Part shown: positions 1 to 64,000 of the stretch, piece by piece
Position numbering within the stretch: position 1 is the stretch's first letter
Layout: each line of letters starts with the position of its first letter
Assembly: GCA_030220185.1 (NCBI GenBank)
Contig: JASPKZ010007251.1
Coordinates: 880,501 to 944,500, forward strand
Direction of reading: 5' to 3'
From: Diploptera punctata
Taxonomy: Eukaryota > Arthropoda > Insecta > Blattodea > Blaberidae
DNA length: 64,000 nucleotides
Position numbers and translations under genes: made by a program
The notes under the pieces: model-generated
Database searches by the model: none
Seen by the model: the letters and a program-made list of their open reading frames with translations, nothing else
Told to the model about the DNA's origin: nothing

Positions 1-231
1 GAGGCAATGTAGGATCATATGATCACCAAATGGCTTGAGGAATAGAAGCAGCTGCACTTTCTGAAGGGATAGTGAGTGTGATGAAGATGAAGCAGAGGAC
101 CTGTCTGCCACTGAGTCTCATGAACTGGACAGGATATTTCTGCTGCCTTCAGCCCCCTAGGCAAGATTTTTTGTTATGAGTAGTATATAAGTTTATAATA
201 AGATTAATAAGTAATGTCATCAACACTTTTA
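1..231. other. Unassigned sequence at window edge
   Basis: I see no intact gene. One reading contains an acidic stretch like SECDEDEAEDLSATES that could be TE-derived, but I cannot name it. Confidence 0.3.
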
Positions 232-605
232 AAATTCATACTAAAGCACCGTTGAGGTTATGTAATAAGATTAAATATAAAATTAGTACCTAGTAAGTCA
301 GTTGTCCTCAACTAAATTATTAAATAGTTCCAGTATGGAGGCCTTTCAAAATCACTGTTTCATCTTCTGCATTTTAACTGGTACTGACGTTGTTGTACAG
401 CTTGTACAACGGGTTTATGTCAGACCTACTCAATGAAAACATACCCACTGACATAAACCCGTTGTACAACCTGTACAACATCAGTACCAGTTAAAATGCA
501 GAAGATGAAACAGTGATTTTGAAAGGCCTCCATATTGGAATTATTTAATAATTTAGTCGAGGGCGACTGACTTACCAGGTACCAATTTTATGTTTAACAT
601 CTTAA
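232..605. repeat. PLE-type fold-back module, AGGCCT family
   Basis: Arms of about 170 bp around a short spacer near 420-440 are near-perfect inverted copies. Each arm carries GAAAGGCCTCC preceded by CAGAAGAT and a short helix, resembling a hammerhead core with one changed base. A second copy lies at 48655-48950. Confidence 0.7.
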
Positions 606-1120
606 GTAATGTCATGATAAATTCTCTAGCCACAAATTTATCTAGAGGATTTGGAAATCATGAGTAAGATTTGGTAAGACTATTCCATGAACAAAATTAA
701 GTGACTGAATATTCTCCTGAGGACTTCCCTTTCCCATGTGTTGAGGAAGTTTTCATCTTTTTTTGTAAAGGGAACCAACTGGTGAATTTTAATGTTTTTT
801 TTCATCTGATTGTTTTTAAAATATTATCACATACATTATGTGCTTATGTAAGTGTTTCTGTGAAGTTTGGTGTTTATAACTAGAATAGTTTCAGAATTAT
901 GATTTTTTAAATATTTTCTAAAAATACTCCTTACGATGCATTTTTAAATATTCTCTCATGAAATTTGAGATTTAGAGTCGTTACGATTCCACTAAACACA
1001 TTTGCTATGCAAAAAAAAAAGTTCAAAAAGGGAGAATACTGCTTATTTTTCATCTTTAAAAAAATTATTTGTTTTTTTTTTATCCACTCTCATGCATTTC
1101 CACCTCAATTTAAAAGAATA
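600..1120. other. Mostly unassigned; fragment of the 3.1-kb/61.3-kb repeat family
   Basis: Positions 630-710 (ttatctaga...tttggaaatca) match the termini of the repeat at 3035-4195. The rest is AT-rich with no supported gene. Confidence 0.4.
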
Positions 1121-1300
1121 TGCAAATACATTAGTCTCTACTCAAATTACTTCCAATCACTGGTGAGCTGACTCACCGTGAGCAAGTGCAAAGATCAAAT
1201 TAGCTTCCCACTAACTGGTCATGCATGAAAGTCATTTTTTTAATATTGGCAAGAAATTGCCCAGAATTCTAGTAACTGCATAGCAAATTTTAGACTAGTA
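1120..1300. mobile_element. PIF/Harbinger-like fragment
   Basis: It shares tctactcaaattacttcc, ggtcatgcatga and cccagaattct with the ends of the elements at 22587-23137 and 44681-45288. Only one end survives. Confidence 0.6.
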
Positions 1301-1827
1301 AGTGCATAGCAAATTTGAATTAGCATATATTGGAGAGTCTAACCACAAAATTTCACTTTGATAGCATAAAAATTGCATTGTAAGGAGCATTTGAAGTTTT
1401 GGAAAATGTCAAAAAATGGAAACAAAAAAAAACACATCAATGTTTAAGTAGTAATGCTCACCACATGTGCAAGGGTAATACTTGACAGATTCATTTTTGC
1501 TCCTACAATTAAAAATTTTCACATGAAAATGATCCTAAAGTATCAGAGTTATTAAAAAGCAAATAAAAAATGCAATTTTTTTTTTCAAAATTTTCACCAT
1601 TCAGTGCCCGTAATATCCAAGTTTCTTAGCCATACATTACTACTGATTTTATTATAGTTTTATATGCCTACAACTTAAGCTTAATTGATACTAATGAAGA
1701 TCTTAAACATTTTTGGATGCTATAATAGCATTTGTTTCCTGCCACTAGTCTTACTTTGATTTCTTCTTTAAAATCATTGTTTTTAGTAATGATGCCACCT
1801 AGATATTTAAATTGTTCTACCCTCTGA
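1300..1827. other. Unassigned AT-rich sequence
   Basis: No gene, RNA or recognisable repeat was supported. The later part resembles the poorly conserved 5' flank of LINE fragments. Confidence 0.3.
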
Positions 1828-2880
1828 TTCTTACTTACTTACTAATTCACTGGCACTATCAAACTCGTAGGTTCATAGCCGCGCAGACATAAGCTCTCCA
1901 TACATCCCTATCCTGAGCTAATGCTTTCCAATCATTCCATGTATAATCTACTTCCCTCAAATCATAGTTAATGTTATTCCCCCACCTCATTCTTGGTCTA
2001 CCAACTGGGCGTTTTCCCTCTGGCTTTCCTACAAGAAGCTTCCATGCACGTCTTTCATTCCCCATACGCACAACAGGTCCTGCCCATCGCAGTCTACAAG
2101 ACTTAACTGTTCTTATTATATCTGGCCTCCTATAAAGACCATGTAGTTCATTGTTATGTAATCTTCTCCATCCACCTGTTTGTTCATCTCTCTTTGGTCC
2201 AAAAATTTTCCTAAGTATTTTTATTCTTAAATACTCGTAATCTCTTTTCCTCCCTTAAAGTAAGAGTCCATGTTTTGCACCCATATAATATAACTGGTAG
2301 AATAATAGTTTTATATATTTTCAGTTTAACGTTTTTTGAAAGGAGTTGGGACATCAAAGGTCTCTGCAATGCATAATAGCACGTATTTCCAGAATTGAGC
2401 CTATGTTTAATTTCTTTGTGCATCTCATTCCTATTTGTGATTATTGTTCCTAGGTATTTGAATTCAGCCACTTCTTCAAAATTTCCCTCATTTGTCATTA
2501 GCTGTCCATTTCCATTATATAATGTATTTCTACGTGTGACCATATATTTATTTTAATGATATTTACTTCAAGTCCTGATTTCTTGGTGTTACTCAATAGT
2601 GTGTGTGTGTGTTGTCCTTTAGTATCTTGTCGCTATTGGCTAATGGTACTACATCATCAGCATAAACTAACAGCTTATTAATACCATTGAGTTGTAGGCC
2701 TTCCTCATCCTCTAAAGATTTGATGGCATGCTCTAGTACAAAATTAAATAGTAGAGGAGATAGTGCTTCTCCTTGCTTCAACCCATTCGTTCCACCCTCT
2801 GATATCCGTCAAAATGTTGTGTCATTTCCCCATCTTGTTCTATTTCTTGTGTTAACCAGATATTTCGTATGACTCTAGTA
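1828..2880 (-). mobile_element. RTE-like LINE, 3' part
   Basis: Broken reading frames on the minus strand give reverse transcriptase with YADD (LLVYADDVV, 2781-2593), the thumb region [13 protein letters not shown] (2543-2211) and the tail GRPRMRW...DVWRAYV (2071-1859). The 3' end carries a (GTAA)n tail at 1828-1850, the form used by this family at 25.7, 47.0, 52.8 and 61.2 kb. Stops and frameshifts make it inactive. Confidence 0.85.
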
Positions 2881-3034
2881 TTATGTCATGCATTCCTTAT
2901 ACTCTCCATCTCATCAGCTCTTAGCTATAAATCTTTGCAGACTGGTAAAAACGCTGGGATAAGTGCATTGTATCCAAAGGAGACTAGTATGAGAAGAACA
3001 ATCAGAATTCTGAGGATGAGTGAAGATATATTGC

Positions 3035-4195
3035 CAAAAAAAATGATCATAAGTAATGCCACGAGTGATTTCCAAATTTATCTAGATAATTTGGAAATCA
3101 AGAGTGGCATTTGTTAGGACTATTTAACGAATAAAATTAAGCTGTTTACTCACAAATCATTGTTTAACTATAGTTATTTTAAAATATTTATATATTTAAT
3201 GTAAACGGCAATGTTTGAAAACAAATCAGAAATGTGAGGTTATGTTCATTCACTGCTGCTTGATCATATTATTTATTGCCAAATAAGATCGCAATATTGT
3301 AAGAGTGCACCCAAGTGGAGAAATAATGAAACATGTCAAACTATATATCATAATCAACATTATGGGTTATTCATTTATTTTTTAGTAAAAACTCAGTAAA
3401 ATCAAGGAATCTTTTCATTATTTGCTATATTCAATGTATTTATTGGAGATAAATAATGCTTTGACCTGTTCAGAACATTAAAAAGGAGGAGCTTTCTTTA
3501 TCACAAAAGCAGGAGCTGATAAAGAGCGAGGTGAAACACGACTGTTATTGTTTGTAAAAAGTCGGGTTATATGTCTCAGATGAATTCTTCTAAGTTCCAC
3601 AGAATCGCAGTGCGCATGCGCGAGTTGCTGTAATGGTTAATATAGCCTCCGGTAGATGGCTCTGCAGTCGGCATTACCAACTTTGGGAATAAATTTCCAA
3701 ATGCAAAAAAAAAAATGGACGTTAACTAACTTGCCATTTCCTAACTAAAGAAAACAATTTACATCCATATTATTTATTCCCAAATGCTTAAAAAAATGGA
3801 CGTAAACCAACTTCCCATTTTCCTAACGTAACAAAACAATTTACATGCATACTATTTAATGAACTATAAACTAATTTTACGTATGCTAACACTAAATATG
3901 GTTTGAAATTATTTTCAAATGGTGGCAACGTTGGAACAACATGGGAAAGTAGCAAGCAAGTAATTTATCCACGATCATGTTTTACGTAAATATATAAATA
4001 TAAAATATTGTAAAGAAAGCTTGAAGATCATTGGAAAATGTTTAAAACAGTACAAAACGTGTTTACAAGTATTTAGGGCATTTGTGGCATAAGAGTGTAA
4101 GTGTAGAATTGTGAGAGACATAAAACCTACCACATCCCAAAATTCATTGAAACGTGATTGGTCATTGGCTAGCATTTGTGGCATGAGTTAAATAG
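3035..4195. repeat. Unclassified ~1.1-kb repeat with subterminal hairpin
   Basis: Positions 3120-3545 and 4140-4190 recur inverted at 61240-61764. The end has a hairpin (tttccaaattt...ttggaaatc, 3060-3105) with its partner at 62325-62400. No coding part is recognised. Confidence 0.65.
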
Positions 4196-4229
4196 TCATG
4201 TTTATTGAACAGCCCTCATATAAAGGATT

Positions 4230-5040
4230 TTTTTTTATTATTCCGGCTTTTACAATGAATATACATTTTTCCAGTACCCATGTTCACAGTTAACTACACA
4301 TTTGTTTCAACACATTTTTCCATTCTTGTCTGTTCATCCATATATCTTCTTCTATTTCCCATTCCCTCTTAGTTTCATTGATTCCCTGAATCCACGTAAT
4401 ATTTGGTCTACCCTTCTTCCATCCTTCTAATGTGTCCGTACCGATTTAATTGTTTCTTCTTTATAAAATCTAATTTTGAATATTGTACCTGCATTTTTTC
4501 TTTTATATATGAATTTCTGATTTTATCCTTCCTAGATATTCTTGCAGCACATCTCCAGTTGTCCATTTCAGTGGCGAGCAATTTTTTTTTCATTTGTGCA
4601 TTTAAAGCCCACACATCAGCTCCATAGGTAATAATGCTTCTGATTATTGTATTAAAAATAGTTTTTTTTTGTTTCTTTGAAGATATGTTTGTCCCATACT
4701 ATTCCATTTAGGGCAGATATAGCATACTTTCCTATATTGATCCTGTTTCTTGTTTTCCATCTTTAGTAATTTTAATTCCCAAATACTTATATTCTTCAGT
4801 GTATTTAATTGTCCCTAAATTTTCTTCTAGTATTAAATCTTGAGGAAGATCCCCTATTGTCATATATCTAGATTTATCCATATTGATCTTTAAACCCCAT
4901 AAACTATATTCTTGTATTAATTTTCTAGTGAGGTATTCTATATCTTCAAATTCTTGAGCCAATATCAATTGGTCATCTGCAAACTGGAGTGTATATATTG
5001 TTGAATTATCATCTAGTGGTATTCCCATTGGTTTACATTT
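4230..5040 (-). mobile_element. LINE fragment with FADD reverse transcriptase
   Basis: The minus strand gives LQFADDQLILAQEFEDIEYL (5028-4732) and KYLGIKITKDG, then after a frameshift RDKIRNSYIKEKMQV and RYGHIRRMEEG (4614-4408). This is the palm and thumb of a non-LTR reverse transcriptase from a family different from the RTE-like copies. It is truncated and broken. Confidence 0.8.
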
Positions 5041-6468
5041 AAAGGATAATGTTGGGAAATATTAAAGGTAAACAGAAACAAATCATAGTTATTAAAAACA
5101 ACAAGTTCTTTATAAAACTATTTGTTAAGTATATTTACAACAAGTAAAAGTTTTTATATACATAATGTTTTCGTAAAATGCTGTCATACAGTAACATCTA
5201 AGTGTGCAACACTTCATTCATATACTTTTTTGTTTTAAATATACTGTCACATGTCTCCCATTTGCTAGAGGAAACTTGCAACCATGGAATTTAATACAGT
5301 TAGAGAATAACACACATTCAACAGTAATACTTGTCAGATACATTTATTAATTTAACACTAGCGGAATTTACCTTTTGTACAATCTGAAATATAATTTAGT
5401 CTAACACAGTAATAATACATATTTACAAAAAAATAATATATATACACATGTAATTTGCAACAAAAACATTCTCTGTGCTTCCTATTAAATGGCCGCACTG
5501 CACTAGATTTATGTAAATTATGTCTCAAAATTTGGCCCAAAATTTAATATATACAAATGGTAGTGTATCATAAATCATCATAACAAATTTTTTATGTAAT
5601 TAATGGTGGAATATTAAATGAGTATGTATATTAGGTGTAAAATTGAAAGGCAGTTGTTCCATCGTGTTTAAATCCTAACTCTGTCCCAAATTCTGAGACA
5701 CAAATTAAAAAAAAAAAAGGCTTCGAACAATGTTACATATAGACTTTCACCTAAGTATATATAATTATATAATATATAAACAGTACTGTTTGCAACCAAC
5801 ATGATAACAAATTTTTATTGTGCTATTATTCTGTGCAGTTGAGCTGTGCGTTTGTTGTGCTTGTAGGCCTGATAATGAAGTTCATATATTTAATGCTTCA
5901 TTTAAAAAGAGGGCTATTCTATCCAATGTATCAGTCTACAAATCTTGCAACAGAGAACAAGTGACTAGCTAGTAACAATATCGATACTTATTAGATAACA
6001 TTGGTTACAATTCGTACTAGCGACATGTTTCCCAATATGTTTTTTCAAGCTTTTGCTATAGCTAATTGCCAACATGTTTATTCAGGTTAGATTAGATTAG
6101 ATATGTACTTGGAGACTTCTTTTATTTTTTGCATGTTTCTCATAATTGGCTATTCTAGTACAAACTCATTGCAATGAAAATTCTGTACATACTAGTAATG
6201 AATAAAAGCTACGAAAATAGTAATTGCATAAATAAAAGACAGATGCTAGGTTTTTATAAAAATATGACCAACATTTCATAGATTAAATGTTGTTATATAG
6301 GATTTAATTCTATTGAGAGCCCTCTCAAGTTCAATTTCTGTCAGCCTCCTGTTCGAGCAATGACTAATAGACATCTTCCATTATTAAAATAGTGTATTTT
6401 AGATTATTTTTATTTTGACTTCTTATTCAATTTTATGACTTACTTTGCTTTTTTAAAAAAACCATATA
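5041..6468. other. Unassigned AT-rich sequence
   Basis: No gene or recognised repeat was supported in this 1.4-kb stretch. Confidence 0.3.
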
Positions 6469-7072
6469 CAGTAAAACCTGTCTATGAAGGATCATGACAG
6501 TTCCTTAAATATATTTCCGCCTTGGCAGTTTTCCTTCTTATAAAAGGTTCCCAAATTACAGGCTTGAATTTTCTCACGCAATGTAAGGGTTTTACATACA
6601 CGTTTTAAAGACATAATGTATTGACTGAAATACAGACAAATGAGTGTATGTAACACAGCTCAGTTTGCACGGCAATACAAAACTTTATTACACAAAAGCG
6701 AGAAGGAACTCAATTACAGGAAGACTGAAGAGTTCCCAACTCCTCGCAGGTAACGTAAGCAGGCAAGGGTATCTCCGCAATACAATGGCAACACAAGAAG
6801 GTAAAACGATATAATGCAGAAAGCGTCAATTGCAGAATTTTCACATGTGGTCATTAATACTGTAATTAGAATGTGCTTAAAAATAATTTTCCGTCTTACT
6901 GAGGTAAAAATTAACTTTGGTACTTAAAAAAACCATTCCATTTCCTCATTATAAAGGTACCTGGCTTATACAGGATGATTTTACATATAAAATAGTATAC
7001 CATTCTGGAGATTTTTTTCCATCTCTACAGGTTTCCTCCTTATAAAGGTTCCGGTTAAGACAGGTTTTACTG
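6469..7072. mobile_element. Pogo/mariner-type MITE
   Basis: The terminal inverted repeats are CAGTAAAACCTGTCT at the left and AGACAGGTTTTACTG at the right, bounded by TA on both sides (6467-6468, 7073-7074). TIRs starting CAGT with TA duplication are typical of pogo-like Tc1/mariner elements. The 604-bp interior has no transposase. Confidence 0.8.
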
Positions 7073-7339
7073 TAAATGCTTTTAAAATTCATTACATAAC
7101 ACAGTTGAGATTATTGTATTATAGGTTAAAACAACAAAACTTGTTAAAAATTCCCAACATTATTATATGAAAATAAAACTTGTACTGAGAACTCAAGATA
7201 TCCTCATCTAAAATTAAGGTTATTTTAAAACACCCTGTAGACTTTACGGAACATGTTCCATCATCAGATGTTAAAAATGGTATTGAACAAAGTTTAGGTA
7301 GAATTTTTTATCACTCACCTCATATTGATCTTCTTATTT

Positions 7340-7390
7340 GACTATAAACTAGTTTTGGAACATAGTTTCTGTTCCATCCTCAGTATCGTC
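7340..7390 (-). ncRNA. Hammerhead-like copy, GAAA changed to AAAA
   Basis: It is the mirror arm of 7461-7511. CTGAGGA and both helices are kept, but the invariant G before AAA has become A, which should abolish cleavage. Confidence 0.6.
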
Positions 7391-7460
7391 ACGACCGTTT
7401 TTCAGTCTGTCGGTGGAAGGAGCGAAGGACGGCTCTTCAAGACGACAGAACAATGGTCGT

Positions 7461-7511
7461 GACGATACTGAGGATGGAACAGAAACTATGTTCTGAAACT
7501 AGTTTATAGTC
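7461..7511 (+). ncRNA. Hammerhead ribozyme candidate
   Basis: Core CTGAGGA is at 7468-7474 and GAAA at 7495-7498. Helix II is GGAACA/TGTTCT with one extra T after the core. Helix III is the palindrome ACTAGT (7498-7503), cleavage is expected after GTT at 7504, and helix I is GACGATA/TATAGTC with six of seven pairs. This is the best helix I in the window. Confidence 0.8.
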
Positions 7512-7600
7512 AAAGAAGATGATCAATATGAGGTGAGTGATAAAAAATTCTACCTAAATGAATATACCTCAAAGTGTGAATTCCTAAAATAAGTAATTGA

Positions 7601-7984
7601 ACAAAGTGTTTTAAAAGAAATCTAATGTTTAGTTGAGAATTACTGAGATCTCAGGTATCTTTTGTATTTCAATGTATTAAATTGAATTTTAACATTCGCA
7701 ATGATGGACAATTATTATTTGAAAATAAAAATTAACATTGGAATTGAGATTTGAAGCTGTATGCTAACTTTACACTATTTTAGGCTTCTGATGAAATGTT
7801 GATTTTTCTTCCTCATATACAATTCTCTTTATTGTCATATGAGGAAGAAAAATTAGCATTTGCATCAGAATCCTGAAATAGTGTAATGGCTAGCACACTA
7901 GCGTACAAAGCTAGAAATTTTGGTTTCAAATCCCAATTCAGATTTTAATTTTTCTTTTCAAAATAATGTCTTTTATTGTTTTAA

Positions 7985-8017
<33 letters not shown>

Positions 8018-8887
8018 ACTATTCATGTACCACTACAATAATTTTTACATTTTTTGTTTGTTTTTTATTTGATTTTAAGTAGACTGATACGTTGCATAGA
8101 ATCTCCAAAAAAATTAATAGGATTATGCATTTTTTTTATTATTAGGTTAGCATAGCCTATCAAGAAATCCAAATTACTGATGACAAGGCTTTCACTGGGC
8201 TCTTGGTTTGAATGGAGTTGATGTAAAGGAGTGAATATTATAAGTCATTTGAGATTAGCCTATTATTGGATTTTTCTTTCATTATTCTTAAGGTAAGAAC
8301 ACGAGGTAAAATAAATTATGATTGGCTGTGATAAACAATCAAAGTGCCACAAAAAAGTAAGAAACTGACCTAAGTTCTCTGATCCTAAACAGATATCATC
8401 CTATGGTCAACCTCTCCTATTATGCTCTTCCATTTTTCCCTATCTCCTGTAAAATTAAACCTCTTGTGTTTTCACCACATCCCATATAGAATGTCATTTC
8501 AAAATTAATTTTTAATGCCCCATTTATCAATCAATCAATTTTCTAAAAATATATTCTGCATCATCATATTATAAAATCACATTACGATATAAAATTAGTA
8601 CCCCATATGGTGGCATCATCCTCAATTTAATTAGAATTTGTTTTTTAATATTAGATTTATGACTTCTCACCGAATGACAAATTAAATTTGAAGAGACAAA
8701 ATATGCTTCAATCAGGATTTGGACCCAATATCTCTGGTTCTGTACACAAGCACTTTTGCAATTTAAGCTATTAGGGATGCAATTTATTCGTAGATTTTTG
8801 TCTATATTAATATTATTTGATTAAAACTCAGCCCGGCCTAGCAAGCAACTTGAGATATAATTCTGAAGCTCAGAGAAACATACAGAT
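7601..8887. other. Unassigned, with inverted repeat and (CA)n
   Basis: There is an imperfect inverted repeat at about 7770-7885 (aggcttctgatgaaatg against catttgcatcagaatcct) and a (CA)n tract at 7985-8015. No gene was supported. Confidence 0.4.
7985..8015. repeat. (CA)n microsatellite
   Basis: About fifteen CA dinucleotides in a row. Confidence 0.95.
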
Positions 8888-8895
8888 ATAATCAT

Positions 8896-10401
8896 TAGAG
8901 CCAGGATTTGTATGCGAAACGCATGTTTTGTTTTACACATTAAAAAGTATGCAGAAATGATTTACATGTTAAGTGGTCCTTTCATAGACAATTTGACCAC
9001 TAATTGATAATGCACAGAATGCATATTCCGGGGAAAAATGCTCATTTTAGATTTTTAATGCATAAATGCATATTTTACTCCTAAATATGGTATTAAATTA
9101 TAATTTTCCATTTTGCTAATTACTAGTAATTAATTATCATCATCATCATGAACAAATTCGTTTTAGGCCATGTGGTCTGTACGGTAAACCTAGCGAAGAT
9201 GGTCTTGATCTTTCCACCGATGTTTTGGTCTTCCTTGGTCCCTATGTCCAGTTGGGGTATATTGGAATGCCAATTTTGGAAGTCTATTTCTTGCCATTCT
9301 CCTCAGATGATTTTTCCATTCTTGTTGGTATCTTTGTATATCTTCATTTAAACTTGTTACTCCAAGTTTTCCTCTGATAATAGTGTTCCTTTGGTGATCC
9401 AGTCTATTAACTCCTAACAATGATTGTAAGAAGCGCATTTGGCTTACTTGAAGTTTATGAGAGTTTCTTTTATTTAAAATCCAAATTCCACTTCCGTATT
9501 TTAGAGCAGCTTTTGATGTGATGTTATGTAATCTTAGTTTTGTCTCTGTCCTCATCTGTTTACCAAAATGTCTTCGTATTACCCCATTCATTTTATTATA
9601 TTTTTGTAATTTTGAATCAATGTCACTCTTATACTCTGCAAATACACTTCCTAAGTAAGAGAAATCTGACACTTGTTCTATAATTTATCCATCAATCTCA
9701 ATTTTCACCCGTTATATGTTTTTTTCCACACATTGCCATTGTTTTGGATTTTGAAGTGGAAATTTTCATATTATATTTGCTGGCAATTTTGAATAATTGA
9801 TACGCTGCTATTTGTAAGCTATCTTCGGAATCTGGTAATATTATTTGATCATAATTAATTTATTAATTATTAATTAATATTTTTTAAATTAATAAAGTCT
9901 CTGCAATCCATTGGATATAAGTGTAACATGTATATTTACATCTGTGTAAAAGGGGAACACCCATGCGCCTTGAGAAATAATATTACAGTATTGTTAAAAT
10001 CGCATTTAATAAACTTAATGAAGTATTAAATAAAAATCCTGGCTACAATAGCATTTGTCAAATTAGCAAAATGCTCTCTGGTGATAGTGTAAAAACTGTA
10101 ACCGAAGAGTAATTCACTGAAGAAGAACTGTGGTGTTTTTCACATGCACCTGTGACATCATGTGTTGTAGAAAGGACATTTTTATTGTATAAACAAACCC
10201 TTCTTCACTGAGACGAAGGAGCTTCACACATGAAAACAGCTTCCTTATCTACTGTAACAGCCAGAAATAAGCTAAGATTACCTACAAAGCAAATAATTTA
10301 TTTGATTTTATTACAATCTGTTTTTGCATATTTAGGGTGCATATTTTCTACATTCTTCATGCATATTTAGTAGTGTATTTTGCATACAAATCTGGGCTCT
10401 T
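8896..10401 (+). mobile_element. Decayed hAT transposon
   Basis: The ends are inverted (TAGAGCCAGGATTTGTATGC against GCATACAAATCTGGGCTCTT). An 8-bp near-identical duplication flanks them (ATAATCAT at 8888-8895, GTAATCAT at 10402-10409), the hAT size. At about 10010-10230 the translation SHAPVTSCVVERTFLLYKQ is the C-terminal hAT dimerisation region. Stops and the LINE insertion at 9120-9880 make it dead. Confidence 0.75.
9120..9880 (-). mobile_element. LINE 3' fragment inside the hAT element
   Basis: A 160-residue open frame (9672-9190) reads DFSYLGSVFAEYKSDID, then GSGIWILNKRNSHKLQVS and HLRRMARNRLPKLAF with GRPKHRWKDQ at the end. This is the thumb and C-terminal part of a non-LTR reverse transcriptase. 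A CAT repeat near 9137-9150 is its tail. Confidence 0.82.
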
Positions 10402-10484
10402 GTAATCATCATTGACATCATGTGTGTAAATAAACAGGCTTATTTTGATGTTACATTTTAAATTAACATGCTCCAGAATTGGAT

Positions 10485-10835
10485 ATAGTTTTATTTTACA
10501 AAGAAAAATTATATCTGAACTGGGAGTTAAATCCTGGACCTCTGACTCTGTACATCAGTGCTGTAACCGTTACGCCATTCAAACTTCCAATAGGAACATC
10601 AAATTTCTTTCCACTTATACAATTAATTCTGCTTTCATCCGAAGCAGATAGCCATCGCTATCAACAATGCCATCTTACAACTTATTTTCAAATTAATTGT
10701 ATAAGTGGAAAGAAATTTGACGTTTCTGTTGGAAGTTCAAATGGCATAACCGTTGACTGCACTGACGTACAGAGTCAGAGGTCCGGAGTTCGATTCCCAG
10801 TTTGAACGTAATTTTTCTTTCTAAAATAAAACAGG
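10485..10835. repeat. Fold-back repeat with paired tRNA-like ends
   Basis: A minus-strand tRNA-like unit (about 10510-10585) and a plus-strand one (about 10735-10805) flank arms that are inverted copies (ttctttccacttatacaatt against its complement). The outer ends are AGAAAAATTA/TAATTTTTCTTT. It is a divergent relative of the repeats at 40385-41110. Confidence 0.7.
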
Positions 10836-11007
10836 CATATGCCTATAGAAAAGAAAAGTAGAATAAAACTTTTTGAAATTTACTGTAGACCTTTTGGAAT
10901 CCAGTTTAATCATGGGCATAAGGTGTTATGTTACAGTAAATAACGTAACTCTTTCTGCTGATGATGGAACCAGATTACAAAATGCCTACAACAAGTTTTA
11001 ATCAAGT

Positions 11008-11371
11008 CAAGTGTCCACCGCTGTGGTCTCGAGGTAGCATGCTGCCTTGTCACGTAGCGGGCTTGGGACAAGTTTACTGGGTGAGGTTTTTTCGGGGTTT
11101 TTCCTCAACTGTAAGACAAATATCAGGTCAAATAACGGTCGCTGAACATCATCTGGCCATCATTATCATCAATGTCATATTCACCTCATTAGATTAAATT
11201 TAGGATTAAGGTCTCTCCTGGCGCAACATTACCCATCATCACCCATCATATTATCGGGGCAGCGTAACCCTGCCTTCCAGGTGCCCCAACCTCAGAAGTG
11301 GGTTACAATATGCCAATGCCAGGAGAGAATACCTGAAATGTCGAATGACAAACAGGTGGCATTGAAAAAAA
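11008..11371 (+). mobile_element. tRNA-derived SINE, family D
   Basis: It starts with a tRNA-like head (CACCGCTGTGGTCTCGAGGT...) and ends at an A run. A 15-bp duplication with one mismatch flanks it (aagttttaatcaagt at 10993, aagttttaattaagt at 11372). Other copies are at 45605, 60250 and 62738. Confidence 0.8.
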
Positions 11372-11386
11372 AAGTTTTAATTAAGT

Positions 11387-11785
11387 TGAGGATGATGGCA
11401 GCTTATGGTTATTAACTTTATATTGTAACTGATACCTCTACAAAATTTTAGCACACTTTTTATTAGAATAAAATTACATTAGTTTTTTGCTGAAATTTTG
11501 GTTTTTTAATTAAATTCATTTAATATGAACGGTAGGTGCCCAATTCATGGAAAAGCCTCATATACTCACAAGTTTTTTAAAAATATTTATTATATGAAAA
11601 ATTAGAAATTCAGATTTCTGACATTTTCATTGTTTATCAAATTCAGTCTAAATGAATGGATGAGAGCAAGAAGAAAAGATTCCATTTCAAGCTGAAAATA
11701 ATGATTATATGTTATTAATTTATATTTCGTTACCATTCAGGAATATAGACTTGCGTGGAAAGAACATGTCCAAAGGTTGGACCCC
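11387..11785. other. Unassigned
   Basis: AT-rich, with no gene or named repeat before the NUMT begins. Confidence 0.3.
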
Positions 11786-12195
11786 GCTAGTGGGGGTGGC
11801 TTTTTTAACATTGTTGGAACGTAAGGTTTTGGGCTATGTTCATATTCGTAAGGGTCCTAATAAGTTAGGGTTTATTGGTATTTTACAGCCTTTTAGAGAT
11901 GCTATTAAGTTATTTAGTAAGGAACAGACATTTCCTTTAACTTCTAATTATATTTCTTATTACAACGTATATAAGAGAAAAATTTGCGTCTAGATCGTAA
12001 CTCGCCTCGGTAGCTCAGTTGGTAGAGCACTTGGCCCGGAAAGCCAAGGGTCCCGGGTTCGAGTCCCGGTCTAGGCGAAAATTTTTCTCTTCAAATTATA
12101 TTTCTTATTATTTGGCTCCTATTTTTAGTTTATTTTGTCTTTGCTATTATGAATAATTTTTCCTTATTTAAGAGGTCTTTACTCATTTAAGTTGT
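11786..12195 (+). pseudogene. nad1: Nuclear mitochondrial insertion: nad1 N-terminal fragment
   Basis: From 11786 the translation [16 protein letters not shown], then RKGPNK and [16 protein letters not shown], is the start of NADH dehydrogenase subunit 1. After an insertion at 11963-12093 it resumes with LAPIFSLF. A one-base loss in a T run then shifts the frame; beyond it, LSLLLWMIFPYL reads only if TGA is Trp and ATA is Met, which is the invertebrate mitochondrial code. The copy is therefore a NUMT and is not translated. It ends near 12195. Confidence 0.92.
11963..12093 (+). mobile_element. tRNA-like retroposon inside the NUMT, 17-bp target duplication
   Basis: This 131-bp insertion splits nad1. 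The same 17 bases, aattatatttcttatta, flank it at 11946-11962 and 12094-12110. Inside is a tRNA-like fold (12002-12078) with Pol III A and B boxes. The ends are inverted, AGAGAAAAATTT against AAATTTTTCTCT. The minimal unit of the repeat family that recurs throughout the window is thus defined by a dated, clean insertion. Confidence 0.93.
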
Positions 12196-12469
12196 ACAAG
12201 ATATGAAGCTAAATTGGATGCTTAGGAGTGGGCATTCCCTGAAGCAAATATTTAAAAATTTTGATGTTATATTTTTCTCTCCAAATACATTTTAAAAAAT
12301 TCTCTAATGGCCACATTTTTTTTTATTTTTTGCAACAAAACAAAGTATATACCATTGAAATAAAACAAGAAATATATTCTAAAAATATTAGTGATCTCTA
12401 ACTATTAAGGAGAGGAGATTTACCTGAAAACCTTAGTTTCAAAATTGTTCTAGTGGCCTCTGTGTTTAT

Positions 12470-12862
12470 TTTAGAAAGAAAAATTAATGCTTGGACTGAG
12501 ATTCGGATATCTCTCGAACCCCGGATCTTGGTCTGAGCATTATTTTTTCTTTCTAAAGTAAAGTAATCCCACTACAAGCGTCAGGAGGCCCTTGGGGTAG
12601 TAGGAGGTTAAGGCTCCCACTTTTTCTGGACAATCGGCACTTGATGTCAGCCCTGCATGATGGCTGCCTTTACCCCCAGAACAAGTGTCTGGTACTCATT
12701 TCAATTAGAGGCTGAGTCGACCCCAGGGCCATAGTGCCGCCAGAAGGTTTGGGTCAGTTTAAAAATCTTGATCCCACTGGGACTTGAACCCTTGACCTTC
12801 CGGCTTGTAGAACAGTGCCTTAACCACTACGCTATGGCATGCCCCCTTCTAAAATAAAACTA
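12470..12862. repeat. Short tRNA-like fold-back split by a SINE
   Basis: The flanks TTAGAAAGAAAAATTAATGC and GCATTATTTTTTCTTTC are inverted around a degenerate tRNA-like core. The SINE at 12563-12846 inserted at its right end. Confidence 0.6.
12563..12846 (-). mobile_element. tRNA-derived SINE, family A
   Basis: It is the reverse copy of 58256-58550, with a head gcataccgtagtg-like on the minus strand. A 12-bp duplication (ttctaaaRtaaa) is at 12551-12562 and 12847-12858. Confidence 0.85.
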
Positions 12863-13985
12863 TGTCCAATTCAATACACAGTTTTAATTAACAAAAGAGA
12901 AATATATTCCATAAACCAGCAAAACTGTACAGACATTCAACATGAGAAATTTGCTTAGTTTATGGAGTTCCTATTTAACAGATTTTTTAGAAAAAATTTA
13001 TAAAAATGGCTGGTTGGTTGGTTGTTTCCTAATGCAGGGCTCATTGCAGAGAGCTTCCATTTGGCATCTTGCATCCCTGTAATGTAAAGTTAACTCTTTA
13101 TTTCCTAAGGCACCCTACTCAGGGTGATTTCTATTCACAGTTAAATTGCATACATCTTATAGAGCTGTAGATGGACAGCTAAGGTAGTCTGAAGATGAAA
13201 ACAGAATGAATCAACCATTTATCCTTCAATATAAAAGCCACTGTTGAGAACCACTTTCACTGAGAATTTTTGTTACATATTTTGTTAATAGTTTTTTAAA
13301 AGTAATTTCAAAAAGTGCAATCTATGGAAACTTTTTCATTCCTTCTGTCTCCCATTCAAATGTGCTATAGGATATTGGAAAAGACAACAGATGCATAGAA
13401 TGGGATATTTATGCAGGAAAATAGTCATCAAATTGTTAATTTCTAGAAAAATGAGGAAATTATATTTCTAACTACTTGCAGTAATAGGATTGTTCAATTA
13501 CTTACTTTTTATAAAGCACTGTTACTTACTCTTATTAGTAAAATGCAGAACAAATATTTATATTCATATATATACTTCCCATTCTATGAATCTAAGAAAT
13601 TCATAATCTGCTTTTATTTACAATTTGTTATAGTAAGAGAAAATACTTCTAATTTTATGTCATGAGAAATCCTATCCAAAGTATACTTTCATTATTAGCT
13701 AAAATTTTTGGGTTATAATTTATAGAGCTTACATAAATAGAGAAACTTCTCTTTTTTTATTTAATTATAATGTAAAAGTTAATTTCTTTATTTTAATGGA
13801 TTAGTATCTGTAAGATATTTTACTTTATTAAGATGTGTTCTCCAATCACAATAACAGATATGTATTGCATACTATTTCAGTTCATATTTGATATGTAATG
13901 GGTATCGATTAGCATTTGGTTGGAATTACATTAAAGCTTAAGGTAGATTTGAAAATTGTCCATTACAATAAATTTAATCTTATGC
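12863..13985. other. Unassigned; short (CCAA)n-tailed retroposon fragment at 13010-13100
   Basis: TGGTTGGTTGGTTG at 13010 is the complement of the (CCAA)n tail of the RNase H LINE at 36244-37395. The rest has no supported feature. Confidence 0.35.
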
Positions 13986-14225
13986 AATCATATCATTATA
14001 AACTGGTGGAGACTGGCAGATGAACCAATTGAAATACAAATTAGAAGACATGATATTCTCTGAGAAAACCAATGGAGGTTATTGAAAGACAGGCATTAGA
14101 ATGGAATCCTCAGGGAGCTTCATGGAAATGGATTCAACATATTTTGAGGAGTAAGGATGGAAATATAGCAAAAACGACCATGGAATGAAATCTTCAAGGA
14201 ATTAATTACTAGATAGTGAGTCTTA
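13985..14225 (+). mobile_element. LINE C-terminal fragment
   Basis: Translation gives VIERQALEWNPQGASW..., the C-terminal motif of non-LTR reverse transcriptases of the ALxWNPxG type. It is degenerate. Confidence 0.6.
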
Positions 14226-14613
14226 AAATCTCACCTCATAAATTCAACAGTCTAAAGAAATTAAATTAAATATCAGATTAAATGTGAAGAATGTGAGAAA
14301 ATCTACATAGGAAAAACTAAGAGAAATTTGAAAACTAGAGTGAAAGAACATCTCAGGAACGTCAAGAAAGGGGAAGTAGAAAAATTGTAGTGGCTGCCCA
14401 TGCAAAGTCCGAAAAACATCTTATCAAAAAGAAGGCTAAATTATTAAAACAAATAGAAAAACCAAAATACTCACTCTTTGGGAAAAGATCTACATTCAAA
14501 GGAGCGAAAAGGAGAAATTGATGAACTTTGAAATTCCCGGGGAGAATTACCTGATATCGAGGTTTTTCAGTCTGCCAACACAGGAAGCAAAAGACGGCAG
14601 AACAATGGTCGCA

Positions 14614-14665
14614 GGGATACTGATGATGGAACTGAAATGTAAAGTTCCGAAACTAGTTTAAATTA
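14614..14665 (+). ncRNA. Hammerhead ribozyme candidate directly after PLE GIY-YIG
   Basis: CTGATGA is at 14620-14626, helix II is GGAACT/AGTTCC (14628-14633, 14643-14648), GAAA is at 14649-14652, helix III the palindrome ACTAGT, and the NUH site GTT. Helix I is weak here (GATA with TAAAT). Confidence 0.75.
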
Positions 14666-14717
14666 GAAAAAGAAGAAACATATGAGCTGAGTGATAAAAT
14701 TTTACCTAAAAGTCTAA

Positions 14718-14766
14718 AGATGGCTGATGATGAGAGGGATGCCTCTTGAAACTGCAATTCTGTGCT
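14718..14766 (+). ncRNA. Hammerhead ribozyme candidate, ACTGCAGT family
   Basis: CTGATGA is at 14724-14730, helix II GAGAGG/CCTCTT, GAAA at 14748-14751. Helix III ACTGCAAT differs by one base from the palindrome ACTGCAGT seen at 55.7 and 35.0 kb. Confidence 0.65.
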
Positions 14767-14879
14767 TGAAGATCACGGAATTTATAATGTGAGATTTCAC
14801 GGCTCACTATCTAATTTTTAACTTGAAAAACTCACAAAGTTATTTCCCATAATTAATTTATTAAATAAATAAGACGTCT

Positions 14880-15245
14880 CCAAGGAATGAAGAAGAGGAA
14901 GACCCAGAATTACGTGGCAAAATACCATGAGAAGAGAAGCTGAGTAATTGGGGAAGAGTCTGAGTGAAGTTAAGATACTAGCAAATAATAAGACCTGTTG
15001 AACTTTCATGGATCCTCCTTGGCAAATAATAAGATCTGTTGAACTTTCATGGATCCTCCTTGGAGGGGTGATGAGAAGACAGTAGGACATACAAGAGGAA
15101 CGTGGAAAAATTCTGTTAGAAATGAGATTGAGAGGGTTGGAAAAACGTGGACTGAAGTCAAGACCATTGACTTGGAAGAGACACAAGAGCATTTTCATGC
15201 CTCTTGTCACTGGTGGAACATCCAACACAAATTCTCGCAAAAAAA
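14880..15245 (+). mobile_element. LINE C-terminal fragments, tandemly duplicated
   Basis: Broken frames give RKTQNYVAKYHEKRS-type and MDPPWRGDEKTVGHTRGTW segments typical of the GRPRxTW...WxEVKxLA C-terminal region of LINE reverse transcriptases. A 39-41 bp direct duplication (aataataaga...ggatcctcc) is at about 14985-15063. Confidence 0.6.
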
Positions 15246-15404
15246 TCTCTAAGTCCCATTCGAAAGAATTGTTGACTCTAATGGTGTAACTTGTATCATA
15301 CTGACATGTAGAGTCAGAGATCTGGGGTTCAAGTCCTTGTTTGAGCATCAAGTTTTCTATGTTTTTATTATTCATTTCATACATCTCAATGATGGACGAT
15401 CATA

Positions 15405-15815
15405 TTTTAAGGGAAAATTATATGCTCAGACTGGGGCTTGAACCCAGAACCCTTGGCTTTCTAGGCCAATACTCTACCGACTGAGCTATCTGAGCAAGTT
15501 CCAATCTAAATGCAAATTTTTCTCTTATATACATTGTTAATTCCCGTGCACCAAATACTATGAAACCTTTGCTTCTATCTTGCAAATGGCAGCTTCTCTA
15601 TTAAGAAGACATTTATTTGGGAATTTTACATTACATTATAAAGCCAGTACGGCTTCTTTTGATGTTTTTGTGTGGGAATTAACAGCATATATAAGAAAAG
15701 AATTTGCTTTTAGATTGGAACTTGCTTAGGTAGCTCAGTCGGTAGAGTATTGGCCTAGAAAGCCAAAGGTCCTGTGTTGAAGCCCCAGTCTGAGCATATA
15801 ATTTTCCTCTTCAAA
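15405..15815. repeat. Composite repeat with inverted tRNA-like ends
   Basis: A minus-strand tRNA-like unit (15420-15497) and a plus-strand one (about 15722-15798) flank a body of about 220 bp (cttctatcttgcaaatgg...). Each unit has Pol III A and B boxes and the outer ends AGGAAAATTAT/ATAATTTTCCT. It is the same family as the 305-bp array. Confidence 0.8.
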
Positions 15816-15819
15816 TATT

Positions 15820-16290
15820 AATTTTTCTATGTTCAATTCTGGAAAATGTTAATTTAAAATATAACATCAAAAAATGTTTAAATTATTCAAACGGTACTTG
15901 TTTGTTGAGATTTTCAAATTGTTATGTGCCCTATTAAATTAATTTAAAGTGAATTTTAAGAATAGTGTAATGAACCACTGTTAGTTTAAACAGAATCTGT
16001 CATTGCGCAATAAAGATCTCTTTCAAGCTTCATCGGTTATAAGGATTTATAAAGAAAACAATATATATATAAAATCAGAAGAGTGCACATGTGGCATCAG
16101 TATCTGCTCACTTTTGGTTGGAGAGAAGGGATTATTAGAATTTAACACAATAAATTTTGATGGAGAAGCTATCTATTTAACATAACAAAACCTAATTTAA
16201 CTAATTTCTTACTTCCAACAAGCAGTAATATTTTATGATTTGAGACCAGCTCTTATTTATGTCACCTAAATTTAATTAAATAATAGATTC
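15820..16290. other. Unassigned
   Basis: AT-rich, no supported gene or repeat. Confidence 0.3.
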
Positions 16291-16294
16291 GTAA

Positions 16295-16625
16295 ATTAAT
16301 GAGTCATTTTTTACACCTTACCTCATATTTTATGTTTCTTTAAACACGGGAACTAGTTTTCAAGAGAAAACATCTCTCATTTTCAACCGACATTATGACT
16401 ACTGGATTTTTGTTGGAATCTCCATCAATAACGTTGCCATCTGATGTTGATTTGATGAACTTCGAGATGGCAGCGTTATTGATGGAGATTCCAAAAAATC
16501 CGGTAGTCATAATGTCGGTTGAAAATGAGAGAGATGTTTTTTCTTGAAAACTAGTTCCCGTGTTTAAAGAAACATAAAATATGAGGTAAGATGTAAAAAA
16601 TGACTCATTAATTTACAAATTAAGA
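16295..16625. mobile_element. PLE-type fold-back module
   Basis: Arms of about 150 bp are nearly perfect inverted copies around 16445 (ggagattccaa..., cataatgtcggtt, gaaaactagttcccgtg). The AACTAGTTC palindrome is kept but the CTGANGA core is lost. Confidence 0.75.
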
Positions 16626-16639
16626 ACCTCATAATGTTA

Positions 16640-17685
16640 TTTCCCATATTTAACTATGAATAAATAATAGATTGTTGGAAAACATTATATCATTTGAAAA
16701 ATCTTTATGAGGAGAATGTTTTCCAGTGGATTCCAGCACTTTATGGTTTATTTTTGTATGAAATTGCTGATTATCTAGCAAAAAGAGGATGTAGTAGGGT
16801 ATTGTGCAGAAACCTTCAGATTTTCCATACATTCTAATTTGTATTCCTATAATTTTCTATCAGTTTATAATGATATAATTGCATAAATCACTGCACATAA
16901 CATTTTTATTATGAAAATTAGGGAACCTGTTATTTACTCGTTCATAATCTTCAATATTATTATCTTGTTACATAAATAACTACAATTTTAGCCAAGTAAA
17001 AGCCATACAAGTCATAATGCATTGTGCAAAGGGCATTTACAGTGGTCATTATAAAGGCTATTGTTCAGTCTTGTATATTTTTTTCCCTCCCTCCCCATTT
17101 TCCTCAGCTTAGAGTACCAAACTTATTATTGCCTTTAATATTGTGAACATTTCTGGATAGGGCCTTAATGCTTTACTTTATTTTAATCAAGCTTGAAAGT
17201 CTATTGACTTAGGTAAAATGTAAAATGCAAGCATTATAAATAACACATTTACCGATGTGCTGATAAATATTTCCATTTATGTATCATTTGTCTCTGGGTA
17301 GGATCCAGTGGCACTTTTTATAACAGATCCTTTATTCCTAAGACATTTGACTAGACTGCATATCATAAATAATCAAGCAAGGATCACCTTTTTTTACGTA
17401 GGTTTATGTTTTTTTTGGACGATTTTGCCTTTTTCCTGTACTTGCCATTGTTGTTTACATTCTTCATAAGTTAGCAATACTGCACATTCTCTGCTTGCTA
17501 TAAAAGTAAATAAATTCAATGCTATTATGATAATCTACTGCAACCAGAGAATATGCCTGAAATGAAATATCACATTGCCTTGAGACCAGCCTCATTCTGG
17601 ATACAGTACACGAAGTCCTGGGTGTGATTCTCAATCAAACCATAAGAATTTTTCCTTAAAAGGGAATTACTCCTATGGTCAAACA
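16640..17685. other. Unassigned
   Basis: About 1 kb with no supported gene, RNA or recognised repeat. Confidence 0.3.
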
Positions 17686-17875
17686 TGGCGTGGAATTTAG
17701 GTTAAGTTCAGGTTTAAGGACTCTCTTGGTGCTTCGTTATCATTTATCACCTATATCATCGGCGAAACATAAATCTGCCTTCCATGTGCTCCAATTCAGA
17801 AGTTGATTACAATTCTGCCAATGCCAGGAAAGAATGCCTGAAATGTTGTAAGACAATCTTGTGGCATTGGACAAA
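17686..17875 (+). mobile_element. SINE family D, divergent 3' part
   Basis: It matches the 3' half of 11008-11371 (ctctcttggtgc, atcatcggcg, tgccaatgccagg, tggcattgg). Confidence 0.65.
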
Positions 17876-18034
17876 AATAAAACCTTGACAACAATATTTA
17901 AAATTTTCTTATGTGAAGGATCCAAGAAAAAAACCAGGTAAGTTACTTTTTTGTTGAAATGGAGTTTGAGATACCATTATATCCTCCATAGAAAGAACTA
18001 ACACTTAAAAGTGCAAAACAGTAAAATAACTACT

Positions 18035-18205
18035 TATTTTAGGAATTCTCACTATGAGGTATATTCATTAAGGTAGAATTTTTATTACTCACTATGTGCT
18101 GATAAATATTTTATATTTATTATAAATATGTTCCGAAACTAGTTTATAGTCAAATAAGAAGAACAATATGAGGTGAGTGATAAAAATTCTACCTTAACAT
18201 TAAAA
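18035..18205. mobile_element. PLE-type terminus, short module
   Basis: It carries ccgaaactagtttatagtc and atatgaggtgagtgata, the right arm of the 7.3-kb family with most of the left arm missing. Confidence 0.65.
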
Positions 18206-18249
18206 TAAATTAAATTATTTTTAGTCTTTTCATCTTACTTCACTATTAA

Positions 18250-18310
18250 TGTTGATTTGTTCTTGAACATGTTTCGATTATATCATAATCATCGTCGGCA
18301 ACTTGCCCAG
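18250..18310 (-). ncRNA. Hammerhead-like copy with CCGACGA core
   Basis: Helix II GATTAT/ATAATC is perfect, GAAA and the palindrome ACATGT are kept, and helix I TTG/CAA matches. The core U4 has become C. Confidence 0.55.
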
Positions 18311-18665
18311 ACTGGTCAGATTTATGTTGTACACTCTGGATGTCGATGTCAGCCCCATCCTGTGGTTGGCCAAAGAACCTCCAAACAAGGTCACGCTCCG
18401 TCGGTATTTCAAAATTCATAACACGGTTTTTGTTCTTCTGAATATAGATTTTTTTCCCAAATAGTCAAATGTATTTTGCAACTGTTTGAATAATTTAGTG
18501 TCTGGATTTATATTATGTTTTCCAGACCAAACATGAGCAGCAACTGCAGATTTTTCTACTTCCCCATTTTTAATATTTCTTATGTGTTCTTTGGTTCTAA
18601 TTTTTAGGTTTCTTAATTATATTATTTTTGGTCTGGACATCTTACCTCAATATTAATGTTGATTT

Positions 18666-18712
18666 GTTCTTGGACATGTTTCAAAACAATTCTGTTTTAT
18701 CGTCAGCTTTCC
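18666..18712 (-). ncRNA. Hammerhead ribozyme candidate (left arm)
   Basis: On the minus strand: CTGACGA at 18706-18700, helix II AAAACA/TGTTTT, GAAA at 18682-18679, palindrome ACATGT at 18679-18674, and site GTC. Confidence 0.72.
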
Positions 18713-18874
18713 CAGACTGGTTTTATTTATGTTGCACTACCTGGATGTCGATGTCAGCTCCATCCTGTGGTTGGCCAAAGAACCTCCAAACAAGGTCACC
18801 AAGGTTCTTTGGCCAACCACAGGATGGAGCTGACATTGACATCCAGGTAGTGCAACATAAATAAAACCAGTCTG

Positions 18875-18921
18875 GGAAAGCTGACGATAAAACAGAATTG
18901 TTTTGAAACATGTCCAAGAAC
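18875..18921 (+). ncRNA. Hammerhead ribozyme candidate (right arm)
   Basis: CTGACGA at 18881-18887, helix II AAAACA/TGTTTT (18889-18894, 18899-18904), GAAA at 18905-18908, palindrome ACATGT at 18908-18913, site GTC, then CAAGAAC. Helix I is reduced to one pair here, but the related copy at 19.3 kb has GTTG in the matching place. Confidence 0.72.
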
Positions 18922-19350
18922 AAATCAACATTAATATTGAGGTAAGATGTCCAGACCAAAAATAATATAATTAAAATAACCTCAAAATATAACTTCCTAA
19001 AATTAAATATTATTTTAGGTTTCTTTTTGTTTTTCCTATACATTTATTTTCACAACCCGTACATTCAATCTGATATATTCCTGATATTTTATTTTTATCA
19101 GTTTTTTCATTTTTGTTGGTTTTTATTAGTTTATTTAAACTGTAGTTATTTTTTTGGTGCTAATTTAATGTTAAACTTCTCAAATATCTTTTGGAATTTA
19201 TTGTGTACCCAAGGGTGATATGTGAATTTCCTATATTTTTCAACCACAGGATGGAGCTGACATCGACATCCAGGGTGTACAACATAAATCTGACCAGTCT
19301 GGGCAAGTTGCTGACGATGATTATGATATAATCAAAACATATTCAAGAAC

Positions 19351-19447
19351 CTATGAAAAGATGGCACGAAAACCACTTTCTTAGGCCGTAACAGTTCTTC
19401 TTGGACTAATACCTGGCAGGATGATGATGATGATGATGATGGTGATG
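19351..19447 (+). mobile_element. 97-bp LINE 3' end, 12-bp target duplication
   Basis: It is a very short 5'-truncated copy: the frame MKRWHENHF, then the 3' UTR ending in (GAT)n. The target atattcaagaac is repeated at 19339-19350 and 19448-19459, inside the PLE terminus. Confidence 0.85.
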
Positions 19448-19560
19448 ATATTCAAGAACAAATCAACATTAATATTGAGGTAAGATAAAAAGACTAAAAA
19501 TAACCTGAAAATATCACTTCCTAAAATAAAATAGTAAAAGAAATATTGAGTTATTATGGG

Positions 19561-20531
19561 AAATATCACTACAAGGTTAAATTTAATTTTTTTTACCTCA
19601 CCTGATATCGTCCATCCTAATATTCAGGATTATTTTAAATAGTAATAGAAACAGTTATTAACTTGAAAACTTCATATTGTTATTTCCCATAATTAATTTA
19701 TGAAAGAAAAAAATTTAGCCATGGCTTATTTATCTTCAAAGTTCTGCATACAGGTAAAGAAGTAGGTACATTGTATAAATAACATTTTTTTTTAGGTTTC
19801 ATGGAGAAGTGCTTTACGTGGTTTTTTTCCTGAGCCCTTCATATGAGAAATGTTTTACCTACATGACAAATTTGTTTAAGTTACAATCATCAAAGAAAAA
19901 ATAGCAGTCACACATTTGTGTTGAATGCACTACCTTGATTTTGCAAACTTTTTCTTAATTTTGAATAGTTTATACTTTCCCACTCCTTATATAGTAAGTT
20001 GGCTGTTATAATCTAACACATAATTGATAGGAAGTCACACTATGAGGTATTTTATCAAATAAAGTGAATGAATTCCTTACATCTCACATTTTGAAATTCA
20101 CAGAAGAAAGGATCTGATCAAGGTTCACCTGGTCAACTCTAGAAGGAACTGATGTGCAGAGATTTAAATGGATGATGATGGTCTTGTATAAGATTTCCGG
20201 GCTGTTGGCCATGAGCTTGTAGTTCCCCGATGTTTTGCCACGGCCAACAGCCCAGAAATCTTCTACAAGATCATCATACTAACTCTGACTGTGAAAACGC
20301 TAGTCAATATATTAAAATGGATGTTTTAACACAATGTATACTGCTCACTTTTTGCACAATCTCTTTTGATAATCCCATACTTTTTACTTTTTTGTGTGTT
20401 TAGCTATAATGAGGGTAGACTACATATTTTTTTCATACATTTTGGTAGTCCTCATGTACCATTATTCATCCTTGAAAGCATTATAATCCCAGCTACTATA
20501 ATTCTGGATCCTGAAACCCCTTTTATCACTT
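19561..20531. other. Mostly unassigned; short hairpin at 20185-20275
   Basis: agatttccgggctgttggcc and its inverted copy ggccaacagcccagaaatct form a hairpin at 20185-20275. This looks like another TE terminus. Nothing else is supported. Confidence 0.4.
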
Positions 20532-21070
20532 AGGGTCGTATCTATGAATGCATTAGAACGTAAAAGTCGTTCTCTGCTGAAAAGTTGCATCCAAAGACTT
20601 TTTGCTTACTAAAAAAATCTCTGTTCATGCGATAATAATGGCAGAGAACGAATCATGAGCAACCCGATGGTAACCGATGTAGTTTGAAACCTTGCCGCGT
20701 ACCTTGCAGCTTTATCCAAGATGTTGAACCTTGAAGACTTCGATCATGTTTTTGGTATATGCGGAGAAGAGGAATTTAATAGAGTCTACCAAAGAATTCA
20801 ACTGGAAGAACAGGAGAATCGGCATAATATTGCGCAATGCAGACGTCGTCGTATGCGGTATTATTTGTGGATGCAAGCGTAAATGCGTTCCTCTAGCAGA
20901 CAAAAATAACAGAAGTGGTTTTATCGCTGAGAATTCTGGGTAATTTCTTGTCAATATTACGAAAAAAAACTACTTTTATGCATGACCAGTCAGTGACTTG
21001 CTAATTCGAACTTTGCACGTTCTCACGGAAAACTCAACTCAACAGAAACTAACGTATTTGCATGCGGCCC
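20532..21070 (+). mobile_element. PIF/Harbinger-like non-autonomous element
   Basis: The left end is TTA/GGGTCGTATCTATGAATG, and the right end GCATGCGGCCC. Inside, 20721-20880 reads [20 protein letters not shown] and QRIQLEEQENR, matching a short ORF in the copy at 44681. A TTA target is typical of PIF/Harbinger. It sits in PLE sequence, which resumes at 21071. Confidence 0.7.
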
Positions 21071-21300
21071 TAAATGGTTTTGATAAAGAATTAATTATAA
21101 ATAAGTTGAAATTCAAACACAAAAAAATACTTAATGAATATACTACTCTACAAAATTGCAAAGAAAAGAAAAAATACAAGAAAATTACTTACTATCCTGA
21201 AATGCATAGAAAATTTCAAAAAAAAATTTGACAAAATACATTTCTTTGGCACCAATAAATAAATTTAGAGTGAAAATGACTTATAAAGATGTTGATATTT
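21071..21300 (+). mobile_element. PLE coding fragment upstream of GIY-YIG
   Basis: Translation NGFDKELIINKLKFKHKKIL and ITYYPEMHRKFQKK matches the same region at 54.3 kb ([17 protein letters not shown]) that precedes GIY-YIG in PLEs. Confidence 0.6.
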
Positions 21301-21741
21301 TTAGTGTAGAGAGAGAGCAACATTAATTCAATAAGAAAGAAATTTGTATCCTTCTAAACTGGTCCAAGAGAGAGAGCTAATATGTAATGAGGTGTAAAGA
21401 ACTAATTCAATTTATTTGATATTATTGTAACATTGCATTGGGAAGAAAGTAGATTTTACTGTAATTGAATACTTCCCTTGAAGAAGGGCATAATCAATGA
21501 TAATGATCTGAACTTAATCAAAACAGCATTACAATAGTATATTACAAAGCAAGGTGTTTGGGAAGTGATTTTTACAGATGTGAGAGAATTATTAAAAACT
21601 GAATGAAAGCGAGGTTTTTAATTTCCGAGATTCTGTAAAACATTTCACAAATGTGTGTTGTACATTATATTTTGCACGATGGTATTTTCGAAATAATAAA
21701 TAATAGTAAAATAATAACATCTTTTTTTTCATCAATGGACG

Positions 21742-21790
21742 CCATGACTGATGAAGGACATGATATTGTCTGAAACCGTCGGTATCAAAG
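21742..21790 (+). ncRNA. Hammerhead ribozyme candidate
   Basis: CTGATGA is at 21748-21754, helix II GGACA/TGTCT, GAAA at 21772-21775, helix III ACCG-T-CGGT, site GTA, helix I TGA/TCA. Here helix III is an inverted repeat with a central base. Confidence 0.65.
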
Positions 21791-22586
21791 AAGTTTGAAA
21801 ATGTATGAGGTGAGTCAATTAAAATATGTTCTCCATTCATTATTAATAACATCTTTGTTGGAAATGTTTGCATTCATTATAAACAACTGACTGATGTTAG
21901 CGTCTGGCCAATGTATATACGGTAAATGCTGAAAATAATTTAGTTGAGACTACAGCAAGCCATGACACCAATCAGGCATAAAATGGCAGCAAGTATGAAT
22001 ATATTGTTTTATATTTGTTCAAATAAACTTCAGTTGATTTAAAATGCAGTGATTTGTTTCATATAATGTATATTAACACTACCTTTTGGATATATTTTTT
22101 GTATATACATTGTACGTAATATACATAAAGGGCAGTGGTTTTACTTCCTGCCCTAGGTAGATAATTTGTAATATTACAGTATAGTTATTTATAGGTTAGC
22201 AACCTCGAATTTAGGAAATTGAACTTTCAATCATGGTTGTCATTCCTGAAAGTAAGACAGAATGCACTATCACGCAAAAAAATATTTTGTACACACCAAA
22301 TAAAAAATAATAATCCTTTTGAACATTCATGAAATAAGTCTAATAAAAACAATAAAATTAAGGAATATGGAAATCATACTACAATAGATATCTGCTCATG
22401 TTAAAATTGTGGATAACAAACATACGATCAGTTAACAAAAATGGGCGCTATGATGGAAAGAAAACTAGCAGGACAATTGGAAGTGCATAAACAGATGAAA
22501 ATCAACACAATGTTGCAGTTCAGAAAATAATTGTGAAAGAAGAACTGTTAGAAAGCAAAACCTACCAAAACATTGAAGATAGATTT
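21791..22586. other. Unassigned
   Basis: A PLE terminus (atgtatgaggtgagtcaatt) ends near 21870. Beyond it no gene or repeat is recognised. Confidence 0.35.
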
Positions 22587-23137
22587 AGGGTCGTATGCAA
22601 ATACATTACTCTCTACTCAAATTACTTCCAATCACTGGTGAGCTGAGATCGAATTAACGGCCACCTTAACCGGTCATGCATGAATGTTGACGTTTTCGTA
22701 ATATTGGCAACGAATTACCCAGAATTCTCAGCGATAAAACCACTTCCGTTATTTTCGTCTGCTATAGAAGAATGCATTTATGCTTGCATCCCGCAAATAA
22801 TACCGTATACAAACACGTCTGCGACGTGCAATATTACGCCAATTCTCCTGTTCTTCCAGTTGAATTCTTTGGTAGACTCTATCAAATTCCTCTTCTCCGT
22901 GTATACCAAAACATGATCGAAGTCTTCAAGGTCCGACATCTTGGATAAGTTTCAAACTACATCGGTTCCCTTCGGGATTTTCACATAAGTTTATATCTTG
23001 AGCTACGATCTTAAGATACCTTGTCAGGTAGCTTTACAATTATTACCGCGTGAATAGATTTCTGAGTAAGAAAAATGTGTTTGAATAAAACTTTATCAGC
23101 AGAGAACGCCTTTTACTGTCTAATGCGTTCAAACATT
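22587..23137 (-). mobile_element. PIF/Harbinger-like non-autonomous element
   Basis: The ends GGGTCGTATGCAAATACATT and AATGCGTTCAAACATTCGACCC-type are inverted and flanked by TTA on both sides (TTA/GGGTCG, CGACCC/TTA). The short N-terminal ORF ([10 protein letters not shown]...) lies on the minus strand from about 22938, frameshifted. Confidence 0.78.
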
Positions 23138-23169
23138 CGACCCTTAATCTCTTCAACATACTAAGGAAA

Positions 23170-23475
23170 TGAATGAATTATGCTAGGAAGTAACATTATG
23201 AGGTTCTTCTTAATAAATAAGGTGAATTTGATCATCTTACTTCATAAATACTTGATAATTAAAACATATCAAAACAAGTCAAATGAAACATCAAGTATTT
23301 ATGAGGTAAGATTGACCAAATTCACCTTAATTATTATGCTAAGGAAAACTATAGTGGGCATAATTAAGATATTTTGTCTGTGTATTCTTACTTCTTATGG
23401 TTGTTTTTTGTTGAACATATGTTTCAAGGCTTGTGAGCCCCATCATCAGCGATATCAGCAGTACAATAACTTACG
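23170..23475. mobile_element. PLE-type module, two nested termini
   Basis: A short inverted repeat (cttacttcataaatacttg against caagtatttatgaggtaag, 23225-23310) is followed by a second terminus with a minus-strand hammerhead. Confidence 0.7.
23408..23456 (-). ncRNA. Hammerhead ribozyme candidate
   Basis: On the minus strand: CTGATGA at 23449-23443, helix II GGGGCT/AGCCTT with two G-T pairs, GAAA at 23425-23422, palindrome ACATATGT at 23422-23415, then TTC. It is a sequence-diverged partner of 33813-33860 with compensating changes in helix II. Confidence 0.72.
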
Positions 23476-23639
23476 GTTGCAGAAACATGGGAATTAAAAT
23501 CTAGAACCGTAAATAAATTAAACTCTGCAGAAATGGATTTTTGTAGGCATTCAGCTGGAATTTCTAGAGGAAATAAAATAAGAAACAGTGTAATTAAATG
23601 AAAGATGAATGTTCAAACTTCAATTGTGGATTTCTTAAA

Positions 23640-23885
23640 AAAATAAGGTCATGTAAAAAGAATGACAGAAGACAGATTCCCAAGAAGAATACTAGAATGG
23701 GTGCCACTTGATAGAAGAAGAAGAAGAGGATGGCCAAAAATAACATGGATTGATGATGTTTTGAGCAGCATGAAGGAAAAAAGGATTGGATTATGGAGAT
23801 TGGAATGACAGAGAGATGTGGAGGAGAATGACAGTAGATAATTGGGCACAGGAATATGTTGTGAAACCTACTAAATAGAATAAAT
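23640..23885 (+). mobile_element. LINE C-terminal fragment
   Basis: Reading gives HVKRMTEDRFPRRILEWVPL and RRRRGWPKITWIDDVLSSM, the LINE C-terminal motif. One frameshift separates the end. Confidence 0.7.
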
Positions 23886-24062
23886 AATTGTAACATTATT
23901 TATTTTAATTCTCTTCAGAATTGTAATAAACCTCCTAAAGAGAGATCAACCTGGCAGAAAATCTAAAGGAATCTGAGTCCCTTAATGGGCTGTAATGCTA
24001 TTTTGATGAAAATGAAATAGAAATTCTGATATGCATTGTTTTCCATTCTATGTCATTCACAT

Positions 24063-24068
24063 TTTATT
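24063..24068 (-). promoter_or_regulatory. Possible poly(A) signal of the RhoGEF gene
   Basis: AATAAA reads on the minus strand about 145 nt past the stop codon. Such hexamers are common by chance in this AT-rich DNA, and a LINE fragment lies just beyond. It is a plausible 3' end, not a demonstrated one. Confidence 0.3.
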
Positions 24069-24213
24069 TTTCATTAAACTGAACAGTTTCTGATGAATCT
24101 TATAAAATAATTGAGTTGATTTTATATCTCTTGGTTTAAGTTTGAAACTATATGTATCTTTGGTTTAATTTCAAACCTCTATCGTGCTGCCTAGTGAAGA
24201 TGAAGCTTACTGT

Positions 24214-24407
24214 TCACGAGTGTTGATGTTGAGGAGAACGCATCAGGGCTCGTCCCTTTTTACTGCTGCCAAATGTGAACCAGGTTCCAACTTTACGTCC
24301 TAGAGAATGTGTAGATCCTTGAGCCGGCTGAGATCCACTAAAACTATGATGACTGGTGCTCGCTTCAGAAGGATTTACATAACTTGGTTCCCGCTTGTAG
24401 TTTTTGT
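24214..24407 (-). CDS. ARHGEF9-like: RhoGEF terminal exon l
   Basis: The exon is 194 nt including the TGA stop at 24214-24216. The acceptor is taacctacag. It completes an Asn codon begun in exon k and encodes [17 protein letters not shown], then a Ser/Gly/Gln stretch, [16 protein letters not shown] and the end QHQHS. The WFTFG-basic motif near the end resembles the C-terminal aromatic/basic motif of long ARHGEF9 isoforms. The rest looks disordered. Confidence 0.9.
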
Positions 24408-27400
24408 CTGTAGGTTAACAAAACACAACAATTAAATGTCATAATTTCCGGTTGTATAAGACGCTCCTATATATAAGATGTTTAATTTAAAATAAAATAA
24501 TATTTTTTATCTCACCTCATATCCTGTCTTGTATTTATACCAGTTTCAAAAACAGAGTCGTAAAACATCTGATGATGAAACTGCCTAGGTTTTGAAACTG
24601 GTCTAAATAGAAAACAGGATTTGAGGTGAGGTAAAAAGAATTTTATTTTAAATTTTAAAAATTCATTGGCAGTTTCTGCATTACTTTATGGGAGTGAAAC
24701 TTGGGTAATGACCAAAAAATTACAAAGTAGAATACAAAGTGTAGAAATGAACTTCCTTAGAAGAACAAAAGGCTGCACAAGAATGGATCGGTTAAAGAAT
24801 GAAGATATAAGAACAGAGTTAAATATATATTTATCCATTAAATGATAAAATCAAAGCATATAGAGAAAAGTGGTTTAGACATGTTGAAAGAATGAACGTA
24901 ACAAGATTACCAAAAGCAGCATTTAACTACAAGCCAAGAGGTTCAAGGAATGTAGGAAGCCAGTGAAAAGATGGACAGAACAACTGTGAGGTGGAACAGG
25001 CATTTTGCCTAGCCTGTGAAGTGAAGAAGAAGAAGAACATTCAATCTCGTGATTAAATGCTAATTTGAGTGCATGTTGTACAAATTGTTGAGGAATTGGC
25101 TGAATTCAAATACCTAGGAAAAATAATCACAAATAGGAATGAGATGCAAAAAGAAATTAAACATAGGCTCAATTCTGGAAATGCGTGCTATTATGCATTA
25201 CAGAGACTTTTGATGTCCCAACTCCTTTCAAAAAATGTTAAACTGAAAATATATAAAACTATTATTCTACCAGATATATTATATGGGTGCGAAACATGGA
25301 CTCTTACTTTAAGGGAGGAAAGGAGATTATGAGTTTTTGAGAATAAAGTTCTTAGGAAAATTTTTGGACCAAAGAGAGATGAACAGACAGGTGAATGGAG
25401 AAGACTACATAAAAATGAACTACATAGTCTTTATAGGAAGCCAGATATAATAAGAACAGTTAAGTCTCATAGACTGCGATGGGCAGGACATGTTGTGCGT
25501 ATGGGGAATGAAAGACATGCATGGAAGCTTCTTGTAGGAAAGCCGGAGGGAAGACGCCCGGTTGGTAGACCAAGAATGAGGTGGGAGAACATTAACTATG
25601 ATTTGAGGGAAGTAGATTATACAGGGAATGATTGGAAAGCATTAGCTCAGGATAGGGATGTATGGAGAGCTTATGTCCGCGCGGCCATGAACCTACGGGT
25701 TCGATAGTGCCAGTGAGTAAGTAAGTAAGTTGTACAAATAGTTTTTGTTAAAATGGCGATATCATTTCGCCGATTTTCTTCAGTCTCGAGATCTACCCAC
25801 TTTGCACTTTTCCTTAGTTCTTTGCACTTTTCTTAATGAAAACTGTACAATATCTCCTGTTCACACAAAGTTTTAATCAATTTTTCCATAGGCAAAGGTC
25901 TTAAATGTTTTTCAGCATCCCTATTTACAACCTGCAATTCATAACTTGAATGTCACCTGCTTTTCCCATCAAATGAAAACTGCGGGGAAAATATCAAAAT
26001 AAGCACAAAAATCTCAACATGTTAACTCAATACTGACAAGAGAACTGTCAACCATTGCATGCAGAAACCTATCTTGAAATTTCTCCCAGAGAAGTATTAT
26101 GATTTACCAAGGCAGTGTCCAAAAAAAATCATCTGCCTTTTTAACTGCAAGGCATAGAAATAAAAGCCAGAATCCAGCAATGGCAAAGCACTGTATAGAG
26201 CAGATGGACTCCCTGCATGAGTAAGAGCAGAGTGAAATTAGGTAGGACGTGGCACAGATGGCAGATAGTGAGGGTTATCCAATCTACCAATTCAGGTGTT
26301 GTTATAGTTTAAATGAAAGATTTGGTTAAGTTATGTAGGTAGAAAATAACACTATGAGGTTTATTTTAAGTCCCGCGCCGTAGCCGAGCGGTTAAGGTAG
26401 GAAGCCTTGGCACAGAGCTACGGGACTTGCGCTGGTTCGAGTCTCCATGGGGGAAGAAATTTTCTCATGGTATTTCAGCCAGTATGGGACTGGTGCCCAC
26501 CCAGCATCGTGAGGCAATTGGGTTGCTACAATAAGTAGCGGCTCCAGGTTGAGGAACCAGCTACAACGACTGGGGGACTCGACATGCTAACCACATGTCA
26601 CCCCTACACTGGCTGTTGATCATCTACCTCTGTGATTGACACATGTGGATGTGAAGGGCCAGCAGCCGGCTGGTAAAAGGGCAACCGCTGAAAAGAGGAA
26701 AGACCCTCAATCGGAATCGGTTTATTTTAATATTGTTTAGTTGTTTCTTGACTCACCACATACTTCTTAACTCCCAAGCAGACTCGAGTTTCTTCACTTC
26801 ATTTGTGATATTCTCAATATTGTATTATGTGAGGCCATTGGACATCAGTTGTGAACGTAATACAGTATTGAGAATACCACAAATGAAGTGAAGAAATTCG
26901 AGTCTGCTTGGGAGTTAAGAAGTATGAGGTGAGTCAAGAAACAACTAAACAATATGAAAGATTTGGTGCTGGATTTTAATGCCTTACAGTTAAAAACAGC
27001 AGATAATTTTTTGGACAAGACCTTTGTACATCACAACACTTCTTTGGAAGATATTTCAAGGTGCATGCAATGGTTGACAGTTCACTTGTGAGGAACTTTA
27101 TACCAATTACAGATAAGATACAGAATTTAACTTTTACAGGAATTAATCACTATGAGGTTTAATTTATGGTAAAATCAAATGTTTCCTACCTCACCTCATA
27201 TAAATCTTCTAAGTATATTGCGATTTCGAGACCATAACGGTCTCATCTTCAGTACTATATTGGCGACTGATGTTATATCGAGGGAAGAAGAAGAAGAGTT
27301 TCTTCTGATTGACATAACATCAGTCGCCAATATAGTACTGAAGATGAGATCATTATGGTCTCGAAATTGCGATCTACTTAGAAGATTTATATGAGGAGAG

Positions 27401-30400
27401 GTAGCAAACATTTGATTTTACCATAAGATACAGAATGATTAAACTTGGATAGGAAAACATTCTAAAGTGCATAGTACATCATTTCCCTAACAACAGTCAA
27501 AATTAATGACTTACTTCTGGGTTTGCTAGGAGGCCTCCTCTGGCATCGAGCAGCCATTCTTGCAAGTTGTCTTGCTGTCGGAGGAAGTTCTAAGCCATCC
27601 TGTCTATCTTTCGCAACTAATCGTCGTTCCTCTGCCATTGCATCCAACCAACGTCGCTTCTCTTCTGCTGTCCGGCAGCAGAATAGAAGCCATTTATCTC
27701 GAACACAACTGTAAACCTTCAATCCATGCCGAACCATCACTCCTAGCTGTGGGTCTGAAATATAATACATTCACCATTTATGCCCAATACTCTCATGCTA
27801 TGTAAATCAAGAGATTCCCATATGATCTGGAGTCTGTAAGTAGCAATGGGAAGTATATTTGTATGTTCCATACCTATACATACACACGTGGAGTAAGGGT
27901 GCTCATTTGTATGAGCTGCTTAACCAAATGAATTTGTTGTTTCATAAAACTTATGATGGGAATTAACATAATGAACTTTCAAATTAATAAAATGAGTCTT
28001 ACATCATCTCACCTCATACTCCATGTTTTTTAGAGCACAGGACCGCAATTTCAGGAACAATCATTCCTATCTTCAGCAATCTTACTGACTGAATTTTTGC
28101 CTTCACCACCATCTTGTAAAACTGCCATCTAGTGTTGATTTGATGAACTTTGAGATTAAATCTTGCTCTCTGGGAATTAACAGTTTGGGAAAAGATATAC
28201 ATTCAGAAGAAAAAAATTAGGTCCATGAATTTTTAAATTCCCAGCGAGCAAGATTTAATCTCAAAGTTCATCAAATAAACACGTAGATGACAGTTTAGAA
28301 GAATATGGTGAAGGCAAAAATTCAACAGTCGATAATGACTGTTCCTGAAACCACAATCCTGTGTTGTGAAAAGCATGGAGTGTATGAGGTGAAATGATGT
28401 ATGACTTATTTTAATTTTATTACATGCTTTATATTAGCTTGACCTGTATCTGTCTATCTATGTAACAGAATCTTTCAACACGATTTTCACCCACTTAAAA
28501 ACATTGGATCGATTTGAAACTTTGTATACTTATAAAGGACCAATGACAATACAATAATTTCATAAATTTTTTTCTAAGGTCCTGGCCAGGATCATCAGGA
28601 CATCAAAAAAATAAAGATCAGTATAATAGGTTGCGGACTTATGGACTTTTTAGTTCATCGTTGTAAGAAATTAATATTATATCCTCTGGTAGCTCAGTTG
28701 GTAGAGCGGTGGACTGTAGTTTCTATATAAATTTCAGTAATCCATAGGTCGCTGGTTCAAATCCGGCCCGGAGGATTTTTTTTAAGAAGAGTATTACTTT
28801 TAGCTCATACTACAATAGTATCGAATTTAAAGATATTTACATTTTTATCTTATTCTGTAAAATATTAATGACAATTTTGTAAACTTACCACTTTGTAATT
28901 TATCCAAAAAATATGAGAAGAATACGATTAACTATAAGTATTTATCTATATTAAAATATTCAAAAATATTATAATAATGTTAGATAATAATAATTTAAAA
29001 AAAATATATTATTATATTCGTGCCTAGACACTAAAAATATCGTAAGCAATTAAATTTTCATGGGATTCCGGTTTATGATAATCAATTAAACTAAAAATTA
29101 AAAAAATAAATAATAGTTTAAAAAAAACTAAAACAACACGCTTTATTAGAAAACCAAACTAAAAAATAAATAATAGTTTAAATCAACTAAAACAACACGC
29201 TTTATTAGAAACACCGACTTAAAAAATGAAAAATAATTTTAATTTCCAACACGCTTGGGATAAAATTAAAGTGGTCAACAAAAAAATCATCTCCAACACA
29301 TCTAGAATAAAACTATAGTTATCTACAAAAAAAAAATAATTTTACCTTCAAAAGTGTGGGGCGCTTTTTATGGTTTTCCCGTTTTCTTCTTGGAGACTTT
29401 ACTTTTACCAATATCTGTTTATTATCAAATATATTAATTGATATAGATCACCCCACGCTTTTGATGGTAAAATTATTTTTTTTGTAGATAACTCTAGTTT
29501 TATTCTAGATGTGTTGGAGATGATTTTTTTGTTGACCACTTTAATTTTATCCCAAGCGTGTTGGAAATTAAAATTATTTTTTAGTTCGGTTTTCTAATAA
29601 AGCGTGTTCTTTTAGTTTTTTAAAACTATTATTTATTAATGTTTTTATTATTGATTTAACATTTCTCACTGAAAGATAAATTATATTTGAAGAGAAAAAT
29701 TTTTGCCTAGACCGAGACTCGAACCCGGGACCCTTGGCTTTCCGGGGCCAAGTGCTCTACCAACTGAGCTACCGAGGCGAGTTACAATCTAGACGCAAAT
29801 TTTTCTCTTATATATGTTGTAATTCCCTATCACCAAATGCTTTTGAAACCATTGCTTCTATCTTTGCAAATGGCGGCTTCTTAGTTAAGAAGACATTTTT
29901 ATTGGGAATTTAACATTACTTTATAAAGCTAGTAAGGCTTCTAATGATGTTTTTATTATTGATTTAACATTTCTCACTGAAAGATAAATTATATTGCAAA
30001 GATAGAAGCAATGGTTTCAAAAGCATTTGGCGATAGGGAATTACAACGTATATAAGAGAAAAATTTGCATCTAGATCGTAACTCGCCTCGGTAGCTCAGT
30101 TGGTAGAGCACTTGGCCCGGAAAGCCAAGGGTCCCGGGTTCGAGTCTCGGTCTAGGCAAAAATTTTTCTCTTCAAATATAATTTATTATTTATTAACTTG
30201 CTGTTATTGTCTAATGCTTGACATTTCATGAGGTTAGAAGTATAGGGTTCTATCTACATTTTTTTATATTTCTTGTTTTCCAAATTAAATGGTTAGGAAT
30301 AAATTCTATAACAAAATTCCATGTTCTGTCCACAATGTTTATAATCTCTGAGTATTGTGCAGTTAATCATTAGTATACACACCTTATCCTACATTTGAAC

Positions 30401-33400
30401 GTTATCCTAAATTAATTCTAAACTTTAAAAACTCTCCTGAAAAATAAAAAAAAGTCATATAGAATCCGAATATTTTATTTTAGGAAGTAATATTTTGAGG
30501 TTCTTTTATTCAAATTTTTTTGAGACCGGAAAACATCTTACATCAAATTAATGTTGGTTCAGTTTGAACATGTTTCGATATCATTTTCAGCTTGGCCAGA
30601 CTGTTGAGTTTTATGTTGTGAACCCTGGATGTCGATATCAACTCCCTCCTCTGGCCAACATTAATTTGAGGTAAGATGTTTTCCAGTCTCAAAAAAACTC
30701 AAGAATTGGGAATGCAGCCATTAGCTCTTGTGCAACCCAGAATATTTCTATGATAGATCCAGCAGGTAACGCTTTGCAAATCTGCAGCTAATTTAGCTAT
30801 TTTTATTATTCATTTCATACATCTCAATGATACCCTCAGGGGTCCCCAACTAGGGGATATGTGGATGGCGACCACAAGGTGCCTAAGCTGAGCAAAACAT
30901 TGCTTCCACTTACTTGTGTTTTGCTCCTTACTTTTATCTTTAACCAATCTGGTATTTCTTCCTTTTCTAGTACCAGATCCCTCTTTTTACTTTCCTATCC
31001 AGTCTCTCTTGCCTGACCTCTTGTTTTCTTCGACCCTGATGGTATTAGAGTATTCAAAGCCAAAGGGTTCATTTCTGTCTTTCCTATATCTCTTTCTTTT
31101 AACCTCGTGGACACTCACCTTGAATGCCCACATAAGCAGCATGTTCAAATGCAGCCCCATTGCAACTTATAAGTATATAATGGATTCATGTTATCAGCTG
31201 TGCTGGATACACGTAATGAAGAAGAAGAAGAATACATCTCAATGATGGATAAATCATATGTGAAAAGAAAAATTATATGCTCAGACTGGGGCTTGAATCC
31301 AGAACCTTTGGCTTTTTAGTGTATGAAAAATATTACCCTTGCCATCAGGAACATCGATAACTTCGCTGGTGTCCAGATGAATTCGACCTTTGTACACATG
31401 TGTGTTCCTCTTTAGGATGTCCTGTAACCAGAAAATATTTATTTTGGAAAATATGAAAGAGAGTAGGGTGAAATGTAATATTTTTACATTTAGAGGTTTG
31501 GACAAAAAAAAATTGACAAACATATTTCTCAAAAATTTATTTTTTCGTATTATTAATATCTTCATTAAGCTTTGATATAGATGGGAAGAACAAGTTAAGA
31601 AGAATATCGAGAAAAGAGGAGTTGAATGAATGTTAATGAAGGAAGAGGAGACATGGAATGACCGAGATAGATGGAGGCTTTTGTTTGAAATTTGACTCCT
31701 GGAACAGACTAGATGAAAATGATAATTACCTTCTTGCAATAGACAAGCTGGTGATCAAAGAGGAACAGAGTAACATTGTTGGTCCACATGCCAGTAGTAA
31801 CTCTAACCACTTCTCCTTGATGTATTAGTTGTGAACTATGTTCTATTAAATCTTCACCCTGTAAAAATAAATCTATACATACTATGTGGAAATGGAATAG
31901 AAATAGTAGGTGCAGTCAACATACCTAAAGCAGTTACTTGAAGTTATGCCTAAAAATACAAATTCCTCTCTAATAAACTATATGCTGCTTGCTATTGCTG
32001 ATTTTTCAATTCAGCACATAGTTTATTAGGGAATCATAGAATTGAAAAAGAAGCTAAACTTTTGAAACATCTATCTAAACCTTTGGAATTAACAGTCTGG
32101 GATTTTTTTTAAATACAATAGGAAGTAACATTAAGAGGTTTAATTAAGGTAGAATTTTTTATCACTCACCTCATATTGTTCATATTGAGTGATAAAAAAT
32201 TCTGCCTTAATGAATATACCTCATAGTGAGAATTCCTAAAATAAGTAATTAAGAGGTTTATATTTGAAGAGAAAAATTTTCGCCTAGACCGAGACTCGAA
32301 CGTTGTAATAATTCCCTATATAAGAGAAAAATTTGCGTCTAGATCGTAACTCACCTCGGTAGCTCAGTTGGTAGAGCACTTGGCCCGGAAAGCCAAGGGT
32401 CCCGGGTTCGAGTCTCGGTCTAGGCGAAAATTTTTCTCTTCAAATATAATTTATCTTTCAGTGAGAAATGTTAAATCAATAATAAAAACATCATTAGAAG
32501 CCTTACTAGCTTTATAAAGTAATGTTAAATTCCCAATAAATGTCTTCTTAACTAAGAAGCCGCCATTTGCAAAGATAGAAGCAATGGTTTCAAAAGCATT
32601 TGGCGATAGGGAATTACAACGTATATAAGAGAAAAATTTGGGTCTAGATCGTAACTCGCCTCGGTAGCTCAGTTGGTAGAGCACTTGGCCCGGAAAGCCA
32701 AGGGTCCCGGGTTCGAGTCTCGGTCTAGGCAAAAATTTTTCTCTTCAAATATAATTTATCTTTCAGTGAGAAATGTTAAATCAATAATAAAAACATCATT
32801 AGAAGCCTTACTAGCTTTATAAAGTAATGTTAAATTCCCAATAAATGTCTTCTTAACTAAGAAGCCGCCATTTGCAAAGATAGAAGCAATGGTTTCAAAA
32901 GCATTTGGCGATAGGGAATTACAACGTATATAAGAGAAAAATTTGGGTCTAGATCGTAACTCGCCTCGGTAGCTCAGTTGGTAGAGCACTTGGCCCGGAA
33001 AGCCAAGGGTCCCGGGTTCGAGTCTCGGTCTAGGCAAAAATTTTTCTCTTCAAATATAATTTATCTTTCAGTGAGAAATGTTAAATCAATAATAAAAACA
33101 TCATTAGAAGCCTTACTAGCTTTATAAAGTAATGTTAAATTCCCAATAAATGTCTTCTTAACTAAGAAGCCGCCATTTGCAAAGATAGAAGCAATGGTTT
33201 CAAAAGCATTTGGCGATAGGGAATTACAACGTATATAAGAGAAAAATTTGCGTCTAGATCGTAACTCGCCTCGGTAGCTCAGTTGGTAGAGCACTTGGGC
33301 CAGAGAGCCAAGGGTCCCAGGTTCGAGTCTCGGTCTAGGCGAAAATTTTTCTCTTCAAATATAATTTATCTTTCAGTGAGAAATGTTAAATCAATAATAA

Positions 33401-36400
33401 AAACATAATTAAGAGGTTTGTTTAATAATTAGAACATTTTGTCTGTTCATTCTTACTCTTAGAGTTGTTTTTGTCGAACATATATTTTAGATTATATTAT
33501 TTTTAGTCTGAACATCTTACCTCAATATTAATATTGAGGTAAGCTGTTCAGACTAAAAATAATATAATTAAAATAACCTCAAAATATAACTTCCTAAAAT
33601 TAAATATATATTTTAGAGCTTCTTAGCCCCATTGTCAGCGATTACAGACTGAATTTTCTCATGTTGTTGGCCCTGATTTTTTATTCCTGCTCTCTTTGCC
33701 TCTGGTCCAATGAAATTACTAATAAGGTTTCTTTCTGCAGGAATTTCGAAGTTCATAATTCTTTCCTTGTTCTTGAAGAATCAGGGCCGAGAACATGAGA
33801 AAATTCAGTCTGTAATCACTGACGATGGGGCTAAGAAGCTCTGAAACATATGTTCGACAAAAACAACTCTAAGAGGTAAGAATGAACAGACAAAATGTTT
33901 TAATTAAGTCTGGGAAAAGTTATGTTGTTGTTTTCAAATGCTGGGCCTTGGCAATAAAGCCAATTAGCGTTCTTGCTCTCCAATATTTCTCTATGGTGGA
34001 TCCAACAGGTAATACTTCACAGGTTTGTAGATGTTCTTCATTCATTTCTTCATCTTTGTTGCATAGAGGACAATTTGGATTAGTGTAGATTCCTATCTTA
34101 ATATATAAAAATTACGTGTCACATTGTTTGTCCGCGATGGAATCCTAAACTACTGAACCGATTTTAATAAAATATATTAATATTAATTTCGTGTGTATTA
34201 GTTTTAAGTAATCTGGCTGAAAGACAGCAACTTAATTTAAATTTAACTGGACCGAGAAGGGACATTGAACAATATGGCGAATCAGTTCTAGAGACCATGA
34301 ATTATAAGATATCAAGTGAATTTCCGCAAATTGGTATAGGCCTATGTGACATAAATCTTACATTTCAGAAGAATGCCAATTTAAGAACATATGAAGGTCC
34401 TAAGGAACGGAATAACAGAACTGTAAGTAAGTCTGTTAGTTATAATAATATGCCTAATATTACAGAAACAATCTCCATGCCTCAATTAAATGAAAAACAA
34501 GATGATTATAATATATCACAATATATTACTATACAGAGACTTCTTGATGATGATGAGAATCCAAACTGCCAACAAGTTCGTAGAAAAAAATGAAAGTATA
34601 ATGAAATCAGCAAGCCTCTCTCAAAATATTCCATCAATAAATGTATATAATCCTTATGATACACTTATGGATGATACTGAGAATGCAGACAACATAAATC
34701 ATCAATCAACAAAACCAGGAAAAGATGTACATTCATAGTTTATTAGAGAATCATAGAATTGAAAAAGAAGCTAAACTTTTGAAACATCTATCTAAACCTT
34801 TGGAATTAACAGTCTGGGAATAGATATACATTCAAAAAACCATACGAGAACTATGAATTTTTGTTTCCGGATGAATCAAATTTAATTACAAGGTTCTTCA
34901 AATTAACACCAAATGGTAATTTAGAAAAAAACCAGCATATTGAAGAATCAACAGTTGTGAAAACAGTTAAGGATGGGAATGATGTTTCCTGATACTGCAG
35001 TTCTGTGTTAAAAAACGTAGATGTATGAGGTTAGAAGAATTCATGTTTCATTTGATTTTAATGTAAAGTTTATTGGATTTGATAACTTCTTGGGTAGAAA
35101 AAGTAATGAATTTATTTACCTCCCAACCCTCCACTCGCTGCTGCCATGCAGCAAGTTTTTCTAAACTCTCCATACGTCTTTTCCTCTCGTTGATGAGAAC
35201 TGCTACATTACGCATAGCTTCCAGTGCTTCCCGAATTTTTTCATAATCTGGATGATCAGCCTGAAAAAAAAGGAGAGAAATTTCTAATTAAAACAGATCA
35301 TCTAATATAGCAGAAAACAATCCTATAAAGAACTAACATTCTTAAATCTGAAGGTAGTAGAAGAGTGGGTGGAACCAAGATTTGAGATAGATGGTGGATG
35401 GAGAATCTTAAGAAGTTAAAGAATGGAGAAGGTCTTTGGACAGCGACAAATAGAGAAAATTTTCACAGCAGATGGGCCCAAAATAGGCTGCAGTGCTATT
35501 TGTATTATTATTATTCTTATTATCATCATCATCATCATATATCATTTTGAATTAAATTTTTACTAGAAGTATAGGATTTTCATAAATGTTGCATATTTGA
35601 CTACAAACATAAACTTACACAAGATCACGTTTCTGAAAACTATTCTTTTTCTTTAATCAGTAAATGAATTAGATTTTAAATCTGATGTTATATTTTATAT
35701 TCTTTTTAGGATTAGTTTCAAGGATTTTTCCTCATTGTCAATTGGCATCTGACTGTTAATTTGACAGTTGGTATTCCTTTACTTCTTCCTCTGTTGATGG
35801 ACTAATGAACCACCAAAATGAATCTTTTTACTGGAAAATTTCAAAATTCATTTTTTTTTAAATCTTGGACATAGATTTTTTTCCCAAACTGTGAGTTCTT
35901 TAGATGTCTCCAATTGTTGGAAAAAAAAAAGACAAAATAATTAGTCATATTTGAAGAGAAAAAAATATACGCTCAGACTGGGACTCGAACCCAGGACCTT
36001 TGGCTTCAAGTCCCAGTCTGAGTGTATAATTTTTCTCTTCAAATGTGATTTGTTTATCATTGAGGTGTATGAAATGAACAATAAAAACTTTGAAAGAAAC
36101 CACACTGGCTTTATAATGTAATATAAAATTCCCAAATAAATGTCTTCTTAATAAAGAAGCCGCCATTTGCAAAGATAGAAGCAAAGGTTTCATAGCATTT
36201 GGTGCGCAGGAATTGACAACATATATAAGAGAAGAATTTGTGTCACTGCCATGCAAATCTTAACAAATAACCCAAACATAGCATCTGAAATTGAGAAAAC
36301 AGCAGTCACACAGTATGAAAAATTTTTAAGGCTACCCCATAATAACTGGACTCAAAGAAAACCACAAGTATGTTTAAAATCTCAGCAAAGCTTCCTAAGC

Positions 36401-39400
36401 ATTGTACAAGAAATCAAACAGAAATTGCAACTTCCACATTCAAAAGAAAATATGCAGATGAGAAACAACCCTCTAGAATTTTTGGAAATCGAATATAACC
36501 TTCATTTAACAGAAGACATCAAGAAATCTGAAACTCCTCCATATATTTTAAAACAAATGTCACTGGAAATAATACATCTAAGATACCCAGCTCCTGAATG
36601 GATACATATTTTTACAGATGGCTCCAGCCTACCAAATGACGGTGGCACTGGTGCTGGTGCAGTATGTCCACTTTTTTCCTTTTATCGTAAACTAAACACA
36701 AATTCAACAAACTTTGATGGCGAAATTCTAGCAATTTTCTTAAGTTTACAAAATCTTTTATATCACATCCAAAAATTTACAAAAGTTGTAATTCTATGTG
36801 ACTCCAAAGCAGCCATTCTTGCTATAACACGAGACACAACACCCAAAAGCATCAAAATTATCGAATGTCACAAAATGATAAAACAGTTATCCCGTCTACA
36901 TAAAAAAGTTGTACTTCAATGGATTCCGGCCCATTGTGGAGTGACAGGCAATGAAATAGCCGATTTTCTAGCCAAGAAGGGTAGCAAAATTGTTTCAAAC
37001 CCAACTTCTGCTCCAGTTTCCTTTCACTCTATCAAAAGAATTATCTCAAATAAATACATCAATAAACTTAGAGAAGAATACACCATCAAAACATCTGGAA
37101 AGGAATGGGAAAATCTACAAGCTTATGACATTACTACATTACAAAGAAAATCCGCAGTAGCAACATTCAGACTGCTAACGGGACATGACTGCTTGAATAA
37201 ACACCTACACAGAATTGGCATAACAGATTCACCTAAATGCCCTTTTTGCAATTTAAATGAAGATATGGAAAGAAACCATCTCCTCCGTTGTCCAGCTTTT
37301 GTAGAAGAGACCAGCCTTTCTGCTAAATATTGGAGTGCAAGAGAGCGAATGATTTCATTATCAAGTGCTCGACATTAGATACCAACCAACCAACCAGAAT
37401 TTGTGTTTAGATTGGAACATGCCCAGATAGCTCAGTCGGTAGAGCATTGCTCTAGAAAGCCAAAGGTCTTGGGTTCGAATCCCAGTCTGAGTATATAATT
37501 TTTCTCTTCAAATATGATTTATCCATCATTGAGATGCATGAAATGAATAATAAAAACATCAAAATAATTAGTGTTGTGAAATACGCATGGAAAAAGATTT
37601 AATTTGGAGATTCATTGGTCCGCCAATAGAGGGAGGAGGAGTAAAGAAATACAAACTGTTAATCCTATGGTCAGATGCCATGTCAGACAATCGGAAACTA
37701 GTCCTGGAAAGGATAAAAGTATGAGGTGAGGTGTAATTTCTGATTCATTTAATGATTGTTTAATAAAACTTTATAGTGTTACTTCCTAAAAATATAAACC
37801 TTTTTCTTTAGTTTGGATTACAGGAACAGGGGCTCCATCCTATTTTGGTTTATGGGGCCCCATTTAATGATTGTTTAATAAAACTTTATAGTGTTACTTC
37901 CTAAAAATATAAACCTTTTTCTTTAGTTTGGATTACAGGAACAGGGGCTCCATCCTATTTTGGTTTATGGGGCCCCAGGGAGTTAAGCGCCCCTGCCCAT
38001 GTGATCTGTATAGTGGAATTAATGGGATGATTAGGAGTTCAATTCCTCTGGGATGCGTCACATTGTGTACTGCTCATGAGGATATTCTTGTGTTGCATGG
38101 CCATACACCCAATTGCAGACATATATAAATAAATGGCTGAGATTTATTTTGAGAATCTAGTGCCAAAAAACAATATAAAATTAAGAACTGAATAGTTACC
38201 CTAACTCACAAAAATTCAAAAGTTGAGATTTTACTGGATTAGTGATATATCTGAGAATATCACAGCATGATGCATGTAAAACTATCTCTGCTCTCTTCCA
38301 GACCCGTTTTATTTATTTTTAAAAGTTGGCATTCAAGTGAATAGTGACCTATATGTAACAAAAATGGCAGAAGAAGTTAGTCAAGTCAAGAGTAGCCTTT
38401 AAGGGTTAGATCTGTTTACGGGACAACTATTCAATTATGCAAGATAACATCACAAAATGAAATCAGATGAAGTGAGAAGAGCAGTGCTCCTGTATGATAG
38501 AACATTGGTCGTATAATTACTGAAGATTTAACAACTAAGGTTACAAAACTGGTCTAATTAGAAGACAGGATATGAGGTGATGGAGTAAGAACTAGTGCTC
38601 CACTAAGGTTATGAAACTAGTCTAATTAGAAGACAGGATATGAGGTGATGGAGTAAGAACTAGTGCTCCACTAAGGTTATGAAACTAGTCTAATTAGAAG
38701 GCAGGATATGAGGTGATGGAGTAAGAACTAGTGCTCCAATAAGGTTATGAAACTAGTCTAATTAGAAGACAGGATATGAGGTGATGGAGTAAGAACTAGT
38801 GCTCCACTAAGGTTATGAAACTAGTCTAATTAGAAGGCAGGATATGAGGTGATGGAGTAAGAACTAGTGCTCCACTAAGGTTATGAAACTAGTCTAATTA
38901 GAAGGCAGGATATGAGGTGAAGTGGAAAGAATTTTATTTTGAATTTTAAATTAAATCTCATAGCGATATTTTCTATCATAATTCAATTTATTTTTTTTAT
39001 TTTTTATTATTCTTTTAACATTGGTTTTTTTTAAGGGCTACTAAACACACATTTTGTCACTTACATTAAAGATAAAAAATGTTTAAAAATCGGGATTTTG
39101 AACCCAGGATCTGTGGATCTCCGTTTCAGTACTTCATCCATTAAGCTAATATATAAGTGACAAATTTAATATAAGTGAGGAATTGAAATAGGAAAATTGC
39201 AAATATGTGCTTTACTAGCTAAAAAAAATGTTAAAGGAATAAAAAAAACGGAAATATTTTACAACATGTGACATGAAAAATTTTTCTAAGTTCCAATCAT
39301 ATACCATGCACATGTGCCAACAGACACAAAGTGGTTATACTATGGAATCATAGGATGCAGCCAACATATACAAAATATTTAACAAACCTAAAAGTTAACC

Positions 39401-42400
39401 TAATGCAATTTACGTACTCTAACGTGTAAAAGGCCACCTAAAAGCTAACTTATTGCAGTTTAAGCACTGTGAAAAAATGCAATGCTCAAAAATAAATAGT
39501 AAGTACTGAAATTCTGAAGTATATGTGTACAGTTAATTAGTACATACTCTATGTTGGCTGCACTGGAACACATTTTTGTTGTTGCATAGAATATTCATTA
39601 AAATCAATATGGCTGCCACGTCTTCATGCTACATATGTAGTTAAATATCACAGAAAAAATATTGAAATAATCATTAGAAAAAACGTAAAAATCTTTGTAA
39701 ATTGTGGGAAATAATTTGAAAAATGAAATCCGAATAACAAAATTTGACAGGAGTTTAAGAAGGAATTAAAAAATTTATGTCACAGGTTATAAAGTTTAGC
39801 CAAAAAAACATCAAAACTCAATACTTGTTATTATTTGACTGTTACCTTTGTATATTTGAGCAGTTCGGCAAGCTGGAGTGGATATTTACAGATGCGTTGA
39901 ACAGGTGTGAGCAAGTAGCCATCAAGAGGAATCTCGATCAGTCCACGCATTAAACGACATGCTTCAAAAAACTTACTATAACTGTTAAGTTGATAAAGTT
40001 CCTGCAGAGTTGCAGTTGCCATTGGATGACTATTGCAGTATTCGGAATAAATTCGGAAGCCAGCTCTCTGAAATGCAGGCAAGTTACTATTAGTAAACGT
40101 TATTTAATTTAATGGTAAAGAGAAACATTTCTGCATGTATGGAACTTGAACTCTGGACCTTCAGTTTTATGTGCTAATCCTTTCCATTGAGCTGTTCAGG
40201 CTTCATTCCCATCCAAGCAAAAACTTCTCTCTTTAATTGTATCTTAATCTCTCTTATCCCACGATAATGAAATATCATTCACAATACAATTGAGTTATTT
40301 CTAAACAAGAAGACATTATAATGGAAAGTTATTTTTATGATTAAAATAAGTACATTAATTTTTTTATGTTATATTTAAATATTAATACTGTCCAATACTG
40401 GATAATATTATTTTCAAAAGAAAAATTAATGCTTGAACTGGGACTTGAATCCTTGACCTCTGGTTCTATGCACCAGTATACACTTCGTTACACCATTCAA
40501 AACATGAAACAAATGTCAACATTTCTTTCCTCTTATACAATTTTCTAATCATCCAAAGGCAGATAGTTGGTGCTATCAATAGCCAACGGACGACTTCTAT
40601 TCAAGAAGTATTTTAATAAGAATTTTACACTACCTTTTTTAAGAAGCAAAGCTTAATATTTCAATGAATTTGAAAAGAAAAATTAACACTTGAACCGAGG
40701 AAATAAATGTTGATGTTTGTATTGTGTCTCGAATGGTGTCGGATTGCATACTGGTGCATAGAACCAGAGGTCTGAGGTTCAAATCCCGGTTCAAGCATTA
40801 ATATTTCTTTTCAAAATAATATTGTCCAGTATTGTAAAGTATTAATATTTAAATATAACATCAAAATATTAAGCCTTACTGCTTAAAAAAGTAATGTAAA
40901 ATTCTCATTAACATATTTCTTGAATAGAAGCCGTCCATTGACTATTGGTAGCACTGTCTATTTGCCTTTGGATGATTAGAGAATTGTATATGAGAAAAGA
41001 AATGTTAACATTTGTATCATGTCTTGAATGGTGTTACAGATTGCACACTGGTGCATAGAACCAGAGGTCTGATGTTCAAGTCCCAGTTCAAGTGTTAATT
41101 TTTCTTTTCAAAATAAGTATTTAACAGTGTATAAGAGAAAAATTAGTGTTTAGATTGTAGTTTCTCAGGTAGTTCAGGGGTAGACAATTGGCCTAAAAGC
41201 CAAAGGTCCTTGGTTCAAACCCCAGTCTGAGCGTATAATTTTTCTCTTCAAATATAATTTATCCTTCGATGAAAAGTGTTAACTTAATAATAAAAACATC
41301 AAGAGAAACCCTACTGACTTTATAAAGTAGTGTTAAATTCCCAATAAATGTCTTTTTAAACAAGAAGCTGCCATTTGCATGGTTGAGCAATTGCTCGTAG
41401 CATTCGGCAATTGGGAATTAACAGTGTATAAGAGAAAAATTTGCATTTAGATTGGAGTTTTCGTAGCTCAGTGGTAGAGCATTGACCTAGAAAGCCAAAG
41501 ATCTTGGGTTCAAACCCTAGTCTGAGTGTATAATTTTCCTCTTCAAATATAATTTATCCTTCAGTGAGAAGTGTTAAATTAATAATAAAAACATCAAGTA
41601 AATTAATATTACACAGCACCAGATATAAGATTTATCTCTAATTCTGTTATTTTGTGATGTTCCTTGCTTCTTCCCTACGGTCTTCATTTACTAGCAAAAA
41701 ATATGTTTTTATATTATATTACTTCACCCTATATTACTTCATGAGAAGTAGAAAGTTGATATTCGTGTTACTTACATGAGCTAAGAAACATTCACCAATA
41801 CAGCTACGATGTGGTGCATCCCATTCCACATGATTTTCCAAATCTTGCAGAAATGTGGATTGGAATTCGAGGAGTTCTTTCAAGTTGCCAAAAATTGTGT
41901 CAATTTGCTGAGGAGAGAACATGTCTGTCCGCCTCTGACATTCAGCCAGATAACCCTGCAAATTTACATAAACAACATCACTCCTAATGATGTTTTTATT
42001 ATTGATTTAACATTTCTCACTGAAAGATAAATTATATTTGAAGAGAAAAATTTTTGCCTAGACCGAGACTCGAACCCGGGACCTTCGGCTTGCCGGGCCA
42101 AATGCTCTACCAAGGCAAGTTACGATATAGATGCAAATTTTTCTCTTATATACGTTGCGTCTATATCGTAACTTGCCTCGGTAGCTCAGTTGGTAGAGCA
42201 TTTGGCCCGGCAAGCCAAAGGTCCCGGGTTCGAGTCTCGGTCTAGGCGATCTCTTCAAATATAATTTATCTTTCAGTGAGAAATGTTAAATCAATAATAA
42301 AAACATCATTAGAAGCCTTACTAGCTTTATAAAGTAATGTTAAATTCCCAATAAATGTCTTCTTAACTAAGAAGCCGCCATTTGCAAAGATAGAAACAAT

Positions 42401-45400
42401 GGTTTCAAAAGCATTTGGCGATAGGGAATTACAACGTATATAAGAGAAAAATTTGCATCTATATCGTAACTCGCCTCGGTAGCTCAGTTGGTAGAGCATT
42501 TGGCCCGGCAAGCCAAAGGTCCCGGGTTCGAGTCTCTGTCTAGGCAAAAATTTTTCTCTTCAAATATAACATCACTCCTGTTATCACCAGATTAAAAAAA
42601 ACTAACATTTTCAATATTTCAGAACTTAAAAAAAGCATTAGTGGCACCCTCAGAGGACGAATTACAATATTCAGGATATAATTTTAACAAAATATTCATC
42701 AAATATAATATGAAAATTAATACAGAGAAAACAAAAGTAATGGCTTTTCAAGGAAAACACCCTGTACGTAACAAAATTTGTATAGATTGAAAAATACTAG
42801 AAAGAGTAAATTTCATTTACCTATCATGGATGTACATTAATATATTTGGATGAAGTAGACATATCAAATGTCCTGCGCCGTAGCCTAGTGGTTAAGGCAG
42901 GAAGCCTTGGCGTAGAGCTATGGGACTTGCGCTGGTTCGAGTCTCCATGGGGGAAGACATTTTATCATGGTATTTCGGCCAGTATGGGACCGATGCCCAC
43001 CCAGCATTGTGATGCATTTGGGTAGCTACAATAAGTTGCGGCTCCAGGTTGAGAAAACCAGCTATAACGGCTGAGGGACTCGACATGCTGACCACATGTC
43101 ACCCCTACACTGGCTGATTATCATCTACCTCTGCGCTTGACATGTGGATGTGAGGCCAGCAGCCGGATGGTAGGCTAAGGGCCTTGTAGGCCTGTCGCGC
43201 CAGGAGTTTTTTAGACATATCAAATAAAATTATTAATTTTAATATAACCATGCGAATGATAAATTCAGTAATGAAACCTTCACTAGTCCAGAGAGATACC
43301 AGAGTACAATTATGCAAAACCTTAGTAAGACTTGCTCTTTGCTATGGCAATGAGGCATGGACTTTGAGGAAAGTAGAGGAGAGCAGGATAACTTCTAGAG
43401 AAATGAGATTCATGAGATGTCAGCAGGATATACCAAATGGGATCACAAATGCAGTGATGATATCTTGGATGAACTACGTTTAGAACAAGACATTAAATAC
43501 ATACATGAATACCAAAACAACTGGATGAATTATTTGAGATGAATGAGTTCAGATAGAGTTCCCGAAGCCATGCTTCATTATTGTCCAACAGGGAAGAGAT
43601 CTTTGGGCTGTCCAAGGAAGCACTGGATACAAAATTCATCAGTGAGATTGTAAAGGCCTATATGCCTAAGACCTGATTGGAAGAAGAAGAAGAAGAAGAA
43701 GAAGAAGAAGAAGAAGAAAAAGGAACAAAACATGACACTTCTGGTGAATTTTACATAAAATTTGAATAAGATAGTTAAAATTAAATCCATGGCTTGATTG
43801 CTCCAAAGAGACAAGATTGATTGAAGTAGTTGTTATCTCTGATCAACAGAAGATGTATAGGGAGCAGATAATCTGAATAATGCACACTCCAGCTTTTTTT
43901 TTTAGTTATTTTGCATGAAAAATTTCGACCCCCTACAGGCTAGACCTTGTCGTTAAATATACATCCATTAAATGATAAAATCAAAGGATATAGAGAAAAA
44001 TGGTTTAGACATGTAGAAAGAATGAACGTAACAAGATTACTAAAAGCAGCATTTAACTACAAGCCAAGAGGTTCAAGGAATGTAGGAAGGCCAGTGAAAA
44101 GATGGACAGAACGACTGTGAGGCAGAACAGACATTTTGCCTAGCCCATGAAGTGAAGAAGAAGAAGAATTTTGAGATTGTTTTTATAAGTGTTCGTTTGT
44201 CTACTGTTATTACAATATTTTCAAGATGGATGCCTTAGAATTATTAAATATCGGGAGAACCTTTACACAATATAACATTGTGATAATCCATCATTAAATG
44301 TAATAAAGCTAACCCAAAACAAATTACACTGACCATTTAGGTTACATTTCAGTTGGTTTTAAATATTGGTTAGCTTTAAACTTAAAAATATAACACAAAT
44401 TAACTAACCTTTTATTTGTCAGTTTTTGTCTAACATCTGTTATTTATTAGTTAGGTTGAATTCCTGTCAGGGTTAGCTTTTAAAATATATTTTACTGTGA
44501 AAAATGATGATCTTTAACATTTATTAAAACTTTATGTCACTTTTAATAATAATAATAATAATAATAATGGGTAACACACTAAAATAATATAAATAATTTT
44601 TAAAATGTTTACAATATGGTGCTTGCAAAAAGTATCAAGGATCCCTGCATTCAATATGGTGGGATGAAAATATTTCTAGGGGTCGCATGTTTGGACGCAT
44701 TAGACAGTAAAATGCCTTCTCTGCTGAGCAAGTTGTATGCTGATACGATTTTGCTTACTCAGAAATCTGTTCATGCGATAATAATTGGTTAAATTTGTAA
44801 GCTACCTGCGGAGGTAGCTTAAATGAGCAACTCAAATTAAAATCCCGAAGGGAACCGAACGGGAACCGATGGTAATCGAATGTTACTTTGCTGCTTTATC
44901 CAACATTTATCCAAGATGTCGGACCTTGAAGACTTCGATCATGTTTTCGGTATACACGGAGAAGAGGAATTTGAAAGAGTCTACCAAAGAATTCAACTGA
45001 AAGAACAGGAGAATCGGCTTAATATTGCGTGTCGCAGACGTGTTTGTATACGGTATTATTTGCGGGATGCAAGCATAAATGCATTCCTCTATAGCAGACG
45101 AAAATAACGGAAGTGGTTTTATCGCTGAGAATTCTGGGTAATTCGTTGCCAATATTACGAAAACGTCGACTCTCGTGCATGACCGATAAGTCGGCCGTTA
45201 ATTCGTTCTCAGCAATTGCTCACGGTGAATCAGCTCACTAGGGATTGGAAGTAATTTGAGTAGAGAGTAATGTTCTAACATACGACCCTAGGAGTGTAAA
45301 ATTACACTTGGGAAATGTATTTTATGCTACAACAATGAAGTATAGGTTCTTCTTCTTCTTTTCATGGTTTTCATGGTCTTCCATCTGTCTTGCTGTCTTG

Positions 45401-48400
45401 GATGTCCAGGATCTCATTGTCCTCTTGGTTTATACGACAGAATTATTTTTGGTATGGTATTCTCCTATTGTCCATTCTTTCCAAATGATCCTTTCATTTA
45501 TGTCTATATTCATTTATTTTTTTATTTATTGCAATTATATTAAATTTAGTTTATTTATTTATTTTTTTAATGCCCCCAGTTTGTGTCCTTTTAGACATTT
45601 CTGGTGTTCTCTCCTGGCAATGGCATAATTCTAACCCACTTCTGAGGTGGGGCACCTGGAAGGCAGGGTTACGTTGCCCCGATGATATGATGGGTGATGG
45701 TGATGATAGTAGTGTGCCAGGAGAGCCCCTAATCCTAAGCTTAATCTAAGATGAATATCAATGAGGCCATATGATTTCGGGGATCGTTTGGGCCTTAAAG
45801 TTTTCTTGACATTTGTCTTACAGGTGAGGATAAACCCCGATAAAAACCTCACCCAAAAAAACTGTCCTGACCAGGGATCGAACCCGGGCCCGCTGCGTGA
45901 CAAGGCAGCACTCTACCTCGAGACCACAGCAGTGGACTATTTAGTTTATTTCTAATTTCTTGGTTTTTTTATTTTATCTAATTTTTTACATTCCAGTAAT
46001 GATAAGTATAGGTTGTGAATGAAAAATATAAAATTAAACTTTTGCCAATTGAAATGAATAGGTATTTGAAAGAAGTAAAAGAGTATCAAATTGCAAAAAA
46101 AATCAAGAATGAAGAAATTAGGAGATGGATGGAAGCAGAGGAAAATGTGATAGAATTGAAATGAGGGAGATACATTGATTTGGACACCTAATAAGGATTC
46201 AACAAAAATTATGGTCTAAAAAGATCTTTCAATGAACACCAGCTGGAAAGGAGTGGGAAAACAAAATTATGGTACTAAAAAATTAAAGAAGTTGTTTGTT
46301 CAAAGGGATTTCAAGAAGAAAAGGATGGAGATTGAGAATGGGAAGGCACCTTCAGCTGCAAAATCCCTGAATAATAATAAAAATTGTATCATAAAATTTT
46401 ATATTCCGTCTTCGAAAAATAATGTTATGCTTATGATGGGAACTTCTGAAAAGAAGTCTTCCCAGTTATATTATATGGATACGAAACATGGTCTCTTACT
46501 TTAAGGGAGGAAAGAAGATTACATGTATTTGAGAATAAAGTTCTTAGGACAATTTTTGGACCAAAGAGATGATCAGAGAGGTGAATGGAGAAGACTTTCA
46601 TAACACGGAGATTACAAGTATTTGAGAATAAGTTCTTAGAAAAATTTTTAGACCAAAGAGATATGAACAGACAGGTGAATGGAGAAGACTTCATAACAGT
46701 GAGCTACATTATCTTTTTTGAGAACCCAGATATAATAAAAACAGTTAAGTCTCGTAGACTGTGATGTGCAGGACATGTGGCATGAATGGGAAATAAAAAG
46801 GTGCATGGAAGCTTCTTGTAGAAAAACCAGTGGGAGAACACCCAGTTGATAAACCATGAATGAGGTGGGAGAATAACATTAACCACGATTTGAGGGAAGT
46901 AGATTATATAGGGGATGATTGGAAAACATTAGCTCAGAATTGGTGATATATGGAGAGCTTATGTCCATGCAGCCATGAACCTATGGGTTCGATAGAGCCA
47001 GTGAGTTAGTTAGGGTTATGATTGAACTTACCTCAGCAACGTCCCTCAGTATCTTGACAAAATCTCTTTCTGTGTTGATGAGTTCTCGCACCACACTAGA
47101 ACGCACTTGATCATTGCTCAGGAGAGAAATGCTAGTTCTTCTCCTCAGCTGTGAGCTGGGGGTTGAACCAGATGCCATGGCTGCCAGACAGTCTTCAACT
47201 GTGTCTTCCTGACTCACTCGAAGCTGCAGCAAAAACAATTACTTCCATTATGAAAAATAAAACCCTACATATGCCTATCTGTTTGTGTGTTCAATCCCAC
47301 CCTACTGAATTTTCTGCTTTGGGTTCTGCACTCAATGGATAAATGTCAAATTATGTGATCTGTTTTCAATTTATTTACCATGTTTAATTTTTTTCATAAA
47401 ACACAAACAATACCTTCATCTTATTTAAAGTATATTTAATTGTTATAATTAGGGCCTGGATATTTAATTACTTGGGTTGTAATTTAACACTTCAAGATGA
47501 AGCTGATATATCAAAGAAAATCACAGATTTCACAAAAACAACGGGGATAATTAACAGTATAATGAAACCATCTTTAGTACAAAAGAACACAAGATTATGG
47601 CTTTATAAGGTTCTCGCAAGACCAGTATTAAGATATGGAAGTGAAGCATAGACAGTATGAAGAAGAGATGGAAGCTGAATAACAGCAAATGAGATGCAAT
47701 TTATGCGCCATACAGCAGGCTACACAAAGAAATGAGTAAATTATGGAAGAGAAATTACCAGAACAACTGGAAAGACTATCTTCAATGAATGTCATCTCAT
47801 AGAATACCAAAAGCCATGCTTGGGTTACTGCCCCCAAGGCAAAAAATTGCTGCGATGTCAAAAAAAGCGCTGGATGGAAAATTCCTCTTTGATATATACA
47901 TGAGTTGGAGAAAATGATTTCATATCTTACCTTAGAAAATTCTGTGTTTTCATGATACCGGTTTCAAGATCATTTTACCTTCATCTTCAGTCAAACTCCA
48001 ACTAAGAATGTAAACAGAATTTTATGAGGTAAGATATAAAAAACATTTTCTCCAGCTTATTTATACAGGGCTTCCAATATAAAACCGGACACGCCTCACG
48101 GGGTTTCACCCGTCAGGCAGCGCTCTCTCCTCGTCCGCATTTCACTCTGCCAGCCGCAGAGTGTCCGGTTTTATACTGGAAACCCTATATATTGAAAATA
48201 ACTTAGTGTATGTTTATTAACAAAAAATGATCCTCTCTGTATGGCATATATTCCTAAAAGTTGTCATAAGATCTTGCAATGTCCTGTATGACCAGGCAAT
48301 AGATGACCCACTGTGTAAAGTATTAAAGTCAGTATACAATGTAAATAATGAATACTTACCCTTACAAAAGCTGCAGGAAACCAGCCACTGTCTTCTCCTC

Positions 48401-51400
48401 TAGAGCCCACCACCAGTCTCGATCAACAGTATCTAGCACCTCGATAACATCACCTGCTCGGAAAGCCAGTTCTTCTGGTTCCATTGCTACGTGGTCCCAC
48501 ACTGCCTCAGCAAGCACCGCCACATCTTCATCCATTGCCTGATAAATAAATTATTATATGGAAATTAATCCTTCTAGTCTGTTAACTATAGTTAGGACTT
48601 TTTTTTCTGGTGTATGCAATCTATAATGGCATAGCTCAATGTTGAGCCATAGCCTCTCCTTTGTTAGGAGTTACTAGACCAAGTTTTAATAATTGTATAA
48701 CAGTACCTGATATCTCAGTCGTCTTCAATAATTTGCAGTGTTGTTTTATAGGAGGCCTTTCGATAACTTTTGTATCATCTTCTGCTTTCATTTTGGTACT
48801 GAAGACGATACATAAGTTATTGAAAGGCCTCCTATAAAACAACACTGCAAATTATTGAGGACGACTGAGATATTAGGTACTGTTATATAATTATTAAAAC
48901 TTTAACACAGTAACCTCAATGGAGTTTCATAATGCATTTTAAAAACATTGATTACTAGACAAAGTTAATTTGTATTTGAAGAGAAAAATATACACTCAGA
49001 TGGGGTTTGAACCCAGAACCTTTGGCTTTCTATGCTAATGCTCTACAAAATGAGCTACCTGAGCACACCAATCTAAATGCAAATTTTTCTCTTATACACT
49101 GTTAATTCCTGAGTGCCAAATTCTACATACCTTTGCCCATTCAAGCAAATGGTAGCTCCTTTATTAAGAAGACTTTTTTATTGGCAATTGGCACTTGGGA
49201 ATTAACAGTGTATAAGAGAATAATTTGTGTTTAGATTGGAGTGCTCAGGTAGCTCAGTTGGTAGAGCATTGGCATAGAAAGCCAAATATCTTGGGTTCAA
49301 ACCTCAGTCTGAGCATATATTTTTTCCTCAAATATAATTTGTCCTTCATTGAGATGTTTTAAATTAATAATAAAAGCATCACAACATAATTTAGATACCT
49401 TATTTGCCCATAGGTGTCACGAATGGCATGTGATCAACATACTGACTCAATGAGACATCTAGCAGATAATTAAAGTATTACTAGGATGTTGAGATAGGTA
49501 AATTTGCTTAGAGGCCTTTTTATTCAGGCTTAAGGATCTTTTATGAACCTGAAAATCTTCAGACTTGGGACCCATGGCTTAAAGTCCCTCCTGAAGAACT
49601 TGCTCCTTGGATTTTTCCATCCCAAAAATCCATTGATCCTGGCTGGGTTTGAACCCACGACCCTCGGGATCAGAGGCAAGAAGAATAACCACTAGTCCAC
49701 CAGGACTGATGATGTATGCAGTCCTGTATAAATTAATATCTTAGGTCATGTCTGTTGTTCAGACATAAAAATCCATTGATGGTCAGTGAATATGTGATGT
49801 TTTAAAAGTTTTTGTGCATTTTAGTAGTTTACATTTACAAAAAAATTTGTGGACCATCATTTAAAGAGTGTATTTAAAACCAGTACAATGTGTAAAGAAA
49901 ACCAAATTTACCTGCTCAAAGGACTTTTTCCTTTCGGTGAGAGATGCAATGGATGACTCAGAATCTGACATCATGTCATCATCTGATGTTCCGGTTCCTC
50001 CTCGTCCGTCGTGTTCATCTTCGCTTAGAACTGTATTCGAAGTCCTTGCAACTATAGGCATGCCACCTGGCTTTCGACGCATTAGTGGTGACAGTTCGTT
50101 TAATCCTAGAGGTTGACTAATTGAACGACGCAGTTGAGGTCTTCTTGCTCTTCGTTTAGAGCTGCTGAAAAATATTACTAATTAATTTAATTATAAACTA
50201 TATCATCATCATCATGTCATAGGTATAGTCTACAAACAAATTTTGGCTATTCTAGACAAGATTAATTAATAGCTTTAGCTTCTCAATATTAATTTAATAA
50301 ATAATGCTATAGCTGTGTGGAGTCCCTTCATGTCTTCTTCAGGTAGAAGCCATTCATTGTGTATTTGTGAATGATGATTCATTGCAATTGAATGTGGGAC
50401 CAGTAGAGTAAGGTAAAGGAAGGATTTCTGCTTGGATGGGAATGAAGCCTGGATTAGCTCAGTGGTCTGAGCATTAGCACGGAAAGCTAAAGGTTCGGGG
50501 TTCGATTCCTGGTTCAGGCAAAAATTTTTCTCTTTACCTTTGATTTACAATAATTTAATTGTGTTCATTAATTTACTTATTTCTATCATAGTAATAGCTT
50601 TAGCTTCTCAATATTAATTTAATAAGATTAATTCATTTTGTTTTTTTTTTTAGTTTCTGTTCGGCATTTGCAACCATATGTTAGAACTGGTCTTATGACA
50701 GATTTGTAAATTCTGACTTTTGTTTCTATTCTTAAATTTTTATTTTTCCAAACAGTATTGTTTTATGATAAAATCAAATGTTTCCTACCTCTCCTCATAT
50801 AAATCTTCTAAGTAGATCACGATTTTGAGACCATAACGGTCTCATCTTCAGTACAATCTTGGCAACTGATGTTACGTCGATTGGAAGAAACACTTCTTCT
50901 TCCCTCTGTTGGTGGACTGATGACCCTCTGGATCAGGTCAGGATTTGCAGGAATTTCGAAGTTCCCGCAAATCCTGACCTGATCCAGAGGTTCATCGGTC
51001 CACCAACAGAGGGAAGAAGAAGTGTTTCCTCCGATCGACATAACATCAGTCGCCAAGATTGTACTGAAGATCAGACTGTTATGTTCTCGAAATCGCGATC
51101 TACTTAGAAGATTTATATGAGGAGAGGTAGGAAACATTTGATTTTATCATAAATTAAACCTCATAGTGATTAATTCCTGTAAAAGTTAAGAAAAAAAAAT
51201 TGTTTTATTTTATATATATATGAGAGTTTAGTGTAAGTGAAACAGGGAATAACTTACTTCCTGAGTGTAACTGCATCAGTATTAGTAGGACGAGGTGGAC
51301 TAGTGCGTGGAGGACGCATCTTGATGGGTGAAGGTGTAGAAAACATACGTCGGTAGCTGTTACGTACGTCCCAGTTGAATAATCTCTGACCACCCAAGTC

Positions 51401-54400
51401 AGAATGTGTCCTCCTCACTTGCTGGTGACGGTTCTGCACCCGAGTCTGTAGATCAGCCTGTCAACAAAACACTGCATTGTGTAAGTAGTAGTAAAAAATA
51501 GCCTCTCTATTTGCATTTGGCTTAAAGCTAGGTTCAGTCTATAATTTTTATTATTATTTTTATATTTATATTTTTATATCCTTATTATTATTGTTGAGGA
51601 GGTTTATTTAGCATGTAGCACTCAACATAGTATAGATCTCTCGAAAGAGGACCCTGAAACATCGGACTTCCCCTCAGGGGTTCTCATCTAGGGGATATGT
51701 AGATGGCGACCACAAGGTGCCCAAGCTGTGCAAAACATTTCTTCCACTTACTTGTGTTTTGCACTCTTTTAACTTGACTATCTAACCTCTCTTGGTTAAC
51801 TCTTGTTTTTTTGACGCCAATGCTATTAGGGCATCCGAGGGCTAGGGAGTCTTTCCTTTCTTCCATTTCTTCTTTCCTTTAGTTTCTTTTCTTCTCCAGA
51901 AAAGCCTGACCAGAGGCTATAAGATGGCAGCCCATCACTGGTCTTGCCTTCCTTTGGCCAGCAACCAATCGAAGGGACTATTATTATGCTTTCAAGTCTT
52001 ATACGAGAATTTCCCTCAAACGCTGGAGGGAAAATTTTCTATAGGATCGTAACAGGCCTTGGCCTAATACTTGGAAGGAAGAAGAAGAAGAAGAGGAGGT
52101 TTAAGTTATATTTTTGGTTGTGACTATATATCTTTCGGTCTTATTATGTTAAGATTGTGAATTTGTGTTTTAATAATTCTTGCTCATATTATTGAAAGTC
52201 TATAATATACACAGATATCAGTTGACCAGGCCTGTTGCATCACCACAGAGACAGATGAAATTAAACAAAATGAATGACTGAACATGAAGAAGTTTTTTGG
52301 CAAGAGAGAATGGGAGGAATACGGAGGAAAACATAGTTCCTATTCACCCACCATGAACAACAAATCACATCTGATTGAAGGAGAACCACTAGAGTGTGGA
52401 ATTTTCCTAATACTTTTTTTTAGAAAATTCAAGTTCAAATTTGTTTTTCATACTGGTGTGATTTCTTTCTTTGCCAGTCTATCTGCCATTTAATTTTCTT
52501 CTAGGTCAGTGTGGCCTGGTATTCGCTGAAGATTACTCCTTTGTTTTGTTGACTAATATTGTAGATCTACTATTATTTTTAAATGTTCATGGAAATATTC
52601 ATAAATGATGGGAAACTATTTACATTTCCCCTCCTTCGAAGTTAATATAAATTATTCTGAGAATTCATAAATATTATGAAGCAATGCAAGGAAATTATGT
52701 AAAATGCTCCACATTGCTACAACATCCTTTTTTCACTTAAACATATAAATTCCAAGATTCATTTATGTTACTTCAGATGGAAACATTAGAAAAGAGGTTC
52801 TTGTAAGGGTCTCCACACTACCCATTAACTAAACTAACTAACTCACTGGCACTATCGAACATAGAGGTTCATGACCGTGTTGACATAAGCTCTCCATACA
52901 TTCCTATCCTGAGCTAATGTTTTCCAATCATCCCCTGTATAATCTACTTCCCTCAAATCATATTTAATGTTATTCTCCCAATTCATTCTTGGTCTACCAA
53001 CTGGGAGTTTCCCCTCTGGTTTTCCTACAAGAAGCTTCCATACACGTCTTCCATTCCCCATTCATGCCAGTCTATGAGACTTAATTGTTTTCATTATATC
53101 TGGCTTCCTATAAAGACCATGCAGTTCACTGTTATGTTGTCTTTTCCATTCACCTGTCTGTTCATCTCTCTTTGGTTCAAACATTTTCCTAAGAACTTTA
53201 TTCTCAAATACTCGTAATCTCCTTTTCTCCCTTAAAGTAAGAGTCCATGGTTCTTATCCATATAATATGACTGGTAGAATAATACTTTTAATATATTTTC
53301 AGTTTAATGTTTTTTGAAAGGAGTTGGGATGTCAAGAGTCACTGTAATGCATAATAGCACGCATTTCCAGAATTCAGCCTATGTTTAATTTTTTGCCTAT
53401 TGCTAATGTTAATACAAATATATATTTTACAATCTATTAAATGGATTTGATTCAAGTTTTTAGAGGATATTTAATAAGTCCTTGTGTATAATTAAACATA
53501 AGGATTATATATAAGGATTTTTCCAAGAAATAATAATAATAATAATAATAATTATTATTATTATTATTATTTCATTATTATTATCATTATATTTGAATAT
53601 AAAATTATTTTCAAAAAATTACAAAAAATATAATAGTAGTAATAGTAATAAGTGTCGGTCCTGGTGGACTAGTGGTTATGCTCCTTGCCTCTGGTCCCGA
53701 GGGTCATGGGTTCAAACCCGCTAGGATGGTGGATTTTTGAGGAAGGGAAAATCCAAGGATCAAGTCTTCTGGGAAGGACTTTAAGCCATGGGTCCAGAGT
53801 CTGAAGATTTTCAGGCTCGTAAAAGATCCTTAAGCCTGAATAAAAAGGCCTCTAAGCCAAATTTACCGATCTCAACATCCTAATAATATCTTAGTTCCCT
53901 GCTAGATGTCTCATTGAGTCAGTATGTTGACCACATGCCATTCATGACATCTATGGGCAAATAAGGTAACTAAATTAGCTTGATCTAGTACCTCTTAACA
54001 AAGTAGAGGCTATGGCTGAACATTGGGCTGTGCCATTATAGAATAGTAATGAGTCCTTCCACTCCCTGGTGGAACATAGAGCCTTAATGAGAGATCTCCA
54101 TCTGACATGAATTAATGATTAGGTTCAATTTTCTGGCCTCTGCAGCAACCGCAAGGAGAAGTCTCAATAGCAATGGTATAAAGTCCTATCGAGCTACCAG
54201 GAAGATTAGGTTGGATGATGAGCAGATCATAGATTGTCTAGCCTTCGCTTCTACTCTAGAGGACTTCAATTAGAGCAATGCAATATTCTCCTATGAAGCA
54301 ACAATAATTAATTAGTGAATGTACACTTATAAAACAAACGGAAGAGAACATAAAATTTAAGAAATTCACTTACTATCCATTGAAACACCATAAGTTTAAA

Positions 54401-57400
54401 AAAAAATTTAAAAAGTTTAACTTTAGGATTGGCACCGAAGAATGAATACAGCCACAATAGGATAATTAAAACCAACAAAAATGAAAAGAATTGAAGAAGA
54501 AAACAAATCAGGAATTTATCAGATCAAATGTACAGATTGTGGAAAAATTTATATAGGAAAAACAAAAGGAAATTTAAAAACAAGGGTGAAAGAACATCTT
54601 AGAAATGTCAAAAATGGTGAAGTGGAAAAGTCAGCAATAGCTGCTCATGCTTGGTCTGAAAAACATCTAATACAAAAGCTAGTTTAATTAAACAAATAGA
54701 AAAACAAAAAGAACAACTCATAGTTTGGGAAAAAATTCACATTAAAAAAAAACAAGAAAGAAAAACTTACGAATTTGAAAATTCCCGGGGATTTTGATTT
54801 GATCCAGAGGTTCATAGGTCCACCAACAGAGGGAGGAAGAAACAATTCTGCTGATCAAAATAACATCAGTTGACAAGAAATTACTGAAGATGAAGCTGCC
54901 AAAGCTTTGAAACCGGTATAATTAGAAGACTGGATATGAGGTGAGGTATAAAGCATTTTAATTTACCATATTTTATGGACTATAAGACGCACTTTTTTCT
55001 TTGAAAAATTGCCTCCAAAATTCAGGTTCGTCTTATACTCGAAATGAATATAAAAAGTCTAGTGTTTGACTTAAAATTCCTGCCAGTTTTAAAAATGGCC
55101 ATATATTTGATGTAGCAAGAATTATCTCTATATGGCAATATTGAATTCAACTGGCAACAGCAGTGCACTGAAGCGATGAACATGAGTTGCAGGGATTCAG
55201 AAGCTTGCTAATGCTGTCTCCCTCCTGCCCCGATATCACAAACCCAGAACAGTGTCTAGCCAATGATGCGTCATTGCAGTCTACAATGCCAGTGAATTTG
55301 AACAAATGGATGATGGATGAAAACCAACGTGAATTCACACCGAAGGGAGCTTTAAAACGACATACAATCAAACAAGTGTGTCAGTGGATAAAACAGTTGT
55401 GGTCTAGAGTGAGAGAAGACATTATTGTTAAATCTTTCAAGAAATGTGGCATAAGTAACACTCTCGATGGCAGTGAAGACCATCTTATATATGAAGAGGA
55501 CAATGATGATGAAGAAGAAGGAAGTTAAGATGATGATTTTCAGGGGTTTTAAAAGATCAGAACGGTTTTATAAACTAAGATTTTTTTAACATAATAAATT
55601 TGGGAATTTTTTAACATTATGAGGTTTTATTGATAAGAATCAAATTAATTGTGAATTCTTCTTACCTCATACCTCTATGTTTTTTAAACACAGCACTGCA
55701 GTATCGGCGATCATCATCACCATCATCAGCTGTTTTCATGACTGTCAATTTTTTCTTTTGCCCATAATTATCCAAACTGCCATCTGGTGTTCTTTTGAAG
55801 GAGATTCTGGTCAAACCAAGCTTGATTATAAAGTTCTTCAAAAATACAACAGATGGCAGTTTAGAAAATGACACCTTCAAAAGAACACCAGATGGCAGTT
55901 TGGATGATTATGAGTAAAAGAAAAAAATTGACAGTCGTGAAAACAGCTGAGGTAAGAAGAATTCACGATTCATTTGATTCTTAAGATTTTTTTTTTGTTT
56001 AGTCTGGCTTTGCAATCTAATAATAAAAATAGTAAAAATGTTATCTTTTTAAAAAAATTGCTTAAAAATTAAGGTGCGTATTATAGTCCATAGCATCTTA
56101 TAGTCCGTAAAATATGGTAAATTTTAAATTAAACCTCATAGTGATTTTTCCTATAAAAGTTCAATACCTCATAGCGTTCATTCCTTGAAAAAAGTAATTT
56201 AAAGACAACTCAAGTCTAAAAGGAAAAATGTTAATTCAAAATGAGTCTAATAATAAGAAAAATATGAGGTGAGAGATAAAATTTTACAAAAAAATGATAA
56301 TAATAATAGTAATCATTGTAGTTTGTGAGTAAAAACAGAGAACTTGGGTTCAATTCCTCATCCAGGCAAACATCCTTCTTATTTGAAGAGAAAAATTATA
56401 TGCGCAGACTGAGACTCGAACCCAGGACTTTGGCTTTCTGGGCCAAGCTCTACCGACTAAGCTACTGGGGCGAATTAGAATCTAAATGCAAATTTTTCTC
56501 TTATATACGTTGTAAATTCCTGCACACCAAATGCTATGAAACTTTTGTTTTTGTCTCTGCAAATGGCGGCTTCTTTATTAAGAAGACTTTTTTTTTATTT
56601 GGGAATTTTTATATTACATTATATGCCAGTACGGCTTCTTTCGATGTTTTATTATTCATTTCATACATCTCAATGATGGATAAATCATATTTGAAGAGAA
56701 AAATTATACGCCCAGACTGAGGCTCGAACCCAGGACTTTGGCTTTCTGGGCCAATGCTCTACCGACTGAGCTACTGGGACGATTTACAATCTAAACGCAA
56801 ATTTTTGTCTTTTATCCATCATTGAGATGTATGAAATGAATAATAAAAACATTGAAACATCCTTCTCTTCAAAAAATGATTTATTGATCAATCTAGGTGT
56901 ATAAATTTACATATAACACCCTAATCAAGTCAGTATTGACCTTGAACCCTCTATACAGTGTCCATGAATATTGCAGTATTGACTAGTTGAGACATCAGAT
57001 AAATTAGCATACTAATATTGACACTACCATACATTGCATTATGCTTCTGATAATGAATCACTATCTATCTATTTATCTATACTAGAGGTCGCCCAGCAGT
57101 CGAAATTCGACCACAATTCATTAAATTTTTAAGAATGTCACAAAAACGTCATTGTGCATTAATTTTCAATTTATTCTAAAAATATGAACGATAAGAAATA
57201 TGTGGTATAGCTTGGCTAAGCCATATTTGATAAACAATAACACATCATTTGACATTTATATACTATTTAAATTTGCATTGCCTATTATTATGTGTACGGA
57301 AATATATTATATCTTTTCTTTGTCTCTCACTCCAACCCGTCAATGTTCTATGTCGAGGCATAAGGTGCGAATATCTAAATATAAAAAGAAGTAATTAAAT

Positions 57401-60400
57401 TACTGAAATGAAGATTAGACAGATGTACCCACTTTTGACCCATGAAATTGATATTTTCTACTATCAATAAAATCCTAATGAATGGGAGCCATATTGTAAG
57501 ACGTTAAAAAATTTTAGAAACGTAGCTTATAAAAAATGGGGACTGAATATAAATTTACAGAAAACAGAATATATGTGTTTGGGAAAGGATGTGGATGACC
57601 TCATACTCGAAACAGGGAAAATAAAAAAAATGTGAATTTTTTAAATATCTTGGGTCAATAATTACAAGTTCAGGTACCTGTGAGAGAGATGTACAGACTA
57701 AAATTGCAATGGCAAAAAATGCAACTAAGACATTACATGGAATAATTTGGAACAAAAATATTACAAAGGAAACTAAAATGAAAATTTATAAGAGCATAAT
57801 ACAGAATATTTTGTCATATGGAAGTGAAACTTGGTCTTTGACGGAATTATAAAAGAATAAAATTAGAACAGTTGAATTTGATTATTTTAGAAGAAGCCTC
57901 CAAAAAACAAGACAGGATAAAATAAGAAATGAATTCCTTTAGAGAGAAATGAATGTCACCACATCGGTTGTTAAGAGGATTGAAAATCAAACGCTTAAAT
58001 GGTATGGCTATGTACAAAGAATGAAAAATGAAAAATGGCCAAAAAAATATATACCAGTGGTCACCCCCTGGAAGAAATAAACGTGGCAGACCAAGATGGA
58101 AATGGAAAACCTACGTCAGAACTATAATGGATGATAGGAATTTGGAAGAGGGAGATTGGAATGATAGAGATAAATGGAAACTGAAGATGGCAAACCTATA
58201 AGTGGGGGAAAGCCGAAGAAGAAAGCTTACTTTAACTCGCCTACTGCCTGATCAGTGGGGGCACGCCGTAGTGTAGTGGTTAAGGCACTGAGCTACAAGC
58301 CGGACGGTCGAGGTTTCAAGTCCCGTTGGGGTCAGGATTTTTAAACTGACCCAAACCCTCTGGCGGCACTATGACCCTGGGGTCGACTCAGCCTCTAACG
58401 GAAATTAGTACCAGACGCTTGTTCTGGGGGTAAAGGCGGCCGTCATGCACGGCTGACATAAAGTACCGATTGTCTAGAAAAAGTGGGAGCCTTAACCTCC
58501 TACTACCCCAAGGGCCTCCGGGCCTGTTGTGGGATCACTTTTTTTTTTTTTACTGCCTGATCAGAAGTCAAATGTTTAAAAATAAATGCATAAAAATTAT
58601 TTTTACCCAGCGAACGGAATATAATAAGAATGTATCACTAATAATAAACCATTAATAATAAATACGCAAGAGTAAATCAATTCACATTGCTGCTGCAAAA
58701 TTTTCTTCTTTACAACAATGTACTTCCAGTATGAACATAAACAATGAATGAGTACACAAATAAACAAATGAATGAGTAGACAAATGAATGAGCAATACAC
58801 ACAAATTCCTTTAAAAAAAATTATTTTGTTTAATTTAATATATTGGTAACACATATTATATATGGTCTGAAGTCGGAAAGGGTCAATAGACCTAATCCAT
58901 GAATGCAGATGATGATGATGATGACATATTATACAAAAATATTATTTTTCTGCACTCCTCCTCTATATGAACTTTAATTATGCCAAATATTACACTCCTC
59001 CGTGCCCGCAATCTGTTTAAGAAGGGATGCAAAGTTTTGCATGTTAATTTCCTTCACGTATTAATATATAGATAAATGTTGTAATAAGAAATAGTTATGC
59101 TTTTCATACCAGTAAATAATATCCTTCATTCTTGAAAGCACAAAATGATCCTGTAATATAAATAAGCCTGCAAACTATTACTTCACACATAATGTACTCT
59201 AATTAGATTTTAACACTATACTGAATATTGGTACATACATTTCAGATTTTAGATACGTCACTGTTTATTCCTTGTTATTTTGTTTGAGAATTATTAACGC
59301 AATTATTTCTCACTAACTGGAATCCACACTTAAGCTTCATGATGTCATATCCTTCCTTCCCCTCTCTTATCAGTGAATCCTGCACCTTCCTGTCTCAAAT
59401 AACTGTGGTAATTTTAAAACATACTATCTAATTTCTCTATATTTAGAACAAATAAACAAAAAATACATTTTAAAACTCTTCTAAAAATGCTGCAATAAAT
59501 TCTAAGAATGTGAAACTGTTTAATAATGCATCTAAATGTTTATTTTATTTTTCGAAATCAAAAGAATGACATAAGAAGGTGAATGCATGGATGCAACAAG
59601 TTGCAAGCTTTAAAAAATAAGAAGAGATTGAAACATTAGGGTACTTTGGGATCCTGTTTTTTTATTATTATCATCATTAAATTAAATAAGTATCATTACT
59701 AGAGCTCGGAAGTTCAGGACCTATAAAATAACTATAAAAAATCTTTAAAAATACCTAAATATATACCTTAAAAAAGGATGTAAAAATGCAATTAAAATTA
59801 AATAATAATTTTAGTTTCAACTGCATTTTTAATGAATATAATGAAATATATTTGAAGAGAAAAATTATACGCTCAGACTGGGACTTGAACCCAGGACCCT
59901 TGGTTCTCTAGACCAAGTACTCTACTATCTGAGCTACCTGAACAAGTACTGATCTAAATGCAATTTTTTCTCTATATACATTGTAATTCCCGCCCACCAA
60001 ATGCTATGAAGCCTTTGCTTCTATCTTTGCGAATGGTGGCTCCTTTATTAAGAAGACATATTTGGGAATTATACATTACATTATAAATGCCAGTACGGCT
60101 CTTTTCGATGTTTTTATTATTAATTTCATACATCTCAATAATGGATAAATCATATTTGAGATGTATGAAATTAATAATAAAAACATATCCATCCATAGTA
60201 ATTCTGCCCGAAGGCAGGTCCTTCACTGCAATCATAGCATTTTCATGCTATGCTTGCAGCTTTACTAGGGAATTGTGTAGGTGTGGTAGCTTCCCGTTGC
60301 TTTGATAATGATAATGGTAAGGATGATAATGATAAGGATGATGGCCATATGATTTCGGGGACTGTTTGGGCCTTAAAGTTTTCCTGACATTTGTCTTACA

Positions 60401-62582
60401 GGCGAGGAAAAACCCCAATAAAAACCTCACCCAGAAAAACTGCCCCGACCGGGGATCGAACCCGGGCCCGCTGCGTGACAAGGCAGCACGCTACCTCGAG
60501 ACCACAGCAGTGGACTAAAAACATATAATAAAATATATTTAAAAAGTACAAAATTATAGTGAAATGCAACATACATTGCAAAAAAAAATTATTACTGAAA
60601 ATGCATCTTCTTTCATACTTTATTTTTTTAATTCAACATAGTTTGAAAAGAGAATTCTGTTACTTTTTTTAGGAATACACAGTATGAGGTATATCATTTA
60701 GGTAAATTTTTTATCACTCACCTCATATTATTCTGAAAAATATGAGGTGAGTGTAAAAAATGTTACCGAATGAATTCTGTGTTCATTAAGAAGAAAGTTC
60801 TTGGAGAATTTATGTACAATGAACGATTTTTCCCATCTAGAATGAATTCAGCGAACCTGCAATGAATATCTGGTGGTCAGTAGACAGGTTAAAAAATAAA
60901 GGGATATTTTGTGAGGGTTCAATAATTTCTTGCGGAACAAAAATGTTTGCATGAATAGGGAATGAAATAACAGAATGGAGGCTAATTGTAGGAAAACGAG
61001 GAAAAGTGCCCAGTAGGTTGATCAAGAATGAGGTGAGACAATAACATTTTGAGAGAGGTAAATTATTCAGAGGATGATTAGAAGTCCTTGGCTCAAGATA
61101 GAGATGTATGGAGAGATTAGGTCCATGCGGTCATGAACCTACAGTTTAGATAGTGCCAGTGAGTTAGTTATAGAAAAAATCTCATCATGACAAACAAGTG
61201 AATGTGTGCAATAGAAATTAAATGGACAAAGCTGCTAGTTTACTTTTACTTATTTTTATGACTAACTCATACCACAAATGCTAGTCAATGACCAATCACG
61301 TCTCAATGAATCTTGTTTTACAACCAATGACAGTCGTGTTTCACATCACTCTTTATCGATTTCTCTTTATCAGCTCCTGCTTTTGTGATAAAGAAAGCTC
61401 CTCCTTTTTAATGTTCTGAACAGGTCAAAGCATTATTTTTCTCCAACAAGTACTTGAATATAGCAAATAATGAAAAGATTCCTTGATTTTACTGAGCTGT
61501 TTACTAAAAAAATAAATGAATAACCCGCAATGTTGATTATGATATATAGTTTGATGTGTTTCATTATTTCTCCACTTGGGTGCACTCTTAGAATATTGCG
61601 ATCTTATTTGGCAATAAATAATATGATCAAGCAGCAGTGAAAGAACATAACCTCACATTTCTGATTTGTTTTCAAACATCGCCGTTTACATTAAATATAT
61701 AAATATTTTAAAATAACCATAGTTAAACAATGATTTGTGAGTAAACAGCTTGATTTTATTCATTAAATAGTCCTAACAATTTAAATATCTTGGATATTAT
61801 CTCTCTATCTGGGATGAAAAGGATATCCATGAAAAAATTACTAGTTATAATAAAAGTTTAGGAATTATTAATCAAGTTATGAAACCATCCCTTGTACAAA
61901 AAACGGCAGATTACGTTTATATAACACTTTGACTAGACCAGTATTGACCTATGGTAGTGAAACATGGACACTAAAAGACAACGTGAAAGCAGAATAACGG
62001 CTTGTGAAATGAGATTCATGCGCAGAACAGCGGGTTACACCAGATGGGATCGGAAAAGGAACACCGATATCTTAAAAGAATTGAAGACTATGCCAATTTT
62101 GGAATATATTAAACAGTACCAACTAAATTGGAAACACCATCTTGAAAGAATGAGTTCAAATCGGATCCCCAAAGCTGTTTATAATTATATACCAAGAGGA
62201 CGAAGATCACTGGGCCGTCCCATGAAACGCTGGAGGGAAAATTTTCAATAGGATCGTAACAGGCCTTGCCTAATACTTGGAAGGAAGAAGAAGAAGAAGA
62301 AATAGTCCTAACAAATGCCACTTTTGATTTCCAAATTTTCTAGATAAATTCACTCCTCACTTTGTGAGTCATGAATTTATCAATAATTTGGAAATCGCTC
62401 GTGGCATTTCTTATGATAATTTTTCTTAAGAAAAATTAAGTATAGTAAAACAGCTAGATTATTAATTCAAGTCATGAGCTACCACTGGTAATTATACTCA
62501 CCTTAAATTTCTCAATTAATATTTGATTGATGACTTCAGACTGTGGACGAGATGCCTTATCTCCTGTAACCCTTCTTCTTAC
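24214..62582 (-). CDS. ARHGEF9-like: Rho guanine-nucleotide exchange factor, ARHGEF9/ARHGEF4/SPATA13 group (gene span, 5' incomplete)
   Basis: Twelve minus-strand exons join in one frame: 62582-62502, 51457-51258, 50164-49912, 48538-48360, 47223-47032, 41955-41776, 40067-39846, 35260-35120, 31858-31730, 31421-31337, 27754-27515 and 24407-24214. Every border has GT and AG, and the phases agree across each junction, apart from one missing base in the SH3 exon. The joined product is about 698 residues: a basic/Ser-rich N-terminal part, SH3, DH, PH and a Ser/His-rich tail. Members of this group activate Cdc42/Rac by catalysing GDP release; the DH domain is catalytic, PH binds phosphoinositides, and SH3 regulates. 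Vertebrate ARHGEF9 (collybistin) organises inhibitory synapses; ARHGEF4/SPATA13 link to APC and cell motility. The SH3-DH-PH order and many local matches, such as the helix ending in QLAELLKYT, support the assignment. The orthologue within the group cannot be decided here. The first exons and promoter lie beyond the right edge. Introns reach 11 kb and are full of TEs. Confidence 0.95.
24480..24660. mobile_element. PLE-type fold-back module
   Basis: Ends are ttatctcacctcatatcctg and aggatttgaggtgaggta, with a hammerhead core between. Confidence 0.7.
24562..24610 (+). ncRNA. Hammerhead ribozyme candidate
   Basis: CTGATGA is at 24569-24575, helix II GAAAC/GTTTT, GAAA at 24594-24597, helix III ACTGGT (palindromic with wobble pairs), site GTC. 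Helix I is not paired in this copy. Confidence 0.6.
24663..25036 (+). mobile_element. LINE 3' fragment with (GAA)n tail
   Basis: Broken frames read [39 protein letters not shown] and [20 protein letters not shown]. The tail is gaagaagaagaag at 25020. A close copy of the 3' part is at 43955-44170. Confidence 0.82.
25063..25732 (+). mobile_element. RTE-like LINE, 3' part
   Basis: 25069-25332 reads [19 protein letters not shown] and [16 protein letters not shown]. 25495-25707 reads [20 protein letters not shown] and [18 protein letters not shown] stop and frameshift separate them, and (GTAA)n follows at 25715. It is the best-preserved copy of the family and has the start of 5' truncation near 25063. 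Confidence 0.88.
25735..26334. other. Unassigned
   Basis: No gene or recognised repeat was supported. Confidence 0.3.
26335..26960. mobile_element. PLE-type fold-back module split by a SINE
   Basis: Arms ttgactcaccacatacttct and agaagtatgaggtgagtcaa are inverted around 26840. GAAACTCGAGTC on the minus strand keeps the palindrome and the GTC site, but the CTGANGA core is lost. Confidence 0.7.
26370..26718 (+). mobile_element. tRNA-derived SINE, family B
   Basis: The head GCGCCGTAGCCGAGCGGTTA is like a Leu/Ser tRNA. The 12-bp duplication ggtttattttaa is at 26358-26369 and 26719-26730. A second copy is at 42870-43211. Confidence 0.88.
27212..27256 (-). ncRNA. Hammerhead ribozyme candidate (left arm)
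   Basis: On the minus strand: helix I AGTA/TACT, CTGAAGA at 27252-27246, helix II GAGACC/GGTCTC perfect, GAAA, helix III ATCGCAAT (one change from ATCGCGAT), site ATA. Confidence 0.7.
27334..27378 (+). ncRNA. Hammerhead ribozyme candidate (right arm)
   Basis: Helix I AGTA/TACT, CTGAAGA at 27338-27344, helix II GAGATC/GGTCTC, GAAA at 27363-27366, helix III ATTGCGAT, site ATC. The C to T change in helix II turns a C-G pair into U-G, so pairing survives. Confidence 0.7.
27515..27754 (-). CDS. ARHGEF9-like: RhoGEF exon k, end of PH domain and C-terminal helix
   Basis: The exon is 240 nt, entering in phase 1 (completing an Asp codon) and leaving in phase 1. It encodes [37 protein letters not shown], then [20 protein letters not shown] and a basic tail RPPSKPRSK. 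The segment from AEEKRRWL is the PH C-terminal helix with its invariant Trp. The DGLELP motif after it matches the group's conserved extension. Confidence 0.96.
27970..28395. mobile_element. PLE insertion with inverted arms around a short coding remnant
   Basis: Between the arms, 28150-28260 reads [13 protein letters not shown] and [19 protein letters not shown] PLE C-terminal sequence (compare 34.8 kb). The left arm has a minus-strand hammerhead; the right arm is decayed. Confidence 0.75.
28035..28084 (-). ncRNA. Hammerhead ribozyme candidate
   Basis: On the minus strand: CTGAAGA at 28076-28070, helix II AGGAA/TTCCT perfect, GAAA at 28052-28049, helix III ATTGCGGT (imperfect palindrome), site GTC, then CTGTG. 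Confidence 0.65.
28440..28680. repeat. Probable TE remnant
   Basis: Contains cgatttgaaactttgtatac and a preceding tctgtctatctatg tract, typical wording of dispersed arthropod repeats. I cannot name the family. Confidence 0.4.
28682..28775 (+). tRNA. tRNA-Tyr (GTA) with a 20-nt intron
   Basis: The sequence folds into a complete tRNA: a 7-bp acceptor stem (TCCTCTG with CGGAGGA, one G-T pair), D arm TAGCTCAGTTGGTAGAGC, anticodon loop CTGTAGA with GTA at 28716-28718, and T arm around GGTTCAAATC. A 20-nt intron (28720-28739) sits one base 3' of the anticodon, the canonical place for eukaryotic tRNA-Tyr introns. A run of eight T follows at once and should end Pol III transcription. Unlike the many tRNA-like repeats here, it has no repeat body or target duplication and lies antisense to the RhoGEF, in the intron between exons j and k. 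It should be functional. Confidence 0.95.
29100..29640. repeat. Large AT-rich fold-back
   Basis: The left arm (about 29105-29345) and right arm (about 29450-29640) are inverted copies, including aacacgctttattag, tccaacacgcttggg and ttttaccttcaaaagtgtgg. The left arm also has a direct duplication (29100-29160 and 29160-29215). The 90-bp loop is unrelated. No coding part is seen. Confidence 0.8.
29680..30185. repeat. Composite repeat with inverted tRNA-like ends
   Basis: A minus tRNA-like unit (about 29700-29783) and a plus one (about 30083-30158) flank two inverted body copies (gcaaagatagaagcaatggt). It is the same family as the array at 32325-33405. Confidence 0.82.
30480..30705. mobile_element. 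PLE-type terminus, short module
   Basis: cttacatcaaattaatgttgg and caacattaatttgaggtaag are inverted ends; the arm contains aacatgtttcgat, a hammerhead 3' part on the minus strand, without a full core. Confidence 0.65.
30826..31235 (+). mobile_element. Retroposon family R with (GAA)n tail
   Basis: It shares atatgtggatggcgaccaca, cttccacttacttgtgttttgc and a gaagaagaagaag end with 63505-63955; the 5' part recurs at 51659-51855. No open frame is convincing. The tail form equals that of the LINE family at 24.7 and 62.2 kb, suggesting that LINE moved it. Confidence 0.65.
31262..31320 (-). repeat. Truncated tRNA-like repeat next to exon j
   Basis: AAAATTATATGCTCAGACTG and gcttgaatccagaacc are the 3' half of the composite repeat family. 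It stops 16 bp from the exon j border. Confidence 0.7.
31337..31421 (-). CDS. ARHGEF9-like: RhoGEF exon j, PH domain
   Basis: The exon is 85 nt, entering in phase 0 and leaving in phase 1 (donor AAGG/gtaata). It encodes [20 protein letters not shown] and [13 protein letters not shown] followed by a short Asp-rich strand is the PH segment shared by ARHGEF9-like proteins. A truncated tRNA-like repeat ends about 16 bp past its donor. Confidence 0.95.
31730..31858 (-). CDS. ARHGEF9-like: RhoGEF exon i, start of PH domain
   Basis: The exon is 129 nt (43 codons), phase 0 at both ends. It encodes [20 protein letters not shown] and then [15 protein letters not shown], the first PH strands. [12 protein letters not shown] is the typical strand pair in this GEF group. 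Acceptor is ttatttttacag and donor AAG/gtaatt. Confidence 0.96.
32017..32112 (+). mobile_element. PLE C-terminal fragment
   Basis: It is nearly identical to 34740-34820 and reads [20 protein letters not shown]. Confidence 0.75.
32113..32250. mobile_element. Minimal PLE-type hairpin
   Basis: tttatcactcacctcatat and atattgagtgataaaaa flank a nearly absent centre, and the end motif acctcatagtgagaattcct is present. Confidence 0.65.
32325..33405 (+). repeat. Tandem array, 305-bp unit containing a tRNA-like sequence
   Basis: Three full repeats and a partial one have a period of exactly 305 bp; tRNA-like units start at 32351, 32656, 32961 and 33266. Each unit joins the tRNA-like part (A box TAGCTCAGTTGG, B box GGTTCGAGTCT), the inverted AGAGAAAAATTT/AAATTTTTCTCT ends and a 170-bp body. 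Copies are nearly identical, so the array arose recently by unequal exchange or rolling-circle-like copying. The anticodon stem TTGGC/GCCAA encloses the loop CCGGAAA, which lacks the usual T33. Confidence 0.93.
33491..33605. mobile_element. 115-bp fold-back without ribozyme, 11-bp target duplication
   Basis: The target atatattttag is repeated at 33480-33490 and 33606-33616. The insert is an inverted pair (agtctgaacatcttacctca and complement) followed by the family end motif aacttcctaaaatt. Confidence 0.88.
33813..33860 (+). ncRNA. Hammerhead ribozyme candidate
   Basis: CTGACGA is at 33819-33825, helix II GGGGCT/AGCTCT, GAAA at 33843-33846, palindrome ACATATGT at 33846-33853, site GTT, then CGACA, which would pair with the CG found before the core in the 23.4-kb copy. 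Confidence 0.74.
34100..34734 (+). other. Unassigned, with degenerate coding-like stretch
   Basis: 34120-34180 has the common dispersed insect motif ctaaactactgaaccgattt. 34297-34593 is an open frame of 98 codons ([18 protein letters not shown]...) without recognised homology; it may be TE-derived because PLE sequence follows at once. Confidence 0.35.
34735..35045 (+). mobile_element. PLE C-terminal fragment and terminus
   Basis: Reads [25 protein letters not shown] and, after a frameshift, the end NQIxxKVLQ. It ends in tatgaggtt like other modules, and ATACTGCAGTTC is a ribozyme 3' remnant. Confidence 0.7.
35120..35260 (-). CDS. ARHGEF9-like: RhoGEF exon h, DH-PH junction helix
   Basis: The exon is 141 nt (47 codons), phase 0 at both ends. 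It encodes [19 protein letters not shown], then [20 protein letters not shown] and ends VEGWE. This is the long last DH helix that runs into PH, with the family NERKRR signature. Acceptor is a long T run followed by cag; the donor is GAG/gtaaat. Confidence 0.96.
35265..35640. other. Unassigned; (TAT/CAT)n at 35500-35540
   Basis: No supported gene. A trinucleotide tract could be a LINE tail. Confidence 0.3.
35640..35925 (-). mobile_element. PLE C-terminal fragment and degenerate ribozyme
   Basis: The minus strand gives [13 protein letters not shown] and [17 protein letters not shown] PLE C-terminal sequence. AGGA/TCCT then GAAACTAATC at 35715-35745 is a decayed hammerhead. Confidence 0.6.
35942..37560. 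repeat. Composite tRNA-like repeat split by a LINE
   Basis: The left part (35942-36243) has a truncated tRNA-like unit and body. The right part (37407-37560) continues with the plus tRNA-like unit (about 37420-37493). The LINE fills 36244-37395. Confidence 0.8.
36244..37395 (+). mobile_element. 5'-truncated LINE with intact RNase H domain and zinc knuckle
   Basis: The open frame 36251-37378 (375 codons) is the C-terminal part of a non-LTR ORF2. RNase H is at about residues 116-246, and all four catalytic acids are present: D123 (TDGS), E158, D184 (CDS) and D238 (NEIAD), plus H228. A CCHC knuckle (C330, C333, H343, C347) follows. This combination is typical of I/Jockey-group LINEs with RNase H. 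The tail is (CCAA)n. An 11-bp duplication, agaatttgtgt, flanks it at 36233-36243 and 37396-37406. The reverse transcriptase is missing, so it cannot move, but the absence of stops shows a young insertion. Confidence 0.93.
37570..37795 (+). mobile_element. PLE-type terminus
   Basis: It reads ggaaactagtcctgg then aagtatgaggtgaggtg and the end motif tagtgttacttcct. The ribozyme 5' core is not recognisable. Confidence 0.6.
37745..37976. repeat. Perfect 116-bp tandem duplication
   Basis: 37745-37860 and 37861-37976 are identical, running from catttaatgattg to ggggcccc. The unit spans the PLE terminus and adjacent unknown DNA, so it is a later duplication or an assembly artefact. Confidence 0.9.
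37977..38500. other. Unassigned
   Basis: 38000-38130 reads [20 protein letters not shown], part of a 66-codon frame I do not recognise. Nothing else is supported. Confidence 0.3.
38513..38561 (+). ncRNA. Degenerate hammerhead at the start of a tandem array
   Basis: Helix I ATAATTA/TAATTA is perfect, CTGAAGA is at 38520-38526, the palindrome-like ACTGGT and site GTC are kept. GAAA is altered to CAAAA. Confidence 0.55.
38537..38922 (+). repeat. 68-bp tandem array of the PLE ribozyme 3' half
   Basis: Units start at 38537, 38605, 38673, 38741, 38809 and 38877. Each contains GAAACTAGTC, TAATTAGAAG and GATATGAGGTG, the 3' half of a PLE hammerhead and terminus, without the CTGANGA half. Units differ by only one to three bases. 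Confidence 0.93.
38930..39845. other. Unassigned; possible tRNA-like remnant at 39085-39150
   Basis: 39085-39150 (gggattttgaacccaggatc...) looks like a decayed minus-strand tRNA-like unit. No gene is supported before exon g. Confidence 0.35.
39846..40067 (-). CDS. ARHGEF9-like: RhoGEF exon g, DH catalytic core
   Basis: The exon is 222 nt (74 codons), phase 0 at both ends. It encodes [21 protein letters not shown], then [20 protein letters not shown] and ELLKYTK. The stretch [15 protein letters not shown] is conserved region 3 of DH domains, the most invariant GEF segment, and supplies the helix that remodels switch II. The key Lys and Leu residues of this region appear intact. This exon alone identifies the product as a Dbl-family GEF. 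Confidence 0.97.
40125..40215 (-). repeat. tRNA-like repeat, family G
   Basis: It is the inverted counterpart of 50440-50540 (ggcttcattcccatccaagc) with B-box-like gaacttgaactctgg. Confidence 0.6.
40385..41110. repeat. Fold-back repeat with three tRNA-like units
   Basis: A minus unit (about 40425-40505) and two plus units (about 40735-40800, 41035-41097) have the ends AGAAAAATTAA/TTAATTTTTCTTTT. The body (cctttggatgattagagaa) is inverted or repeated between them. Confidence 0.75.
41120..41605 (+). repeat. Composite tRNA-like repeats, two in tandem
   Basis: Plus tRNA-like units at about 41160-41238 and 41458-41530 are separated by the family body. This is a divergent version of the 305-bp period. 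Confidence 0.78.
41776..41955 (-). CDS. ARHGEF9-like: RhoGEF exon f, DH domain
   Basis: The exon is 180 nt (60 codons), phase 0 at both ends. It encodes [25 protein letters not shown] and on to CIGECFLAH, the DH helices between conserved regions 1 and 2. The FGN motif and the following Leu/Phe pattern are typical. The acceptor tract is short, because a 582-bp composite repeat with a 12-bp target duplication sits about 30 bp upstream of it (41986-42567). Confidence 0.95.
41986..42567. mobile_element. Composite tRNA-like repeat with 12-bp target duplication, beside exon f
   Basis: The target aacatcactcct is repeated at 41974-41985 and 42568-42579. Inside are one minus and two plus tRNA-like units. 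The insertion lies 30 bp upstream of the exon f acceptor. Confidence 0.88.
42590..43725 (+). mobile_element. LINE fragment with (GAA)n tail, split by a SINE
   Basis: Broken frames read [17 protein letters not shown], then after the [37 protein letters not shown] and [18 protein letters not shown]. The tail is (GAA)n at 43680-43720. It belongs to the same family as 47450, 61780 and 62940. Confidence 0.85.
42870..43211 (+). mobile_element. tRNA-derived SINE, family B, inside a LINE
   Basis: The head GCGCCGTAGCCTAGTGGTTA is followed by the family body. The 14-bp duplication tagacatatcaaat is at 42856-42869 and 43212-43225. Confidence 0.9.
43955..44170 (+). mobile_element. LINE 3' end with (GAA)n tail
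   Basis: A near copy of 24838-25036 (tggtttagacatgtagaaag, ccaagaggttcaaggaatg). Confidence 0.8.
44171..44680. other. Unassigned, (AAT)n at 44547-44570
   Basis: No gene or repeat family recognised. Confidence 0.3.
44681..45290 (+). mobile_element. PIF/Harbinger-like non-autonomous element with short ORF
   Basis: Ends GGGTCGCATGTTTGGACGCA and TGTTCTAACATACGACCC are inverted. The best copy of the internal ORF (44916-45107) reads [35 protein letters not shown] and ends NAFLYSRRK. This looks like the N-terminus of a larger transposase, kept in three copies here. The transposase core is absent. Confidence 0.78.
45291..45604. other. Unassigned
   Basis: T-rich, no supported feature. Confidence 0.3.
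45605..45940 (-). mobile_element. SINE family D
   Basis: On the minus strand it has the head CACTGCTGTGGTCTCGAGGT, B box GGTTCGATCCC, and the 3' part ending tggcattgcc. It is the most complete copy of the tRNA-like head. Confidence 0.85.
45941..46430. other. Unassigned
   Basis: 46232-46504 is an open frame of 90 codons rich in Lys and Asn, without a recognised family. Confidence 0.3.
46440..47010 (+). mobile_element. RTE-like LINE, degenerate 3' part
   Basis: It matches 25280-25710 with many changes and an internal duplication (aagatta...gagaataaagttcttag twice). The tail gtgagttagttag stops 20 bp from exon e. Confidence 0.8.
47032..47223 (-). CDS. ARHGEF9-like: RhoGEF exon e, SH3-DH linker and start of DH domain
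   Basis: The exon is 192 nt (64 codons), phase 0 at both ends. The start [11 protein letters not shown] follows FVR of the SH3 exon and matches the family linker. Then come an Arg/Ser stretch and the start of [23 protein letters not shown], which is conserved region 1 and its GTPase-contact helix. A Glu in this helix normally contacts switch I of the GTPase; the one in NTERDF fits. A plus-strand RTE-like LINE ends only about 20 bp from the donor. Confidence 0.95.
47450..47890 (+). mobile_element. LINE fragment, (GAA)n-tail family
   Basis: Broken frames read [28 protein letters not shown] and [18 protein letters not shown], matching 62940-63313. Confidence 0.8.
47905..48055 (-). mobile_element. 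PLE-type terminus
   Basis: The ends are ttatgaggtaagatataaaa (right) and catatcttacc (left). It carries a minus-strand hammerhead. Confidence 0.65.
47951..47995 (-). ncRNA. Hammerhead ribozyme candidate
   Basis: On the minus strand: helix I TGA/TCA, CTGAAGA at 47990-47984, helix II GAAGGT/ATCTT-type, GAAA at 47965-47962, palindrome ACCGGT, site GTA. Confidence 0.7.
48066..48185. mobile_element. 120-bp MITE with 27-bp inverted ends
   Basis: CAGGGCTTCCAATATAAAAC and the inverted GTTTTATACTGGAAACCCT bound it, with TA at the left border. The centre is unusually GC-rich for this region. TA targets suggest a Tc1/mariner origin. Confidence 0.78.
48360..48538 (-). CDS. ARHGEF9-like: RhoGEF exon d, SH3 domain, one base short
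   Basis: The exon encodes an SH3 domain: [17 protein letters not shown], then [11 protein letters not shown] and the Trp cluster DRDWWW. Straight translation after DRDWWW leaves the SH3 pattern and reaches TAA. Read one base on, the sequence continues [16 protein letters not shown], the expected last two strands with the Trp-Phe-Pro ligand pocket. The neighbouring exons both use phase 0, which requires 180 nt, but only 179 are present. One G is therefore missing from the GTGGG run near 48408. It may be an assembly error or a real disabling allele. SH3 in this group folds back on DH and limits activity until a partner binds. Confidence 0.92.
48655..48950. mobile_element. PLE-type fold-back module, AGGCCT family
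   Basis: The arms are inverted around 48787. CTGAAGA (48799-48805), GAAA and palindrome AGGCCT (48825-48830) form a weak hammerhead on the plus strand, with helix II of only four pairs. Confidence 0.72.
48970..49385. repeat. Composite repeat with inverted tRNA-like ends
   Basis: A minus unit (about 48998-49070) and a plus unit (about 49240-49315) are separated by a shortened body. Confidence 0.8.
49394..49710 (-). mobile_element. tRNA-derived SINE, family C
   Basis: It is the reverse copy of 53655-53985, with the head CCTGGTGGACTAGTGGTTAT on the minus strand. Confidence 0.82.
49912..50164 (-). CDS. ARHGEF9-like: RhoGEF exon c, Arg-rich then acidic/Ser-rich linker
   Basis: The exon is 253 nt, phase 2 in and phase 0 out. 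It encodes [14 protein letters not shown], then a segment rich in Asp, Ser and Gly ([11 protein letters not shown]), and ends KKSFEQ at donor CAG/gtaaat. The acceptor is a tandem NAGNAG (cagcag, 50167-50162), so a transcript lacking one Ser codon is possible. The charge switch from Arg-rich to acidic suggests a disordered autoregulatory region. No named domain is seen. Confidence 0.9.
50440..50545 (+). repeat. tRNA-like repeat, family G
   Basis: The cloverleaf-like sequence GCCTGGATTAGCTCAGTGGT...GGTTCGATTCC...AGGC is followed by aaaatttttctctt. It resembles a tRNA gene but has the repeat-family flank. Confidence 0.65.
50760..51185. mobile_element. PLE-type fold-back module, long copy
   Basis: It is a longer relative of 27175-27420 with arms meeting near 50962, and includes gatccagaggttca and ccaccaacagaggga, which also follow GIY-YIG at 54.8 kb. 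The left-arm ribozyme (50815-50866, minus) has GAAA changed to AAAA. Confidence 0.82.
51060..51105 (+). ncRNA. Hammerhead-like copy, palindrome ATCGCGAT
   Basis: CTGAAGA is at 51064-51070, GAAA at 51089-51092, the perfect palindrome ATCGCGAT and site ATC, then TACT. Helix II is damaged (CAGACT/GTTCTC). Confidence 0.55.
51258..51457 (-). CDS. ARHGEF9-like: RhoGEF exon b, basic/Ser-Pro-rich linker
   Basis: The exon is 200 nt, entering in phase 0 and leaving in phase 2 (donor GGAA/gtaagt). It encodes [13 protein letters not shown]..., then a Pro-rich segment with [14 protein letters not shown]. This looks like a disordered regulatory linker before SH3, with possible proline-directed phosphorylation sites and PxxP motifs; this role is inferred from composition only. 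The interrupted codon is completed by the next exon. Confidence 0.9.
51659..52098 (+). mobile_element. Retroposon family R fragment followed by a LINE tail
   Basis: 51659-51855 matches the family at 30826. About 52020-52098 (gctggagggaaaattttcta..., (GAA)n) is the 3' end of the LINE at 61780-62299. Confidence 0.65.
52270..52565 (-). mobile_element. RNase H fragment of a LINE
   Basis: The minus strand reads [12 protein letters not shown], stop, [10 protein letters not shown], which is the last RNase H motif. It is broken by stops. Confidence 0.6.
52833..53400 (-). mobile_element. RTE-like LINE, 3' part
   Basis: 53061-52852 reads [20 protein letters not shown] and [17 protein letters not shown]. 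Upstream is frameshifted thumb sequence. The minus-strand tail gtgagttagttagtt is at 52833. Confidence 0.85.
53655..53985 (+). mobile_element. tRNA-derived SINE, family C
   Basis: The head CCTGGTGGACTAGTGGTTAT...GGTTCAAACCC is a tRNA-like promoter. The body continues to gggcaaataaggtaact and matches 49394-49710. Confidence 0.82.
54300..54963 (+). mobile_element. Penelope-like element: C-terminal coding, GIY-YIG, ribozyme, terminus
   Basis: 54350-54420 reads [20 protein letters not shown]. The frame at 54481-54687 reads [20 protein letters not shown], then [20 protein letters not shown] and HAWSEKHL: a GIY-YIG endonuclease with the Cys pair and catalytic Tyr, Arg and His surroundings. Then come FENSPGDF, the hammerhead at 54879-54924 and the terminus. 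It is interrupted at 54964 by a pogo-like transposon and ends at about 56165. Confidence 0.88.
54879..54924 (+). ncRNA. Hammerhead ribozyme candidate in a PLE 3' region
   Basis: Helix I AATTA/TAATT perfect, CTGAAGA at 54884-54890, helix II GAAGCT/AGCTTT (54892-54897, 54903-54908), GAAA at 54909-54912, palindrome ACCGGT at 54912-54917, site GTA. Every element of a type-I hammerhead is present, 190 bp after GIY-YIG. Confidence 0.82.
55615..55985. mobile_element. PLE-type fold-back nested in the pogo element
   Basis: The arms (gaattcttcttacctcata and aggtaagaagaattcacga) are inverted around 55850. The coding-like remnants include ccatctggtgttcttttgaa. Confidence 0.75.
55689..55734 (-). ncRNA. 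Hammerhead-like copy with GATA core
   Basis: On the minus strand: helix I ACAG/CTGT is perfect, CTGATGA, helix II GGTGAT/ATCGCC, palindrome ACTGCAGT. GAAA has become GATA and the site is GTG, so it should be inactive. Confidence 0.55.
56375..56880 (-). repeat. Composite repeat, two minus-strand tRNA-like units
   Basis: tRNA-like units at about 56398-56475 and 56705-56782 on the minus strand are about 307 bp apart, the same period as the array at 32.3 kb. Confidence 0.8.
56881..57410. other. Unassigned; dispersed insect repeat near 57065
   Basis: 57070-57130 has tctatactagaggtcgccca, a motif seen in many dispersed insect repeats. No gene is supported. Confidence 0.35.
57412..58215 (+). mobile_element. 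LINE fragment, RT thumb to C-terminus
   Basis: It reads [57 protein letters not shown] and [18 protein letters not shown] in frames broken by stops. It is the longest fragment of its family here. Confidence 0.85.
58256..58550 (+). mobile_element. tRNA-derived SINE, family A
   Basis: The head GCACGCCGTAGTGTAGTGGT is tRNA-like, and the element ends in a T run. The exact 14-bp duplication tactgcctgatcag lies at 58242-58255 and 58551-58564. Confidence 0.92.
58565..59845. other. Unassigned
   Basis: 1.3 kb of AT-rich sequence with no supported gene or repeat; (ATG)n at 58907-58925 only. Confidence 0.3.
59848..60165 (-). repeat. Composite tRNA-like repeat
   Basis: A minus tRNA-like unit (about 59868-59947) is followed by the family body; gatgttttt and atttcatacatctcaat occur at the end, with a short inverted copy at 60150-60190. 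Confidence 0.78.
60250..60520 (-). mobile_element. SINE family D, 5' part
   Basis: The minus-strand head CACTGCTGTGGTCTCGAGGT and B box GGTTCGATCCC are intact; the 3' part is lost. Confidence 0.8.
60655..60790. mobile_element. Minimal PLE-type hairpin
   Basis: tttatcactcacctcatat and atatgaggtgagtgtaaaa flank a 10-bp centre; no ribozyme remains. Confidence 0.65.
60795..61178 (+). mobile_element. RTE-like LINE, degenerate 3' end
   Basis: It matches the family C-terminal region (ggaaaacgaggaaaagtgcc, gatagagatgtatggaga) and ends gtgagttagttat. Confidence 0.75.
61240..62450. repeat. Second copy of the 3.0-4.2 kb repeat, inverted, split by a LINE
   Basis: 61330-61764 is the inverse of 3120-3545 and 62315-62440 carries the hairpin end. 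The LINE at 61780-62299 interrupts it. Confidence 0.75.
61780..62299 (+). mobile_element. LINE 3' fragment with (GAA)n tail, 15-bp target duplication
   Basis: It reads [20 protein letters not shown], then [18 protein letters not shown] and [16 protein letters not shown]. The target aaatagtcctaacaa is repeated at 61765-61779 and 62300-62314. Confidence 0.92.
62502..62582 (-). CDS. ARHGEF9-like: RhoGEF exon a (first visible)
   Basis: The exon is 81 nt, 27 codons, starting and ending in phase 0. The acceptor is tttgtttcag and the donor AAG/gtgagt. The product starts [17 protein letters not shown] and ends IEKFK, a basic stretch of unknown role. It has no start codon, so at least one upstream exon lies outside the window. 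It lies outside any conserved domain and is assigned only because of its clean splice sites, codon-like composition and phase match with the next exon. Confidence 0.75.
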
Positions 62583-62737
62583 CTGAAACAAATTTACTAT
62601 GTGTAGTTTCAAAAATATTTCTTTAGATTGATAGGAAATAACACTATGTGGTGTCCCACACCATAGTCAAATGAGGGTACAAGAAATCAAGTAAGACACT
62701 TTTCCCTTGAAACCTAGAAAACTTTTAGTGTATACAA

Positions 62738-63485
62738 CAGTCCACTGCTGTGGTCTAGAGATAGCATGCTGCCTTGTCATGCAGCGGAGCCGGGTTCAAT
62801 CCCAAATCAGGACAAGTTTCCTGGGTGATGGTTTTTTTCAGAGTTTTTCCTCACCTTTAAGACAAATGTCAGGAAACTTTAAGACCCAAACGGTCCTCAA
62901 ACATCATCTGGTCATCATTAACATATTAATTAAGTTTAGGAGACCAGTATTAAGATATGGTAGTGAAGCATGGACAATACGAAGAAGAAATGAAAGCCAA
63001 ATAACAGCAAATGAGATGTGATTTATGCGCCGTACAACAGGCTACACAAAGTGGGACCATAAAAGAAATGAGGAAATTATGGAAGAGTTGAATGTAGAAC
63101 CCATTCTTCACCATATACAAAATTACCAGAACAACTGGAAAGCCCATCTTCAACGAATGCCGTCTCATAGAATTCCAAAAGCCATACTTCGCTACTGCCC
63201 CCAAGGCAAAAGATCGCTGGGATGTCCAAAAAAGCACTGGATGGAAAATTCCTCTTTGAGATCGTAACAGGCCACACAGCCTAATACTTGCATGGATGAT
63301 GATGTTGATTATGATTAAGTTTAGAATTAAGTCCTCTCCTGGTGCATCATTGCCATCATCGTCACCTATCATAACATCGGGGCAGCATAACTTTGTTTTT
63401 CAGGCACCCCAATGTCAGAAGTGGGTTACAATAATGCCATGCCAGGACAAAATGTCAATTTGGTGGCATTGAAAGAAAAAAAAGT
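62738..63485 (+). mobile_element. SINE family D split by a LINE
   Basis: The head and middle (62738-62939) and 3' part (63325-63485) join exactly when the LINE is removed. Confidence 0.85.
62940..63313 (+). mobile_element. LINE 3' fragment, 11-bp target duplication
   Basis: It reads [38 protein letters not shown] and [17 protein letters not shown]. The target attaagtttag is at 62929-62939 and 63314-63324. The tail is (GAT)n rather than (GAA)n. Confidence 0.9.
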
Positions 63486-63504
63486 TGTATGCAACATACA
63501 TCCT

Positions 63505-63955
63505 TTACTTCAGGGAACTCCATCTAGGAGATGTGTGGATGGTGACCACAAGGTACCCAAGCTGAGAAAAACATTGCTTCCACTTACTGATGTTTTGCTC
63601 CTCACTTTTATCTTTTTCTATTCGACCTTCCTTGGTCATCTCTTGTTTTTTCTGACCCTGACACTATTAGGATATCCGAGGGCTTGGGAGTCTTTCATTT
63701 TCCATTCTTCTCCTTTCCAAGGCCTAGGAGATTTTTTCCTACTTTCATTCCTCTCTATCGATTTATCTAATTCTTACTACCTCGTGGGCACTCACCTTGA
63801 CAGGTGAGAAGGGTTAACCTTGTTATTGACGTATTAGGTAAACAAGGAACTAAGAAATGCCCACATAAGCTGCAAGTACATCAATACAGGCATAAGTATG
63901 CAATGGATTCATGTCATCAGCTACAGTTGGATACACATAATGATGAAGAATGAAA
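63505..63955 (+). mobile_element. Retroposon family R, long copy
   Basis: It matches 30826-31235 with an extra segment (ctatcgatttatctaattc). It ends gatgaagaatgaaag. Confidence 0.65.
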
Positions 63956-64000
63956 GAATATACATCCTTCCTTACCTATACTCCAAATTTTGAAAGTAAA

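Follow-up and report, generated by a model that had tools for sequence, protein, structure and literature searches.

Minimal hammerhead variants of Penelope-like elements (PLEs) were described by Cervera and de la Pena 2014 and by Lunse, Weinberg and Breaker 2017, as cited in the available portions of PMC7761336, PMC6466107, and PMC6155905; earlier publications also cover PLE hammerheads which act as dimers via a stem III palindrome, as well as the inverted pseudo-LTRs and the tails of these elements. The role of the hammerhead in PLE biology was still termed a mystery in a 2020 review (available text of PMC7761336). For the Anolis PLE PAc, the available text of PMC11167929 reports a hammerhead which does not cleave without the protein of the element and is dispensable for insertion, and genomic copies which bear a tail and stop where reverse transcription began internally. 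The small hammerhead motifs present in the window, that is, the whole 64,000-nucleotide stretch of Diploptera punctata DNA analyzed here, are confirmed as genuine and well formed. It is highly probable that they represent minimal type I hammerheads within the pseudo-LTRs of approximately nine old GIY-YIG PLE lineages, processed in tandem as dimers and present here as truncated copies.

Census and pairing of the hammerhead cores

A search of the whole window with the pattern CTGANGA-N8-30-GAAA returned 22 rows, as opposed to 4.8 expected, and none of 100 shuffles reached 22. Following inspection of the flanks, 16 of these rows were judged to be genuine, an intact core being defined by CTGANGA, GAAA, and NUH. 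They are given below from C3 to H17; each is named hereafter by its C3 position, which is the first coordinate on the plus strand and the last on the minus strand.

7468 to 7504, plus strand: lineage A core, helix III ACTAGT
14620 to 14658, plus strand: lineage A core, helix III ACTAGT
14724 to 14759, plus strand: lineage H core, helix III ACTGCAAT, one mismatch
18673 to 18706, minus strand: lineage B core, helix III ACATGT, inverted partner of 18881
18881 to 18914, plus strand: lineage B core, helix III ACATGT
21748 to 21784, plus strand: lineage C core, helix III ACCGTCGGT, non-palindromic
23414 to 23449, minus strand: lineage D core, helix III ACATATGT
24569 to 24603, plus strand: lineage E core, helix III ACTGGT, helix I unpaired
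27216 to 27252, minus strand: lineage G core, helix III ATCGCAAT
27338 to 27374, plus strand: lineage G core, helix III ATTGCGAT
28041 to 28076, minus strand: lineage H core, helix III ATTGCGGT
33819 to 33854, plus strand: lineage D core, helix III ACATATGT
47956 to 47990, minus strand: lineage F core, helix III ACCGGT, helix II below 4 bp
48799 to 48831, plus strand: lineage I core, helix III AGGCCT
51064 to 51100, plus strand: lineage G core, helix III ATCGCGAT, helix II without its outermost pair
54884 to 54918, plus strand: lineage E core, helix III ACCGGT

The discarded rows were 9287-, 17082-, 25765-, and 58181+, together with two rows which represent a single site (28558/28571-). When a helix II of at least 4 bp was required in addition to the core, a filter which sets no condition on helix III, 14 copies were retained (shuffle mean of 0.17 and maximum of 2 in 100 shuffles), the two intact cores lost being 47990- and 51064+. 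The family of at least 13 hammerhead candidates proposed in the first-pass annotation is upheld by these counts. With helix III as assigned by us, U16.1 is followed by A, C, or T at position 17 in all 16 intact copies. A one-mismatch core search yielded 20 rows, of which 7 were recognizable as decayed members; the span of 7273 to 56165 formerly ascribed to the family encloses the intact cores but not the decayed members 369- and 499+. The decayed copy 55729-, which contains ACTGCAGT, should not cleave, because its A14 is altered and a G occupies position 17. Intact copies in the window are single or inverted, and no tandem of two same-lineage motifs was found: the nearest same-lineage intact pair on one strand (7468 and 14620) is 7 kb apart, and the sole close direct pair of cores (14620 and 14724, 104 nt apart) combines two different lineages.

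Helix II pairing was assessed on an alignment of 18 copies, which omits 18706 (identical to 18881), 18298, 48799, and three decayed copies (48784, 499, and 369); no other helix was scored on it, since the helix III of lineage D had been misaligned by MAFFT. In this alignment, 93.5% of helix II cells are paired, a value matched by 0 of 500 shuffles, and 32 cells exhibit a double change, compared to 9.9 in shuffles; sliding the partner by 1 to 3 columns reduced pairing to 20 to 55%. The number of helix II pairs showing a double change is not unusual, 208 of 500 shuffles being as high. Helix II is held by compensatory change. Helix I was paired in 57 of 84 cells in the true register, as opposed to 23 to 38 at eight other offsets, and a permutation employing one copy per lineage gave a P value of 0.043; this helix is near absent in lineages B (18298 excepted) and D and in copy 24569. 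The first-pass annotation had singled out both helices for covariation; among the window copies, covariation stands for helix II, and the pairing of helix I is weak.

The helix II pairs and helix III palindromes quoted previously are present in the window. An exact helix III palindrome was observed in 8 of 9 lineage representatives, compared to 79 of 1082 GAAA sites, lineage C being without one; the associated probability of 7e-9 applies to one chosen copy per lineage, with the lineages delimited by eye, and lineage H enters this count through its decayed copy whose palindrome is exact. A less selected count gives 8 of 14 strict copies, against 0 in shuffles. The earlier claim that such palindromes cannot form a hairpin holds for those of 6 bases but not for those of 8, in which a 2-bp stem capped by a loop of 4 bases is possible. 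That helix III has been altered and yet remains mostly palindromic across approximately nine lineages at one locus argues, on evolutionary grounds, that the motifs act as dimers.

The Rfam hammerhead models, suggested beforehand as a check, gave no match in the whole window, even at E values of up to 10, or in a 151-base piece around 54884. Eight copies drawn from lineages E, F, and G served to train a covariance model (R2), with which five of the six held-out lineages reached an E value of <1, mostly weakly, with a single held-out match at <0.01. Lineage D was missed (23449 at an E value of 3.2, 33819 unlisted), and all 16 non-training matches at <1 correspond to lineages A, B, C, H, or I or to the units of a 68-bp array. 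PLE hammerheads overlooked by Rfam can be recognized from sequence alone.

Probable Penelope-like carriers of the motif

The surroundings of the cores harbor the following features, the fold-backs being listed without strand.

54466 to 54684, plus strand: open piece with a PLE GIY-YIG endonuclease domain (PF01541, E 8e-08), 200 nt upstream of 54884
14265 to 14387, plus strand: open piece with a PLE GIY-YIG endonuclease domain (PF01541, E 3.2e-07), 233 nt upstream of 14620
18594 to 18993: lineage B fold-back, two 192-nt arms, 95% complementary, one outward-reading core per arm
50762 to 51153: lineage G fold-back, two 196-nt arms, 93% complementary, no spacer
27164 to 27426: lineage G fold-back, two 116-nt arms, 93% complementary
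7293 to 7558: lineage A fold-back, two 115-nt arms, 94% complementary
48681 to 48902: lineage I fold-back, two 102-nt arms, 94% complementary
38520 to 38920, plus strand: decayed lineage E core (38520) and, after it, a 68-bp tandem array

PF01541 scored above the Pfam cut-off in two of the four pieces tried, and no candidate was returned when the 73-residue GIY-YIG piece served as a protein query. Inverted similarity within 700 bases was detected for 13 of the 18 copies tested, in 6 of which it is full from -20 to approximately +88; the other five, without a detected inverted partner, have kept the motif. Among 90 copy-to-copy alignments, which are not independent of one another, 45 stop 85 to 94 nt after C3 and 14 at +105 to +134. 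The units of the 68-bp array comprise only the 3' portion of the hammerhead and its flank and are without CTGANGA. Because GIY-YIG pieces lie upstream of two copies, inverted copies are frequent, and homology ends at a fixed downstream point, the carriers of the motif are, as judged from sequence, most likely the 5'-truncated ends of decayed PLEs. Many of the copies are decayed or located within fold-backs.

Proposed dimeric cleavage and alternative explanations

The core, helix II covariation, the palindromes, the GIY-YIG domain beside two copies, the inverted arrangement, and the common 3' boundary are the observed parts of the explanation proposed here, to which we add, as parts that we infer, cleavage, dimerization, tandem processing, and self-priming. 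The suggestion of the first-pass annotation that the motifs are minimal, possibly dimeric hammerheads of the PLE type is supported by helix II covariation, the palindromes, the ranking by model R2, and the two GIY-YIG neighbors. An intact element would be transcribed as a tandem, in which two hammerheads would pair through their helix III palindromes so as to build a single uninterrupted helix; the double hammerhead so formed would cut after the NUH triplet, thereby dividing the transcript into unit-length pieces. The copies in the window would represent 5'-truncated insertions, often head to head, perhaps via self-priming; they extend approximately 50 nt beyond the cut site to a common end, where reverse transcription presumably started on RNA which was uncut at that site. 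When ten copies were folded by energy as monomers and as dimers, the dimer minimum of six contained a helix III self-duplex, and helix II hairpins combined with the helix III duplex formed the dimer minimum in only two (33819 and 54884). Weighing against the proposed explanation are this last count, the lack of an Rfam match, the weak helix I, the usual number of helix II pairs with a double change, the weak scores of R2 and its miss of lineage D, the want of a palindrome in lineage C, the distance between same-lineage intact copies on one strand, and the findings on the Anolis PLE hammerhead.

It is rather likely that the motifs are inherited relics, i.e., that PLE ancestors possessed active hammerheads and the window copies are not, or not recently, selected for cleavage. 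The 7 of 20 one-mismatch rows recognizable as decayed copies, the weakness of helix I in some lineages, and fold-back arms which would pair together (-323.6 kcal/mol for 50762-51153) favor such a state, whereas the compensatory changes of helix II, together with palindromes which vary among lineages but are maintained as such, require selection during lineage divergence. This reading is about what the copies are now, and it is compatible with the explanation proposed above. Very improbable is a retrozyme nature of the elements, which would then be non-autonomous and tandemly repeated, with hammerheads that yield small circular RNAs: the 68-bp array contains part of a hammerhead and the cores at 14620 and 14724 form a direct pair, but the array units are without CTGANGA, the pair derives from two lineages, and GIY-YIG coding pieces adjoin the motif. 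Published animal retrozymes are tandem repeats of 150 to 450 bp (available text of PMC7229834), whereas the window has only the 68-bp array, and the absence from the window of 150- to 450-bp tandem repeats each with a hammerhead disfavors this explanation.

Long inverted arms, and weak matches to microRNA families (under gathering scores) at several fold-backs, would also be expected of fold-back DNA elements or microRNA-like hairpins with an accidental likeness to hammerheads. Such an accident is scarcely credible given that the core with helix II occurs approximately 80-fold above chance, that the motif is kept in the 5 of 18 tested members without a detected inverted partner, and that helix II covariation, which disfavors this reading, is confined to the motif.

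An additional feature of the proposed PLE hammerheads is an extra nucleotide after A9; among the 18 aligned copies, 17 have U there, which gives ATG. The cut site lies approximately 28 to 33 nt (counted by hand) after this ATG, whose frame meets a stop within 20 codons in 12 of 13 ATG copies, and a splice-donor-like GAG/GTRAG is situated some 21 to 28 nt beyond the cut site. It is conceivable, if unlikely, that the core, the start codon (A9-U-G), and the donor-like site act as one switch, by which a transcript would serve as either messenger or template, the choice being set by palindrome-driven RNA pairing; cleavage would then leave start codon and downstream exon on different RNAs and forestall splicing. 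Through the extra U, the ATG, and the donor-like site, the role of PLE hammerheads could be put to the test.

Comparison with known systems

Like the PLE minimal variants (available portions of PMC7761336, PMC6466107, and PMC6155905), the window copies combine a minimal type I core, in which stem III is almost absent, with a pseudo-LTR location. As those portions relate, dimeric cleavage of the published variants needs a palindrome in the stem III loop, and palindromes are likewise present in the window copies, whereas the tandem arrangement said to be necessary is absent among them; the extra nucleotide after A9 is to be set beside these variants as known from the citing papers. Satellite hammerheads of newt and axolotl (available text of PMC7229834) similarly exhibit a weak stem III and a palindromic loop and are efficient only as dimers; they reside in tandem repeats of 330 to 350 bp, whereas those of the window are located at PLE ends. 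According to the same text, the type I motifs of a coral genome number over 6000 and fall into 16 families, beside which the earlier view that the number of sub-families in the window is unusual is not supported. Head-to-head inverted pseudo-LTRs, palindromic junctions, and an optional tail (31-bp in the rotifer) are shared with Penelope of Adineta vaga, as described in the available text of PMC3846280, which, unlike the present copies, names no hammerheads (0 occurrences in text). In comparison with Anolis PAc (available text of PMC11167929), the window copies present short ATG frames (stop within 20 codons in 12 of 13) followed by the splice-donor-like site.

The window copies add new lineages to the minimal hammerheads of PLEs. 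In 2001, De la Pena and Flores reportedly described a viroid hammerhead whose core has one additional nucleotide, located between A9 and helix II; in contrast to that single viroid, the extra core residue is present as U in 17 of the 18 aligned window copies.

Hammerhead cores and their helices

The strict core pattern (CTGANGA-N8-30-GAAA) occurred in 22 rows in the window, versus 4.8 expected, of which 16, when read together with their flanks, represented coherent hammerhead cores. Following examination of their flanks, six rows, corresponding to five sites (9287-, 17082-, 25765-, 58181+, and 28558/28571-, each copy being named by the position of C3 and its strand), were discarded. A descriptor combining the core, helix II, helix III, and the NUH cleavage triplet returned 13 matches, while the core with a helix II of 4 bp or more returned 14 (mean of 0.17 in 100 shuffles). 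Among 20 additional rows with one core mismatch, seven were recognizable as decayed members (369-, 499+, 7383-, 18298-, 48784-, 50851-, and 55729-), the remainder being taken as chance occurrences. CAGAAGA replaces CTGAAGA in 48784-, 499+, and 369-; because these copies have this change in common, U4 may have been lost in lineage I, one of the approximately nine Penelope-like element (PLE) lineages (A to I) defined by eye, before its spread.

The first-pass annotation had described a helix II that varies in sequence while remaining paired, and this held: 93.5% of cells were paired across 18 aligned copies. Neither this percentage nor the observed double-change cells, further pair types, or covariation score was reached in any of 500 shuffles, whereas the number of helix II pairs showing any double change was unremarkable, 208 of the 500 shuffles being as high. 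Helices I and III were scored in 21 copies using a fixed-anchor script. Helix I was paired in 57 of 84 cells in register, versus 23 to 38 at eight other offsets; with one copy per lineage (24 of 36 cells paired), the permutation P value was only 0.043. At least three inner helix I pairs were present in most copies of lineages A, C, E, F, and G and in two of three of lineage H, the helix being weak in lineage B (18298 excepted), lineage D, and copy 24569. An exact palindrome served as helix III in eight of nine lineage representatives, lineage C being the exception.

The proposed Rfam search yielded no hammerhead match in the window or in one smaller piece, a failure suspected to be due to the tiny stem III and an extra nucleotide. 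For a covariance model, eight copies from lineages E, F, and G served as the training set; searched with filters off, it produced 16 non-training matches at E <1 (the top match at 7e-05, the others at 0.012 to 0.64). Every one of these was either a copy from lineage A, B, C, H, or I or a unit of a 68-bp array adjoining a training copy; lineage D was not recovered by this model.

The extra nucleotide and a donor-like site

The additional residue, located between A9 and helix II, is U in 17 of the 18 aligned copies; copy 48799, which lies outside that alignment, has C instead. It creates an ATG in 13 of 19 copies listed, opening a frame of 4 to 34 codons with a stop within 20 codons in 12 of the 13. 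Among the 19 rows of alignment A1, a 5' splice donor-like site farther downstream reads exactly GAGGTRAG in 10 and GTRAG in 14, the other five differing by one change; its GT lies 21 to 28 nt beyond the cut in ten copies counted by hand. We infer that splicing may occur at this site. PLEs reportedly contain introns, as the title of a 2003 paper by Arkhipova and colleagues has it. In lineages G and H (27338+, 27252-, 50851-, 51064+, 28076-, and 55729-), the frame opened at A9 spans 16 to 18 codons; its stop, the TGA within TATGAG, overlaps a second ATG (ATGA) immediately 5' of the donor-like site. On the combination of Penelope-like elements, hammerheads, a start codon, and an intron, the relevant paper is PMC11167929.

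Carrier elements and neighboring repeats

Open pieces approximately 200 to 230 nt upstream of 54884 and 14620 match GIY-YIG, the PLE endonuclease domain, above the Pfam cut-off, while two minus-strand pieces (18419-18616 and 19013-19159) appear GIY-YIG-like by eye and gave no match to Pfam GIY-YIG. Inverted similarity within 700 bases was found for 13 of 18 copies tested (all except 14620, 21748, 23449, 54884, and 38520), reaching past the core edge over part or all of the core in 10 and extending from -20 to about +88 in 6; several inverted pairs form long fold-backs. Homology between copies ends 85 to 94 nt after C3 in 45 of 90 non-independent alignments and at 105 to 134 nt in 14.

Other repeats and an open frame in the window are as follows:

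32317-33411, tandem repeats of a 305-bp unit (3.6 copies, 98% matches), each full unit containing a tRNA-like match
38534-38920, 68-bp tandem array beside lineage E copy 38520, repeating only the hammerhead 3' part and downstream flank
36179-37378, RNase H-domain open frame of 399 codons (PF00075, E 3.6e-18), which may be the terminus of a non-LTR retrotransposon

At 24 places (7872-59943), tRNA-type matches exceeded the Rfam cut-off, many of them inverted or in tandem, and ARAGORN listed 20 tRNAs, 13 with a Ser anticodon; these matches are probably tRNA-derived SINEs of a eukaryote.

Function and relation to known elements

Within tandem transcripts, the candidate ribozyme most likely acts as a double hammerhead; intact copies in the window are single or inverted. 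The transcript of fold-back 50762-51153, composed of two inverted lineage G arms, is predicted to form a single long hairpin (-323.6 kcal/mol versus a shuffled mean of -96.65), and since such transcripts would fold in this manner, fold-back copies of this type are probably silent.

The inverted arrangement and 3' ends resemble features known from PLEs, namely inverted pseudo-LTRs and an optional tail, as described in PMC3846280 (Adineta vaga Penelope copies) and PMC11167929. Because the copies extend about 50 nt beyond the cut site, the copied RNA was uncut at that site. Such an uncut template fits the report, in PMC11167929, that the Anolis PLE PAc inserts without a need for hammerhead cleavage. 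For PLE hammerheads, dimeric action, a requirement for tandem arrangement, and a palindrome in the stem III loop have already been reported (PMC7761336 and PMC6466107, both of which cite Lunse et al. 2017). What is new here is the set of lineages, the kind of hammerhead being already known.
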